Below are positions 1 through 64,000 of a stretch of DNA of 64,000 nucleotides, in pieces. Under the pieces are notes generated by a model. That model ran no database searches. It was not told the DNA's origin and saw only the letters and a program-made list of their open reading frames with translations. The stretch comes from Mesostigma viride (Eukaryota > Streptophyta > Mesostigmatophyceae > Mesostigmatales > Mesostigmataceae), in contig RPFO01000041.1 in the NCBI GenBank assembly GCA_009746045.1, positions 8,369,841 through 8,433,840 on the forward strand. Reading direction: 5' to 3'. Numbering within the stretch: position 1 is the first letter of the stretch; every line of letters starts with the position of its first letter. The translations under genes and the position numbers were made by a program.

Positions 1-30
1 GCAGCCCCCAGGGGGGGAGCATCAGGTGGC

Positions 31-3000
31 TTGTTTAGCACAGGTCGGCCACCCATGACGGCGGCAGCAACGCCGTTGGGTGGCACCGCAGGGCGGCCCA
101 GGCTTGGCGGCACTCGGTCAGACTTCGGCTGGGGCCAAGTCGATCGGGAGGTAGCCAGCATACCATGGGGTGAGGGCGACGACGTCCAGCGACCCCACCG
201 CATGCCGTACGGCGTGCATGGCGAATCCACTCGTGTGCCATCGCTGCCCAAGGTGGAGCTTCGCGAGAAGTTCACCTCAGCAGGCACGGGTGCGACTTTA
301 GAGGAAGCCTATGAGCTCTTCCGAGCTCATTGTAACACTTATCGTTATGCCTCGGGGTATCCTCTTCGCCATGAGATGGTGATGGATTTTATTCACCTTT
401 TTTTCCATGACCTGACCAAGAAGAAGGTCCAGGTTTTGGTCCAGCATTACCGAGCGCTCGTGGACCGATGTCATCGCACGGACATATGGTTTGCGCTCAC
501 GGACATGGGCACACCGGATCTCGACTCGATCATCTTCGATGTCGACCCGGCAGAGCAGCTGTGGCAGCAACTGCGGCTGGAGTACCCAGTTGAGCACGTC
601 AAGGCCATCGCGGAATGGAATGGAGCGTTCACCGTCGCCGAGGGTGAGGATCCGGCTTTCTCCCTTGACCGGCTTCTCGCGTTTGCGGGCAAAGTGCCTG
701 ATTATACGCAGACCAAGGCTTGCCGGTTATGGCGGAGTGCAGTGCCCCTGCTGGCCATCGATCTTCCGGAGCCGCCCGGTGGGGAGTGGACTTTGGTGAC
801 TCTCTGTGCAGCATTCAAGCGGCTGCTCAGGAAGCGTGCGGAAGGCGAGAAGGGTATCTCGTCTGAGCTGGCTGAGATGCGCAAGAAGATGGCTGAGATG
901 GAGAAGGCCATCGCGGTCAAGGGTGGCCAGCGGCTGCCTGGTGCGGGGCGCGGTGAATATGTCGGCACTCAGGGTGGTGGCAACGCCGGTCACGGGGGCA
1001 GCGGCGGTGGCGGTCAGGGTGGCAGCGGCGGTGGCGGTCAGGGTGGCAGCGGCGGTGTCAGTCGTGGTGGCGGCGGCAGTGGCTACGGTGGTCGGGGTCG
1101 CGGTGGTGGTCGAGGCGGAGGCGGTCGTCCGCCGTCATCGGATGGGACTCAGGAGGCGCAGGGCGTGCAAGGCGCGCTGGGCGCACCCACCCCGTCACGC
1201 GGTAAATGTTACCTTTGCGACAAGGATGGGCACCTTAGTCGCGAGTGTCCAAGCCGCTGCACGAAGCCGCATGGGGCAGACACGAAGTGGCACCTGATGA
1301 ACAAGTGTCCAGCCGCGGGCATCAAGACGGTCCACTTCGCCGAGATGGCGGGCAAGACCGACTCGATGGAAGCCCAGGTGGCTGCCATCAAGCATGGTGA
1401 GGAGGCGACGGCGCCCCCCAACCAATTCGCGACGGTGTACCGGGAGGACCCATTCTGGGCGCCCATGCCGGGTGACGTCGAGATCAACGCTGCGGAGGCT
1501 ACCAAAGGCAAGCAGGCACGCAGCCCGCTTTCTTTTCAGCAGGCACCCATGTTGCCTGCCGGGCAGTTGCCCGCGTCCTTTTCCATGCCGCTGGCTGGGG
1601 TGCAATCTGCTTTTGAGCATGCGAACCCTGCTGGGCTGGAGCAGCGTAGGCGATTGGCGCCTGTGTACCCAATGCCGTTCATTGTGGACGTACCCATGTT
1701 TTCAGCACGGCAGGTGGTCGACACCTTCGGGCAGAAGGGGGTTGAGTGGCTGGGGTCGGTTGTGTCCGAGATCCAGTTGTTCGCAGATGGGCATGATGTG
1801 CGCACCTTGCGCAATTCTGAGTCCGTCACCTACGGGCGTCAGCCGGTAGAAGCCGCAGTGCCCGTGGTGCAAGCGGGAGTGGTCAGCACAAGTAGCCAGC
1901 AGCGCACTAGTGCAGTTCCCCAGGTTCCCACGGTGGTTCCATACCCCAATGGTGAGCCGTCCATAGCGTTCCAAGCAGTTGGAGCCTGTGGAGATGTATG
2001 GAGCGACATGGTGACATGTCCGTTGGTTGGCGCAGTCAAGCTTGATAGCGGTGCTCAGCCGCTAGTCATCAGCACAGACTTGGCCACCATGCTGAACCTG
2101 ACCTACGAGAACGGTGGCTTAGTAGAAAGCCCCGTGTCTGTGTCAGGTTGGCAGGGTCCGGCTAGTAAGCCGTACGCTATGACGGCGGTTAAAGTCAACG
2201 TGATTTTCAATCCGTTGCGCGCCTCTAGCATGACCACCGTGTCCGCGTATGCGCTGGTGGTCAACAAGTGTGGATATTCCGCACTACTCGGGGTGGATGT
2301 CCTTGCTCGCGCCATGGTTCAGGTGGACTATAGGGCGGAGGAGGCATCTTACATCCCTGATTGGGATGGGGCTGGCCTGAAGCGGGCCAGTGTGCCGGTC
2401 TCATGCTTCAGTTCTTCAGCCGGGGCTGCACGCCTCAACCCTTCCGCGGCTGCGGGCGTGGTGGAGGTCAGCATGGTGGAGGTACGGGCGGCGGGCTCAT
2501 CGGCGTGGGACAAGCATCGGACGGTGCTGCCTCAGCCAACGGCGAGCATTGCCAAGATGCGCACGCAGTGGTCGCTGGATGCTGTGACGTCCACGCGGCA
2601 GCTGGCTATGCGCAAGCGGGTGACTGAAGCCGTCATCACCATTCCTCAGATGGCCAGCCATGGCCTCACTTTGGTGCAACCGGGTGTCTCGGAGGCCCAA
2701 GGTAATTTTTCTGCTGCAATCTTACCGCAGGCCCCTGATTTTGCCAAGGGTGCGGTAGTGTTGGAACTGTTTGCGGGGATCGGAGGGGGCATTGCAGGCT
2801 TTTTGGCCGCAGGCGGCGTGTGCCGTAAACTCATCGCGGTAGAGCCATCGCACAAGGCGCGTCAGGTGTACTTCAGTCACTGTGGCGTGTTGTCGCGAGA
2901 GTATCCCGCGCAGTTTCCGCCATCAGCATGGCGTGACCCGTTTGGGGAATGTCCTCAAGATATCCGAGCCATCGGTGAGGTGCAGGTGCAGCAGTTGTTG

Positions 3001-3390
3001 CGCAGGCATCATGCCATCGACTTGGTAATTGCGGGTTGGGAGTGCCAGGGCCTGAGCCAGGCAGGGCAAGGGCGGGGGCTAGCCGATCCGCGTAGCGCGC
3101 TGTTCTGGGAACTGTTGCGTGTGGTGGGACTGTTGCAGTCGCGTCAGCCCCATCCGCCTGCGTATCTGTTTGAGAACGTTGTGGCGGGTGACAGCCCACA
3201 TCAGGCGGTGCGGGAGGACTGGGCTACAATCGTGGCACTCCTGGGGGAGCCCATCGTGTGTGACAACGCAGGGCTGGGTGGGCTCACGCATCGTTTGCGT
3301 GCCTATTGGACCAACGTGGCGTGTGCGACCGGTGTGCAGGCGGTCTTGGGGCCGTCGCAAGGCAGCATCCGAGTGTGTCTGCGGAGGTAG
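31..3390 (+). CDS. Gag - aspartic protease - cytosine-5 DNA methyltransferase (N-terminal part) polyprotein
   Basis: 1119 residues. Residues about 75-260 are a gag-like helical region. Residues about 310-370 are Gly/Ser/Gln-rich repeats. A CCHC zinc knuckle follows (Cys393, Cys396, His401, Cys406), as in nucleocapsids that bind RNA. A retropepsin-like DSG triad sits at 672-674, followed by a hydrophobic protease-type stretch. From residue about 908 a class I SAM-dependent methyltransferase begins: motif I ELFAGIGG (912-919), motif IV with catalytic Cys1005 in ECQGLSQ (the usual Pro before Cys is Glu), and motif VI ENV (1048-1050). The methyltransferase has no C-terminal half in this frame; it continues in the overlapping ORF at 3306. 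Known families: gypsy polyproteins and Dnmt1/CMT-like enzymes. The role in the element's biology, perhaps methylating its own copies, is inference. The true start may lie upstream of the window. Confidence 0.85.
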   Translation: MFSTGRPPMTAAATPLGGTAGRPRLGGTRSDFGWGQVDREVASIPWGEGDDVQRPHRMPYGVHGESTRVPSLPKVELREKFTSAGTGATLEEAYELFRAHCNTYRYASGYPLRHEMVMDFIHLFFHDLTKKKVQVLVQHYRALVDRCHRTDIWFALTDMGTPDLDSIIFDVDPAEQLWQQLRLEYPVEHVKAIAEWNGAFTVAEGEDPAFSLDRLLAFAGKVPDYTQTKACRLWRSAVPLLAIDLPEPPGGEWTLVTLCAAFKRLLRKRAEGEKGISSELAEMRKKMAEMEKAIAVKGGQRLPGAGRGEYVGTQGGGNAGHGGSGGGGQGGSGGGGQGGSGGVSRGGGGSGYGGRGRGGGRGGGGRPPSSDGTQEAQGVQGALGAPTPSRGKCYLCDKDGHLSRECPSRCTKPHGADTKWHLMNKCPAAGIKTVHFAEMAGKTDSMEAQVAAIKHGEEATAPPNQFATVYREDPFWAPMPGDVEINAAEATKGKQARSPLSFQQAPMLPAGQLPASFSMPLAGVQSAFEHANPAGLEQRRRLAPVYPMPFIVDVPMFSARQVVDTFGQKGVEWLGSVVSEIQLFADGHDVRTLRNSESVTYGRQPVEAAVPVVQAGVVSTSSQQRTSAVPQVPTVVPYPNGEPSIAFQAVGACGDVWSDMVTCPLVGAVKLDSGAQPLVISTDLATMLNLTYENGGLVESPVSVSGWQGPASKPYAMTAVKVNVIFNPLRASSMTTVSAYALVVNKCGYSALLGVDVLARAMVQVDYRAEEASYIPDWDGAGLKRASVPVSCFSSSAGAARLNPSAAAGVVEVSMVEVRAAGSSAWDKHRTVLPQPTASIAKMRTQWSLDAVTSTRQLAMRKRVTEAVITIPQMASHGLTLVQPGVSEAQGNFSAAILPQAPDFAKGAVVLELFAGIGGGIAGFLAAGGVCRKLIAVEPSHKARQVYFSHCGVLSREYPAQFPPSAWRDPFGECPQDIRAIGEVQVQQLLRRHHAIDLVIAGWECQGLSQAGQGRGLADPRSALFWELLRVVGLLQSRQPHPPAYLFENVVAGDSPHQAVREDWATIVALLGEPIVCDNAGLGGLTHRLRAYWTNVACATGVQAVLGPSQGSIRVCLRR

Positions 3391-4697
3391 CATTGCCTTC
3401 CCACCTAGTCACGCAGAAGGTGGATAGCGAGGATCGCCCACCGTATGCACGCGTCAACCGGGTCGGGAGCCCCATGTGTGCACTGCCGACCCTGGTCAGT
3501 TACCAAGGGTCGACAGCATACCGTGATCGGGGTAAGGGTCTCGTTTGGGACACTACCACCGGTCTGTTGGTGCAGCCACCCGCAGAATTTCGTGAGGCCA
3601 GCATGGGTTTTCATGTCGGGGCCTCGGCGCTGCCGGGCGTGCTCGAGAGTGAGCGCTGGTCTTTGATAGGCCAGGCTATGTCGGTGTTGCAGGTCGGGTA
3701 TGTGCTGCTTGCATCGGTTGCCGTGCGCCAGTCTGGGGGGGCGTCCCCAGCCAATCCGCCTCAGCAGGTTGAGGCGCGCGCAGCCAAACTGAAGCGCCCT
3801 GCAGCGACGGGGACTTCATCAGCATGGGGGTGGCGTCTGCGACAGGTGTGGACTATCATTCTCATGACCGCCCTGCTGACCAGCACCGTGCTGGCCGGCG
3901 AGCCCACGCTGCATCGGGTAATACACCGTGCGGCACGCGAGGCTCCGGCGGTGGGTGTCACACCAGGTGTGGCAGCCTTTTCCTTGTTCCACGACGATGC
4001 GGCTAGGGCGCCGCATCTTGAGGCACATGCGGTAGCTGTGGGTGATCCCGCGGATACGCACCCCTGGGCTATTGGCGAACACCTTTCTGATGCGCAGCGC
4101 TCAGCCATGCTAAAGTGGCTAGGCACTGCAAGGGGGGCCTTCGCTTTCACAAGTGATGAACTGGGGTGTTTCAATGGTGGGACCATGCGTGTTCCATTGG
4201 ACACTGACACTCCTTTGTTCCGACGCCAGCATCGCCTGAGTCAGGCCGAGTTGGATTTTGTAGCCGAGCAATGCAAGGAGTTAGAGGATGCCGGTATCAT
4301 CAGGCAATCTTCCTCCAGCTATGCTGCTGCCGTTGTCGTTGCGCCCAAGAAGGACGCTATCACCGGGGCATGGACGGGTATGCGCATGGCCACCGATCTG
4401 CGGTTGCTGAATGCACACACACCCGTGGACCGTTACCCCATGCCACGTGTGGATGATGTCCTGGATAAGATATCTCCTCATGTGAAGTTTGTGTCCTCGC
4501 TGGACCTGCGTAGCGGCTTTCATCAGATCGCAGTTGCGCCGGAGGATCAGCGGAAGCTTGCATTCTGGGGGGCGGCAATTTGTATGAGTGGGTGCGCATG
4601 CCCTTTGGGCACCGCAACGCTAGTGCTGTTTTCCAACGAGCTATGGACAAAGTGCTTGCAGGTCTTCCTTTCGCCGCTTGTTACATTGATGATGTAA
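3306..4697 (+). pseudogene. Methyltransferase C-terminal part, linker and N-terminal half of Gypsy reverse transcriptase
   Basis: 463-residue open frame in the -1 frame relative to the preceding ORF, overlapping it by 85 nt. Residues about 50-140 look like the end of a cytosine-5 methyltransferase: a conserved-looking LPTLVSYQGS segment, a MGF motif, and motif X-like LIGQAMSV. The enzyme therefore spans the frame change. A hydrophobic stretch around residues 180-195 could be a membrane segment or chance. RT fingers/palm motifs follow: the PYPMPR-type region seen as RYPMPRVDD and SSLDLRSGFHQI (RT motif A Asp). The frame is lost after KLAFWG at a run of six G near 4567; one more G would restore the next ORF's frame. 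Translation by -1 frameshifting at the first junction is possible; the second break looks like decay or a homopolymer error. Confidence 0.75.
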
Positions 4698-7333
4698 TCG
4701 TCTTTAGCGCGACATTTGAGGAGCACCTGGCGCACTTGGAGCAGGTTCGCTTGGCTCTCGAGGAGCATAATATGCGGCTGCACCCTGAGAAGTGCAAGTT
4801 CGCCCAGCGGACCCTCTCATTCCTTGGTCATCAGATTGTGCCGGGTGGCCGGACGCCTGATGCCGCCAAGGTCGAATCCATTGCGCAGGCCGCCGTACCC
4901 ACGGATGTCTCAGGGGTGCGGGCGTATTTGGGTTTGGCTGGCTATTACCGAGGTTACATTGAGAACTTCAGCAGCAAGGTGAAGCCCTTGACCGAGTTAC
5001 TCAAGAAGGGGTGCGTGTGGGCGTGGGGTCCCGCACAGCAACGCGCCATCGAGACAATCAAGCAGGAGCTCACGTCGGCACCGATTCTGCGCGCCCCTGA
5101 CTATGCTTTGCCATTTGTGTTATATACCGACTGGTCCAAGGTAGGACTGGGTGCGGTCTTGGCGCAAAAGGATGGTGATGGGCGCGAGCACGTTATTGCT
5201 TATGCTAGTCGCAGCAACAACCCAGCGGAGAGCCGGTATTCTTCCTATGAGGGGGAGGCACTGGCTGTGGTGTGGGCCATCAAGCACTTTCGCCCGTATT
5301 TATTTGGGCGCGTGTTTACTCTGGTGACAGACCACCAGCCGCTTCAGTGGCTAATGACCAACACCAACCTGACGGGTAAGCTCGCCCGATGGGCCATGAT
5401 TATCCAGGAGTACCACATGACCATTGTGCATCGGGCCGGCAAGGACCATGTCAACGCCGATGTGCTATCCCGATACGCCATGCCTACCACTGTTGACCAC
5501 ACTGGAGCCCGGGCCATGGGTGCCGAGGGCTCGTCTGGTTCTGTGGTCTTTGTGAACGCTGCTGGGTATGCGGCCGACGATGAGGAGGAGGCGTGGTGGC
5601 GCAGTGTCGAGTACTCTGTGGCGGACTTCGGCATCAGCGACGACCCGGTGCGGCCGTCGCCATTCACGCCATCCAAAGCTGTGTGCGCTATGGAAGAGGG
5701 TAGGTCTCTGTCCTTTGACATTGATCCTTCTCTGCAGCAGCTGATCGCTGTGCAGGCTCTCTTAGCGCGTAGCTCTCTTGCTGATTGCTACACCGCTGAT
5801 ATCTGGCTAGATGGTCGAGTTTTGGAGCAAGTGCAGGGTGCTGTCTTGACTCCTACTCCAGTCGATTGGACTCCTGCTCAGAAGGCGACGGAGTTGAACA
5901 GGGTGCAGCACAGGGCTGCAACCTATGGTTGGGAAGATGGGGTTTTGTACAAGCTGTTGGGCAAGCGTAGGGTGGTCGTCCCACCGCCTGACAAGCGCGT
6001 TGCTATAGTGCAGGCGTACCACGAGCGGTATGGTCACTTGGGTGGCAATCGCACGCTCAGCCTCGTACGGACCAGCTATTGGTGGAATAACATGCGACAC
6101 ACAGTGGCCCAGGTAGTGGCCAGCTGTGTCCCGTGTGCTCGAACCAAGGCTAACTTTAGCGCAGATCATGGTGCCAAGGAGCTGATGTCGCTTCCCATCA
6201 AGGGCTTGTTTTATCGCTGGCACGTCGATCTGTGCGGGCCGTTTCAGGAGAGCCCTGACGGCAACCTCTATGTCATGGTATGCGTGGAGAGCTTTAGCAA
6301 ATGGGTTGAGTTGATCCCCATTGCTGACAAGCATGCCGCTACCACAGCGAAGCATTTTGCGGACATCATCACCAGGTTTGGGGCTCCCGCGGAGGTAGTC
6401 ACGGACCAGGGTGGTGAGTTCAGGGGTGAGTTCCAGGAGTTGCTGGATGGATGTCTTATTGATCACCGTCGCACTTCTCGGGAGCATCCTCAGGCCAATG
6501 GTTTGGCTGAGAGATTGGTGCAGACCGTCAAGCAGGCGCTGCGCAAGTGGAGCCTGCAGGTGCCGGAGTCGGCCAGGTGGGATCGCGAGTTGGCATGGAT
6601 TGCCATGGGTTATCGCATGTCTCCCCAGGAGTCTCTCGCTACCTTCTCCCCGTATTTCCTTCTGTTCGGGCGTAATCCTCTTTTGCCTACGGAGGCACAG
6701 GTTGCGCACCCCGAACCCATGGCCTTCGACAACGCTCAGCAATTTTTGGTTGAGGTGCTGGCCAGGGCAGAGACTTTTAAGAAGGTCATGCCCATCGCGA
6801 TGAACAACTTGTTCATTGCTCAGCACAGGGACTCCCTGCGCTACGCTCAGCGCCGGGGGGGCGCATACATGGCTCGCCAGCTGCGGTTTAGGCCAGGGCA
6901 GTATGTTTTCCTGCGCACTCAGCTGAAGCACACTTTGGATGTGGAGGCGGGGCCCACCATTTTGCGCATTGTGGCTATCAAACCATCGGGAGTGGCAATT
7001 TTGGAGGGCGCCGACGGGAGCCGTACGACTGACAACCTCAGCAATCTCAGTCCCTGCTCGCTGCCCAATTTGGTCCACGACCTCCAACCGCACACGTCTC
7101 GCCGAGTCAAGGACGCCCAGTGTCAGGTTTGTCACCGGGTCGATCAGGCGGAGTCCATGTTATTGTGTGATCAGTGTAACTGTGGTTGGCACATGCAGTG
7201 CTTGCAGCCAGTGGTCACCAGCATTCCGGAGGGGGATTGGTTTTGTCCAGTGTGCACCGCTGCGCAGTTTACCTCCCGCAGCTTGACTGCGGTCACCGCT
7301 GCCCTTGTCTTGGTACGATCGCTGTCTTCGTGA
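4580..7333 (+). CDS. Gypsy pol: RT palm, RNase H, integrase and C-terminal PHD finger
   Basis: 917 residues; the annotated Met is internal, since the RT domain starts in the previous frame. RT catalytic YIDD at 35-38. RNase H at about 180-300, with a YTDWS start and a TDHQPL segment. Integrase: an HHCC zinc domain at about 480-530 (HxxxxH then CxxC in CVPCAR), and a DDE core with Asp in WHVDLCG (about 549), Asp in VTDQGGEF (about 608) and Glu in NGLAERL (about 645). The end (about 848-893) has a C4HC3 array, CxxC...CxxC...H..C...CxxC, typical of a PHD finger, in the place where many gypsy elements carry a chromodomain. PHD fingers read histone tails, so it may target integration; that is inference. 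Confidence 0.9.
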   Translation: MYEWVRMPFGHRNASAVFQRAMDKVLAGLPFAACYIDDVIVFSATFEEHLAHLEQVRLALEEHNMRLHPEKCKFAQRTLSFLGHQIVPGGRTPDAAKVESIAQAAVPTDVSGVRAYLGLAGYYRGYIENFSSKVKPLTELLKKGCVWAWGPAQQRAIETIKQELTSAPILRAPDYALPFVLYTDWSKVGLGAVLAQKDGDGREHVIAYASRSNNPAESRYSSYEGEALAVVWAIKHFRPYLFGRVFTLVTDHQPLQWLMTNTNLTGKLARWAMIIQEYHMTIVHRAGKDHVNADVLSRYAMPTTVDHTGARAMGAEGSSGSVVFVNAAGYAADDEEEAWWRSVEYSVADFGISDDPVRPSPFTPSKAVCAMEEGRSLSFDIDPSLQQLIAVQALLARSSLADCYTADIWLDGRVLEQVQGAVLTPTPVDWTPAQKATELNRVQHRAATYGWEDGVLYKLLGKRRVVVPPPDKRVAIVQAYHERYGHLGGNRTLSLVRTSYWWNNMRHTVAQVVASCVPCARTKANFSADHGAKELMSLPIKGLFYRWHVDLCGPFQESPDGNLYVMVCVESFSKWVELIPIADKHAATTAKHFADIITRFGAPAEVVTDQGGEFRGEFQELLDGCLIDHRRTSREHPQANGLAERLVQTVKQALRKWSLQVPESARWDRELAWIAMGYRMSPQESLATFSPYFLLFGRNPLLPTEAQVAHPEPMAFDNAQQFLVEVLARAETFKKVMPIAMNNLFIAQHRDSLRYAQRRGGAYMARQLRFRPGQYVFLRTQLKHTLDVEAGPTILRIVAIKPSGVAILEGADGSRTTDNLSNLSPCSLPNLVHDLQPHTSRRVKDAQCQVCHRVDQAESMLLCDQCNCGWHMQCLQPVVTSIPEGDWFCPVCTAAQFTSRSLTAVTAALVLVRSLSS

Positions 7334-7358
7334 TGGGGCCGGTCGCCAGCGAGGGGGG

Positions 7359-7504
7359 GAATCATGGGACAGGTCCTCGCCCACCCCACAGGGCATGCAG
7401 TTAAGGCAGGCACGTCAGCTCAGCTCATTTGGGTTTTACCAAATTAAGCTGAGTGGCCAGCCGCCATGGTGGCGCCGGAGATTGTGGCACGCAGACGCGA
7501 CAGC
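7359..7504 (+). repeat. Presumed start of Gypsy 3' LTR, copy 1 of a 146-bp direct repeat
   Basis: Begins right after a polypurine run that follows the pol stop codon. The same 146 bp recurs at 8755-8900 with a single difference that I can see (G versus A in the GGGT/GAGT position). Its location makes LTR the best reading; no 5' LTR is available for comparison. Confidence 0.6.
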
Positions 7505-8754
7505 TGTCACGGACGCGAGCTATGTCATCCGGGCGGCGCCCACTATGCACAAGACCGGTGACGTGCGCAAGGAATTTGTTTTCTACGCATTTTCGACAAA
7601 GGCTAGTGACCGGGGGGGACACTAGCACTTGCAGCATAAGAGCGGACGAAAGTGTACGTGCATGCGCGCCGGGCCAGGCACAGCTGGGCGCGCAGCACTG
7701 ACTTGAGCGGACGGCAGCACAAGTGCGCAGCGTCGAGAGGATCATACGCGTGTTAGTGGACAGCTGGAGCTGAAGCTGGACTGCTGGACTTCAACAGCGC
7801 CGAGGCTATTGACAGGCCAGGTGTCTTTGTGGTGTAGAATAGCGGGTCAACGTTATGAGGACTGGACAGAAAATGGAAAAGGACAATTTGCGGTGCGGAG
7901 CCAGATCGCTGGAATGAATGCGAAATCGCTGGCAGCCCTACAAAGGGATTTCTTCTAGAAAGGAACGATTAGACGCAATGTTTGCTGGGCCACTCACACG
8001 CAAGGTGTGAGCGTGCAGATTGTCTGAAGGATATTATGCTTCGACCTTGGTGGACGTGACTCAATGTCGGACATTCCCAGGGACAGAAATGCCGGAGCCT
8101 CTAGGAGATGAGATCGGCAACAGGGTAGCAATTTAGATTTGTCGGGATGCCTTCCTGCTTTTGTTGGCATGTGTGGTAGAAAGCCAGGACGGCAACTGGA
8201 ATGCGGTTTCTATTTGCATGGTTCAGGCAGCAAGATAGTTTTGGCATTCCTGGCTGGACTGACAAGTGTGGCGTGTGTCATGCGTGTGGCATGACGAATG
8301 GTTTGGTTCATAGTCGAAGAGGACTCTCACGCAGCGTGTAGTCTCTTCGAGTCTCTCGTTAGTGGCCTTCGTGTTTCTCCCTTTCCTTGGGAGCAAGGCC
8401 GGTAGCATGTCATGGAGCGCTGCCTAACTGCGGGCTCGTGAGCATGGAGTGCATCGATATTGAGACTATCAACGTGTTGTAATTGTATTAACTTTCTCAA
8501 TAAATTCCGCATGTGCGGCTTCATCATCAGACTGTGCAAAGTGTGTGTTGTGAAAGCATTGTTCTATAGCAGGGGAGGCAAAAGCACCCTCTTGCACCAT
8601 CATATTGTCGCAATTAGAGTAGTTGGAGCGTCTAGCTAACGCCCCAGCAAGGATATTCAAACGCGGCACGCGACGGTACACAAGGGGATCAAGAAGGGGT
8701 CCATCAGGCACGAGGGACAGTTCCTTGTCCTCGGCTGAGAGCCCTCTTTTCATT
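7505..8754 (+). other. Non-coding remainder of presumed LTR / 3' region
   Basis: About 1.25 kb without a convincing gene. It contains an AATAAA at 8499-8504 that could serve as a polyadenylation signal. The stretch lies between the two copies of the 146-bp repeat, so it may be the body of the LTR. Confidence 0.45.
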
Positions 8755-8900
8755 GAATCATGGGACAGGTCCTCGCCCACCCCACAGGGCATGCAGTTAA
8801 GGCAGGCACGTCAGCTCAGCTCATTTGAGTTTTACCAAATTAAGCTGAGTGGCCAGCCGCCATGGTGGCGCCGGAGATTGTGGCACGCAGACGCGACAGC
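8755..8900 (+). repeat. Copy 2 of the 146-bp repeat (LTR fragment) abutting a Copia relic
   Basis: Nearly identical to 7359-7504. It passes directly into Copia-type coding sequence at about 8901, so the junction is either a truncated LTR or a shared leader. Confidence 0.6.
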
Positions 8901-10656
8901 GGCACTAGAAGGCAGGGGCAGCCTCCCCCTTGAAAGATATCACTATTCCCAGGGTCTTGCAGTGGCGGTGAAGGCTGTTAAGAGTCAGCCAGCTGAGGGT
9001 CCTCAAGGTCAGGAGCCCATAGCTGAGGACCTGTTAATCATCCCAACCACCTTTGATCCACGGCAGTTAGGGGTAAACAGGTACCAGATCGCTGCTCACA
9101 GTCCTATTCCCTGGCGCCAGCTAGTCGAGATGATGCAGAGCCCCAAGATGGCTAAGGCATGGACTCTTGGCTTTGTTGCTTCCGGGCATGAGTGGATAGT
9201 TTCCAACTGTGCAGAGCCTGTGGATGAGCTGCCAGAAGTTCACGCCTAGCAGCTGCTCAGATTGATGTTTGTCCTCAAGCTCAAGGAGGTAGATGGTGTC
9301 CAGGTGCCACATGTCAGACCAGTTGTAACCGAGTATCATGGCACTGGCCAGTTGTTAGATGAGGAGCTCTATACTCCAGGGATGCTGCATGACACGTGGA
9401 GGATTCTGCTGTGTATATTTCTGTCTTTTCTGGTCAAGGGTGTGCCCTATAGCTCTGTGTTGATTGATTTCAAGAGGGCTTTTCTCAAGGGTGACCAAGA
9501 TCAGGCTAGGCAGACTTGGAGAGATATCCCTCCTTTCTTTGTGACTGTACCTGCTGTATGGAGAGCAGAGATAAAGGCCAGGTACCTGAGAATTCTGAAA
9601 GGGTTGGAAGGTCTCAGGTCCAGTCCCATTATCTGGAGAAAGAGCCTAGAGAAATTCTTGAAGAATACTTGTGGGTTTTCTGTGTCTCCAGTGGATCCCT
9701 GTTTGTTCCAAGGGTCCCACAATGGCCTTCCTGTCTTTGCCTCACTGCATGGTGATGACCTGCATCTCATAGGTCCACCAGACTGGGTTGAGGCTGTTTT
9801 GGCTAAGATCCAGAAGCGGTTTGAGCTGGGTAAGATACAGCACATGGTGGAGAATGAGCCTATGGTCTTCTGTGGCATGCAGGCTACGTTGTTCCAAGCC
9901 AAGGGCTCGTGGTTCATCAGGATGGAGGGTGGTAAGGACTACCCACAGCAGATTGTAGATGCATTGCAGGAGCCCATCACGCAGGCTAGGTGTGCTACCA
10001 TCAGGGGCATGCTGGCATGGCTTGCAAGTATATGTGCCCCTGACCTGCTGGTTTTGAGTCGGCTCACTGATTCCCAGCTGGTTGAGGTGGGTGCTGAGAG
10101 TGTGGTGCAGGCTGTCATGATGTCTCCCCCTCTTATACTGGGTCCTGTGGATTTGTACAAGCCCCTTGACATGATCCTTTATGTGGACAGTTCTATGGAC
10201 AATAGGAAGGTCACAGAAGTCAGGGGCAGGGCAGCAGCAATAGTCACCCTGGAGCAAGATCACACCTCACTTGTTACCTGGTACAGTCGGTTGCAGAACA
10301 GGGTTACACCCAGCAGTGATATTGCTGAGTGCAGGGCAATCTGTGAAGGGCTGCATACTGCTCTTTACTTAAGGGAGCTCTTCTACCAGCTATGTCAAGT
10401 GGCTTCCTGCAGGTTGCAGCTGCACACACTGGTGAGGACTGATAGCATGGGCATGGTGCAATTTGTGCACAGGCAGCTAGCCAGGAGCAGGGACCTTGAC
10501 TACTTGTTGCTCAAGGAGATGTCCTACCTAGCTCACATTGAACATGTGCCTGGTGTGGATAACCCTGCAGATGCCCTCACCAAGCTGGAGGAGAAGGCGG
10601 AGCGGCAGTACCCCCTGCTCCGTGGGCTCATGGACCCCTTGTACGGGCGGCCATAG
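8901..10656 (+). pseudogene. Copia-type RT and RNase H, with one in-frame amber stop
   Basis: Two open stretches in the same frame, 8623-9249 and 9262-10656, separated only by TAG at 9247-9249. The second stretch (464 residues) has Copia RT features: SVLIDFKRAFLKGD (palm motif A) and a SLHGDDLHLIG segment where Copia carries YVDD. RNase H follows, with LYVDSS, an AECRA segment with the catalytic Glu, a TDS, and a final HVPGVDNPADALTK as at Copia pol ends. Gag, protease and integrase are missing, so the element is 5'-truncated. The catalytic region reads GDD rather than the usual DD after a Val, a possible divergence. Confidence 0.8.
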
Positions 10657-11573
10657 AGACCAGGCCTTGCTTCAGCTTGGGTGTCCCCGGTGGGTTGTTT
10701 AACCAAAGTGCCAAGTGGTGACTGGTGCTTGCTGGTTGACAACTGGTCCTTCAGGGTTAGGTACACCCTCCTGGACAGGAGTTGGTGTGGAATGTCACTC
10801 CTACCAGCTGAGAATCATGCCTGGCCCTCCCCATGGGGTTCAGAAGAGTCGCCAGGACTTAAGTCGACGCCTTTGGCCTCAAACAGTTGGGCCATGCAAG
10901 GGCAACCCGAATGCTGGTTCTTACAGGTTGCTGTACATATGTTTTCTAGTGCTTGTTTCCAACCTGTTGCTAATAAAGAACCTGGTTGTGCGACCATGTG
11001 ACATGGTTGCCAGGGAGCCACATTCTGGGTTATATAATGCTTGAATAAAACATAATCATGTCATTCTCATGTTGTTCACATGGTTGTCATGTTTGTCTTG
11101 TGAGAAGTTCCAGGTCGCCTATAAACCTGCTGGAGGTTGGGGTGGGGTTCAATTCCCCAGCAGAGCCACAGCCTGGCATGAATGACTCCTGGGCTTAACA
11201 CCCAGTGAAGACATGGGCTCCCCAAGGAGACAGCATTAATCTAGGTGCTACCTGGGTTCTTTGAGCAGAAGGGAAAGGTTGGCCAAGGCGGGCGCCATAA
11301 GAACGGGCGCCTGTGATAACTGTGAAAGACCAGGAACTCACAATAGTACGTTCTTGGCATCCTGTAATCCCAGCCATTGAGCTAGGTAATGTACCTTGAC
11401 ATTAATCCAACACCAAGTTCCCAAGGAAAGGTTGGGAGCTGACCAAGGGGTCAGGGGATAACCTGGGGTGACCTCTGATTCACTGGCCAGCATACCCAAG
11501 CTGTTCCAAGGGCACATATGTTGTGTTCCCAAAAGGAAGGCAGGAACCTGGGCCCTGACAGGTCTGATCAACC
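10657..11573. other. Copia 3' region and unassigned sequence
   Basis: No convincing gene. Polyadenylation-like AATAAA occurs at 10972-10977 and 11044-11049 on the plus strand, consistent with the 3' end of the Copia element near 11,050. The rest, up to the minus-strand LINE relic, is unassigned. Confidence 0.4.
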
Positions 11574-13044
11574 TCAAGGGACCAAGCGATCTGTGGCTGA
11601 GTGGGCACAAGCTAGGCTAGGTTGTTTCAAGCTGGTCCAGCTCCAAAAGAAGAAAGGGTTGGAGTTAGCATTTTGGGCAACCAATATGCTAAGTGGATGC
11701 AGTTTGGAAAGACCTTTCCAACGCCGTGCTGACCGCCTGAAACAGACAAGGGACAAGAAAGATATGAGGTCCCGAAGTCCTAGCCGTCCGCGGTCGGCGA
11801 GGGTGCAACCTTCTGGGATAGTGGACAGGACACGTGGCAGGCCGTGCCTGCACAGGCTTAGCCTGACTATCACGTGACTGTAGTCCACGTAGACCAGGAG
11901 GGACAGCAGCCTGCGACTGGTGGGATACTGGAACTGGCACAAGGCTGCAAGGATACTAGGTCTTGCAGGCTTGTGACAGGTCCTGTACTTCCTAGGTTGC
12001 AGGTGGCTAGGTAAATCCAGTTCGTCCTGGCTCTGCAAGGATGCCAGTGGACGTTGAGGATTTGCTAGCAAGCCTGCAATATGCCTCGTCACACCGATGG
12101 GAACGAGGAGCAACAAAGAAGCATATAGCTTGGTCATGGGGATGGCCAAGCTATCTCGGAAGCACGCGCTCTGGTTGCCCACTTGAACGTGGAAGCGACC
12201 AACAAGGTGTGGCTTGGTGTTTGGGCTAAGGGTTGCTGTCCCCAGCAATTGGCTCAAGCTTTGCGTGAAAGACCAAGAGCTCACACGCTCTGGGCTGGTT
12301 CGTCTAACTAAGATCTCAAGTGGGCTGGGCTTATCCTGGTCCGCGCCAGGGTCCCAGATTTTGTTTTGTTCATTTGCAACCATCAAGTAGCGTCGCATGC
12401 CGGAGTTCCATAGGTAAATGAAGCGTGAGAGAACCCCAGCTTTGTCGAAAACTGTGCGCCTATTGAACACCACATCATTTCGCACCGTCCAGATTGTATA
12501 TAACATGCATGTGCGGAGCCATATCCACGCTTGTTGTGCAAAGGTGAGCTCAAGGCCAGGGGTGCCAGTGATGCCAAAGATAATTGAGCGGGTAGACACC
12601 GGTATGCCGGATAGGCTCAGACGTCCAGGCTGCCCATAAACCAATCAACCAGGTCCAAACTCCCTGGAGGTTACACCATAAGAATCGGTGTTCCACCGTT
12701 TCATTGGGGTTGGTACATAAACATGTGGCAGGGTGTTGAAATCGCCGGTGGAGGATCTCCCCGACCCCGATGGATCGGTGCGTCAAGAGGTGTTGTACGT
12801 CGGTCGCGCGGCGATCGATCAGCGGGTGGTCAGCGGCGAGGGTGATGTTGCGGACCCAGGTGTGGCCAGGCCACTCAGTAGCGCCCCAGCGTGTCCGTCC
12901 GGGGTGGAATTGATGGTTTTTATGCAAGAGCATTGTGTAGCCCCACTCTGCCGTGTACTCGTAAAGGCCTTTTACAATTCTGCTGTCACTCTGATTTAGC
13001 ACCCAGCCAAATTCCGCAAGCGTTATGTTTTGTCGTGCTGACAT
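11574..13044 (-). pseudogene. C-terminal fragment of a LINE ORF2 with zf-RVT zinc motif
   Basis: Two overlapping minus-strand frames (12550-13044 and 11574-12644) together look like the end of a non-LTR polyprotein. The first has CLCTNPNETVEHRFLWC, the Cys/His pattern of the zinc-binding domain that follows RT in many plant and algal LINEs (zf-RVT), plus an RTRWGATEW stretch. The second continues with a W-rich helical region including YTIWTVRNDVVFNRR, as in LINE C-termini. RT and endonuclease are absent. The frame change near 12,600 indicates decay. Confidence 0.65.
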
Positions 13045-13061
13045 TTAACCAGCTCTACCGT

Positions 13062-13125
13062 TAGTTAGTTCTCTGCTGCCCATGTGCTGCGTGGGACACA
13101 ACAACTAACTCAACTAACAACAACT

Positions 13126-13184
<59 letters not shown>

Positions 13185-13216
13185 CCGTTAATTAGATCAG
13201 TTGTTATTTCATGAAT
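13062..13216. mobile_element. Short insertion with (AAC)n flanked by 13-bp direct repeats
   Basis: A 13-bp sequence starting CCAGCTCTACC occurs at 13049-13061 and again at 13217-13229. Between them lies about 155 bp containing an (AAC)n run of about 70 bp. This has the shape of a small retroposed insertion with a target-site duplication; a chance repeat cannot be excluded. Confidence 0.45.
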
Positions 13217-13229
13217 CCAGCTCTACCGT

Positions 13230-14003
13230 ATTGGGGGTCAACTTCAGCTTCAACTTCTAAGCGCAAAAAAACAGGCTGAAGCCGATTGGTCAGCAAAGGT
13301 ATGCCTTGATAGTTAGTGTTGGAGAAATTGTCCTTTTGGTGTTAACTTTTAACACCACGAAACCGCCAAATAACACCAAATCCCCATAGAATAGATTCTC
13401 TCGGGTTTATTGTAATATCGTTTGTTACTACTAGAACTCCACAATTCAGTCTCGTTGCGCTCGTTGCGCCGATTGGCCCATTTTTAACACCAAATCCCTT
13501 AACACCAAAAAAGGATTTGAAACGAAATGGTCGGAGGATGCACACTGAACAGAACTGAACACGCACTGAACTGAACTGAACATCAAGATCTGCGAATTCC
13601 CGCGCCTGCTAGAATGTACAATGACCAGAAGTAGCACTAGCTTGTGCTGATCGACATGGCGGCAATTTTTCGCGGTGCTGTAGTCTGATACGTTCCCGCC
13701 ATTTCGCGACACGTACGTGTCACTGCGCTTTTGCATTTCGGAGCAAAATTTGCCGTGGTGTTATTTGTCGTCCGGCCTAGTGCAACTCTTACAATACATG
13801 GTTTTCAATGGTGTCAGGAGTCGGTTGACGTTCTTTTCGGCGTGGTGTTATTTCTGGGACAAGTCCGCGATACCTTACTCTGACAAATGACAGGTCGCAA
13901 TGACGGTACTTGGCCTACAGATCTATATTTGGCGTTTAGGTGGGTATAAATTGCGTCCGTTCTTCCCTTTTGGTGCCCTTCCACCACATTCTAACTTCTG
14001 CTG
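13230..14003. other. Intergenic region with repeated AACACC motifs
   Basis: No supported gene. It contains several copies of a TTTTAACACCAAA-like motif, and the segment around 13,405-13,520 resembles 23,690-23,795 in the same orientation, so part of it is a dispersed repeat. Confidence 0.5.
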
Positions 14004-14150
14004 TTGTCAAGCAGAATGCCGCGCATCACCATCGACCTCACGGTCTCTCCTGTGAAGCCCCTTCCCGGCAGGCAGACGCAAAGCCGACAGCAAGCATCGC
14101 TAATTAAGCGCTTCAGCTTCAAGCAGCGATGCAAGTCTTCTTGCCGCAGG

Positions 14151-14344
14151 GCTCAACGACAGGTCTGCACCCAAGAGGAAGTCGGCACCTTCTGCCTCCA
14201 CATGCCGCGTCGAGGAAGACACGCCTCCGGCCACTGCACCGCTCAACGCTCAACGACAGGTGTGCTGCGCATGCACCCAAGAAGAAGTCGGCACCTTCTG
14301 CCTCCACAGGCCGCGTCGAGGAAGACACGCCCCCGGCCACTGCA
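14151..14344 (+). repeat. Tandem duplication of an about 95-bp unit
   Basis: Two adjacent units begin with CTCAACGACAGGT and end with CGGCCACTGCAC. Each carries an AAGTCGGCACCTTCTGCCTCC core. The second unit has a short insertion. It lies in an open frame just upstream of the ORF1-like piece at 14479 and may be the variable N-terminal part of that ORF. Confidence 0.6.
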
Positions 14345-14478
14345 CAACACCGCGTGTTTGCTCCAACGGCCGCCCGTAGGAAGGCACCCCCTCGCACGGG
14401 TGCACACCAGGGGAAGCCTTGCTGTGTGATCGGCTGCAGCCCCCCTGTTATCGCCCATGACCTGGCTCTAATGGTGGG

Positions 14479-14871
14479 TTGCGTCGCTTCCCCCAGAAGC
14501 CAGGTGAGACGTCAACCTCCCTTGCCGACGAGCTTAAGGACCAGCTCCTTACCCTCATGGGCCTGGTAGGTGAGGTAGAACTGCGTGGGTGCCACCGCCT
14601 TCCCCACTCACGGGACAAGGCGGCTCCCCCACCAGTCCTGCTCACCTTCCCCTCCCGTGAGGACAAGCAGCGGTTCCTCTCTCGTCGCAAGCGGTTGCAC
14701 GACCTCACCTGGACGCTGGACGACGACCTGACCCCCGCTCAGCAGCAGCAGCGACGTGACCTGTGGCCTGAATACCTCCGCCACAAGCAGGACCCCCAGA
14801 AGCCCAAGGTGTACTGGAGGGGCGGGGACCTGATGATCAACCACAAGATGTGGACGCCCCCAGCGGGCTAG
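14479..14871 (+). CDS. LINE ORF1-like protein fragment
   Basis: 130 residues: a charged N-terminal part, a conserved-looking block (RRKRLHDL, then DDDLTPAQQQQRRDLWPEY) and an end with VYWRGGDLMI. The same pattern recurs in the minus-strand ORF at 35742-36152 and, more distantly, in the LINE ORF at 31098 (DEDYTPAQLAARSKLW). This places it as an RNA-binding ORF1-type domain of an APE-class LINE. Its start is probably upstream in another frame (14004-14569 frames are open), so this copy is broken or truncated. Confidence 0.55.
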   Translation: MRRFPQKPGETSTSLADELKDQLLTLMGLVGEVELRGCHRLPHSRDKAAPPPVLLTFPSREDKQRFLSRRKRLHDLTWTLDDDLTPAQQQQRRDLWPEYLRHKQDPQKPKVYWRGGDLMINHKMWTPPAG

Positions 14872-15725
14872 AATAGCCTATAGCCCTAGCTTTACTTCCA
14901 TGGTAGTCACTGCATGCCGCCATGGCAGCCATGCTTAGAATGTTTGCCTAGTTGTGCCACCTTACCTAGTCACGTGCACCGCTAATGTCCGCACGGTACA
15001 CAACCAGCCATAGCCTTAGCTTAGTCCTTGTACAGCCATGCTACGTCCTGGCTTCGATCAGATTACTTGCCCACGCTCCTTGTTATGATACGCTCACATG
15101 GGTCTTATTGCACCCACAGGCTGCCGGATCGTTAGCGTGTCCGTTTAGCTAGCGCGCCCGAATGCAGCTGTGGCATGCCTTAGGCATGAAGGAGACTGGG
15201 GGTCTCTGCCCTTTCTCCTGTTGTGCACACACAGGGATTAAAAGCACTTCGGTGCTCCGTGACTCCCCAACGGGAGCACGAGTTTAATTAATTAATTAAT
15301 TAATTAATTAATGGTGGGTTTCACAGGCTGTTGTCTTAACCTAGTTCTATCTTCATCGCCCGTTATATTTTATACTGTGAGTCAGTTGTCATTCCAGTTC
15401 CTATTTACATATAAAACCGTCTTAGTTTCATGCGCTTAATTGTTAGGTCTGTAATGCAGCGTATTGTTTACATTTTGCTCTTTATTCGTATGTGTCCTAC
15501 CTTGATCTATTATCTTATATTATCTATATTGTGTGCCCTGCAATGCATCGTGATGTCATGCATGCAGAAGCGGTCTGGCATACGTGAGGTCTGGAGGCTA
15601 GGCTGCGCGAGATTGAGGGGGTGCCTCTGAAATGCGGTGGAAGGGGCGCTAGCTAATCAAGGAAGGGCATCGTCTACCGGTGCTCGCATCAGCATGTCCG
15701 CAAGCACGTTTACCCGTCCATTGAG
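14872..15725. other. LINE 3' untranslated-like region with terminal hairpin and (TTAA)n tail
   Basis: No gene. At 15251-15280 a GTGCTCC...GGAGCAC hairpin surrounds a CCCCAACGGG turn and is followed by (TTAA)n at 15284-15312. This hairpin-plus-tail recurs at several LINE ends in the window. From 15313 to 15725 I see only AT-rich sequence. Confidence 0.55.
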
Positions 15726-15938
15726 GTGGATGTCACTGATGAGCACGGTGCGCAGCGCCGACAGCTTGTCTTTTTCTGCCCCGCCTGCGTGAAGAAGCCG
15801 CATGAGTCACTCAGCGGCAACATTGACGTGCACGACCCGCCCAGGTTGTGGGACTCCCCCGTCACGTTGTCCCCGACGGAGGAGCGATATTTTGATGCAA
15901 TTGGGTTCCCAGTTACTCCTGTCCTGAACTTCGCCTAG
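15726..15938 (+). other. Short zinc-ribbon-like ORF fragment of unknown origin
   Basis: 70 residues from the first Met; the same frame is open upstream to about 15660 and adds a CSHQH cluster. With the later FFCPACVKKP the Cys/His spacing could bind zinc. I do not recognise the family. It is flanked by repeats and may be a piece of a transposon protein. Confidence 0.3.
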
Positions 15939-16691
15939 AGTTTACCAAGTCCACATCCAGCTGTGCCATAGCAGAGCTCTAGCTTTTCTTAATTAATGGT
16001 GTTAGCTTGGGCCAATGAATGAAGGGACATTGAGCAAATTGTGAATCACGGGAAAAATTCTGGCCAGAATACCATGGCACTCATTTGTGCTTGATCCATA
16101 TAGGTGTAGCTACTAGACTTTGTGAGGACCAACAGTTACTAATGTCATGGCCATGTTGTGTTTTGGAAAAAAGAAGGCACTGGAGGGTTTGCCTCGACGT
16201 ATGCCTTTGCAATTTGTTGTGTCCCCCATGGCCAAACGACTTTCATCTTCTTATGAAGTGAGAAACTATTCGTATACGTAGTATGTTGCTTTATACATCT
16301 TGCCATCGTTTTTAGATAAAAGCTTTTTTATGTTTGTTATGTTCGTGATGACTGGTGTTTAGTGCACAACATTTATCAATATTGCGCTCCAATTGAACCG
16401 TTATTTGATTTTCCATGTTACCTCCTTGACAATGTACGGATTACACTAAAATACAAATAATTAAATTTATTCATTAGTCTCGTGCATCCCCGTTAGTTGG
16501 GGGACCACGGAGCACTGAATTCCCAATGTAAGATATATATTCATTGAGAATGATAGATTACGAAGGTGAGATAGGCATGCAACATAAGGAAAAAACCGAT
16601 GACTGGGAGAATAACCCTGAAGAAATTAATAGTAATCTGACACAGACATCCAAGGATCACGCCAGCGGCACAAGGTACAACTAACTATACA
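15939..16691. other. AT-rich intergenic region
   Basis: Nothing supported in this stretch. ORFs here are short and of chance type. Confidence 0.5.
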
Positions 16692-17268
16692 TCACAAAAC
16701 TACACGCAGCAACAGCGCTGCCGGCCCACCATGCAGGCCTGGAAGGAATCTAGACCGCGTGGGTCGCGACAAAGTCGGCCCGGGTGCGGCGGAATAACAC
16801 ATCAGCCACGGTGCGAGTGAGGGCGAGTGACAGACGCTGCCGCCAATACGAGGACCACGTGCGGGCCGACCACGGGGCGGTCTGACCCTCGAGGTCGAGG
16901 CGGTCTTCACGGCGCTGGCAGCACTCGTGGAAAAACTCCGCTGTCTTGGGGCCCATGGCCCCGAACTCCTCAAGGACAAAGGGGATGACCCGGTGGGGCC
17001 CCACATTGCCGTAGGAGGCAAACTTGTCGCGCTCAGCCACAGCGGCAGCAGCGCCGGCATCCACAGCCGCCCGGAGGATGTGGCGACCGGAAAGCGGCCG
17101 AGCCACGGAGACATCGATGAGCAGGTGGCAACCCTGCCCGTCGTAGTCAAGCACGGTAATGTCGGGGCGGTGGTTGGGTGAGTAGAGGGCGGCCCCATCC
17201 GCGTCCTCGCACTTAATGGTGGAGTGGGGAAAGACCGACCGAACCATGGTAAGATATATACGGTGCAT
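16692..17268 (-). pseudogene. C-terminal fragment of a restriction-like-endonuclease LINE
   Basis: The 172-residue frame at 16750-17268 matches the end of the LINE protein at 39534: the motif HRPDITVLD followed by LIDVSVARPL (the PD...D core of R2-type restriction-like endonuclease), then FVLEEFGAMGP and APWSARTWSSYWRQRLSLALTR-type text. The two share many but clearly not all residues, so this is a related but older or distinct family. RT and N-terminal parts are missing (5' truncation). Confidence 0.75.
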
Positions 17269-17610
17269 ATTTCCCCAAGATCGACGTCAACACGTATAAT
17301 TGTATGATGTCCACTGCAAATCCAAAATATATGGGACTCAAGTTAGTTCTCGAGCTAATCTTGCGCATGCACGCAAACAATGCCTACCATTCTTTTTATA
17401 TTTCCTAGGACCCACAGTTACGGGGTCGTAGTCTTTGACAACGTCCGCCAAACGCTGCTTATCCTGCTGATCCGACCATTATCTGAGTAAGAGGGGTTGA
17501 GCGGATGACGCCAATTAACAGCGTCTTTGCTCTGCATGTCAGCTAAAATTATGGCGTGGTAATGTCCAATATTGGCCACCGCGTCGCCAAACCAGGCCGG
17601 GCCGCTATAA

Positions 17611-18345
17611 ATGTCATATCACCATATATGGATCTCTTATCTTGTTGATAACACCTTCATCTGTTTTGCGGGCAATGTATACCAACAAGCTATCGGCATC
17701 CCTATGGGCACTAACTGTGCCGGGCTCCTTGCAAACCTCTATCTATACACTTATGAGCTCGCATTCCTGGAGAATCACATTGCCTCAAACGATGATGTTC
17801 TCATCAGGCGTTTTATCCATACATGTCGATACATTGATGATGTCATCGCTTTCGACAACCCTGATTTCGCAACCCATTTGTATATCACCGCTGGTCTGCC
17901 TGGCATCTACCCGCAAGCGTCCCTCACATTAAAGCTCACGTCGGAGGATACTCATTGCAATTACCTCGATCTTAACATTACCCATAACAAGAAGGGCTGG
18001 CGTACGGCTGTCTATGATAAGCGCAAGGATCCTAAATACCAGCAAATTCCTTTTATTCGTTACCCCGATATTCACAGTCTCCTTTCCCACACAGCAAAAT
18101 ATGGTGTTGTTCTTTCTCAGTTACATCGTTTTTCCTGTCTTTGTTCTTATCGTGTTGATTTCATCACGACTCTTGTTGAACTCTTGCAGCGTTTATCGGT
18201 CAAAGACTATGACCGAGACATTATGCTCCGTCAAGTCCGATGTTTTTTGCAACGTCACCCACATCTGTTCGGTGCTGCCCCTTGGCACAAGCTCTACAAA
18301 CAGGTCGTGGACCGGCTGGATCGCATAGTATCTCCGCACATCTGA
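17611..18345 (+). pseudogene. 5'-truncated copy of the RT element at 27709
   Basis: 244 residues nearly identical to residues about 300-541 of the intact RT at 27709-29334, including GIPMGTNCAG, RYIDD and the YLDLNITHNKK stretch. Only a few substitutions were noticed. The identity continues into the downstream non-coding DNA (18346 to about 18896 versus 29335 to about 29885), so this is a truncated second insertion of the same element. The upstream part (17269-17610) shows no homology that I can see. Confidence 0.85.
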
Positions 18346-18896
18346 ACCCTGTGATGCCAGATCTCCTTTGCGGCCGTTCCGAGCTTGGCACTGGATTCGT
18401 TGTCCACATCGTCGCGTCGCTGCAGCAACACAATGTTTTCTGGCATCCGCGGGCTTTTGGTTCCCGCCGCACATTTGAAAGTGCTGTCCTCCGGCTTTTT
18501 GCCTTTGCACCGTGTGCAGTTCTTGGACGTTTGGAATCATGGCATGGCTAACGTGATGACTGACTAGCTACCTTTTCAGTGGTTTTCCATTTGCGGGTAT
18601 TTCCTCGTAAATGGTGGGAGAGCGATCGCAGCAATGGTGCTCACCACTAGACACTCCCGGCCAGTTAGGCTCGAAACACACGCCCTGATCAAGCATGCTG
18701 TTTCCGGCCCCACCGTCTAGGTCATCTAGTCGCTCTACACGTAAGCCAGCCATAATTTCAATGCACAAGGATACACATTTCCATCACCATTCATCTTCAT
18801 CATCCTGAACGACTCGAACACGCGGACAAGATAACGGCAGGCTCGAGCTACCATGGTCCGGATTCTCCCGATTTCTGGCCTGCGCTGGTTGTCTCC
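18346..18896 (+). repeat. 3' flank shared with the RT element at 29335-29885
   Basis: About 550 bp nearly identical to the sequence after the intact RT ORF. It has short open frames in both copies but no convincing protein. It is probably the 3' untranslated part of the element. Confidence 0.75.
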
Positions 18897-20230
18897 TTGA
18901 TATGTCACCAGCACCATTAAGCAGCGGCGCCTGCAGCTCGTAGGGCACCTAGCTCGCACCAACCAGGTAGACACCTCACGTGGCCCCCCCGCGGGACTGC
19001 GACCAGCTCAGCCTGGCCGGCACCTCCTCATGACGTGGGCCGGGCCCCGTGATGTTAGACGCCGCAAGGCCCGCACCTTCAAAGAACAGCTAGCAGAGGA
19101 CATGGGGATCCCCTGCCCCTTTTTTGCTGTCATCCGCAACCTGTATGAAGGGTCCACCACTTCGGTGCGCACTTCTTACGGGACCACGCCACCATGCCCT
19201 TTACAGTCTACAGAAGGGTGTGTGGCAGGGCTGCGTGCTGTCGCCCTATACCTGTTCATTATTGTGGTCGAATACGTAATGATTCAGGCGCGCAAGCGAT
19301 TTGCCCGCATCGTGGGTAGGGAATCAGGGGTGCAGGTTGCTAACAAATTCTGGCATGGCGGAGCGGACACGGAGATTCGGCTGGCAGACATCATCTACGC
19401 AGAAGACACCACCATCTTCGAGGACACTGGGCACGTGCAGACATGGCTTGACTGCCTGGCTATCGAGGCCCGTGCAGTGGGGCTTGAGGTCAGCAAGAAG
19501 ACAGAGGCCCTGGCGGTTGGGCTCACCCACTCACCGCCACCCCTCTATCTCTCGAGTCCTGTATCGGGACCGCGTCACTTGAGCTGCTGGGCAGCCTGCT
19601 CCCCAGCTGCGAGGTTGATGTGGACCACCGCATCTCCCTCGACTGGCACGCTTTACGCCAGTACCGGGCCCTGTGGCGCAAGCCCGGCCTGGCAAGATCG
19701 AGAAACAGGACCTGTTCAAGGTCCTCGTCCTTCCTGTTCTCACGTATGGGGCCGAGACGTGGACCCTCACCGCCGACCTGGCCCGCAAGCTGGACGGCGC
19801 GGTCACCAACATGCTGCGTTCCATTTTCAGAGTAGGATATGCTGCTCAAGTCCGCAATGAGGACCTATACCAGGGCATGCCATATATCACCAGCACCATT
19901 AAGCAGCGGCGCCTGCAGCTCGTAGGGCACCTAGCTCGCACCAACCAGGTAGACACCTCACGTGGCCCCCCCGCGGGACTGCGACCAGCCCAGCCTGGCC
20001 GCCACCTCCTGACGTGGGCCGGGCCCCCTGATGTTAGACGCCGCAAGGCCCGCACCTTCAAAGAACAGCTAGTAGAGGACATGGGGGGCCTAGGCCTCAG
20101 ACTCCGTAATTTGGAAAAGATGATGGACAAGGCCAAGTGGGCCCAGGTCATAGAGGACAACGAGCCCCCCCCTGTGGGGAAGCGCCCGCGTGTGCAAACC
20201 CACGGGAGGCACGCCAGACAGCTCCCCTAG
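18897..20230 (+). pseudogene. APE-class LINE RT relic with YAED and an internal 200-bp duplication
   Basis: The frames at 19030-19860 and 19673-20230 resemble the LINE at 31-35.6 kb. They show PLQSTEGCVAGL in place of the usual QG..LSP region, LADIIYAEDTTIFE at the catalytic site (the second Asp of YADD is Ala-Glu-Asp here, so inactive), then LTYGAETWTL and the tail GHLARTNQVDTS. The first about 200 bp (18897-19107) duplicate 19886-20083, so a 3' piece was joined in front of an RT piece. Several frame changes confirm a dead copy. Confidence 0.75.
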
Positions 20231-20600
20231 GGCCACGTGATGCTGTATAGATAGATGTAGTTGCTGTTAGATAGATGTCGTAGGCAGCTGATGTAGATAG
20301 CTTAGACCGGTAGGACTGTTTGCACCCACCCATCCATCCATCGGGGATAATGCTCCGTGACTCCCCAACGGGAGCACGAGTATAATTAATTAATTAATTA
20401 AGGCCTGGTACGTGGAAGGGGTGCTTTGCTGAGTAGAATAGGTAGTGTTTTCTAGATTAGATTAGCTTAGAGTTAGACTAGTTCGGTTTCGCGGCTTTGT
20501 CCCCCCTCCATCCATCCACGGGAATATGTGCTACATGATCTCCCAACGGAGTCATGTTATAATTTAATTTAATTTTTTAAGGCCTGGCATGGGGGGCATG
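20231..20600 (+). repeat. Two successive LINE/SINE 3' ends with CCAAC hairpins
   Basis: At 20348-20400 the hairpin TGCTCC...GGAGCA with a CCCCAACGGG turn is followed by (TTAA)n. At 20526-20580 a related hairpin (CATGATCTCC, CAAC, GGAGTCATG) is followed by AATTTAATTT-type tail. Two elements with related 3' ends therefore lie in series. Confidence 0.6.
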
Positions 20601-20811
20601 CTCCTGTTTAATACCCACGAGCCCCGCGGCCCATTGCTAGAATGCAGGGTAGAAGTCCGCAGGTGGAGGTTATTGCCCCTGAGGATATCCGCTACACTAC
20701 CGCCTCGTCTGCAATTACAGTACAGGACAGCTGAGATGAGGATTTTATCCCCCTCAAGTGGCTATATACGGTAACAAGGGCATGATGCATTGAATGAAAG
20801 AGTGCGTGAGT

Positions 20812-20838
20812 TCGTGCGTGCGTGCGTGCGTGCGTTCG

Positions 20839-20930
<92 letters not shown>

Positions 20931-21462
20931 TGAGGGAGTGAGTGAGTGAGTGAGTGAGTGAGTGAGTGAGTGAGTGAGTGAGTGAGTGAGTGAGTGAGTG
21001 AGTGAGGGAGGGAGGGAGGGAGGGAGGGAGGGAGGGAGGGAGGGAGGGAGGGAGGGAGGGAGGGAGGGAGGGAGGGAGGGAGGGAGGGAGGGAGGGAGGG
21101 AGGGAGGGAGGGAGGGAGGGAGGGAGGGAGGGAGGGAGGGAGGGAGGGAGGGAGGGAGGGAGGGAGGGAGGGAGGGAGGGAGGGAGGGAGGGAGGGAGGA
21201 GGGGGGGAGGGAGGGAGGGAGGGAGGGAGGGAGGGAGGGAGGGAGGGAGGGAGGGAGGGAGGGAGGGAGGGAGGGAGGGAGGGAGGGAGGGAGGGGGAGG
21301 GAGGGAGGGAGGGAGGGAGGGAGGGAGGGAGGGAGGGAGGAGGGAGGAGGGAGGGAGGGAGGGAGGGAGGGAGGGAGGGAGGGAGGGAGGGAGGGAGGGA
21401 GGGAGGGAGGGAGGGAGGGAGGGAGGGAGGGAGGGAGGGAGGGAGGGAGGGAGGGAGGGACG
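20812..21462 (+). repeat. Compound microsatellite (GTGC)n - (GTGA)n - (GGGA)n
   Basis: About 120 bp of (GTGC/CGTG)n up to 20934, about 70 bp of (GTGA)n up to 21005, then about 455 bp of (GGGA)n with a few GGA/GGGGA interruptions. The long open frames here (SLPPSLPPS, GREGGREGG) are artefacts of the repeat. The purine strand has many GGG runs, so quadruplex or triplex formation is plausible. Confidence 0.95.
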
Positions 21463-21656
21463 GAGTGCAAATGGCCGGGGAAATACGCTTTGGATTTGGA
21501 GCTCGATTTTGTTTTGTACATCGTCATGATCAATCTGCAGAGGACTTTTACCGGGCATTTTCGGCATCAGTAGATTAATGCATTAAAGGAGACAGTGTCT
21601 CTACCTTTGTCATGTTTCTAAGTACTATCATGGCAATGGTAATCCTCCCACCCACA

Positions 21657-21860
21657 CTATTCACCAAGCACACGTTCAGCCCACTGACCAAGCACATGTT
21701 CCACCCACTGACCAAGCACACGTTCCACCCACTGACCACACACGGGTTCCACCTACTGACCAAGCACACGTTCCACCCACTGCATGAACAAACACGGGTT
21801 CCCTACACTGACCAAAACAACACGTTCAACTCACTGACCAAGCACACTCTTTACCCACTG
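21657..21860 (+). repeat. Minisatellite with about 24-bp unit
   Basis: Seven or eight degenerate units of the type CTGACCAAGCACACGTTC + CACCCA. Variants carry CACACACGGG. The period of 24 keeps one frame open (TKHTFHPL repeats), but composition and lack of context argue against a real protein. Confidence 0.8.
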
Positions 21861-22393
21861 ACCACGCACGGGTGCACCATACTAACCAAAGCACTCCGGG
21901 TTAGTACCATCATCCACGAGTTGTCCAGGTGCTGCCAAGTTGGCCTAGCCCCTACACTGCACTCACCGACCGAACCAAACAGCCAAGCAAGCAACCCAAT
22001 TACCACCAATTGAAAGCAAACGGCATGTCTCTTCACCCTAATAATATAGTATGTACAGTCATTCATGCCTTCAGTTGGGTTGGCTTGAGTTGTGTTCACA
22101 ACTTAATTTGGGTCGCATGATTAATTAAACTCGTGCTCCCGTTGGGTCGCATCAGATTTCGGCATTCAAGTTCAAAGTAGTTCAGAACAGTATATTTGAG
22201 TATCTTTAGTTCAAATTAGTACAATTAAGTAGAGTCATTCATGCATTAAGTTGGGTCGACCCCACAAAAACCTTGAACACAACGAAAGGCGTGAATGACG
22301 GAATAACTGTACCAGTAGGGGCTTGGCCCCTACCGGGTCTACTTGTTATCATGGATAAAACACACAAATTATTTTGACAATAGAGCTTCTGAA

Positions 22394-22573
22394 TTAGTAA
22401 CAACATGTAATGGGTGAGACCACGCACGTGTTGGACATTGATGTTAACGCGGTACACCAGGGCTGCAGCTCTCGATTGCCGCCCCATGAGCCATCCTTGC
22501 GCATCCGTGACAAATAATCTAGAAAGGAGACCTCTTCCTTTTCATTAAAAGAAGCGAAGAAGGGCGCGTGTGC
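22394..22573 (-). CDS. Probable OTU-domain protease, C-terminal exon (frame broken)
   Basis: On the minus strand, after an AG at 22575-22574, the frame reads HAPFFASFNEKEE, then FLDYLSRMRKDGSWGGNREL. The F..YL..M..dG.WGG..EL pattern is typical of the second half of OTU deubiquitinases. After RELQ the expected continuation (LVYRVNINV, containing the hydrophobic beta strand before the catalytic His) is found one frame away, so a 1-nt deletion or sequencing error interrupts it near 22,470. The catalytic His is not evident. Confidence 0.6.
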   Translation of the reverse strand, partial: AHAPFFASFNEKEEVSFLDYLSRMRKDGSWGGNRELQPWCTALTSMSNTCVVSPITCCY

Positions 22574-22817
22574 CTGCAGAAACGTGGCAATATATGTATG
22601 GTACAGCACCCCATAGTCCAGCAGTTATGATTGAGAGAAGGCATACTAGGAATGAGTTGACGGCAGTGCAGGTGGCAAACGTGTATAATGACTTGTGTAC
22701 GTGGGCGCACAAAACATGCTGTGATCGACAGGCCAATGGAAAGGACATGTGAAATGCAGGCAAGCAAACATGGTACTAAACACGTAAAGAACAACGACAT
22801 AGGCAGCTCCACAATAC
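22574..22817 (-). other. Predicted spliceosomal intron in the OTU-like gene
   Basis: On the minus strand a CAG|GTATTG donor at 22818/22817 and a TTTCTGCAG acceptor ending at 22574 define a 244-nt intron. Joining keeps the reading frame and gives a continuous OTU-type match from the DGNCLF segment to the WGG segment. This is direct sequence evidence of eukaryotic splicing. Confidence 0.6.
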
Positions 22818-23078
22818 CTGCATATAGTCCACGACTTCCTGTCGGCATGGGTGTGTCCCCATGATGTTTCTTGTGCGCTGATGAGTTATAGCCCCAAACA
22901 GACAGTTGCCATCACGTGGAGTGGCGCAGATCTTCATGGCACTTGGAGGGTAAATTGCTGAAGGCCTGTGGTGAGTACAAGCAACACCATGCTCACCGGC
23001 AGTAACGTGTAACCACAAGTACTCGAAAGATAATTGGGTAGTGCGCGGCATAAACTTCATGTCGCCACGTTCGGGCAA
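22818..23078 (-). CDS. Probable OTU-domain protease, exon with catalytic Cys
   Basis: The minus-strand frame carries TPRDGNCLFGAITHQ, the Asp/Cys motif of OTU cysteine proteases (catalytic Cys in DGNCLF), followed by RQEVVDYMQ ahead of the predicted donor. OTU enzymes remove ubiquitin from proteins. The sequence before about residue 45 of this frame does not look OTU-like, so another intron or a start near there is possible. This is the only sign of a host gene between 21.9 and 25 kb. Confidence 0.6.
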
Positions 23079-25005
23079 TAGGCATGGATATCCCTGCCTA
23101 TTCGATATATATGAGCGAAGTCGTCGGATTACCCACTCGCCAAGTCAAGGTCTTCCCTAAAAGCGAGCGGGCGCGCTAAAGAAGACTTACATTCGACCAG
23201 GAATCATCAACACGCCCAGCTGCTCGCTAAATCTAGTTGCTAAATCGCACAGCGCCGATGCAGGCCGAACGGACCTTTTTCCACAAAAAAATAGGCTGCA
23301 GCTTTCAAGGGGTTAAAACTATCGCGATATTTCAAATAAATGACACTCCGATCACTGTCAGCATTGTTTGCAAGCACTCAATATGCCCCAGAATCGATGT
23401 CTACTGTATTGCAGCACCGCCATTCATTTCTTTGTCCCTGCTTTACTATTACTATCACCGGCCAGGCTGTCTTTGGCCCGCTCACGCAGTGAAATGTTCT
23501 GCCTCTAATTCGACTCCGCGACACCGGAACAGTGAGCGCGCCGCGGAATTACGCGGGAAACGGCTCTGTTTACCGTCAACGCGGTTTTACTGAACACCGG
23601 TACAACGCTAACCTTGTTCAGCCTGAACCGCCAGCTGAGCGAAGCCATTTCGTTCAGTATAGTTCAGAAATCTTGGTACGGACTCATCTCGTAATATCGT
23701 TGGCTAATACTAGTAATCCTCGAATTCAGTCCCTTCGCGCCGATTGGTCCATTTTTAACACCATTTTAACACCAAAACCCTTAACACCAAAAAGACACCA
23801 CGTCCGTTAGTGTTTCAGTTGTATCCATGAGCAGTTCGTCCGTCCGTCAGATTCACCCATCTGACGGTCGTAAATCGGTGGGAGAGTAAATGGGTGGGAG
23901 AGATGAGCATTCTTGTTGTTGTTGTGTCCCACGCCGCACATGGGCAGCAGAGAATCTTTAGCGGCCGATCCATCAGCATAGATATGCTTGCAGTTGTGGT
24001 CATGATCAGAGCTGCGTCAAGACGTGAGACGTGTCAACTCATTAGTCAAGGCGAGATCAGTCTTGATCAGTCAAGGTTGGCTTTCGGTGCTGTGTAAGGT
24101 TAGGTGAGGTTCCAGTTCGTCGCCCCATCCTGCGCTGTCACGTGATCGATTGCCACTGTTGCAGGCCACCTGTCAACTTGTACAGTAGCTTTCGAAAGCA
24201 TCCATAAGCCGGGAAGTAACCAGAAGCCGACCACAGCTGATACTGGCAAATCTGTGACGCACGGAAGGAACGGAAAGATTTGCTACAAGCCGGTCGTCGT
24301 TGTCCCAAGTGCTCGATTTCACAGTTCGTTTCGTAACGACAACCTGCTATTATTTGTGATGTTAAAAGAAACTGCGGGCGGCGACACCGCAAGACCGCGT
24401 AAGACGTCCTTACAAATAGATCCCCTGTCGTGTCGGTTTAATGTGCCGAGGGGTACGACCGCGCTCCCGGTCATTCATGGCCCCTTCGGCCAGCGGGCAT
24501 TGCGGCAATTCTCAGCAAAATTAATTAAATTATTTTGGCATCCTTCGGGTTTACGCCGGGCACTATAGGCACTATAGTGTCTGTCTCCCCCTAAATCTTA
24601 GTTTCGGCGTTTGTTGCTGTTCAACGGGCATCGACGCGAATTGAGTATTTGGAAAGCTACCTACTTGTCCCTGCCATTTTACTGACGGTTTATCATCGAA
24701 ACGGCCTTGGATTCTCTGCTTTTCCTGCTATTGAGGTGGCATTACCCGATTCGAGGGGTCTTCGATCGGGCGGTGCAATGTGGAATTTTGTAAACGCTGT
24801 AGTCCACTGCCTGGGCATTTAGTTACGAGTGGGTGCCGACGATATCTTAAATCTTTTGTTGCCGCAACGTTGCGCAAGTGACGGATCCCCGCCGTCTTGT
24901 GCTTTCCCCTGGCTTTTTCTCTGTGATGACAATGGTACGTATTGATTTTCACCCGACGTTTTTAGAATTCCTATATTTACTTAATTGAAGGCACAGAGAT
25001 AGGAC
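23079..25005. other. Region without supported genes
   Basis: Only short ORFs. Around 23,690-23,795 lies the second copy of the AACACC-rich dispersed repeat seen at 13,405-13,520. Promoter elements of the LRR gene could lie at its right end but none is recognisable. Confidence 0.5.
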
Positions 25006-25017
25006 TTGCGCTTCTAC

Positions 25018-25281
25018 TCCCTGCCTCCCTCCCTCCCTCCCTCCCTCCCTCCCTCCCTCCCTGCCTCCCTCCCTCCCTCCCTCCCTCCCTCCCTCCCTCC
25101 CTCCTCCCTCCCCCCCTCCCTCCCTCCCTCCCTACCTACCTCCCTCCCTCCCTCCCTCCCTCCCTCCCTCCCTCCCTCCCTCCCTCCCTCCCTCCCTCCC
25201 TCCCTCCCTCCCTCCCTCCCTCCCTCCCTCCCTCCCTCCCTCCCTCCCTCCCTCCCTCCCTCCCCCCCTCCCTCCCTGCCT
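25018..25281 (+). repeat. (CCCT)n microsatellite
   Basis: About 260 bp of TCCC repeats with few interruptions, directly upstream of the LRR gene. It is the opposite-strand counterpart of the (GGGA)n tract at 21.0-21.46 kb, so the two tracts form an inverted pair around the 21.5-25 kb segment. Confidence 0.95.
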
Positions 25282-25504
25282 GCCTTCCTTTGTCCCCCCT
25301 CCCTTCCCACCCACCCACCCCCCGACTCCCTCCCTCTCTGTCTCCCTCCCCTTCTTCCCCATCCTTCTCCACCCTGTCCACAGCCCTCTGTCCCGCCATT
25401 CCCCCTCCTCCCCCTCTTTTCCGGACTCGCTGGTCACCCAATTGTACCACCACCATCCCACACATCCACCCACCACTCCTCCCATAATCGTCTCTTCCTA
25501 ACCC

Positions 25505-26968
25505 ATGCTGCTAAACTCTTTCAACCTGTCTCATCCCATGCCTGCCAAACCCTCCTCCCCGGCCTCACTCAACCAGCATCGAATCGTCATCCAAAAGACC
25601 TCATTAATTACCCCCTTCGAGCCCAGCCCAGAACCGGCTACGCACCCCCTAGACATCGACCTCAACACGCTGACGGGGATCTGCGAGCTGGGCGCTCAGA
25701 TCGTGGGCAAGCTTCCCCTTCTCAACCGCGTGCGCCTCCGCGGCCTCTCCCGCACGCTCCGCTCCTCGGTCGATGAGTCCCTACGCAGGGAGCTCTGCCT
25801 GCTCGACAGCCACCTGCAGGGCGTGGCTGACAAGCAGGCCGCCGCCACCTGGCTCACCTCGGTGTGCCCGAATCTCTTCCACGTAAAGCTCACCTGCCTG
25901 GACAATGACGTGCTGACGTCACTCGCCGCAAACTGCCGCCAGCTGCGCCACCTCAGTGTGTCCGGGTCACCCTTCATCGGCGACGCGGGCATCACCTCGC
26001 TCGGGCACCACTGCCCCTACCTCCAGCGCCTTGATGCGGGCGACACGGGGATCACCGACGTGGGCCTGGGGGCGCTCGCCGGCGCCTGCCAGGGACTCAC
26101 GTCCCTCTCCGTGCGCGGGTGCAACGGCAACACGACCGTGATGCCCCAGCGCGCGGCCGCGGGGGACGATGTGGAGGTGGTCACCGGCGTGACCAACGCC
26201 AGCATTGTCAAGCTGGCCCGGGGCTGTCCGTGGCTGGAGCAGCTGGACGTGGAGAACTGTTTTGGGGTCAGCGATGCGGGTATCCGCGCGGTGGCTGCGC
26301 ACTGCTGCCGCCTGCGCAGCCTCAACGTGGGCATGTGTGTGGCGCTCACGGACGACAGCATCATCGCGGTGGCCCAGCGGTGCGCTCACCTCGAGTCGCT
26401 GGACGTGGGCCACTGCCCGGGGGTCACGGACGCCAGCATTTCGGTCATCGCGCGCCGATGCCGCCACCTGTCCTCGCTGTCGGTCATGTTCTGCCTCGGT
26501 GTGACTGATGCCAGCATTGCAGAGATCGCGTCCGGGTGCCCCGAGCTCCGCACCCTCAACACAGTGCGATGCCTGCGCGTCACGGATGCAAGCATTGAGG
26601 CGGTTGGGAGGAGCTGCCCCCAGCTTGAGGCGCTCTTGGTGTCCCAGTGCCCTGCCATCACTGACCGGGCGCTTACCGTGGTCGCAAAGAACTGTCGACG
26701 GCTTCGCCAGCTGGCGGTGCAGGGTGGGACGGGCGTCACGGACGCCAGCATTACCCGCATCGCCGAGAGCTGTGGCGTGCTCGACCGGCTGCACCTCATC
26801 CAGTGCGGCGGGGTCACCGATGCAAGTGTAAGGGTGGTTGGGACCAAGTGCGCCAGGCTGCAGGCGCTCGACGTGCGAGGCTGCGCCGGCGTGACGGAGG
26901 ACGGTTTGAGCATGGTGCGGGAGCTGCGGCCGGCCGCCAAGGTCATGGCCGGGAAGATGAGAAGTTAG
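25505..26968 (+). CDS. Leucine-rich-repeat protein of the FBXL/AMN1 (cysteine-containing LRR) type
   Basis: 487 residues, uninterrupted. Residues about 60-100 have a short helical F-box-like segment (VGKLPLLNRVRLRGLSRTLR). From about 120 to the end there are 12 or more LRR-CC units of about 26 residues with the pattern C..L..L.v..C.gvTDasi..ia..C. Such proteins act mostly as substrate receptors of SCF ubiquitin ligases. The F-box is weak, so a free LRR protein is an alternative. Codon third positions are strongly G/C and units differ from each other, as expected of a functional host gene. The start Met is the first in this frame after the CCCT repeat. Stop is TAG, showing that TAG is a stop codon here. 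Confidence 0.8.
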   Translation: MLLNSFNLSHPMPAKPSSPASLNQHRIVIQKTSLITPFEPSPEPATHPLDIDLNTLTGICELGAQIVGKLPLLNRVRLRGLSRTLRSSVDESLRRELCLLDSHLQGVADKQAAATWLTSVCPNLFHVKLTCLDNDVLTSLAANCRQLRHLSVSGSPFIGDAGITSLGHHCPYLQRLDAGDTGITDVGLGALAGACQGLTSLSVRGCNGNTTVMPQRAAAGDDVEVVTGVTNASIVKLARGCPWLEQLDVENCFGVSDAGIRAVAAHCCRLRSLNVGMCVALTDDSIIAVAQRCAHLESLDVGHCPGVTDASISVIARRCRHLSSLSVMFCLGVTDASIAEIASGCPELRTLNTVRCLRVTDASIEAVGRSCPQLEALLVSQCPAITDRALTVVAKNCRRLRQLAVQGGTGVTDASITRIAESCGVLDRLHLIQCGGVTDASVRVVGTKCARLQALDVRGCAGVTEDGLSMVRELRPAAKVMAGKMRS

Positions 26969-27462
26969 CCGCCGACAAGGGCGTCATTTTGTTCTATTTT
27001 ATGTCAAACATGGGGCAGGGGCGGGGGAGGCCAAGGAGAGGAGCAAGGATACTGTGGTGTTGGGTGCAGAGCTTTTTAGTTGTACAATCTCTCGCTGTAA
27101 GGGGGCTTTTACGGTGCTTTTTTGTCAAACTGAAAGGGAATTTCGGGTTTGAGAGACAACCCGTCTTGTTCTCCTTTTTCCCTTTTTTTCCTGGAGGCTT
27201 TTTGGCTACGGGTTGTGACGACACATCCTTCGTATGGCCCACGTTTTTTCACCCCTAGGCTGCACAGCAGTGGCTGCCTGAAATTTTGTTAGCACTGCCT
27301 AGGTCCATGTGCCTAGGTCCCGGCAAGTCAGTCCCTTTTTTGCCATGTGCAATAGTTGAAAGGCTGTATAGATATAGCCTCCATGGATACGACATGCCCA
27401 AAGGCTAGTGTAGTGAGTCGTTTGAGATTGCTATGTTTATGCGAGTTCAATGGGAATACTCA
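26969..27462 (+). other. 3' flank of the LRR gene
   Basis: No gene. T-rich, with a TGTAA at about 27,096-27,100 that would fit a green-algal polyadenylation signal; this is suggestive only. Confidence 0.35.
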
Positions 27463-27700
27463 AATTAATTAATTAATTAATTAGGAGCATAACTCCGTTG
27501 GGAGTGAATGTAGCACATATCCCAGAGAAGGGGCATATGGCTTTTAATACATTCTAAGCTACTTCCTGCAAGGGTGGGAATGTAAACGACACTTGCTCGA
27601 GGTGCACCAGGGCACCTGCACCCCCACGATCTATCAAGCTCAACCCAGCTAAGGGGAGCCTGTCATAGGGAGGGAAAATCAGCATGGCTATACAAATTTT
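27463..27700 (-). repeat. About 240-bp repeat flanking the RT element, left copy
   Basis: Matches 30003-30256 in the same orientation with moderate divergence. It begins with (TTAA)n and the reverse complement of the CCAAC hairpin. It can be read either as a minus-strand SINE/LINE 3' end or as the long direct repeats that bound Penelope-like elements. Confidence 0.65.
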
Positions 27701-27708
27701 GCAACGCC

Positions 27709-29334
27709 ATGAGCACGGACCTACAGCTTGCTCCCCTTGCCATGGAACCGTGGTTTCGCGCCGTCATTCACGAATGCAATGCACGTCTCACCAGGCTTGA
27801 TTACCGTCTCCAGCAGGTCCACCGCACCACCTGGCTCAACACCACAGATAAAGCACTTCTTGACCACTTCAAGCAGGACTTTATCATCACGTGTGTTGAC
27901 AAGAGTGCCAACAACTTTGCTTTCATATGCAAGAAGCACTACCTTGCTACTTTGCAACACGAGTTGGCGTCCAGCCCTACCTATGTTCAGCGTGCACAGT
28001 CCACCGCCAGTATCACCGCTGCTCATCGGGCTTTTCTGCACAGCCAAAACATTTTTGCTCGGGCATTCCTTAAGCGGCAGCGACGCGCCACCACCACTAC
28101 GTTCCCATATCTGTATCTCACTCTTAAGCTGCACAAAACTCCTGTTGCTTTGCGCACCATTGCTGCGTCGCATTCAGCCCCACTGATGCCTCTCTCGAAA
28201 CTCATCTGCCATGCTTTGAATGCTCTTCTCCCCGAAGCCAATGCATTATGGGTGGAGGTGCTGTCGAATGCCGGGTATGAATGCGCTGGTAGTTGGATCG
28301 TCATAGACTCAGCCCAAGTACGCCTACGCCTTGCCGCCCTTAGCCGTTCTAAGACAGCAGCAGAGAAACGTATACCTATGCCCATAGCCACCTATGATTT
28401 CACCACTCTATATACCACACTAGATTTGCACGATTTGAAAGCTCGTTTAGATAGCCTCCTTACTCGTCTGTATGCACGTAGGCCTCACGGGCGCAACCAC
28501 CTGCACGTGCGTGTTTCTCAGACCAAGCCCACGGCAACGTGGCTCTCAGGGATCGCGGCAGGTGCTATCGTGCGGGATGGTTATAATTATATTATCACGA
28601 AGGCTGACCTTGTCCATTGGATCTCTTATCTTGTTGATAACACCTTCATCTGTTTTGCGGGCAATGTATACCAACAAGCTATCGGCATCCCTATGGGCAC
28701 TAACTGTGCCGGGCTCCTTGCAAACCTCTATCTATACACTTATGAGCTTGCATTCATGGAGAATCTCATTGCCTCAAACGATGATGTTCTCATCAGGCGT
28801 TTTATCCATACATGTCGATACATTGATGATGTCATCGCTTTCGACAACCCTGATTTCGCAACCCATTTGTATATCACCGCTGGTCTGCCTGGCATCTACC
28901 CGCAAGCGTCCCTCACATTAAAGCTCACGTCGGAGGATACTCATTGCAATTACCTCGATCTTAACATTACCCATAACAAGAAGGGCTGGCGTACGGCTAT
29001 CTATGATAAGCGCAAGGATCCTAAATACCAGCAAATTCCTTTTATTCGTTACCCCGATATTCACAGTCTCCTTTCCCACACAGCAAAATATGGTGTTGTT
29101 CTTTCTCAGTTACATCGTTTTTCCCGTCTTTGTTCTTATCGTGTTGATTTCATCACGACTCTTGTTGAACTCTTGCAGCGTTTATTGGTCAAAGACTATG
29201 ACCGAGCCATTATGCTCCGTCAAGTCCGATGTTTTTTGCAACGTCACCCACATCTGTTCGGTGCTGCCCCTTGGCACAAGCTCTACAAACAGGTCGTGGA
29301 CCGGCTGGATCGCATAGTATCTCCGCACATCTGA
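27709..29334 (+). CDS. Reverse transcriptase of a Penelope-like or related retroelement
   Basis: 541 residues. N-terminal half: FKQDFIITCVDKSANNFAFICKKHY and PYLYLTLKLHKTP, conserved in a widespread family of single-ORF RTs from protists and invertebrates. RT core: ATYDFTTLYTTLD (motif A), GIPMGTNCAGLLANLYLYTYE (motif B region) and RYIDD near residue 370 (motif C). Then YLDLNITHNKK and YDKRKDPKYQ. No endonuclease domain follows, so this is an endonuclease-less form or the EN is encoded elsewhere. Flanking 240-bp direct repeats fit a Penelope-like organisation; the class assignment is tentative. The ORF is intact, and a nearly identical truncated copy lies at 17611, so the family was active recently. 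Confidence 0.75.
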   Translation: MSTDLQLAPLAMEPWFRAVIHECNARLTRLDYRLQQVHRTTWLNTTDKALLDHFKQDFIITCVDKSANNFAFICKKHYLATLQHELASSPTYVQRAQSTASITAAHRAFLHSQNIFARAFLKRQRRATTTTFPYLYLTLKLHKTPVALRTIAASHSAPLMPLSKLICHALNALLPEANALWVEVLSNAGYECAGSWIVIDSAQVRLRLAALSRSKTAAEKRIPMPIATYDFTTLYTTLDLHDLKARLDSLLTRLYARRPHGRNHLHVRVSQTKPTATWLSGIAAGAIVRDGYNYIITKADLVHWISYLVDNTFICFAGNVYQQAIGIPMGTNCAGLLANLYLYTYELAFMENLIASNDDVLIRRFIHTCRYIDDVIAFDNPDFATHLYITAGLPGIYPQASLTLKLTSEDTHCNYLDLNITHNKKGWRTAIYDKRKDPKYQQIPFIRYPDIHSLLSHTAKYGVVLSQLHRFSRLCSYRVDFITTLVELLQRLLVKDYDRAIMLRQVRCFLQRHPHLFGAAPWHKLYKQVVDRLDRIVSPHI

Positions 29335-30002
29335 ACCCTGTGATGCCAGATCTCCTTTGCGGCCGTTCCGAGCTTGGCACTGGATTCGTTGTCCACATCG
29401 TCGCGTCGCTGCCGCAACACGATGTTTTCTGGCATCCGCGGGCTTTTGGTTCCCGCCGCACATTTGAAAGTGCTGTCCTCCGGCTTTTTGCCTTTGCACC
29501 GTGTGCAGTTCTTGGACGTTTGGAATCATGGCATGGCTAACGTGATGACTGACTAGCTAGACCTTTTCAGTGGTTTTCCATTTGCGGGTATTTCCTCGTA
29601 AATGGTGGGAGAGCGATCGCAGCAATGGTGCTCACCACTAGACACTCCCGGCCAGTTAGGCTAGAAACACACGCCCTGATCAAGCATGCTGTTTCCGGCC
29701 CCACCGTCTAGGTCATCTAGTCGCTCCACACGTAAGCCAGCCATAATTTCAATGCACAAGGATACACATTTCCATCACCATTCATCTTCATCATCCTGAA
29801 CGACTCGAAAACGCGGAAAAGATAACGGCAGGCTCGAGCTACCATGGTCCGGATTCTCCCGATTTCTGGCCTGCGCTGGTTGTCTCTTTGATACAAAAGC
29901 TAAGGCATGGCTTCTCAGCGGAGAGTGGCTCTCTGCGCAGTCACAGCATGACTAAATAATAAAGCTAGGCATCATCTGGTGTGTGGCGCGTCATGGGCAC
30001 AC
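29335..30002 (+). other. 3' part of the RT element
   Basis: No convincing gene. Positions to about 29,885 are shared with 18,346-18,896. From 29,893 to 30,003 a GGCATGGCTTCTCAGC segment recurs at 30,652-30,762, so another short repeat lies here. An AATAAA-like signal is at about 29,957. Confidence 0.5.
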
Positions 30003-30256
30003 ATTAATTAATTAATTAATTAATTAATTAATTAATTAATTAGGAACATAACTCCGTTGGGAGTATCTGTAGCACACAGCCCAGAGAAGGGGCATATGGC
30101 CTATAATACATTCTAAGCTACTTCCTGCAAGGGTGGGAATGTAAACAACACTTGCTCTAGGTGCACTAGGGCACCGGCACCACCCAGAGTCTCGGGCAAC
30201 ACCCAGCTAAGGGGAGCTCGTCATAGGTGGGGAAGATCAGCATAGCTATACAAGAG
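30003..30256 (-). repeat. About 240-bp repeat flanking the RT element, right copy
   Basis: Same orientation as 27463-27700 and similar over its whole length, including GGGGCATATGGC and CTACTTCCTGCAAGGGTGGG. It starts with about 40 bp of (TTAA)n and the inverted hairpin. Confidence 0.65.
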
Positions 30257-30660
30257 CTATGCTGCATGAGCCAGTGATGTTAGACGCCGCAAGGCCCGCA
30301 CCTTCAAGAACAGCTAGTAGAGGACATGGGGGGCCTAGGCCTCTCCGTGATTTGGAAGAAGATGATGGACAAGGCCAAGTGGGCCCAGGTCATAGAGGAC
30401 AACGAGCCCCCCCCAGTGGGGAAGCGCCCGCGTGTGCAATCTCGTGGGAGGCACGCCAGATAGCCCCCTAGAGCAGCGTGCGGCTGCCTAGATAGATGTT
30501 GTAGTTAGAATGTTGTTAGATAGATGTAGTATGTAGCCAATGTAGATAGACTAGACCGGTAGGACTGTTTGCACCCATCCATCCATCCATCGGGGTTAAT
30601 GCTCCGTGACTCCCCAACGGGAGCACGAGTCTAATTAATTAATTAATTAATACAAGAGCT
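30257..30660 (+). pseudogene. 3'-terminal fragment of an APE-class LINE
   Basis: Matches the end of the LINE relic at 20,030-20,400: the GTTAGACGCCGCAAGGCC start, a KWAQVIEDNEPPPVGKRP-type reading, a run of CCATC, then the CTCCCCAACGGGAG hairpin and (TTAA)n at 30,632-30,650. Only the last about 60 codons remain. Confidence 0.7.
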
Positions 30661-31097
30661 AGGGCATGGCTTCTCAGCAGAGAGTGACTCCCTGCATGGG
30701 CACTGCATAATTAAATAAAGCTAGGCATCATCTGGAGTGTGGCTCATCATCATAGGCACACATGTACATGACTAAAATGCTAGGCTGCAGCTGGTATAGT
30801 GCCTGTAGTAGGCAGGCATGTACAAGGCCACGGTCTAACTATTCTACACTACTGCTGCCCTATTCCCCTGAAGGCAGCATCTATCGGGTTTACCCATCAC
30901 ATGGCCTGCCGAGAATGCTCATAACTTTCGACTCAGGCCATGAAATTTAGTCGGGTTTGTTGCATTCGACTTGTCTTTTGATGACGAACATGCCGGTATA
31001 ATTTCCTGCAGCTATCGTCCCCGATTTCGTACGTTCTCGACCTCGGCCTGCCCAGCAGATATCGCTATTTTCGACTCGATATGGCGGCATTCCCTTC
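30661..31097 (+). other. Short repeats and 5' leader of the LINE
   Basis: 30,652-30,762 repeats 29,893-30,003. The segment 30,795-30,870 (GTGCCTGTAGTAGGC...CTAACTATTCTACACTACT) recurs at 38,077-38,153. The end is probably the 5' untranslated part of the LINE at 31,098. Confidence 0.5.
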
Positions 31098-32936
31098 GTG
31101 AATAGCACGCCTGCGCCCCCCGCCCCAGCATTCGACATCTTCCCCGTAGCTATGGAGACCGCCACGACACTTGCCGCCCCAGAAACCCGCTCGCTGGAAG
31201 ACGTTCTTGCCGCAGCCAGCCCTCTCGTCGGCACCGCTCCCGCCGCTCCCAAGAAGCCGCGTACCACGGAAATCACTTCCATGGCCGTCGAGGCTACCCC
31301 CACGCCTGCCAACCCACCGCCTTCACCGTCTGCTTTAACCAAATACACGAGCCTTGGCACCCGCCTGGAACCGGCCGACTTTGGGGCATTTTTCACCATG
31401 CCGGTCGACGACGTGCTGCAAATCCTCAAATTCCGATACGACGCCGACGACATCATCCGCCACCCCAAGACCGGCGCGGCTGTGCCTGACGGCCCCGCTG
31501 AGTGGCGGAATTGGGAAGACGACCAGCTACGCACCTCCTGCCTCTTGACATGCTGCCCTGAACTCTGCAAACCGCTGGCGACCATCGCGGCCGCATCCGA
31601 CACCTCGGCCGATGCCGACACCCCTGCCGGCGCAGCCGACTCCACTGAGCTGCAGGCGCTCACCTCTGAGCTCAAGTCTGTGCAAGGTGCGCTCAAGTCT
31701 TTGGCTGCTAACTCTGCTGTTACCCAAGCCACATTGCTGGAATTAAAGGCGGCCATGGCCACCTCCCCCCCCAAGCGGGTCACGTTCGCGGATGCGGCGG
31801 GGAAGAACCTGGATGCCATAGTCGCCCAGGCGGCTAAGTCGGCTGCCACCGCAGTCGCGTCACAGAATGTGGCTCAGCTCCGCCAACGCAATATCATTCT
31901 CAAGGATTTTGAGAAGGGCAAGCATGACACCGCAAAAGCACTTACCGCGGCCTTGCGGGGCCCCGCGTTCTTGGGGGTGCTGCAGCTGAGCCATCACGTG
32001 ACCATTGAAAGGGCCATTCGCCTGCCAGGCCCAGCTGGCCTGGTTTTGGTCACCATGGCCACCGTGAACGACCAGAAACGGGTCATGGGCGCCCGTCGCC
32101 TGCTCAAGGGCAGCCCCATCAGCATGGACGAGGACTACACCCCTGCACAGCTGGCGGCAAGGAGCAAGCTCTGGAATCACGCGAAGGTCGTGGACATCAG
32201 GCAGGGGTACGTACCGGGGGGGAAGCGTGTGCAGATGCGTCAAGCGGCATGCAAGCGGCAGGCTCGCATCCTACGCTTGCAGGACAAAATAAATGCGATG
32301 AAAAGCACTATTTCTACCGCTTCCCTTCCCCCCTCCGTTTCACCCCCACCTCCACCCCCCGCCGCATCCACCCCCATCATCCATCGTCGTTCTCCCCTGG
32401 TGGGCCAGCAGGCATCCTTGGCCCTTGCCACTTTCAACACCCGCACATTGCTAGCAGATGACGACCATAGCTGCCGGGTAGAGGAGCTAGTCGCATTTTG
32501 CATTGCACATCGTGTATCTATTCTCGGTGTGCAGGAGCACCGTCGCCAGGTGCCATTTGGCACGGTGAGCACTAACCGCCTTGCAGGCGGTTGGCGTTTC
32601 TACTTCGCTGGAAGTGGGACGCCAGGCCAAGGTGGTGTTGGTCTTTTGTGTTCGCCGTTGGCAGTTGCTAGCCTCAGTATGCTTAAGTTCCTAACACCAC
32701 GCCTTATGGTAGCACATTTCACCTCCGTCGAGGGGCGGTCTAAGCACCACCTCACGGTGGGGGTGGGCTATGCACCCCATAGTGGTCTACCTGAGTCGGA
32801 GCGCAAGGAGTTCTTCGAATCCTTGCATAGCCTTGAGGGGGTCACTCCGGCCCGCCACTTTTTGGTTATGCTGCTCGACGCCAATGCCACGCTCCCCGTG
32901 GGCACTGCTGGCATGCAGCCGCTTTGCGCCTGCTGA
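31098..32936 (+). pseudogene. LINE ORF1-like region fused to start of APE endonuclease
   Basis: 612 residues. The first about 330 are Ala/Pro-rich with an ORF1-type block (DEDYTPAQLAARSKLW). A proline-rich linker (about 405-430) leads to an apurinic-endonuclease-like domain: LALATFNTRTLL, ILGVQEHR (catalytic Glu), VGVGYAPHS and LVMLLDANA. It is cut off after this by a frame change near 32,890, and the rest of the domain is in the next frame. APE nicks target DNA for target-primed reverse transcription. The first Met (NSTPAPPAP) is taken from the open frame; the true start could be MetGlu at 31,152. Confidence 0.7.
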
Positions 32937-33735
32937 CACTACTGCCAACGACAACACTCCCCTGTTTTCTGCCTTTTTGCGGGATAGCGGGATGGTTGCT
33001 GTCAACTGCCACTTCCAACGTCCCTCACAGGACTTGGTCACTTTTCGTGGCCCTAACGGCCGTCAGGCCTGTTTGGACTACGTGGTGGTACGGCAGTCCA
33101 GGTGCACCTCGGTCCTGGACACCCGAGTGTTTGACACGCACACGGTGTGCTCTGACCACCGGTTGGTGCGCGCGACCCTTCGGCTCCTGTTCCACGTCCC
33201 CGCGCGCCGCGCCCCAGTGGTCCGCCCTGACTGGTCTGCTCTACGTCCGGTCAAGGGAGATCCTGAGGACTGGACGGACGCCGAACACGAGCGGAACCGG
33301 TGCCGACGGGAGTGCCTGTCGGCCCTGGACGCCCGGGCGGACGCCGACGAGCTGGACAAGGGTGCCCCCAACGCCGCCATTTTTGCGGGCTTTGCGGCCC
33401 GTGCCCCGTTGCTGGCGGCCCGGCACCTGCCGGCCATGCCCCGCCGCCGCCCCGGCCCGCTCTACCGCCAGGACCCCAAGGTCTTGGCCGCCCGGCACCG
33501 CCTCAAGCGTAACCGGGACCCGCTGCAGAAACCAGTGCTCAAGGCCGCCCTCGTGGAGGCCTACGAGCACGCTCAGGACGCGGAGGCGGCCCAGTGCATC
33601 GCGGATGCCAATTTAGGCCTGCCAGGCTCGCAAACAGGGCAAGGACATGTGGTACCACCTCGACCGGCTCGGTGGCCGGCGGCAGCGCACCCCGGTGGAG
33701 CACACGTGGGACGGCACGGCGCCGGTCAGCCTTGA
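32770..33735 (+). pseudogene. LINE APE endonuclease C-terminal part and linker
   Basis: After an overlap with the preceding frame, this frame continues the endonuclease from about residue 55: LVTFRGPNGRQACLDYVVVR and CSDHRLVRATL, where SDH is the catalytic Asp-His pair of the exonuclease-endonuclease-phosphatase fold. A long linker with an Arg/Ala-rich part follows up to the RT. Frame changes at both ends show decay or sequencing indels. Confidence 0.7.
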
Positions 33736-33767
33736 CCGCTGGTTGGCCCACAATGTTTCCTTGACCG

Positions 33768-34724
33768 GTGGGGCTCGCGCCCCCCCTCCGCCGCTTCACC
33801 CCGAGACGGCCGCCCGCCTCGGGGTCAACTGCCGGACCCCCGCCGCCGCCAGCGCCCCCCTCCTCGGCCGCGGACTACCAAGTCCCCGCCTTGCAGGAGG
33901 GCTGCCTTGCCAGTGACGACATCGTCCCCCCCTTCACTTTGAAGGAATTGGACGGCGCCCTTGCTCGCCTGCGGTACGATGCGGCGGTCGGTGCTGACCA
34001 CCTTTCTGCTGAGCTGCTGAAGACCCCTGATCTGGCGGTTAGGGATCTTCTGCTGGCGTTCTGCACCCGTGTTCTGCTTTCTGACGAGCCTCCGCCTGCT
34101 GAGTGGCAGACGGCCATCCGCGTCATGCTGTACAAGAAGGGCTCTGCTGCTGACCCCGGTAACTACAGGGGTGTCTGTCTCCAGAGCGCCGCGCTGAAGG
34201 TCTTCATGCGCATGATGCTGCACAGGCTCCGCGCCGCGCTGGACCCCCACCTGGGTGAGTCTCAGATGGGTTTCCGTCGTGGTCGTAACACTGTCATGGC
34301 TGTGTTTGTCGCGCGCCGGTTGATGGAGGAGGTGCGTCGCCTTCCCCCTGACAGTTTGCCGCTGGTCTTCATTTTTGTTGACTATATCAAGGCCTTTGAC
34401 ACGGTCCTATGGGAGGCTCTTTGGGCCATCCTAGCTCTGGATCGAGTGCCACCTGCGTTTATTGCTGCCATTCGCCGACTGTATGAGGGCTCACAGGCAG
34501 TAGTGCGGACTGCGGAAGGCACCACCCCACCATTCCCCCTTCACCACGGGGTGTGGCAAGGTTGTGTCCTGTCCCCATACCTGTTCATTATTGTCGTGGA
34601 TCACGTCATGCGCCGAGCACGTGCGCGCTTTACTGCTCTTAAGGGGTTCGAGCCAGGCTTGGACATCCTTAACGAGAAAGAGCATGGAGGGGTAATCGAC
34701 CTGGTTACCGCCTGGCCGACCTGA
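33768..34724 (+). pseudogene. LINE reverse transcriptase, fingers and palm
   Basis: 318 residues with non-LTR RT motifs in order: GADHLSAELL, LYKKGSAADPGNYRGVCL, GFRRGRNTV, FIFVDYIKAFDTV (catalytic Asp), LYEGSQAVV and GVWQGCVLSPYLFIIV. The frame is lost just before the YADD box, which follows in the next frame at about 34,724-34,738. Confidence 0.8.
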
Positions 34725-35590
34725 TTTATGCGGATGACACCACCCTCATCGCGCGCCCCGAGCACATTCAGACCTGGCTGGACTGTCTGGGCCTGGAGGC
34801 GAGCGCGGTGGGGTTGGAGATTAGTGTCAAAACTGTGGCGATGGTGATTGGGGCCTCCAGTACACCGCCGCTGCCGCGCCTGCTCGACGGGACGACGGTC
34901 CCGTTCCGCGATCGCTTCAAGCTGTTAGGGAGCTGGCTCCCTGACACCGCCGACGATGTGGACACCCGCATCGGCCTGGCCTGGGCTAGGCTTCGTTCGC
35001 TCAACACCTACTGGCGCTCCAAGGGCCTGGGCGACCACCGCAAGCGCATGCTCTTCAAGGTCCTCGTCCTTACGGTGCTCACGTATGGCGCCGAGGCGTG
35101 GACAATCACACCCACACTGGCAGCTAGGCTAGACGGCACAGTTTACAGGATGCTCCGACAGGTCCTGAACGTAGGGTTTTCCAAGCGCCCGTCCTCAGAG
35201 TCTTTGTATCAGGGCATGCCTCGTATTTCGGACGAGATTAGACAGCGTAGGATAGCATTTGTAGGACACCTTGCTCGCACTAGCCAGGTCGACACCGCCC
35301 TCGGTCTGGCAGGCCCCCAGCGGCTTGGCCAGCCAGGACGGCACATTCTGACCTGGCCTGGCCCCAAGGACATTCCCAAAAAGGTAGGGAAACATGTCAC
35401 GAACTACGTACAGATGTTGCTGGATGACCTACTGGTCCCAGCCCAATTTGAATACCGCATCCACTCTCTCTCCCTTCTTTGGACTGCCATGCAGAACAAG
35501 ACGCGGTGGAAGAGGATTGTCAAGGCTCACACGCCCGACCCTGTGGGCAAACCACCTCCCCCCAAGCGGAGGAGGCGTTTTGATGAGTAG
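34703..35590 (+). pseudogene. LINE reverse transcriptase, catalytic YADD to C-terminus
   Basis: The frame contains LIYADDTTLIA ahead of its first Met (34,808), so the Met start is not real. It continues with FKLLGSWLPDTADDVDTRI, VLTYGAEAWTITPT, LYQGMPRISDEIRQRRIAFVGHLART and a basic end before TAG. The C-terminal block is typical of jockey/CR1/I-like LINEs. No RNase H or zf-RVT motif is visible. Confidence 0.8.
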
Positions 35591-35741
35591 GGTAGTTAGG
35601 ATTTTTCTAGCTAGATTAGAGTTAGGTTAGTTCGATTACGCGGCTCCTTCCATCCCACCCATCCATTAAGGAATATGTGCTACATGATCTCCCAACGGAG
35701 GCATGTTATAATTTAATTTTATTTTATTTTATTTTATTCCC
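35591..35741 (+). repeat. LINE 3' end with CCAAC hairpin and (TTTTA)n tail
   Basis: The hairpin CATGATCTCC / CAAC / GGAGGCATG at about 35,683-35,705 is followed by AATTTAATTTTATTTTATTTT to about 35,738, which marks the 3' terminus of the LINE that starts near 31 kb. Confidence 0.7.
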
Positions 35742-36292
35742 CTAGGCGGGGGCGTCTGGAGTCGCTGGGGCCGCGGTGGTCGAGGGGGTCGCGTGCCAGG
35801 GCTTGTGGCCGACGTAGATGGCCGCCCCCTTCCAGTACACCGGCTGGCCCGCCTTGGTCTGCCGGAGCTGGAGGTAGGTCGGCCATAGCTCCCGTCGCCG
35901 TTGTTGCTGCGCCAGGGTCAAGTCGTCGTCCACGGTGAAGTGAGTCTTCTCGAGCCGCTTGCGGCGTCTGAGAAACGAAATCTTGTCCGCTGGGCTCTCA
36001 AAGATGAGAAGAAGCGGAGGTGCCCCTGCCTTACCCCGCGCGCGGGGGAGGCGGTGGGCGGTCAGCTTAATCTCACCTAGGAGGCCCATGCAATCAAGGA
36101 TTTTGCTCTCAAACGCACGTGCAAGCTTCTCGGAATTCTCATCTTCCTCCATGTCGAAGTTCTTGAGTATATGGCGTTGAGGCTGCGCTTGGCGAGCTCG
36201 GCCTCCTCGCGGAGGTCAAGCGTCTGCCGCTGGAGCTGGGCTGCGACGGCGGAGGTGGGCACACATATTGTCCAAAAACCAAATGTCCTCAT
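35742..36292 (-). pseudogene. LINE ORF1-like protein, minus strand
   Basis: The 136-residue frame at 35742-36152 has RRKRLEKTHFTVDDDLTLAQQQRRRELWPTY and a VYWKGAAIYVG end, parallel to the 14479 ORF. A second frame (36077-36292) supplies a coiled-coil-like start (AAQLQRQTLDLREEAELAKRS), so there is one frame change. Coiled coil followed by a basic RNA-binding domain is the usual LINE ORF1 plan. It abuts the 3' tail of the plus-strand LINE tail to tail. Part of its end (35739-35865) recurs at 38,150-38,275. Confidence 0.6.
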
Positions 36293-36303
36293 TTGAGGAC
36301 ATA
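36284..36303. repeat. Imperfect 20-bp palindrome (ATGTCCTCAT-type)
   Basis: ATGTCCTCAT followed by TTGAGGACAT, one mismatch from a perfect palindrome; a third related half-site (AGTCCTCGTTTGAG) follows. A perfect version lies at 38,001-38,020. Confidence 0.7.
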
Positions 36304-38000
36304 GTCCTCGTTTGAGACGGGGGGGGTCAGGGGGGCGGTTTTGGCGCCAAAGTTGGTCCTGAGGATCCCTGGTGGGTTTTGGCGCGAAACTGGGATAGGT
36401 ACTGAGCGCGCCAAGCCCCCGGGGTCGACAGGGGCCGACCGTACCTGGAAAATATGAGGCGAGGAAAAGTACCTACTACAGCAAGAACGTTGCAATGTAA
36501 TCGAGCATTTTGTCGAGTGACGGCTATGGGGTCGTTCCAGTTCTGAGGCTTGCCTGAACGTTATAGGCCATTATTTTGCCCCGAATGAAGACAGAACTTT
36601 AGATCATCATCTAGTCATTTCGAAGATGCTGCTTTTGACGTGCAGGTGCTTTGTATATGTCGAAAATATTGTTCATGAACGGATTTTGGCATCGTTGAAG
36701 AAAATCTGGAAGCTACGTAGATGGCATGATAGGTCAGTATGCAGTTCGGTTTTACAATTTCTTTTTCCGCCCAGTAGCTGCGGATATCGCGAGTATGGGT
36801 TATGGTACGCTTCTGGGTTAATGGGCGACCCGGGCAACAGAGAGACCTGGGCAGTTAGATGGGTCAAAGAGTCTCCATTTTTTCGTCGTGATATCGCAGT
36901 CACGCCTGGCGAAAACCACGGCGAGCGCGAGCCATATTTTACTTTTGCCGCAAGGCTGGGTGCTTCCCGGGCGTCACCGTCCTTTAATATATATTTCTTG
37001 AGCTGTCCCGCGCAGCTGGCGGCCTGGGCGCACGTCAAGAACAAGGTTCCGGATGTCATCCGCAACCGCATCGTTCTAAATAAGCGTGTCAAGAGTATCG
37101 TAGCTTATAACCCCCGCAGACTTAATGATTCCGGTTCTTTTCAATGCCCAACGTCGTGGTTGTGATTACGCCTATGTCCGGGGAACTTAAAGGAAGTTTG
37201 CTGGGTAATGCTTTCTTTTCCCGTGGTGTCACTGAAAAGGTAAACGGCCTTGCGTCGTCAAAACAGCAGCAAGTAGAAGTCACTGTGCTTAGTTGCAATG
37301 TGGTAGTTTGATTTAACACATATACTGCCTTGTTGCTGAAAACTTTTTCAAGGCTTGCTGGGATGTTGCCCATATGTTTCTAACGCTTAACCTCATGTCC
37401 AAGTGAGCTAGACTGGCTTGGAAACTTGAGCTTTTCATGCTTACATTGTGCTTGTATTGCTATTTGTGCCTCTTTGCAGTATCTGCTTCATATATGATTG
37501 AAGGCTTCAGCATCATTGTCGAGCACCGTGGTGGCAGCCAAGCCTCCAATAACGATCACAGACCTAACCTTGGCAAGTATTTGCTTCTTATTTCATTCTT
37601 TGGATTGAGCTAGCTTTGAGCTAGCTTTACACCTGCTATTTGGCCTGCACCATGGTCCCTGGCTGCCAGTTACATTTTGTGCCCCCCCCGGCAGGCTGCA
37701 GGGTCTAGGATAGCGAGGGTGTAATGTAGACATGTTGTGGGCACCTTGGGTGCATTTTCAGGACCAGCCATGACCTGGCCCTGCCTTCTTTCTGGGCATA
37801 TTTTTGACTTGAGTGCTTGTTGGTCACTCGCGTAGCGACCCCCCTGCATTCATAAATCGTAAACAATTATACAATGAGCATATTTCATGGATGTTAAGCA
37901 TTGCTACTCTTGAACATATCATAAATGAACATGGTTCCATGCCGTACCCATGGATATGTTGAAATGTGTGAGTTATTACAAATGGTATCCATGCTTAAAA
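36304..38000. other. Region between two palindromes, no supported gene
   Basis: The longest frame, 36626-37165 (179 residues, plus), has no recognisable domain, uneven composition and no neighbours, so I do not call it a gene. The stretch could be a non-autonomous DNA element bounded by the palindromes, but no target duplication was recognised. Confidence 0.4.
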
Positions 38001-38020
38001 ATGTCCTCATATGAGGACAT
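38001..38020. repeat. Perfect 20-bp palindrome
   Basis: ATGTCCTCAT followed by its exact reverse complement ATGAGGACAT. Near-identical to the palindrome at 36,284. Confidence 0.8.
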
Positions 38021-38076
38021 TTTCTTGGTGATTAGACAATATACACGACTAATTAATGTTCATAAGTCAGCCTTTA

Positions 38077-38276
38077 TAGTGCCTGTAGTAGGCGTGCATC
38101 AGTGTACAAGGCCGCTGTCTAACTATTCTACACTACTACTGCTGTATTCCCCTAAGCTGGGGGCGTCTGGAGTCGCTGGAGCCGCGGTGGTCGCTGGGGT
38201 CGCGTGCCAGGGCTTGTGGCCGACGTAGACGGCCGCCCCCTTCCAGTACACCGGCTGTCCCGCCTTGGTCTGTTTA
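38077..38276 (-). repeat. Fragment of LINE ORF1-like element with shared border module
   Basis: 38,077-38,153 matches 30,795-30,870; 38,150-38,276 matches 35,739-35,865 (end of the minus-strand ORF1-like gene). The two modules are adjacent here but apart elsewhere, so this copy shows that they belong to one element or were brought together by insertion. Confidence 0.65.
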
Positions 38277-39357
38277 GAGACTACCATCCCCTGGGGAGGG
38301 GGAGGAGTGCTGCGTGCCCGACCCTTGGAACAGGCGCAACAATGGAATAAATTATGTATTTTGGCTTGTTGTCATAGTCCGTAGGACTTTGGGACTCATT
38401 TCGGAACTTAATTTGGGAGTTGTCCCTTGGTCAGGACTTTTGTATGGAATTATGATAGTTTGTGTGATTCGGACTAGTTATTTTGGGCCTAGGCTGATGT
38501 GTGAGATCTTCTAGTAGGGGCCGGTGCAGTCGCGCCGCGCTGCGTACTTTATAGCTGGTTGAGACCTTGTACTCATGCGTGGATTCTGTAAGCGAGGGTC
38601 GATGTCGACCCGAGGATCTTGTGTGGACTGTTTCGGAATTCTCTGCTGGAAGATCGGCACCATGTTGGCGCCACTTGCCAGCTTGGTGGCAGGTCTAGGT
38701 GAAATTGGTCCGAGGACGAGAGTCTCGTCCTCTTGGCTTGATGAATGTTAAGTGCATGCGATGAAGCCTACACATTAAACCTGGGGCAACTATCCATTTG
38801 TAATTGGTCTTGCTAGCGGCATTATAAGTGTGTATGAATTAGCTTGGCATCAAGTCGCGGTGCCAGATATCTCACGACCCCAGTCGTGAAGCGCAATCTG
38901 CATTAGGCCACCTTGATTCTTCCTATTACCGGCATAGGTGATCTTTCGCGACGTAGCTCAGGTTTAGGTGTAAATCTGGGTTCGTTACACTGGTTATCGG
39001 AGGTTTGTGTTGCTGGCAAGGTTAGGTAACTCTCGCAGAGAGAGCTAGTGTAGCCAGTTAGGAAGACCAAGGCGGAGCTTGGTGTAGATAGAGGTTCCAT
39101 ATTCAACGACCGCTGGACAGGTCGGCGGCAATCCCGCAAGGGATTCAACGACGACCTAGACGGCGAGTGGCCAGTAAGGAATACTCGGCGGGGTCAGCAG
39201 CGATCCCGTGGTGTTGGGCTGTCGACGGTAGCGGCTAAAGCCCCAGTTTTCAACGACACCCGGTGGCGGCCAGAGCTCCGGCTTTCAACGACACCAGATG
39301 GCGGCCAGAACTCAGGGTTTTCAACGATACTGACGGCAGTAAGGCATCGGTAAAGCA
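38277..39357. other. Unassigned region
   Basis: No convincing protein. The right part (39,090-39,340) repeats the motif TTTCAACGACACC or TTCAACGAC five or six times at irregular spacing. It might be an LTR remnant, but no matching partner exists in the window. Confidence 0.4.
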
Positions 39358-39533
39358 ATATATATATATATATTCATTGAGATATATATATATTAAAAAT
39401 ATAATTACTTACAGCAGAGTGAAATCACTCAAACCAAAGCAAACGCCCAGCTATAAACCTATATACAGAGCCATGTCAAAGCTCTATACTACGAAGTACG
39501 ATAAGACCAATGGAAACGCCTAACGGGAGGAAC

Positions 39534-41744
39534 CTAATAGCCCTGCTGCACCGCAAAATCAGCCCGCGTACGGCGGAGCATGATGTCCGCCATGGCCCGA
39601 GTCAGCGCCACCGACAAGCGCTGACGCCAATATGACGTCCAGGTCCGCGCCGACCATGGGGCCCGCTGGCCCTCCAGGTCCAGCCGGTCCTCCCGGAGCC
39701 GGCAACACTCCTTGAAGAAGGCGGAGGTCAGGGGCCCCATGGCCCCAAACTCCTCCAGGACAAAGGGCACCACACGATGGTGCCCGACGTCGCCGTAGGC
39801 CAGGAGCTTGGCCCGCTCCGCCCGGTCCGCCGTGTAACCTGCCGTGAGGGAGGCCCCAGCCACGTGGCTAAGAGCCAAGGGCCGCGCCACCGAAACGTCA
39901 ATAAGCAGATGCCGGCCACCCCCCTCAAAGTCCAGCACCACGATGTCAGGCCGGTGGTTGGGGGAATAGAAGGCAGCGCCATCCGCATCCTCGGACCGGA
40001 TGTTCGCGTGGGGGAAAACCGACCGAATCATGGCGAGCACCACCGTCAGGAGGACAGTGTGCAAATACAAATACCAATTCTGATTCTGTTGGCCCCCCAT
40101 GCAGGCAAGGTAGTGAGTCCCCGTGGGATCCAGCGGCTGCCCACAGCTACCACAAGGCCGCCCGGCCGGAACAAGAGGCTGCGGGGCAAATAGCTGGTGC
40201 CGGAGCGCCACCGAGTAGTGGCTGGGAGCCAAGGCGAATGGGGGGGCCATGGGAAGAGCACGAAGGTACGCCGAGCCCACACTCCGCAAGGAAAGCGAGA
40301 ACAGCCACGCACGTCCCTGGGCGTTGAGGTCCGCGAAAAGAGCAATCCAATCAGCCGTGTGCAGAATACCCGCGTAGGTTTTCTGGTGTTTATCGATGAC
40401 GCGAGCAGGGAATGCGGCGGGAGATTGAACGGAGGCGACCGAGGGAGTGCCGCGAGGGAGGTGGCGCTGTACCGCCTGAGCGGCACGGACGGGAGAACAG
40501 GCCTGCTGGATCTCAGCATAGGCCTCCTGGATGGCGGTGACGAAGGGCAAAGGGCTGCTGGGGTCCAGGAGGTCAGGCGCTGCCGTTGCCAAAAGGGGCA
40601 GGAGCCGGCAGCTTTCCGCCCACGACTGAGCGACGGAGCCCAAAAAGGCTGCTGGGGCCAGCCGGGCGGCACGAGTCAGACCGCAGCCACCCATCCGTGC
40701 AGGCAGGGAGGCAATGCGAATAGCATGTGGCGGGAGGTCGGGGCCCGGGACCAGCTGCGCCAAGGCCGACTGGATGCGTTCGTCGTGGCCCTCGGCGGCC
40801 AGCCGGACCTGAGACGGAAGAGCGCCCCGGAGCCAGTGAACGACGCGAGGGTGAGCGCAAAACCACAGAAGCAGACCCTTGGTCTGCGAATCATGAAGGC
40901 GCGCAATCAAGGGCAGTACCTCAGTGCGTGCCTCGAGGGCGGCCCGCAGAGCATCGATGACAAACGCGGGGTCGCCAACCGGAACGCCGAGGACATCCAA
41001 CCCATGGAGGCGCTCGTCCCGGCCCAAGAGCTGGGGCGGAAAGCCGGAGCAATCACCTTGGGGCGAGTACACCGCGCACTTGGCAAGGGTCAACTGGAGG
41101 TTGATGTCGGCCACCGCGGTCTGCAGTGCCAGCAGAGCCGCGGTGGTGTCCGGCACAGGGCCCAGCAGGTAGATATCATCCAAGTAGGCCTGAATAGCGA
41201 CCGCCGGGTGGGCAGCATGGACCGCTTGGAGGCAACCCTGGAGGGGGGCGGCAAAGTACAGGGGTCCCAGGGGGTCCCCTTGCTGGGTGCCCGACCGCGA
41301 CAGCAGGCCGCCGCGAGTGCCGTCCTCCATGATGTGAACCAGTTGGCCGGGCTGGCCGTAGCACACGGCTGTCCAAGCGTACAAGTCCTCGAAGGACTCC
41401 ATGACGGCCGCAAACATGCTGGCGCGGGACAGACTGTTGAACGCGTTGTGGCAGTCGACCTTGACGACAGCGTGGGTGGGGTGGGCCTCGAGGTAGGCCT
41501 GCACCGAATGGATGAGGATATCCGCCCCGCCTGGAGTCGTCACCCCCAGCTGGGCCGCCACCGAGGTCTCACCCGCTGCGAGGGGCGGGCAGAAAAAGGC
41601 ACGGAGCTCGGGCGCCTTTTGGCGGCAGATCACTTTGCCCACGAGCTTGCGGAGCACCTCACCGCAGGCGATCGGGCGCACCTTGCCCTCGGGGGGGGCA
41701 AGACACCCTTGAGCAGAGCGAGGAGGCGAGCGCCCGCTAACCAC
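39534..41744 (-). CDS. LINE RT palm and restriction-like endonuclease
   Basis: 736 residues. RT: VRPIACGEVLRKLVGK, VVKVDCHNAFNSLSR (motif A Asp), SRSGTQQGDPLGPLYFA (motif B), IQAYLDDIYLLG (motif C with YLDD). C-terminal region: ACMGGQQNQNW with Cys/His residues, and then HRPDIVVLDFEGGGRHLLIDVSVARPL, the PD...D core of the restriction-like endonuclease of R2/RLE LINEs, which nicks one target strand. WSARTWTSYWRQRLSVALTR ends the protein. The first Met is not the true start. Confidence 0.85.
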   Translation of the reverse strand: MVSGRSPPRSAQGCLAPPEGKVRPIACGEVLRKLVGKVICRQKAPELRAFFCPPLAAGETSVAAQLGVTTPGGADILIHSVQAYLEAHPTHAVVKVDCHNAFNSLSRASMFAAVMESFEDLYAWTAVCYGQPGQLVHIMEDGTRGGLLSRSGTQQGDPLGPLYFAAPLQGCLQAVHAAHPAVAIQAYLDDIYLLGPVPDTTAALLALQTAVADINLQLTLAKCAVYSPQGDCSGFPPQLLGRDERLHGLDVLGVPVGDPAFVIDALRAALEARTEVLPLIARLHDSQTKGLLLWFCAHPRVVHWLRGALPSQVRLAAEGHDERIQSALAQLVPGPDLPPHAIRIASLPARMGGCGLTRAARLAPAAFLGSVAQSWAESCRLLPLLATAAPDLLDPSSPLPFVTAIQEAYAEIQQACSPVRAAQAVQRHLPRGTPSVASVQSPAAFPARVIDKHQKTYAGILHTADWIALFADLNAQGRAWLFSLSLRSVGSAYLRALPMAPPFALAPSHYSVALRHQLFAPQPLVPAGRPCGSCGQPLDPTGTHYLACMGGQQNQNWYLYLHTVLLTVVLAMIRSVFPHANIRSEDADGAAFYSPNHRPDIVVLDFEGGGRHLLIDVSVARPLALSHVAGASLTAGYTADRAERAKLLAYGDVGHHRVVPFVLEEFGAMGPLTSAFFKECCRLREDRLDLEGQRAPWSARTWTSYWRQRLSVALTRAMADIMLRRTRADFAVQQGY

Positions 41745-42604
41745 TCGCGCGCAGCGGGAGGAACGCGACCAGCCGCCAGGTCAATGAGGGTGTCAAAGAG
41801 AATGTCCTCGCCCCCATGCCCCACCAGGACCTCCAAGTGCTCGTAGCGCCAGCCCGACGGCCCGGTAGAGGAAGCCCGCGGGACCTCACGCATCACCTCC
41901 AGGAAGCAGTCGCGGTCCAGCCGGAGGGGGGCCGGCAGGGGGTCCGGCACGGGCAGCTGGAATCCGGGCTCCGCAGGGTGAAGAGCCTCCAAGGCCGCCA
42001 GGGTAGCCGCATTGGCGGGGGCGAGCTTGGCCATTTCCAAGCGGGTCATGGCCCGGCTGAGCTGCCCCTCGCGGACGAGGCGGATGACGTCGGCGGCCAC
42101 CCGCTCGAAGTTGACCTCCCCCGACAGCCGGGCCGTGCGCGGGGGCGGCACGCCAAACAGCCCCTCCCAGTCCCCCTGCAGAAAGCGTCGGCAACGGGCA
42201 ATAACCGCACCCTGGAGGCCGCGCACACCACGCCCGAGAGGGGTGAGGAGCAGGCGGGGGGTCACCATGTGCAGTTTAAAGCCCAGCGGGTCGTCCGGAG
42301 CGGCGTGCATGCGCCGGAGAGAAACGATTGCACATTGCGCGAAAAGGCTACGCGCGCGGTGGGGGAGGTCGGTCAGGGTAGACGTCGGGTTGATGGCGCA
42401 TGCATCCCAGGGGACCGTGTCAAGCCAACGCCAACTGGCCGAGTAGTCGGGCGGCGGGGGCTGGGAGCCGGGGGAGCCGAGGCGGGAGGGGGGGAGGGGG
42501 CCGGGACTGCTGGCCGGTTGAGGGGCCGTTGAGCAACACAGGCGCGCGCGTGCTGAGCGCGCCCGTGAATGGAGTACACCCGCTGGCAGTGAGCTTCCGG
42601 GCAC
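41630..42604 (-). pseudogene. LINE pre-RT region and first RT motifs
   Basis: The frame takes over from the zinc-finger segment with WRWLDTVPWDAC. It includes VNFERVAADVIRLVREGQ and the conserved TGPSGWRYEHLEVL (RT motif 0/1 of the R2/RLE clade), then LLALLKG. It is interrupted at the poly-G run near 41,695, and the RT goes on in the next frame. Confidence 0.75.
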
Positions 42605-43290
42605 CGGTAACAGCTCATGGCCTGCAGATCCGCCGCGCCGAGATCGGGGTGCACAGCGCGAAGGTGCTGGCAGAGGAGGTTACGGTTGTGGAACACACCC
42701 GCACACGGGGACCCCGTGGGAAGCAGCACGGCACACCGGTGAAGGCCGTCGGCGGGCGCTGAGTGGCGGGGAGCGGCGCCAGCAAAGGCAGGACGTGGGG
42801 CCTGCGGCGTCTCCCCAGCCGGGCCGGCAGGCGCGCGCACCACGACCCGACCAGCGCCCGGCAGGCCCGCCGGGGCCACGGAGGAGGCAGTGCCCACCGG
42901 GGAGACCCCCAGCGGAGGGGGATCGAGAACGCCGGCGCCCCTCCCAGGGGGACTCGCCAGCGCGCCCGCGACCACCCCAGGCCCCGGCAACGAGGCCGGG
43001 GGCGGAGGCCGAGGGGTCGGGGAGGCAGCTGGCCCCGGGGCCCGGTGGGGACCCGGCAGGGGACCCAGCGAGACCGGGGGCGGGCCGAGAGGAAGCGCAG
43101 TCCCAGGGGGCGGCACAACAGCCCGGCACAACGGGCAGCGCGGCACGGAGTGGAGCAAGCTGCGCGCGATGCACGCTTGATGGAATGTGTGGCCGCACGC
43201 GGGCAGGCGACACAAGCCATCCCCCGGCCGGAAGGGCTCAAGGCAGATGGCACAGGAGCCCGACTCGGGGTCGTCCCCCTCCAGAAGGGA
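42373..43290 (-). pseudogene. LINE N-terminal part: RING-H2 finger and C2H2-type zinc fingers
   Basis: The frame is open upstream of its first Met (43,215). It carries CAICLEPF...C.LPACGHTFH..CI...CPLC, a C3H2C3 RING-H2 pattern typical of E3 ubiquitin ligases. A Pro/Gly-rich linker of about 100 residues follows, then two zinc-finger-like segments (C...C.......QHLRAVH and CYRCPEAHC...H....H) as found at the N-terminus of R2/NeSL-type LINEs, where they bind target DNA. The RING in this position is unusual. The frame shifts near 42,440 into the next segment. A start upstream of 43,290 could not be fixed. Confidence 0.7.
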
Positions 43291-43580
43291 CCGGACATGA
43301 GGGGGGGGCGGGTCCCAGCCGGCCTCCCAGCAACCCGGCCTCCCCCTTATATATAGCCCCTCATTGAGTGATGGGGCCGTGTGGGGTACCGGGGAGCCGT
43401 TCTTGAGTGGTATGAATAACTATTTTAGTGATATGATATTTGGGTTTTGCTACTGACATCTGTCACGGTACAGCCACGCCTTCTCGACCCCTGCCAACCC
43501 CGGCTCATGGGTCGCGGGGCTTTAGGAGGCCATAGAATATCTGGCATCTGTCACCGCGTCAACGTGTGAGGGTTGTGTGA

Positions 43581-43645
43581 AATAGGCCAAATTGGCCAGA
43601 GAATTTGAAGGAAGTTCTAAGTATATCTGGCCAATTTGGCCTATT
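43581..43645. repeat. TIR hairpin 1
   Basis: Perfect 20-bp arms (43,581-43,600 and 43,626-43,645) built on AATAGGCCAAATTGGCCAGA, separated by 25 bp. The mirror copy is at 61,088-61,152. Each arm contains its own palindrome GGCCAAATTGGCC-type core. Confidence 0.9.
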
Positions 43646-43823
43646 CTGACAGAACCATCAACCACCGCCCAAACAACGCCACGCACCAACCGCAGAACGC
43701 GCGGGACCTCCGTGGGCGGCCGGGTCGTTCGTGGGAAACGCGCGATTCGCATAGACACGAAAAATACGACCTCTCTTTTTCCCGATCGCGGGCAGTGAGG
43801 GTGCTTGAGAACTCGTGGAGAAG

Positions 43824-43884
43824 GTTCCGCGTGCTGCCCCACTTTTATAGCAAATCCTTGCAAAAGTTGGGCAGCACGCGGAAC
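43824..43884. repeat. TIR hairpin 2
   Basis: About 23-bp arms (43,824-43,846 and 43,862-43,884, starting GTTCCGCGTGCTGCCC) with one mismatch and a 15-bp loop. The mirror copy is at 60,849-60,909. Confidence 0.9.
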
Positions 43885-44488
43885 ATCGAGAAATCCAGCT
43901 CACAAGCCAGCGCGCACCCGGGTCGCTGAAAATCCGGCCCTCGGCTTGGAAATTCGCGGAACTTTCGTGCGAGCCCTGCGTCCTCGCTGGAGAGGAGCGG
44001 GGGTGGCTTAGACGCGTGTCTTTGGTCTCTGTCTTTGGGATTTGCTCAAAGACAGCTCAAAGACAGCTCAAAGACAGGACCTTCGCATGGTCTTATTTGC
44101 GTCTCGGTAGCTGTCCTACAGTTATCGGGTGGTGTTTGTCTCTCTCTGTCTTTGTGTCTTTGAGATTTTAGAAAGTAATGATTAGAGAGACTATATCCTA
44201 AGAAACACACCTAAGACCTAGGACTGGTGTCACCTACGGCATCCCTATACCTAGGGGACTTTTGGCAAAATCCCAAAGACACAAAGACAGAACCCATTCA
44301 GATCGGCGAGAATGCCTTCTTGGGTAATGGGACGGGTTTAAGAGACTGCGACCATCTGTCTTTGGCCCGTCTTCGGTGTCTTTGGTGTCTTTGGCCCAGA
44401 GACAGGGCCGTCCGCCCAAAGACAAAGACAGACGCGGCCCTGCTCGGAAGTCGGTAGCATGTCTGCGCCGTCGCGGGAAGTGGCGGGG

Positions 44489-44577
44489 AGGGCGCGAGGA
44501 TGGTGTTGGTTTAATTTGTGTTTATTAGAATTGTGAATATGTAGGTCATGCTTTTTTGAGTACATTTACCACTGGCT
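44489..44577. other. Left TIR to helicase gene gap
   Basis: Short AT-rich region after the TIR, the 3' end of the leftward gene block; no gene. Confidence 0.6.
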
Positions 44578-45813
44578 CTAATACATCGACGCACAAGTCG
44601 TGACCTCTTCAACCAACTTGTAGCCCATGATACAATGCGCCCTGATGGACGCGCCAGTCTTGTAATCCTTGCCGACTCTCGCCTGCTTTATGTCGTAATT
44701 CAGGCGTCGTAGATCACCAATAAACTTGCGCAGTGGGTAATCTTGCAGTTTCGACTGTTCCTTGAACAGGTCAAGAAGGGTGGAGCAGTCAACCTTCCCA
44801 GCTGGCGACGGGATGAGTTCAATGCTCTCCATGAAGGACCCGACGTCGTCGACGCTTCTCAAGTACCTCTTGGTCTGCTCCTTAATATGCTCTGACTTTG
44901 GAGCGACGTCGATCTTGTTGATGTACTTGTAGGCTTCATCCACCATCAAGGCCGCGAGTCCTTGTTGGTATTCCCCCTTCTTCATCTTAAGGGTCGGGTC
45001 TCTGAGGCGATGGAGAGGGTTGGTGGTGTTGATCTCCTCCTCCCCACCAAAGAAGTAAGGAAACCTAATCAATACTATACGACTCAACAACCCCTGATCG
45101 ATGTCAGAGAACTGTGGCTCGTGGTTGGTCTGCGTCACCAACTTGAACTGGGGAGTGAACGAGACGAGCTTGTTGGAATACAAGAACCTAGCACATTGCT
45201 CGTCGTTCCCTGTTATGCTCTTGAAACGGTCAGTCAAGAACTTACAATCGTTGCTTGTCTCTGTGATCATTGCTAGCCTCTTCCCACGCAAATAACACAG
45301 CTCTGGGTTAGGAGCGCCGTTCCCGGAGTCTGGGCGGGTGACAAAAGATGCCTTCAGGTCCTTGCTCTGGTACTCGCCCATAGCCGCTTTTAGGAACGTG
45401 TTCAAGACGCCTTTTCCGTTTCTCCCCTCCCCTATCCAAAACTGCGACGTCTCTTCCGCGTTGGCGCCAATGTAGAAGGTCCCGAAAGACTGCTCGAGGT
45501 ACCTAGCAGTGTCCTCGTCTGGCACCACTGATCTTATGTACCCCTTTATCTTGGTCTGGTCCGTGCTTGGATCATAATCAATCATCGTGGAAAGGGAGAT
45601 CATGTCTTCTGGTTTTCCGGGCCTCAACTCTTTTGTCCTCAAGTCGACGACACCATTCTTGAAGCACACCAGGTGGGGTGTTTCGTCAAGTCTACTGACA
45701 AACTCACTGTCAAGACGAGTCATCGAATTCTTGAGAGCCTTCCGCACATTCTCGGCAAACGGAATCATCTCCAAATTCTTAGCCACTTTGAATGCTTTCT
45801 CGCTCATCTCCAT
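44578..45813 (-). pseudogene. SF3 helicase part of the primase-helicase (frame-shifted from the primase part)
   Basis: 411 residues. The region before the ATPase resembles the D5_N domain. SF3 motifs: Walker A GEGRNGKG (128-135), Walker B AMITE (181-185), motif C LVTQTNHEP (225-233). The frame is open for about 17 codons before its first Met (45,813), to about 45,864, with sensible coding text. The upstream primase frame ends in a run of unrelated residues in the same place. One gene of about 860 codons, broken by a single shift near 45,865-45,880, is the most economical reading; two overlapping genes are less likely. The enzyme would unwind viral DNA as a hexamer. Confidence 0.85.
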
Positions 45814-47104
45814 GTCGTGATCGTAAAATTTGGACCCATCCCCACAAGCGCTGGCTTTGTTTTTGAAGTACTAAGTTTCCAACCCGCTGGTATGTGTCGG
45901 CAAGGAGTGTACTGATGAAACACATCAACGTGTGTGAGTTGTTGTCCTCCATGACCCATCGATGGTTGGAAAACTTCCACCACACGTCAGCCGAGTACAC
46001 CCACTGTCCACCCATGAGGATTGACGCGGCCTCGGCGATACCTTGATGAGTCTCCTTGAAATTGCTCACGATGTACCTGAACGTGGGATTGTCCTCAATA
46101 AGCGGGAATAAAGACTCCGCCACACCCGGTGGCAGAGGCACCGAGTCGCTGGCATATCCAGAGCATCTACCAGACTTGCACCTCTGCCTGATGCCACCGC
46201 TGACAGACACTGACAAGTAAGAATGGTTGCTCCCGTGATCTCCGCCGTTATTCAGGCACATGTGAGAGTTCAGACGAATCCCATAGCCACCACCATCAGC
46301 ATAGAGTTCCTCATTCGAACACGTGCCGTCAAATTCAGGATGGGCGTCAAACCACGCTTCAAGGATGGCCTCTAGAGCGTCTTTTCTTTCATCCTCGACT
46401 CTCACAAACTTTGACTCATTGCATGAACCAATAGCCTCAGATGTGCGCTGTTTCTTAGACGCCTGACTCTTCCTTTTCTCCGGTACGTCCTCCATGCCGT
46501 AAAGAAGATCGTCGGCACTCAACAACTTGGCGCCATCTTCCACTATCTGGGCCACAAACGCCGAGATGTCGTGGTCTGTCAGCGGAATCAGCGGGGGGCA
46601 GTTGTCGTCGTTCGATTTCGCGTTGAAAACGCAGTTAAGTTGTCGCGCTTCGTTGTAGATGGTCTTGTCCCATCCTCCGAGTTGCAACAAACCACTGTTC
46701 ATGATCCGGCGCATGTCCTTAACCTTGATCACCCGGTTGACGATGAAAAACCGCCACGAATATTTGAATTTGTGTGGCTTGCCGCTTTTTAAGACCCACC
46801 TGGGAGACCTTGACATGATCGCGATGTTCTTCGTGTCGACGTTAAGGTTCTCAAATATGTCGTTCACTATCTCAGCGATGGTCACCGGACACTCCTCTTT
46901 GTCTGTCTGCGTCCAGAGGTCGTAATCAAGGTACGGCTTAACCAAGTCATCCTCGAACAATACCTCGTTCCAGTAGGGGCCGGCGCGGATTTTCTCGATC
47001 GCCGCCTCTGCTGGTATCTCCAAATAGTTCTGCTGCCATTGTGGGATTGTAAGGCTCGGGGTGAGTCTGATCATCCGTGGCTCGGAGCAAATAGCGGAAG
47101 TCAT
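45779..47104 (-). CDS. Archaeo-eukaryotic-type primase part of the primase-helicase
   Basis: 441 residues. VKPYLDYDLW (Asp60, Asp62) fits the metal-binding DxD of AEP primases. The basic SRSPRWVLKSGKPHKFKYSWRFF segment fits the second conserved block. A Cys-rich part (CKSGRCSGY, around residues 325-335) may bind zinc, and VMEDN precedes the break. Such primase-helicase fusions replicate PLVs, virophages and NCLDV-type viruses. The last about 25 residues are in the wrong frame. A GGTATAC box lies 12 nt before the ATG (47,117-47,123). It begins the leftward run after the recombinase, with a gap of 190 bp. Confidence 0.8.
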   Translation of the reverse strand: MTSAICSEPRMIRLTPSLTIPQWQQNYLEIPAEAAIEKIRAGPYWNEVLFEDDLVKPYLDYDLWTQTDKEECPVTIAEIVNDIFENLNVDTKNIAIMSRSPRWVLKSGKPHKFKYSWRFFIVNRVIKVKDMRRIMNSGLLQLGGWDKTIYNEARQLNCVFNAKSNDDNCPPLIPLTDHDISAFVAQIVEDGAKLLSADDLLYGMEDVPEKRKSQASKKQRTSEAIGSCNESKFVRVEDERKDALEAILEAWFDAHPEFDGTCSNEELYADGGGYGIRLNSHMCLNNGGDHGSNHSYLSVSVSGGIRQRCKSGRCSGYASDSVPLPPGVAESLFPLIEDNPTFRYIVSNFKETHQGIAEAASILMGGQWVYSADVWWKFSNHRWVMEDNNSHTLMCFISTLLADTYQRVGNLVLQKQSQRLWGWVQILRSRHGDERESIQSG

Positions 47105-47293
47105 GATCAGATGCGTGTATACCTTATGCTTAGAAAAAAAATCTCGCCTCTAGACGCACATAGAATTGTCAATATGAAAAATCCGCGTCCATTATTAATC
47201 GATAATACAATTCGGCTTTCTCAATAGCTGAAAAACTCGGGACTTTTATACGTAGTATAAAAGGGCGACAAACAATTTTCAGATAGCGACAGA
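47105..47293. other. Primase promoter region and recombinase 3' end
   Basis: 189 bp intergenic, AT-rich. Contains the GGTATAC box of the primase gene. Confidence 0.5.
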
Positions 47294-48559
47294 TCAGACG
47301 TCTTCATCGTCCATCTTTCTTGCTTTCTCCAGAGTCGCCGGATCCAATTGATCGTTCGGCTCGTACCGGATCGCCATCGCCGGGGAGTGTGCCATGCCCC
47401 TTGCATATTTGATCCGTTCCGCGGACGTCGCTCTTTTCACGAACGCCGTGACGAATGCCCGCCGAGTGTTGAGGATCCCGTGATACGTCGCGCGGTATCG
47501 CTCGCCAAACGCGGATTTGCTGATATGCCCACGTCCTCTTCCGGCCGGGAATAACCATTTCCCATTCATCGAGCGGGCTTTGAGGATTTCCCGGAACGCT
47601 TTCATCGACGGCGGGACGACGAAATCGATCGGTCCGAGGTCTTTCGCCGTCTTGTGGTGTCGGATTACGAACCGGTTCTCGGGGACGATGAACGCGTTCT
47701 CATGTGGCCCTATCTCGCTCTCGTCGTTTACGAATTTGACGTCGTGATAGTTGTACCGAGTGGGCGGAAGATTCTTCCCGCTGAGGTAGAGGTACCCCAT
47801 CATCTTTTCGTCGCTGTTCGGGTCTGCGATGGACCTGTGGATCGATTGGAGCGTCTTGAAATCGTAAGCTGGCGGCACGTTCTCGCTGACGTAAGCGTCG
47901 ATGGTCAGTCGCCCTTCCTGCTCGACTGCCTGTTGGTTCTTGTAGGCCTCGACGACAGCTGCCGGAAGCTGGCGAGACGGTGGGAAAATTTTGTTTATTC
48001 CGTTTATTGCCGCCGAGAGATTTGCGCGTGCTGTTCTCGCTCCTGTCGCGTCTCCCCTCTTCATGTTCTGAATTGTCGAGATGACTTTATCGACGTCCAG
48101 GAGACACGTGACGGGTTCTGTCCGGCTGCATCCAAGAGCGTCAAGGATCTGTCCAACGCGTCCGACGTACTGCTTAATCGTTGCCACTGTCGCGCCCTTA
48201 GCCGTCTTCACGACCCTGTCTCCTTGTACGGTGGCTACGGGCTGGTTCTCCGGCCTGACTTGCTGGGCGGTCTCCATGACCTCGGCGAGGGTCCACAGCT
48301 TGCTCGTGGATGCTCGCGAGACCGGGCGAGTGTCCGCAGACTTACAATCCTTGTCGGGCAAGTCCGCGTTCTTCCGGATCAGCTTTACCTCGTCGCAGTC
48401 TGTCCCGTGCTTCTGGAGCCATTTCTCGGTAGGCATCCACGCGTCTTTCTTTGCCATCGCTCTCATCACTTGGAGAGCTGCACGGTCCGGGTGTTTCTGG
48501 CGGTACCTCGCCTGTGCTTCTCGTCGCATGCGGAGTTCGTCTGCTGTCCTCGAAACCAT
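47294..48559 (-). CDS. Tyrosine recombinase/integrase
   Basis: 421 residues. The N-terminal basic region (1-50) and a core-binding domain (about 120-215) precede the catalytic domain. Candidate catalytic residues: Arg268 in PPTRYNYHDV, Lys303 in RHHKTAKDLG, Arg366 or 367 in LNTRRAF, His391 in GMAHSP and the nucleophile Tyr399 in AIRYE. The His of the usual HxxR appears replaced. Enzymes of this type cut and join DNA by a 3'-phosphotyrosine link, and several PLV and virophage groups use them for integration instead of the rve integrase of Polintons. A GGATATAC box precedes the ATG by 8 nt. Next to it lies a tRNA-like sequence. Confidence 0.82.
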   Translation of the reverse strand: MVSRTADELRMRREAQARYRQKHPDRAALQVMRAMAKKDAWMPTEKWLQKHGTDCDEVKLIRKNADLPDKDCKSADTRPVSRASTSKLWTLAEVMETAQQVRPENQPVATVQGDRVVKTAKGATVATIKQYVGRVGQILDALGCSRTEPVTCLLDVDKVISTIQNMKRGDATGARTARANLSAAINGINKIFPPSRQLPAAVVEAYKNQQAVEQEGRLTIDAYVSENVPPAYDFKTLQSIHRSIADPNSDEKMMGYLYLSGKNLPPTRYNYHDVKFVNDESEIGPHENAFIVPENRFVIRHHKTAKDLGPIDFVVPPSMKAFREILKARSMNGKWLFPAGRGRGHISKSAFGERYRATYHGILNTRRAFVTAFVKRATSAERIKYARGMAHSPAMAIRYEPNDQLDPATLEKARKMDDEDV

Positions 48560-48663
48560 GAGACTCAGTATATCCTATGCAAAGAAATTAATTTGGATGT
48601 GAACGAGCGTTTATTACAAAAAATGATAAATACGTCGTTTTATTGCAAAAAGTAGATTTACTT

Positions 48664-48755
48664 GCTTCCACCGGGATTCGAACCCGCGTCTTCGCTTCGG
48701 AGGAACCGACCTTCGGTCGGTGGGACACGACCCTGGTTAAGTTAACTTCGATAGC
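48664..48755 (-). tRNA. tRNA-like gene (anticodon uncertain, class II-like length)
   Basis: On the minus strand a perfect B-box/T-arm (GGTTCGAATCC) lies near the 3' end. The acceptor arms GCTATCG and TGGAAGC pair at six of seven positions (one A-A mismatch). The length of 92 nt and a strong internal stem (ACCGACC/GGTCGGT) suit a tRNA with a long variable arm or a divergent one. D-arm and anticodon arm are not clear: one fold gives a seven-base loop with GAA, another puts the stem in the variable arm. It may be a degenerate tRNA captured by the virus, a host tRNA-derived integration site, or a true gene. Confidence 0.45.
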
Positions 48756-48807
48756 TTCCGCGGCCGCTAGAGCGAAATTCCATGGAATTTTCCACATATA
48801 AACGCAT

Positions 48808-49305
48808 TTACAATTTCGACTTCTTCGGCCTGCCCCATGGTCGCAGTCGGCCTGTCACGGGGTCGATATTATGAGTCCGTGGCTTCGTGTCTTTCGACCC
48901 AGCCGGCCTCCCGCGTTTCTTAGGGGTACGAGGAACTTTTTCCTTTTTATTTTTCGGTACCCGGGGAGATTTTGGCGGCGGAGGAGGATTTCTCGGCTTT
49001 CGTTTGGACGCGATGATGGACATCAATTTCTGTCGACATTCGTGCCCGATGCCGGTGTGTGTCGGCGGGAGCTCGCCGTCATACCCACACTCTCGCACGA
49101 ACGCCGCCAACCTCTCATGAGTCTTCGCGGATATCCTGGCCCCGGTCAAGTAACGAACGAGTGTCGACACGTTAAGGATGAGCTCTCGCCTGTCAAGCCT
49201 GCGCTGGTACGAACTCTTTGAGGGCGCTTTCTCCTTGACCTGGATGGGTGGGAGAGCTGGCGAAGACTCGTGGAAAGCATTAGGGTAAGCCTGCTTCAGA
49301 TCCAT
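48808..49305 (-). CDS. Small basic protein with AT-hook-like tail
   Basis: 165 residues. Residues about 35-100 contain a helical block (LVRYLTGARISAKTHERLAAFV). The tail (about 105-165) is Lys/Pro/Arg-rich with KKRGRPAGSK and WGRPKKSK, the GRP core of AT-hooks that bind the minor groove of AT-rich DNA. No family recognised. A DNA-packaging or transcription role in the virion is inference. A GTATAC box lies 6 nt upstream of the ATG. Confidence 0.6.
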   Translation of the reverse strand: MDLKQAYPNAFHESSPALPPIQVKEKAPSKSSYQRRLDRRELILNVSTLVRYLTGARISAKTHERLAAFVRECGYDGELPPTHTGIGHECRQKLMSIIASKRKPRNPPPPPKSPRVPKNKKEKVPRTPKKRGRPAGSKDTKPRTHNIDPVTGRLRPWGRPKKSKL

Positions 49306-49329
49306 TCGCGCGTATACAATACAATCAGA

Positions 49330-50214
49330 TTATTTTTTCAGGACCAGGTAGGTGTTGAAATTCTTTCGATAACGTTTCTCGTCGTCGGGTTCGTCGTTAT
49401 CGACCGCGAGAAAGTCATGGGGCGAGTCTTTGGTTGCGAATTCCCACAGCTCGAGAAAGTCCTCTGGGCTCGTATGGCCCGCGCTCTCTTCCGCGATCTG
49501 TCGCGAGGCTCGCCGGTCCTTCGTACGAAACAGGACTAGAAAAGAAACATTCGCGCGCACTGACCGGGGCACCCCGGCCGATGTAAACGATTGGTTCACG
49601 AATACCATGCTAGTTAACAAGTGGCGATGTTTGAATGCGAACGATGAGACGGGGCCTTTCGAGTCTGAGCGATAAAGTTTCGAACCTGCCATGTCGTCTA
49701 TCAAAATGACGGACGAGGGAGGACCGTACCGGAACCGAGTCTGGGGCTCTTTGAATTGTAGCCTGTCGAGGGTTAGGTACATGTTGAGATCCATGTCGTC
49801 CTCCGTCTTTCCGCCCTCTAGGTAGTCTTTCTTGAACTTTTCCCATACAGCCATATCGCGCTGGTACTCTTCGTACTCCGATAGGTCTTTCTTGATATCC
49901 CCCACCATCTGATTAAAGTCATTGTCCGTATACGTTTCCATGGACATGGCGGGTGTCGGTAGGAGCTTATACTTTGGCTCTGTTGTCGCGGATCCAGAGA
50001 TCAGGTACAGCTTGTCGAATGAATGAGCATCAAAATACGCCTTTAGCATGTTAATAGCTGAAGTGGTCTTCCCGGTCCCGCGCATACCCACGAACGAGGC
50101 TATGAAATGGAGCCGTGGCGCGTTGGCTGGAACCTGGCGAGCTTTTGCATATTTGACTTTCAGATCCTTATTCGCTAATGGAGTCTCGATATGAACGCTT
50201 TCAATGACCGTCAT
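49330..50214 (-). CDS. FtsK/HerA-type genome packaging ATPase
   Basis: 294 residues. Walker A GMRGTGKT (43-50) and Walker B VILIDDMAG (169-176) match the packaging ATPases (A32-like) of PLVs, virophages and Polintons. The later LTSMVFVNQSF segment fits the sensor region (Gln/Asn). It powers entry of DNA into the preformed capsid. It lies between the AT-hook gene and the coiled-coil gene, in the same direction with short gaps. Confidence 0.9.
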   Translation of the reverse strand: MTVIESVHIETPLANKDLKVKYAKARQVPANAPRLHFIASFVGMRGTGKTTSAINMLKAYFDAHSFDKLYLISGSATTEPKYKLLPTPAMSMETYTDNDFNQMVGDIKKDLSEYEEYQRDMAVWEKFKKDYLEGGKTEDDMDLNMYLTLDRLQFKEPQTRFRYGPPSSVILIDDMAGSKLYRSDSKGPVSSFAFKHRHLLTSMVFVNQSFTSAGVPRSVRANVSFLVLFRTKDRRASRQIAEESAGHTSPEDFLELWEFATKDSPHDFLAVDNDEPDDEKRYRKNFNTYLVLKK

Positions 50215-50234
50215 TTATTACAATGAATAGATAA

Positions 50235-50774
50235 TTAATCATCGTTTAAGCTGGCTAGTAATTGCGCGCGGATTGCCAGCATCTTCTGCTCATACGGCGT
50301 AGTTGTCCGCACGTCCGGCAGTGGATTCGCGGCCCGTTGACGCTCCTCTTCCTCTACCTCGGCCTACGGCTTTCTCCCGCGGCGTGGTCGAGGCGTTTCC
50401 GAGGGAGTTGCCGCGACCTCTTCGGCGGCCAACAGGCGTTCGATTCGGTATTTGTTCTTCTTTTCCTCGAGTTCGAGCTCGACCAGGCGCTGTCGTTGTA
50501 TCTCGAGTTCTTTCTCCAGAACCTTTCGCTTGGTAATCTCCGCTTCCCGCTCCTCCTGTCGCTTCTTCGCCCGCTCTTCGTTTCGTTTCTGCATGTACGG
50601 CCGCATCTTCTCGCGCAATGCCGCACGCTGCTCTTCCGTCAATCGCTTTCCTTTCGGACCCTTTGGATGCGGCGGGATATACACTGTATTGGAGGTATCC
50701 TGCGATGGCGCGGGATCTTCCTCGACATCGACGGAGGTCTTGGGCGAATCCGGAGCTTCGGGAACCTGGTCCAT
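50235..50774 (-). pseudogene. Acidic/basic coiled-coil protein with in-frame amber codon
   Basis: 136 codons from Met at 50,774 to TAG at 50,364-50,366, then 42 more sense codons in the same frame to a stop at 50,235-50,237. The extension (starting AEVEEEERQR, ending with a helical QKMLAIRAQLLASL) looks coding and exactly fills the gap to the ATPase start at 50,214. Residues about 45-115 form a charged coiled coil; a basic RPRRGRKP segment precedes the amber. Function unknown. Readthrough, a recent nonsense mutation or a sequencing error are all possible. Confidence 0.6.
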
Positions 50775-50814
50775 GGAGGCTATACATTATATGTGAGATA
50801 ATGTTTATGAGAAG
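50775..50814. promoter_or_regulatory. Divergent promoter between the two PLV gene blocks
   Basis: Only 40 bp separate the ATGs of the leftward coiled-coil gene and the rightward structural gene. The box ATGTATAG (minus strand, 50,780-50,787) lies 5 nt before the left ATG. TATACATTATATG, nearly symmetrical, could serve both directions. Confidence 0.5.
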
Positions 50815-51798
50815 ATGGTTGTTATAAGCTCAAACGCGTCCGGCTTTAACATCGCAACTGGACTGGTGGAAGACGGGGTAGATGAACGAATCGCGGACGT
50901 CGAGAGCGACGTGCAAGCTCTCCAACTCGCGGTTCACCCATTCGACCGACATGTAACGCTGAACGGGGTACGATACATGTACCCTGGGGCGCCGACAAGA
51001 CTCCGACTCGGCGACAATCATTCCGACTGGACAGTGACCACTACCGGCGAGTCGAGTGGCATGCTCGAGGTCGACGGCGGAATAGTCGCTGACTGGATCC
51101 GGATAACGTCCCTGTGGCTGTTGGACCAGTACGCGAACATGTCCCAGATCGTCGCGGACCGTATTCTGACGCGCGACCAGATCGACTGGTTGTTCGATCA
51201 ACACGGCGTCGGGTATACGACATTGCCTGATCCGACCGCGACGTTCGTGTTAGAGTATGAAGACGGAACACTTTCCGCGCCAGGAACCACGTTCACAGTA
51301 TCGAACAACCAGGACATTCGGATTCGGCTCCCCTACACGGTCACCGGGGGCAGTAGCAGCGGTAAAAGCGTTTACAGCGTCCAGGTCCTCGGCGCGCTCG
51401 ACCCCGTCGATACGAGTCAAACGGTAGACGGGCCATACATCGACGATGTCCATTTCGGAAGCATGAGCCATGCCTACTTCGGCAAACTGATGAGCTATGA
51501 GCGAATCGGGTTCGCGACTACGAGAGACCTTAACAGGATACAGCGGATGCCCTATAGCATCCATATCAAGCGCGCGTACTCCCCGTTGACAGCCTGGGAC
51601 GTCGGGAGGATCGACCAACCGATCGCGAGTTACTGGAGAACGACTGCGCCTTACCAGACATCATTGGGTCGTCGTCGGCGATGGTGGCGTGCCTCCTCTC
51701 ACGCTAGGAATCAAGAACACGACGCCATGGGCTTATCAGCGGAAGCTTCCTATCTCGTGGAAAGTCGACAATGTCGCTATAACCGACTCGGCGGGTAG
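50815..51798 (+). pseudogene. Giant structural protein, N-terminal part (frame-shifted)
   Basis: 327 residues, of which about the first 285 look coding. It begins with a helical region (VDERIADVESDVQALQLAV) and goes on with beta-rich text, including FVLEYEDGTLSAPGTTFTVSN. The frame then turns into Arg/Trp-rich chance text (GRRRRWW), while the +1 frame takes up WVVVGDGGVPPLTLG at about 51,665. A single shift between 51,640 and 51,670 joins it to the 787-residue ORF. No family recognised; fibre or minor capsid-type role by position. Confidence 0.65.
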
Positions 51799-54052
51799 TT
51801 TTCAACTCGACGTGGACGGGGGACTGCGCGGAGAGGACGCGGTCACGTGCGCATTGACGTCGGCGGATTACGGGAAGCTCGTGTCGGCCGATGTGACGAT
51901 CTATAACGACGCGACGATGACTACCTCTACCACCCAGCGAAAAATGGCCGTCGTGGGCGTGGTAAGATCAGATCCGCTCGTCCCGGCGATTCGAACACCG
52001 AGCCATTACTTTACAACGACGAGACCGGCGAGGATTGGCGTGCAGATGTACGCAGACCATTCAACGGGATGGGGCGACGGCACGCAGACGCCCGCAAATT
52101 ACGCGATCGTCGCGGACGGGACTGTGATCGGATCTGTCACTGGGGCAAATCTATTCAACTACATTCTGCCGCATTCATCGCAGAAAACGGCCCAAATCAC
52201 GCCTCGCTTCTCATGTCCGCGAGATGTCCCGAACCTTACCGGAGAGACCGTGACAGTGAGCGGACCTCCCACTACGTTCCATAGTCTCTTAAATTTCTCG
52301 CGAGACCCCGCGACAACACTGCAGCCTACACACGACAAGTACGAGCTCATACCTACACCCGCGAGTTTTTACGCGTTGTCCTCGAACGACGTCACGCCCC
52401 CAGAGAAGTGCGTCGTGTTTACTGACCAGGAAATTGATGGCCCGTTCCTGATATGCTTCGAGCTCGTTGTACCGTCTGGCAGCGCATTCGTCTCGCTCTC
52501 GGACCACAATGACATCACCGGAAAATACCACCCATCATTTACGGATGGGCACAACTGCTGGAGGAACCAAGGAGTAGCCGACAATTGGTGGTCGGTATGC
52601 GGGATCAGTATAGACAAGGCAAACGGATCAATCGGTCTGTATCAGAACCGGAAAGCGGCCACACAATATACGTTAAACGCGATGTGGTCCGGCGAGACGC
52701 ATTTCTGGGTGGCGTTCCGGCGACGGTCTGACGGAGTTATCGAGCGATACATCTCGCATTTTCCTCCCGATCGTCTGAGCAGTATGACCAAGTTGATGAA
52801 TTCCGCGACAGGTATTTTTACAGCCTCTCCGACTGGGATCGTAGCCCCATACGCGCCTGGTCAAATGAGACTCGTTTTTCATCTGGACAGTGCTAACCAG
52901 ACGATTTACAACGCATGCGAGTTGGTTGATGATACGACAGACGCCGAATTCGTTTCCCTGACTACCACGAACCCGACCGGTCTCTACCTTTCGTCTGGCG
53001 ACACGATTACTCTCACTCACAGGGGCACGTCGCCGCGTGAATGTAGCATATTGGGCAATTACATGACGTCGTCGCTCGTCCCCGGAGAAACGAATCTCTA
53101 CCGCGTGCAACTCGCGGCGTCAAAAGACAACGTCATCCACGCTGTTTGTGAATTCCCGTCATACAACCACGCGACACCGCTCACCAGTTATTCGGTAAAA
53201 GTTTATGGTGTGCTTCCGGATCGCCCCATGATAAACCGGTTCGAGGTCCGTCTACTATACGATGACGCCTTACTATACCGCATCAACGAGCGACCTATCC
53301 AGTTGTCTAAGGGTCCGGACTGGGAGAGTGGGGTCTCGACGATCGGTCACGGATTCGTGGGCGATATTCCGTATGTGCAGTTCTCTGTGCTGATGTCGAC
53401 TCCGTTTCGCTACGAATTTGGCCACCTGTTCACAGCGACGTTTGAAGTTCGATCTTTGTCGCTTGTCGGCGGTCCTGACGGGATTTTCATGGACCTCTCG
53501 ATGGCTCGTTTCTTCGGAGAAGGGCCGACAGAAATTGGGCTGATCACGGCGCTAGACGAGTGCGCGTATACAGATGCACAAGAGGCGAGACGAGTTTCGT
53601 TTTCCATCCGCGGACTGCGGACCATCGCGTACGATTACATGCAGCCAGAGCTCTGGGAACTGGGTCCTCAGGGCATCATGAGTTTCCGCGACGGCAATGG
53701 GAACCTCGTTCCTCCCGCGACGACGCTAGACAAGTTCTACTGCCGCGTGCAGTTCACGCACGGCGCGCCGCCCCTGCTGGAGATCGGGCATCCGTACAGA
53801 TTTCTCGCGAGTGCTCTCGACTTTGTGTATCAACCCGGGAGCTCGGGCAGACTCATCGTCGGTCCTTCGTGGCGTGTCTCGCCCGGATTCGACGAGACCG
53901 ACGGAGTCTATGAAATACTACTGCGCGTCGACAAGACGCTCGGGTCCGGCAGCGCAGTCGCGTACATCAAGCCGCAAGCCGAGCACTGTCGCTCGAGATC
54001 AGGGGTAGCGGCGAGCGGAGAGATCTTTGCGGCGGTGACCTGGGTCGTTTAA
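51665..54052 (+). CDS. Giant structural protein, main part
   Basis: 787 residues from Met at 51,689, with coding text from about 51,665. The whole protein would have about 1,080 residues. It is beta-rich with Thr/Ser/Asp, without Cys clusters or membrane segments. Residues about 290-350 (SFTDGHNCW, WWSVCGISIDKANGSIGLYQNRK) recall LamG/concanavalin-like folds. It opens the rightward virion block. Large proteins of this kind in PLVs and virophages are often vertex or fibre components; that role here is inference. Confidence 0.6.
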   Translation, partial: WVVVGDGGVPPLTLGIKNTTPWAYQRKLPISWKVDNVAITDSAGSFQLDVDGGLRGEDAVTCALTSADYGKLVSADVTIYNDATMTTSTTQRKMAVVGVVRSDPLVPAIRTPSHYFTTTRPARIGVQMYADHSTGWGDGTQTPANYAIVADGTVIGSVTGANLFNYILPHSSQKTAQITPRFSCPRDVPNLTGETVTVSGPPTTFHSLLNFSRDPATTLQPTHDKYELIPTPASFYALSSNDVTPPEKCVVFTDQEIDGPFLICFELVVPSGSAFVSLSDHNDITGKYHPSFTDGHNCWRNQGVADNWWSVCGISIDKANGSIGLYQNRKAATQYTLNAMWSGETHFWVAFRRRSDGVIERYISHFPPDRLSSMTKLMNSATGIFTASPTGIVAPYAPGQMRLVFHLDSANQTIYNACELVDDTTDAEFVSLTTTNPTGLYLSSGDTITLTHRGTSPRECSILGNYMTSSLVPGETNLYRVQLAASKDNVIHAVCEFPSYNHATPLTSYSVKVYGVLPDRPMINRFEVRLLYDDALLYRINERPIQLSKGPDWESGVSTIGHGFVGDIPYVQFSVLMSTPFRYEFGHLFTATFEVRSLSLVGGPDGIFMDLSMARFFGEGPTEIGLITALDECAYTDAQEARRVSFSIRGLRTIAYDYMQPELWELGPQGIMSFRDGNGNLVPPATTLDKFYCRVQFTHGAPPLLEIGHPYRFLASALDFVYQPGSSGRLIVGPSWRVSPGFDETDGVYEILLRVDKTLGSGSAVAYIKPQAEHCRSRSGVAASGEIFAAVTWVV

Positions 54053-54080
54053 AATCTTTGAGATATGTCAAGGACACATC

Positions 54081-54641
54081 ATGCCGCGAAAGACATCAAA
54101 ACGACCAGCTAAGAAACCGTCCAAAGCCCCGCGCAAGGCCCGCTTGCCTCCGAAGAAGGCCGCGACGACCGCGCTGACGAACTCGATTGTCATCCACTCG
54201 CCCCGTGTGACCCGTCCCGCGAAGAGGGGGAAGGTCGCCGAAGTCCGTGGGTTTAAGGACGCGATGTTGTTGGCGGCTCTTGCTGCGAACTCTCGCCCTG
54301 TAGTCTACCCACCATTGTCCGCCTACGACCAACCGGCCTCCGTTCCGGCTCCAGAACCGGCTGCTGCCATCGGCGCAGGGTCTGACGAACCTCTCCGCGT
54401 AGAGATCGTGGGGTCCGCGCCTCCGCCAGCTGCTAGAGAGCCCATCGCGAGGACGCCGCCTCGTCCCAGAGTGCGAGTCGCCAACGTGAACGATAGAGTC
54501 AACTGCACGGTCCCGGGCTGCAAGAGTACGTTTGTAAACGACCGGAGGATGAATATCCACTTGCGAGATAAACACCACGTAACGGAAGGTGTTCCGGTCG
54601 GTGATAAAGGGGCTGGTCCGAGCTCGCGGATAAATTTCTAA
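54081..54641 (+). CDS. Basic protein with C-terminal C2H2 zinc finger
   Basis: 186 residues. The N-terminal 75 are Lys/Arg/Pro/Ala-rich like a DNA-condensing protein. The middle is Pro/Ala-rich. Near residues 140-165 one finger, CTVPGC...H....H with 12 residues between, is a classic C2H2. A nucleic-acid-binding virion or transcription protein is plausible. An ATATG box lies upstream (54,062-54,067). Confidence 0.65.
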   Translation: MPRKTSKRPAKKPSKAPRKARLPPKKAATTALTNSIVIHSPRVTRPAKRGKVAEVRGFKDAMLLAALAANSRPVVYPPLSAYDQPASVPAPEPAAAIGAGSDEPLRVEIVGSAPPPAAREPIARTPPRPRVRVANVNDRVNCTVPGCKSTFVNDRRMNIHLRDKHHVTEGVPVGDKGAGPSSRINF

Positions 54642-54667
54642 GCAGATCGTAAACGATTTCGGTGCTA

Positions 54668-54970
54668 ATGGAGCTGTCAGACGCCGAAATGCTTCAGATC
54701 GCCCAGTGGATGATCTTGTACCCCGACGTCCCTCGCGAGTTTCTAGAATCGGCGATGTTCTATTGCAGGAATAAGCCGCTGACCGGGAAGGAAAGGCGAC
54801 AGCTAAAACGTAGCGCGCGAGGTCTTGCGGGTGGCGAGGGAAAGGTCGTGGTCCACGGCAGCAACGAAATCAAATCGGAACTTATTGTAACAGAGAATGA
54901 GGGATCACGTACAGGAATGCCGGACGCTGACCCTAAGGACCGAGAACAGGACAAGGGGCAGTCTTCATGA
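54668..54970 (+). CDS. Small hypothetical PLV protein
   Basis: Up to 102 residues (Met at 54,662 or 54,668). The helical first half (ELSDAEMLQIAQWMILYPDVPREFLESAMFYC) is followed by a basic and then an acidic part. It overlaps the penton-like ORF by about 74 nt. Family not recognised. Its position between the zinc-finger and penton genes supports it as a gene. Confidence 0.5.
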   Translation: MELSDAEMLQIAQWMILYPDVPREFLESAMFYCRNKPLTGKERRQLKRSARGLAGGEGKVVVHGSNEIKSELIVTENEGSRTGMPDADPKDREQDKGQSS

Positions 54971-55754
54971 TCCTACATGGGACATCCCCGCCGGGTTGCT
55001 CGAAGATTACCACGACGTGGGATTGACACTTCTTACGATCCCATTCGAACAGACGCACATCAACCAGACCAACCGCTCGTTCGAGGTAGTGATGCAGACC
55101 GCCCACGTTGTCTCGCTTCCACTGGGATCGTGGACGACGATCGAGAATAGACACAACATCGAGGCGGTATTGCAGACCATCGACAGTTCGTTCGCTGTCA
55201 CGTACGACCGCGCGAACAGTTTGTACACGTTCGCGGCCAGTTCGCCGTTCCAACTACGAGTCGGCGAGTCCGTCGGGCGTGTCCTGGGACTTGTCCCGGG
55301 CGTTCACGCGTCCAGCGACCAACACGTAATCGTGAGCAACCGACCCGCTACGAACGGACGCCTGAGAGCCGTCTACGTGTACGCCGACATCGTGCGAGGG
55401 AATGTCGTCTCCGCGACTCATGGGGCTGTCTATGGGGGCCTGTTGGCGTGCTGTCCTAATCTCAGCAAATTCCTAGAACCGATCGTGTGGCAGGCACAGA
55501 CTCCGCTATGGCAGCATATGAGAGACTCCCCGCGTGGGATCAGTCTTCGCCTGTTGGACGAGGACGACGTGCCGGTCCAGTTGTATAGTGACTGGGTCGT
55601 CCAGCTCAGTTTCCGGATATCGCCACAGAAGGCGATGGGCGTCGAGTCGCGGAAGATCGCGAGCGTCCTGCGGTATATGGCGCTGGGCGGGGAAGTCCTG
55701 CCCGCCAGAAAAATGTCTCAGCGTTCTGTTATAAACGACGAAGAGGACGAATGA
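54897..55754 (+). CDS. Penton-like minor capsid protein (single jelly roll)
   Basis: 285 residues. Features shared with PLV/Polinton penton proteins: LPLGSWTTIENRHNIEAVLQTI near the N-terminal third, a SPFQLRVGESVGRVLGLVPG segment, the YADIVRGNVV strand, and the end ISLRLLDEDDVPVQLYSDWVVQLSFR. Pentons form the five-fold vertices. The gene lies two ORFs before the MCP, as usual. The first Met at 54,897 overlaps the upstream ORF, and the conserved part begins only about residue 27 (PTWDIPAG). The true start is therefore uncertain. It ends with ATGA-type overlap with the next gene. Confidence 0.75.
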   Translation: MRDHVQECRTLTLRTENRTRGSLHDPTWDIPAGLLEDYHDVGLTLLTIPFEQTHINQTNRSFEVVMQTAHVVSLPLGSWTTIENRHNIEAVLQTIDSSFAVTYDRANSLYTFAASSPFQLRVGESVGRVLGLVPGVHASSDQHVIVSNRPATNGRLRAVYVYADIVRGNVVSATHGAVYGGLLACCPNLSKFLEPIVWQAQTPLWQHMRDSPRGISLRLLDEDDVPVQLYSDWVVQLSFRISPQKAMGVESRKIASVLRYMALGGEVLPARKMSQRSVINDEEDE

Positions 55755-56035
55755 GGCTCGATTTCGGAAAGGTTGTGGCGGGAGTGCGAAAGATCGGACA
55801 TGTGGCGGGAGACGCTATCAGGAAAGTGGGACATGGCGCGCGACTCGTGAAGGCGGCCGCGGGTGCTGCCGATTCGGCTCTTGGGCATGTCCCGAGCAAG
55901 TTGATCGATGCGTCCCCGGTCCTCGGGACGGCTTACCGTGTCGCGAAAACAGGGTTGGACGCGTTGTCTTCCCTCGAACGTAAAGTAGACGCGCACAAGG
56001 CCGCGAATCCGCTCTTGGGACAGTTCCTTCATTAG
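55751..56035 (+). CDS. Small basic amphipathic virion-type protein
   Basis: 94 residues, overlapping the penton stop (ATGAGG at 55,751). Gly/Ala-rich amphipathic helix with many Lys/His/Arg (VRKIGHVAGDAIRKVGHG). It has the size and position of the small core or membrane-active proteins next to capsid genes in adenovirus-like viruses. No direct homology seen. Role unknown. Confidence 0.55.
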   Translation: MRLDFGKVVAGVRKIGHVAGDAIRKVGHGARLVKAAAGAADSALGHVPSKLIDASPVLGTAYRVAKTGLDALSSLERKVDAHKAANPLLGQFLH

Positions 56036-56075
56036 CGAGAATATTATCTAACTAACTGGTATACAACGCTCTCTC

Positions 56076-57299
56076 ATGGCATCCGACGGTTCTTGGTACA
56101 ATCGCGCTATCCCGAAGTCCATGCAATACATCGTGAAGGCTCTCGGCCAGCATTCGACGTCCCGTGTGCAGCTCTCGACGCTGTCAGCGAACACCGGAAT
56201 CAAACCGGGGTCGGTTGTAGCGGTTCGTCTGCCGACTAGCGGGTTTGTGGACCTTCACAGCTTCTCCATGTACTTTCAAGCAAAATCAAACGCGACGGTT
56301 CAAAAATGCTTCTTTCCTCCGTATACGTCGTCCATTATTCGGCGTTTGGAGGTTCTGGTAGGCGGCCAGAGCGTGGACTCGATTAACGATTACAGCCAGC
56401 TGTTCAATACGCTGGTCACTGTCCATGGCGGCCTCGGTTTTAAGAACGCACAAGCTCCTGCCGGGTGGTCGAACAGGGAATCCGCGGACGACAGTGCGGG
56501 AGTGGAAGGTGTAATTGATAACTGGCTCGGGTTTCTCGGTGGAGACCCCAGAGTCATCGATCTCAGCCTGTTCCCGCCTATCGAGGTCCGCGTGACTTTG
56601 ATGGACGCCGGTGTTATGATCCCAGCCCATGCAGATACAGCTGGGAAGACGTTCGAGTTGGACAACATCCATTTTTCCATTGATGTGTATCGGTTCCAGG
56701 AGGACGTCGTCGGGCAGGTGTTCGCCTCTCGTTTGGCGGAAGGCGGGACTCTGCCCTTCCGCTGGAAGACGTGGCAGTCAACAAAACAGTCGATCGAGAA
56801 GAAGACGATTTACAGCATCAAGTCATCGCTGTCGTCGGCATCCGCGAGCAAGCTTCTTGCTGTCCAAGTCGATGCCGCTAAGGACGTAAACAACGACGCG
56901 AATAACGCTATGTTCAATCACATTGCAGACGGCCTTATCGGATTCCAATATGACATCAACGGCTCTCACCAATCACCTGGCTATCGGATGGGTGCGACGG
57001 AAGCGTGGGTGAACCTTGTGAGCGCCTTCAACGACCAAGGAAATAGCCTCTCGTGCGCGCGAAACGGGTTGAACGCCGATGCGTGGACAGATACAGACTT
57101 CATCATGGCCTGTCACCTCAATATGCCATGCGCGGGTCCCGAGTACCAGAGCGGCCTGGATCTGCGCGGGACCGCTGCGGTTGTTACCCTTCGCGTGGAT
57201 AAGTCCGGCTCGGCTACTGATCTCGTTTCCTACATCTTCTGCGAGCTCGAATCGAAGATGGACGTCGGCGCCGGACGGCAGGCGGCCGTGTACCTGTAA
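56076..57299 (+). CDS. Major capsid protein (double jelly roll)
   Basis: 407 residues. PLV MCP features: GSVVAVRLPTSGFVDLHSFSMYF near the N-terminus, SSIIRRLEVLVGGQSVDSINDYSQLF, LGFLGGDPRVIDLSLFPPIEVRVTL, and the final VTLRVDKSGSATDLVSYIF strand. Trimers of this protein form the hexagonal capsomers. Length is close to that of Tlr-type PLV capsids. Preceded by GGTATAC at 56,058-56,064, 11 nt before the ATG. Intact. Confidence 0.88.
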   Translation: MASDGSWYNRAIPKSMQYIVKALGQHSTSRVQLSTLSANTGIKPGSVVAVRLPTSGFVDLHSFSMYFQAKSNATVQKCFFPPYTSSIIRRLEVLVGGQSVDSINDYSQLFNTLVTVHGGLGFKNAQAPAGWSNRESADDSAGVEGVIDNWLGFLGGDPRVIDLSLFPPIEVRVTLMDAGVMIPAHADTAGKTFELDNIHFSIDVYRFQEDVVGQVFASRLAEGGTLPFRWKTWQSTKQSIEKKTIYSIKSSLSSASASKLLAVQVDAAKDVNNDANNAMFNHIADGLIGFQYDINGSHQSPGYRMGATEAWVNLVSAFNDQGNSLSCARNGLNADAWTDTDFIMACHLNMPCAGPEYQSGLDLRGTAAVVTLRVDKSGSATDLVSYIFCELESKMDVGAGRQAAVYL

Positions 57300-57330
57300 A
57301 AAATCTCTGGTCGTTACCATATAGCGATCG

Positions 57331-57501
57331 ATGGAATACCTTAAGGATCCGAGATATACAGCGAACCCGTTTAACAGAGTCACTTTGATTTTCGATACCC
57401 CTGCGATGGTCGATAAAGGTCTGGCGACTGGGTTGCCGGCTAGGAAAGGCCCGTTGATGGAACCGATATTTCAGTATCCGTTGCCAACCTCAAAAAAATA
57501 G
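57331..57501 (+). CDS. Short hypothetical PLV protein (56 residues)
   Basis: A complete small frame MEYLKDPRYT to a TAG at 57,499-57,501, between MCP and adhesin. A CATATAG box lies 6 nt before the ATG. No family recognised. Composition is normal coding type (few rare residues, Pro/Leu-rich end). Confidence 0.4.
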   Translation: MEYLKDPRYTANPFNRVTLIFDTPAMVDKGLATGLPARKGPLMEPIFQYPLPTSKK

Positions 57502-57526
57502 TGTCAGTTTGTAGTATGTCAGCAGC

Positions 57527-59212
57527 ATGTCTTTCGATTACGGTGTCTGTCCTGCTTTGATTAATAAAAAGAAGCGCGTTGTCGCGCCTTCCATAACATT
57601 AACGACCACAACCGGAACATATCCTAGCGCGTCTCCAATTACAGTTACAGCGACGTTCAGCCAGCCTGTCACGGGGTTCGCCTTAGACGATATCATCATC
57701 GTCAACGGGGCCATTGCCAGCCTGACCGGCAGCGGGGCGTCGTACACCTTCCAAGTGACGCCAACGACCGCATATTCGCCGACTACAGTAGGCGTCGGAG
57801 CAGGGGCAGTGATCAACTTGAAGGGGGAACGGAACAAAGCCTCAAATCCATTGGTCTTCACGTACTCGCCCCCTCCAACGGTGACCCTCGCGACGACCGC
57901 GGGGTCGACGCCGTCCTCGACACCCGTGGACGTGACCGCCACGTTCAGCAGGTCCGTCACGGGGTTCGCGTTGGGCGATATCACGGCGACAAACGGGACA
58001 GCCGCCAACCTGACCGGCAGCGGGGCGTCGTACGCCTTTCAAGTGACGCCAACTACCGCCAATTCTGCCACTGACGTTAGCGTTGGCGCGGGTGCTGTCG
58101 TGGACGCATCGACGGGGAACGCCAACGTGGCATCTAACACACTGTCGTTCACGTACTCGGCGAATCCGTCGGTGACTCTTGCGTCCGGAAACCCGACGGG
58201 TGCCGTTTACACAGTCACGGCCACTTTTAGCACGTCGGTCGCCGGGTTCGCGTTGGGCGACATCACCGTAACCAACGGAACCGTGTCCAACTTGTTGGGA
58301 AGTGGCGCCACGTACACGTTCGATGTGACCCCTACCATGTCTGACTTCGCGACGACGGTAAGCATGGGCGCGGGCACCGTGACGAGCGCGACGTCAGGGC
58401 TAGGAAACACAGCATCGAACGCGTTGTCGTTCACGTACCATTACAACCCTGCAACGGACCCCGCATTGTTTGCGTGGTATGACCCGTCCGACAGCGCCAC
58501 GATGTTCAGCAACACGTCCGGCACGACCCAGCAAAACACGGCGGGCGGGAACGTAATGCGCGTGAACGACAAGGGGCCGAACGGGTACCACGTGACGCAG
58601 GCAAATTCCGCCAAGTGTCCGACACTGGATACGGCGGAGTTGAACTCGAAACGGTCCCTCCGTTTTATCAACTCGCGGTCTGGCTTGCTAGAGTCCGTTA
58701 ACAATTTTTGGAATGCGGTCGGGGCAAGTGCGAGTGTTTTTTTAGTCGCCAAACAGCTAACGACTGCGACGTATCCATTGATGGGAGGGGCGACAGGTAC
58801 TCGAGGATACATGCTAGGATCGTCGAACGGCATTTGTTACCTCGCGTCTTATCAATCAGAGTTACAGACCGTTATCCTCTTTACTCCAAACAGTATGCGC
58901 GACACCGTCAGCAACAGGGATCAGTTCTTTGACAATAAGGCACACGTCCTGGCGCTTTCATGCAACAGCAGTACAAAGGCCTTTATTACCCGCTTTGACG
59001 GACGAGCTGGCTATGACAGAATGGGATCGGACCCTACAACTGGTTCAGGGAATCTCTCTATTGGAGGAGACGCGTCCAACGCGAGTCGTGCTTTTGATGG
59101 GTGGATCGGCGAGGTCCTGGTTTACAACACCGCCAAGACAGCGGCCGAGCTTGAGCTGATCCGCGGGTACCTAGTGGCCAAGTGGGGCACTCCCGCCGCC
59201 ATACCAACGTAG
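57527..59212 (+). CDS. Surface adhesin with three bacterial Ig-like domains and a LamG/ConA-like C-terminus
   Basis: 561 residues. Residues about 22-113, 116-208 and 210-305 are three repeats of a bacterial Ig-like domain, each with VTATFS..VTGFAL.DI...NG...L.GSGA.YTF.VTPT. Repeats 1 and 2 are close to each other in both protein and DNA. Residues about 310-555 resemble the concanavalin/LamG-type domain of phage and bacterial surface proteins: ALFAWYDPSDSATMF, MRVNDKGPNGYHVTQ, and near the end AFDGWIGEVLVYNTAKTAAELELIRGYLVAKWG. Such proteins bind cell-surface glycans, so host attachment is likely. No signal peptide is present, fitting a virion protein. The Ig repeats suggest acquisition from bacteria or phages. 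Confidence 0.8.
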   Translation: MSFDYGVCPALINKKKRVVAPSITLTTTTGTYPSASPITVTATFSQPVTGFALDDIIIVNGAIASLTGSGASYTFQVTPTTAYSPTTVGVGAGAVINLKGERNKASNPLVFTYSPPPTVTLATTAGSTPSSTPVDVTATFSRSVTGFALGDITATNGTAANLTGSGASYAFQVTPTTANSATDVSVGAGAVVDASTGNANVASNTLSFTYSANPSVTLASGNPTGAVYTVTATFSTSVAGFALGDITVTNGTVSNLLGSGATYTFDVTPTMSDFATTVSMGAGTVTSATSGLGNTASNALSFTYHYNPATDPALFAWYDPSDSATMFSNTSGTTQQNTAGGNVMRVNDKGPNGYHVTQANSAKCPTLDTAELNSKRSLRFINSRSGLLESVNNFWNAVGASASVFLVAKQLTTATYPLMGGATGTRGYMLGSSNGICYLASYQSELQTVILFTPNSMRDTVSNRDQFFDNKAHVLALSCNSSTKAFITRFDGRAGYDRMGSDPTTGSGNLSIGGDASNASRAFDGWIGEVLVYNTAKTAAELELIRGYLVAKWGTPAAIPT

Positions 59213-59255
59213 ATAGCCGGTTGAACTATTATCTCCCGTAAGATGTAACAAAGCC

Positions 59256-59768
59256 ATGGACTATCCAACGTATTACCAGTACGTCGTCGACTTTAAAGGT
59301 ATGACGCCAACGATCGACGGAAGAACCGGGCTGTGTTATTTCAACGTCAAACCAGACCCACGCGCTCCTGTCATCGACAGCACCTGGCGCGGTGGCGCTC
59401 ACTGGGTTGGTTTTGATTTCGTCGAGAACCGAGATAATTACAAGGTCATTGGCCTCGTGTCTCCTAGTTTCTTGGGCGGTGAGCAAAATCCAGGGGAATG
59501 CGTCGTTCTGTGTTCTGAGCAGATGGATATCGGCGGAGAAGGTATACCTCTGTACGAATTCTCGCCGAACGCGCATTCGTTCTATAACCTCAAGGACCCA
59601 TACCTGTTCAGACACGGAGGACAGCTGGTGATCGGTCTAGTTCATATCGACAGAGAGGAAGAGGATACCGACAACTACAAACCAGTTGGGAGTTTCAGAT
59701 CGTTTGTATGCATCTTGCGTTTCGAGAAAGTCCGCGGATTCGACTCGTGTAAATGCCATCACAAGTAG
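59256..59768 (+). CDS. Hypothetical PLV protein
   Basis: 170 residues with aromatic/Asp-rich beta-type text (YYQYVVDFKGMTPTIDG, GAHWVGFDFVENRDNYKVIGLV) and a CKCHH end. Family not recognised. It follows the adhesin in the same direction with a 43-bp gap; it may be a virion or chaperone protein. Confidence 0.55.
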   Translation: MDYPTYYQYVVDFKGMTPTIDGRTGLCYFNVKPDPRAPVIDSTWRGGAHWVGFDFVENRDNYKVIGLVSPSFLGGEQNPGECVVLCSEQMDIGGEGIPLYEFSPNAHSFYNLKDPYLFRHGGQLVIGLVHIDREEEDTDNYKPVGSFRSFVCILRFEKVRGFDSCKCHHK

Positions 59769-59863
59769 ACATGATTTAACGCGTAATGACTCGATGTAAA
59801 TGGTGTCTGTTATCGTATCTGATTAATAAATTATCTGACATGACTCTATAAAACGTTTCCAAC
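59769..59863. promoter_or_regulatory. TATA-containing gap upstream of the last PLV gene
   Basis: CTCTATAAAACG at about 59,845-59,856 lies 8-13 nt upstream of the Met at 59,864, consistent with the short-leader arrangement of other PLV genes. Confidence 0.4.
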
Positions 59864-60241
59864 ATGTTCGTAACCATGAATGACATTCTCAATTGCATCG
59901 AGGCCTGCAAACCGGGCAGTGGCGGGTACATCCAGAGCGGCACGCGACGGTCCGTTAACGCCGCAGAAGTCGCGCGAGTTTCTTGCACCGTCGCCGGAAA
60001 GCCCGACCCTTACGAGGACAATTACAATCTCGAATTAGACCAATTAGACGATCCACGCATATTCTCGTCGGCTGCTGTGTGCGCCTTGGAAGACGACGCG
60101 ACTCTTGACGAAATTATCAAGGCGTGCGAGGATTTGGTTGTTGTGTCCATAATGGCCGGCTGCGTCACCGGCAGACAATCCGTTTCCTCGTCGACGTTTG
60201 ACCAAGCGAAGGAACGGCTGCAGCTCCTGAGAGTCGAGTGA
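59864..60241 (+). CDS. Hypothetical PLV protein, last gene before the right TIR
   Basis: 125 residues, acidic, with Asp/Leu-rich helical parts (LDDPRIFSSAAVCALEDDATLDEIIKACEDLVVV). No domain recognised. It ends 3 bp before the right TIR, so it is unlikely to be a chance ORF. Confidence 0.5.
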   Translation: MFVTMNDILNCIEACKPGSGGYIQSGTRRSVNAAEVARVSCTVAGKPDPYEDNYNLELDQLDDPRIFSSAAVCALEDDATLDEIIKACEDLVVVSIMAGCVTGRQSVSSSTFDQAKERLQLLRVE

Positions 60242-60244
60242 CAC

Positions 60245-61382
60245 CCCCGCCACTCCCCGCGACGGCGCAGACATGCTACCGACTTCCGAGCAGGGCCGCG
60301 TCTGTCTTTGTCTTTGGGCGGACGGCCCTGTCTCTGGGCCAAAGACACCAAAGACACCGAAGACGGGCCAAAGACAGATGGTCGCAGTCTCTTAAACCCG
60401 TCCCATTACCCAAGAAGGCATTCTCGCCGATCTGAATGGGTTCTGTCTTTGTGTCTTTGGGATTTTGCCAAAAGTCCCCTAGGTATAGGGATGCCGTAGG
60501 TGACACCAGTCCTAGGTCTTAGGTGTGTTTCTTAGGACATAGTCTCTCTAATCATTACTTTCTAAAATCTCAAAGACACAAAGACAGAGAGAGACAAACA
60601 CCACCCGATAACTGTAGGACAGCTACCGAGACGCAAATAAGACCATGCGAAGGTCCTGTCTTTGAGCTGTCTTTGAGCTGTCTTTGAGCAAATCCCAAAG
60701 ACAGAGACCAAAGACACGCGTCTAAGCCACCCCCGCTCCTCTCCAGCGAGGACGCAGGGCTCGCACGAAAGTTCCGCGAATTTCCAAGCCGAGGGCCGGA
60801 TTTTCAGCGACCCGGGTGCGCGCTGGCTTGTGAGCTGGATTTCTCGATGTTCCGCGTGCTGCCCAACTTTTGCAAGGATTTGCTATAAAAGTGGGGCAGC
60901 ACGCGGAACCTTCTCCACGAGTTCTCAAGCACCCTCACTGCCCGCGATCGGGAAAAAGAGAGGTCGTATTTTTCGTGTCTATGCGAATCGCGCGTTTCCC
61001 ACGAACGACCCGGCCGCCCACGGAGGTCCCGCGCGTTCTGCGGTTGGTGCGTGGCGTTGTTTGGGCGGTGGTTGATGGTTCTGTCAGAATAGGCCAAATT
61101 GGCCAGATATACTTAGAACTTCCTTCAAATTCTCTGGCCAATTTGGCCTATTTCACACAACCCTCACACGTTGACGCGGTGACAGATGCCAGATATTCTA
61201 TGGCCTCCTAAAGCCCCGCGACCCATGAGCCGGGGTTGGCAGGGGTCGAGAAGGCGTGGCTGTACCGTGACAGATGTCAGTAGCAAAACCCAAATATCAT
61301 ATCACTAAAATAGTTATTCATACCACTCAAGAACGGCTCCCCGGTACCCCACACGGCCCCATCACTCAATGAGGGGCTATAT
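60245..61382 (-). repeat. PLV right terminal inverted repeat
   Basis: Reverse complement of 43351-44488, with the same hairpins (61,088-61,152 and 60,849-60,909) and CAAAGACA arrays. Its tip continues without interruption into a palindromic joint with the 15-bp repeats outside. Confidence 0.92.
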
Positions 61383-61384
61383 CT

Positions 61385-61429
61385 ATATAGCCCCTCATTA
61401 TATAGCCCCTAATTATATAGCCCCTAATT
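61385..61429 (+). repeat. Three tandem 15-bp copies of the PLV tip sequence outside its right end
   Basis: Units at 61,385-61,399 (ATATAGCCCCTCATT, identical to the left tip at 43,351-43,365), 61,400-61,414 and 61,415-61,429 (both with CTAATT). The first unit together with the right tip (61,368-61,382) forms a perfect palindrome with 15-bp arms and a 2-bp centre. Confidence 0.85.
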
Positions 61430-61790
61430 ATATATATTAAAAATATAATTATACTTACAGCTCGAGTGAAATCACTCAAACCAAAGCAAACGCCCAGCTA
61501 TAAACCTATATACAGAGCCATTTCAAAGCTCTATACTACGATAAGACCAACGCCTAACGGGAGGAACCTAATTATAGCCCTGCTGCACCGCAAAATCAGC
61601 CCGCGTACGGCGGAGCATGATGTCAGCCATGGCCCGAGTCAACGCCACTGACAAGCGCTGACGCCAATATGACGTCCAGGTCCGCGCCGACCATGGGGCC
61701 CGCTGGCCCTCCAGGTCCAGCCGGTCCTCCCGGAGCCGGCAACACTCCTTGAAGAAGGCGGAGGTCAGCCTGGGGCCCCATGGCCCCAAA
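61430..61790 (-). mobile_element. 5'-truncated copy of the RLE LINE (3' end only)
   Basis: Same TATTAAAAATATAATT tail and last about 90 codons (APWSARTWTSYWRQRL...) as the 39,358 copy. It is cut off after GGTCAGCCTGGGGCCCC and directly followed by the TA tail of the next copy at 61,791. Confidence 0.85.
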
Positions 61791-63400
61791 CTATATATAT
61801 TAAAAATATAATTACTTACAGCAGAGTGAAATCACTCAAACCAAAGCAAACGCCCAGCTATAAACCTATATACAGAGCCATGTCAAAGCTCTATACTACG
61901 ATAAGACCAATGGAAACGCCTAACGGGAGGAACCTAATAGCCCTGCTGCACCGCAAAATCAGCCCGCGTACGGCGGAGCATGATGTCAGCCATGGCCCGA
62001 GTCAGCGCCACCGACAAGCGCTGACGCCAATATGACGTCCAGGTCCGCGCCGACCATGGGGCCCGCTGGCCCTCCAGGTCCAGCCGGTCCTCCCGGAGCC
62101 GGCAACACTCCTTGAAGAAGGCGGAGGTCAGGGGCCCCATGGCCCCAAACTCCTCCAGGACAAAGGGCACCACACGATGGTGCCCGACGTCGCCGTAGGC
62201 CAGGAGCTTGGCCCGCTCCGCCCGGTCCGCCGTGTAACCTGCCGTGAGGGAGGCCCCAGCCACCTAGCTAAGAGCCAAGGGCCGCGCCACCGAAACGTCA
62301 ATAAGCAGATGCCGGCCACCCCCCTCAAAGTCCAGCACCACGATGTCAGGCCGGTGGTTGGGGAATAGAAGGCAGCGCCATCCGCATCCTCGGACCGGAT
62401 GTTCGCGTGGGGGAAAACCGACCGAATCATGGCGAGCACCACCGTCAGGAGGACAGTGTGCAAATACAAATACCAATTCTGATTCTGTTGGCCCCCCATG
62501 CAGGCAAGGTAGTGAGTCCCCGTGGGATCCAGCGGCTGCCCACAGCTACCACAAGGCCGCCCGGCCGGAACAAGAGGCTGCGGGGCAAATAGCTGGTGCC
62601 GGAGCGCCACCGAGTAGTGGCTGGGAGCCAAGGCGAATGGGGGGCCATGGGAAGAGCACAAAGGTACGCCGAGCCCACACTCCGCAAGGAAAGCGAGAAC
62701 AGCCACGCACGTCCCTGGGCGTTGAGGTCCGCGAAAAGAGCAATCCAATCAGCCGTGTGCAGAATACCCGCGTAGGTTTTCTGGTGTTTATCGATGACGC
62801 GAGCAGGGAATGCGGCGGGAGATTGAACGGAGGCGACCGAGGGAGTGCCGCGAGGGAGGTGGCGCTGTACCGCCTGAGCGGCACGGACGGGAGAACAGGC
62901 CTGCTGGATCTCAGCATAGGCCTCCTGGATGGCGGTGACGAAGGGCAAAGGGCTGCTGGGGTCCAGGAGGTCAGGCGCTGCCGTTGCCAAAAGGGGCAGG
63001 AGCCGGCAGCTTTCCGCCCACGACTGAGCGACGGAGCCCAAAAATGCTGCTGGGGCCAGCCGGGCGGCACGAGTTAGACCACAGCCACCCATCCGTGCAG
63101 GCAGGGAGGCAATGCGAATAGCATGTGGCGGGAGGTCGGGGCCCGGGACCAGCTGCGCCAAGGCCGACTGGATGCGTTCGTCGTGGCCCTCAGCGGCCAG
63201 CCGGACCTGAGCCGGAAGAGCGCCCCGGAGCCAGTGAACGACGCGAGGGTGAGCGCAAAACCACAGAAGCAGACCCTTGGTCTGCGAATCATGAAGGCGC
63301 GCAATCAAGGGCAGTACCTCAGTGCGTGCCTCGAGGGCGGCCCGCAGAGCATCGATGACAAACGCGGGGTCGCCAACCGGAACGCCGAGGACATCCAAAC
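61791..63400 (-). pseudogene. 5'-truncated copy of the RLE LINE (RT thumb to endonuclease)
   Basis: Nearly identical to 39,370-41,000 but with small indels that break the frame near 62,275, 62,362 and 62,640. It keeps the DVLGVPVGDPAFV region, the HYLACMGGQQ block and the endonuclease core in pieces. Its 5' border joins a (TA)n run at 63,400-63,412. Confidence 0.85.
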
Positions 63401-63415
63401 TATATATATATATAA

Positions 63416-63825
63416 GGCCGGGTCCACACGGGCAAAACTCACAGGGAAAACTGGCCGGGGAAAACCTCTCGGCACGGGTCGGCGCGCGGTTACAGATAGT
63501 ATCAGAGAGGCCAGGGGGCGAAGCGCCGGAAGTAACCGTGTGCAACCTGTCGTTTCGGGTGGACACGGCTTTTGGACAACGCGCTACTAGAATTTGCATG
63601 CGTCAAAACCTCTGTTTCCCGCCCGGGATTCTCGCATTCCTGCGGGAAAAATTTTGCCCGGCGAGGCAGGAATGCAAAAATCCCGGGCGGGAACCAGACT
63701 GGACCGGTTACAGGAGGGTATCAGGTACTTGATTCTATTTATAACCACCGTCGGCGCGGGACAGCCCGCGAAATTTTCCCAACCCGGCCAGTTTGCCCGT
63801 GAGTTTTGCCCGTGTGGACCCGGCC
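63416..63825. mobile_element. Tourist/Harbinger-like MITE with TAA target duplication
   Basis: 410 bp. Terminal inverted repeats start GGCCGGGTCCACACGGGC and stay similar for about 50 bp, the inner part with mismatches. Both ends are flanked by TAA (63,413-63,415 and 63,826-63,828), the 3-bp TWA duplication of PIF/Harbinger transposons. No transposase inside. Confidence 0.85.
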
Positions 63826-63828
63826 TAA

Positions 63829-64000
63829 GTCCTTCTTGTCCTTCCTGTCTTACCCACGCGCGTAGAAACGGGGTTTCTGTTTTCTGTCGTGCTCTGTATT
63901 CATGTTTGTGCTTGTTGGGGAATGGGTCGCCCCGGAGGCACTGAGGCAGACCTTCGTGAGCTGTGGGCGGACCCCCGGAGGGCAACACTGCTTACAGCTC
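63829..64000. other. Unassigned sequence at the window end
   Basis: 172 bp; nothing recognised. Confidence 0.5.

Follow-up and report, generated by a model that had tools for sequence, protein, structure and literature searches.

The question raised by this locus, a segment bounded by terminal inverted repeats (TIRs) within a window of 64,000 nucleotides of the Mesostigma viride genome (the window being the whole stretch of DNA analysed), is whether it is a provirus, to which kind of element it belongs, and how it relates to other copies in the same genome. An earlier note made from the letters alone had read it as a complete, recently integrated Polinton-like virus (PLV), possibly of a distinct group. 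A TIR-bounded 18-kb element with a D5-type helicase and an A32-type ATPase is indeed present, and the reading favored here, that of a recently integrated, multi-copy endogenous PLV, is given a probability of roughly 0.7.

The limits of the element core were set from tip sequences found across the whole genome. The core occupies 43356-61377 (about 18.0 kb), starting with GCCCC at 43356 and finishing with GGGGC at 61377. Its ends and the adjoining sequence are composed of the following parts.

43348..44488, plus strand: left terminal inverted repeat, 1141 nt, three mismatches against the right arm
60245..61385, minus strand: right terminal inverted repeat, 1141 nt
43348..43355, no strand: left TATATATA flank, either a shared core or a target-site copy
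61378..61385, no strand: right TATATCTA flank, one mismatch against the left flank, pure TA run of 5 bp
61386..61434, plus strand: array of three 15-bp units with the TIR-tip motif, exact or with one mismatch

The two arms disagree at 43350, 44195, and 44478; the first of these positions lies outside the core and belongs to the flank, which leaves two differences within the repeats themselves. The near-identity and equal length of the repeats seen earlier are borne out, and the single mismatch reported with them becomes two in the 1138-nt frame then used (from 43351). TIRs and a length of 14-40 kb are expected of PLVs, and 1141-nt repeats enclosing 18.0 kb were found here. The ORFs chosen fall into the two blocks that had been described, on the minus strand at 44578-50774 and on the plus strand at 50815-60241. 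A probable tRNA, also proposed from the letters, was absent by ARAGORN and by Rfam gathering scores. The reported lack of PolB and protease was upheld, as none of the 16 element ORFs put through Pfam matched a PolB, rve, or protease family.

The minus-strand block comprises the genes for replication, recombination, and packaging.

44578..45813, minus strand: helicase part (D5_N/SF3) of a primase-helicase, recognized by Pfam (D5_N, 7.6e-15), PHROG, and PDB
45779..47104, minus strand: primase part, overlapping the helicase part and in a different frame
47294..48559, minus strand: putative tyrosine recombinase, with R268, K303, R366, H391, and Y399 identical in a relative of 39% identity
48808..49305, minus strand: basic protein ORF, no Pfam match
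49330..50214, minus strand: A32-type packaging ATPase, Walker A GMRGTGKT, Walker B ILIDD, Pox_A32 7e-5
50364..50774, minus strand: charged ORF, Pfam matches all below cut-off

An A32/FtsK-HerA packaging ATPase is characteristic of PLVs, and the ATPase noted earlier is confirmed as such by Pox_A32, whose score is only 0.1 bit over the curated cut-off and which is matched in all five aligned members, together with a PHROG terminase match (2.4e-4). The PDB profile search, in which SRP54 GTPases alone were matched (0.0023), counts against this assignment. With regard to the recombinase, an R-K-R-H-Y catalytic pattern is expected of tyrosine recombinases, the usual motif being HxxR. The catalytic-type residues are conserved in the 39% relative, except that the first histidine of HxxR is not kept, and the protein gave no Pfam, PHROG, or relevant PDB match. 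The tyrosine recombinase of the earlier note is therefore retained as a putative one, by its residues but not by any database family; its single-sequence structure model had a pLDDT of 37.6.

PLV-kind replication proteins include pPolB, TVpol-S3H, and AEP-S3H, and the element provides a D5_N part within a gene whose frame is broken in the window. The helicase part matches PHROG primases (down to 6.2e-50) and C962R/D5 in PDB, so that the proposed primase-helicase holds as a D5-type helicase by Pfam, PHROG, and PDB, but it is split over two overlapping frames, and the primase part alone gave no family above cut-off in searches that included Pfam and PHROG. Among phage records, 1054 of 50,697 matched the helicase part, all below 60% identity, which identifies it as a D5-type helicase and nothing more. 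L071 and L077, two relatives, encode both parts in a single frame as a protein of 902-903 aa with a UL52 primase domain and a D5_N domain. The frame in the window switches between 45808 and 45955 without a long insert. Such confinement to a short stretch would suit a gene that is still functional, its frame altered by a sequencing error or read through by programmed frameshifting, a reading that is possible but less likely than not, given the single open frame of about 900 aa in relatives. The break is best regarded as a lesion or a sequencing error, with a programmed frameshift less likely; with its primase-helicase disrupted, the copy in the window seems to have needed help from elsewhere to initiate its DNA replication. 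The provirus is complete in its boundaries, as had been claimed, but not in its replication gene. The genome contains 59 helicase matches, of which the sole close one (97-98%, on C821) is a relic whose insert contains stops; an intein was considered for this insert and ruled out by the stops within it. At the expected offsets in siblings L064 and L065, neither a helicase match nor an informative family was found.

The plus-strand block contains the candidate virion genes.

50815..51798, plus strand: long ORF overlapping the next ORF in another frame
51689..54052, plus strand: long ORF with an ATG at 51917, no Pfam or PHROG match
54081..54641, plus strand: basic ORF, its end part matched in some siblings
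54668..54970, plus strand: small conserved ORF preceding the penton candidate, about 60-94% in siblings showing it
54897..55754, plus strand: penton (minor capsid) candidate, 285 aa, named by position and conservation, with a match in 17 of the 19 sibling loci
55751..56035, plus strand: small conserved ORF between the penton and capsid candidates, in 19 of 19 sibling loci
56076..57299, plus strand: major capsid protein candidate, 102 scored matches, Ka/Ks 0.045-0.115
57527..59212, plus strand: adhesin or fibre-like protein, three Big_12 stretches and Laminin_G_3
59256..59768, plus strand: small ORF
59864..60241, plus strand: small ORF

PLVs are expected to have a major capsid protein with a double jelly roll and a penton protein. 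Neither the capsid nor the penton candidate gave a Pfam, PHROG, or PDB match, and their names are accordingly taken from place, conservation, and selection. The single-sequence structure model of the capsid candidate (pLDDT 32) was unusable. In all 19 sibling loci, the capsid gene has the same small ORF before it and an adhesin after it. The capsid and penton announced in the earlier note thus fit by layout, conservation, and selection, but match no database family, whereas its adhesin is supported by the three Big_12 stretches and Laminin_G_3, the latter match being below its cut-off. Virions would be made, now or formerly, from the products of this block.

As to the kind of element, capsid, ATPase, and TIRs are common to virophages, Maverick/Polinton elements, and PLVs. 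With the capsid here being a candidate, this shared set would also suit a virophage or a Maverick/Polinton instead of a PLV. Such an assignment appears unlikely, because the combination of pPolB, rve integrase, and cysteine protease that marks Maverick/Polinton elements is missing from the 16 ORFs scanned by Pfam, and a D5-type helicase together with a putative tyrosine recombinase fits the gene set published for endogenous PLVs, in the portions of the literature drawn on here. An integrated PLV of recent entry, as first proposed, agrees with the near-identical TIRs, the D5 helicase, the A32 ATPase, and the catalytic-type residues of the recombinase. In the parts of two reports used here, a primase-helicase or PolB with a tyrosine recombinase or rve integrase is described as the usual combination of endogenous PLVs, of which large numbers have been published (PMC10120064, PMC12220804). 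The endogenous PLVs of protists resemble the present element, with its capsid candidate and putative recombinase, as far as that account is used, in their capsid gene, Pri-Hel or pPolB, and tyrosine recombinase or rve integrase, as well as in their size (15-30 kb), TIRs, and many copies per genome (PMC10120064). The cryptophyte PLVs with a tyrosine recombinase, such as clusters C1, C5, and C6, are similar in carrying YREC (putative in the present element), AEP-SF3 helicase replicases, and Laminin_G_3 fibre proteins, according to the sections consulted (PMC12220804). From the excerpt cited, the EMALEs of Cafeteria are also comparable as multi-copy endogenous small viruses with module exchange and closeness to retroelements (PMC8547959). 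A primase-helicase with a tyrosine recombinase and repeats is a known kind already published, not a new kind of virus. The suggestion of a distinct PLV group is not sustained, since the combination has been published and the replication module differs among elements with near-identical capsid genes. A search of IMG/VR, which needs short near-exact words, gave no relative by capsid, ATPase, or helicase.

Viewed alone, the window suggests one fresh provirus; the genome of 439,911,974 bases gives at least 102 matches to the capsid gene (102 scored of 527 candidates, a lower bound). At least 134 matches to the ATPase were found in the same 440-Mb genome, likewise a lower bound (133 of 497 candidates scored). 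No internal stop occurs within the matched stretch in 94 of 102 capsid matches, for which frameshifts were not counted, and in 131 of the 134 matches to the ATPase. Of 2,678 capsid genes in Paulinella, 49 are identical copies (PMC10120064), whereas the present genome is distinguished by sets of equal-scoring copies, with 23 places matching the ATPase at 603.6 bits. Capsid and ATPase lie 6.2-7.2 kb apart in 39 of 53 pairs and outside this range in 14, the pairs being drawn from a subset (83 of 102 capsid, 62 of 134 ATPase, and 10 of 59 helicase places) in which an absent pair may represent a place left out. The capsid genes are under purifying selection. Their Ka/Ks is 0.045-0.115 in eight of nine sibling comparisons, four of these eight values being rough (Ks above 1.6), and Ks is saturated in the ninth; saturation precluded a ratio for L008, L086, and L087.

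With such low Ka/Ks and mostly stop-free copies, divergence appears to have taken place while the genes were functional, the simplest setting being a population of replicating viruses, which suggests that working viruses seeded the genome copies. The alternative that the family is dead, its copies having multiplied through duplication by the host or through recombination between repeats rather than by virus activity, draws on the broken primase-helicase of the window, the helicase relic on C821 with its insert and stops, internal stops in eight of 102 capsid and three of 134 ATPase matches (the latter including the close capsid sibling C224:4248154), and a capsid match on C1432 that is spread over two frames. 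The tip pairs L034/L035 and L058/L059 also have identical flanks and many flanks share one LINE repeat, so that independence is not proven for every insertion. This alternative is nevertheless improbable, as it has to be reconciled with 94 of 102 capsid matches being stop-free within the matched stretch, capsid Ka/Ks values far below 1, and unrelated flanks at many tips.

Replication proteins and adhesins differ behind similar capsid genes. Among the scored matches, the closest relatives of the capsid, on C224, have a capsid of 98% and an ATPase of 93% identity, and the closest relative of the ATPase, on C1548, has an ATPase of 98% and a capsid of 77%. The element on C998, with a capsid of 97% over residues 1-289 and tips of 85%, carries a 1154-aa protein resembling an origin-binding-protein helicase (Herpes_ori_bp 4.3e-20, PDB 3.5e-8) in place of the D5 type found in the window, and its recombinase is 39% identical. 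L004 has a capsid of 95% and adhesin matches of 45-52% only, and L008 a capsid of 76% and an adhesin of 86%. Separate histories of PLV replication and capsid genes have been published, including for the cryptophyte PLVs, in the part of the report consulted (PMC12220804). Several elements sharing one host would allow copies to swap blocks. The element belongs to a large and mosaic PLV population of recent activity, and the genome reveals this population as a selected one, in which fine-scale module exchange and the TA-core rule discussed below are worth pursuing.

At the integration sites, pure (TA)n of at least 6 bp stands directly outside GCCCC in 38 of 42 tips, compared with four of 2300 control positions at a distance of 300-900 bp within those flanks. 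These tips come from 40 of 126 candidates scored, giving 44 places, of which 42 were used; C1568 and C25 each have a second tip (72-73% identity) that the tip pattern did not match and that was left out. Because the flanks of L034/L035 and of L058/L059 are identical, about 40 tips at most are independent. The TA runs are 6-30 bp long among the 38 tips having them, and a pure TA run of no less than 6 bp is present on both sides in eight of nine paired elements, the sole exception being the element in the window, whose right side has 5 bp of TA followed by a mismatch. A second tip motif occurs within 120 bp outside in five of 40 tips and in none of 188 control segments, the array of 15-bp units at 61386-61434 being its form in the window, and second tips lie close beside four elements, on C1945, C224, C1568, and C25, indicating that TA sites are hit repeatedly or keep scars. 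In the portions of the literature used, YREC elements of cryptophytes are mostly without target-site duplications (TSDs), with putative TSDs, long and partly symmetric, in 10 of 232 C1 elements (PMC12220804); these few TSDs differ from the TA runs at 38 of 42 tips here. EMALE insertion is described, in the part cited, as having no sequence specificity and TSDs mostly of 3-5 bp (PMC8547959), unlike the TA tracts at the present elements.

These junctions suggest that the recombinase integrates the elements into TA tracts. The putative tyrosine recombinase would join the two ends of the element, creating GGGGC-TATATATA-GCCCC, a palindrome that would cross over with a chromosomal TA tract and may thus leave one TA core at each junction. 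No empty site, circle, or transcript came to light. On the same reading, orientation would not matter, owing to the symmetric core in a loxP-like arrangement. It is tentatively proposed, at a little under even odds, that the family recombinase acts on a symmetric TATATATA core between inverted GGGGC/GCCCC arms, targeting TA tracts that include LINE-like tails, and that elements landing repeatedly side by side bring modules together for exchange. A competing explanation, itself possible but less than probable, is that TATATATA belongs to the element ends and no target is duplicated, or that host repair joins the ends by short TA homology, with no TA-specific recombinase involved. It would account for the roughly 8 bp of TA at many tips with unrelated sequence beyond, for the microhomology favored at TA-rich sites, and for the same tip sequence occurring with quite different recombinases (39% identity); it fits less well with TA runs that vary from 6 to 30 bp in the 38 tips and with flanks that are long host TA microsatellites (such as L053), which point to a TA target. 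No title or abstract opening returned by literature searches for a TA-targeting rule states one. Should the TA core prove true, the irregular-looking junctions of tyrosine-recombinase PLVs would come under an integration rule open to testing, and the position of such elements beside retroelements might be explained.

Retroelements also flank the element in the window.

39385..43347, minus strand: LINE-like copy on the left side, with an RT ORF at 39537-41780 (RVT_1 6.8e-11)
61429..61792, minus strand: 5'-truncated LINE-like copy, 93% to 39385-39751, its TA-rich tail adjoining the element
61792..63398, minus strand: second LINE-like copy, 98.9% to 39385-41000

The TA-rich tail of the truncated copy (61429-61792) would be the insertion site in the window. 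Across the genome, a LINE lies within 40 bp in 15 of 42 flanks and within 1 kb in 21 of 42, the latter including both ends of the element in the window; neither count carries a claim of enrichment. A 363-bp flank repeat had been considered as a spliceosomal intron, a proposal that was dropped, the repeat being the 3' end of the LINE-like element.

At the capsid loci of two related Polinton-like virus (PLV) copies elsewhere in the genome (L004 and L008), how closely the adhesin matches does not follow how closely the capsid does, which suggests that the host-recognition gene has been exchanged. In a further sibling PLV (L066), the region L066:998-4462 encodes a 1154-aa protein, whose helicase resembles the herpesvirus origin-binding protein and replaces the D5 type.

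Within the element itself, two long ORFs that together span 50815-54052 overlap, each in its own frame, and possibly represent a second broken gene. With regard to the tips, TA is wholly absent outside the terminal GCCCC in one of 42 (tip L060), and this junction is perhaps rearranged or truncated.

A Ty3/gypsy-like stretch with reverse transcriptase (RT), RNase H, and integrase domains occupies window positions 1-7330, and ORFs within or beside it also carry a PHD finger, a zinc knuckle, and a C5 cytosine methylase domain. Another retroelement lies further along the window:

39537-43346, LINE-like element, with the RT ORF placed after ORFs that have a RING-like Cys/His pattern (judged by eye)

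A near-identical copy of this element is present at 61792-63398. In addition, a leucine-rich-repeat ORF of the host is located at 25502-26965.
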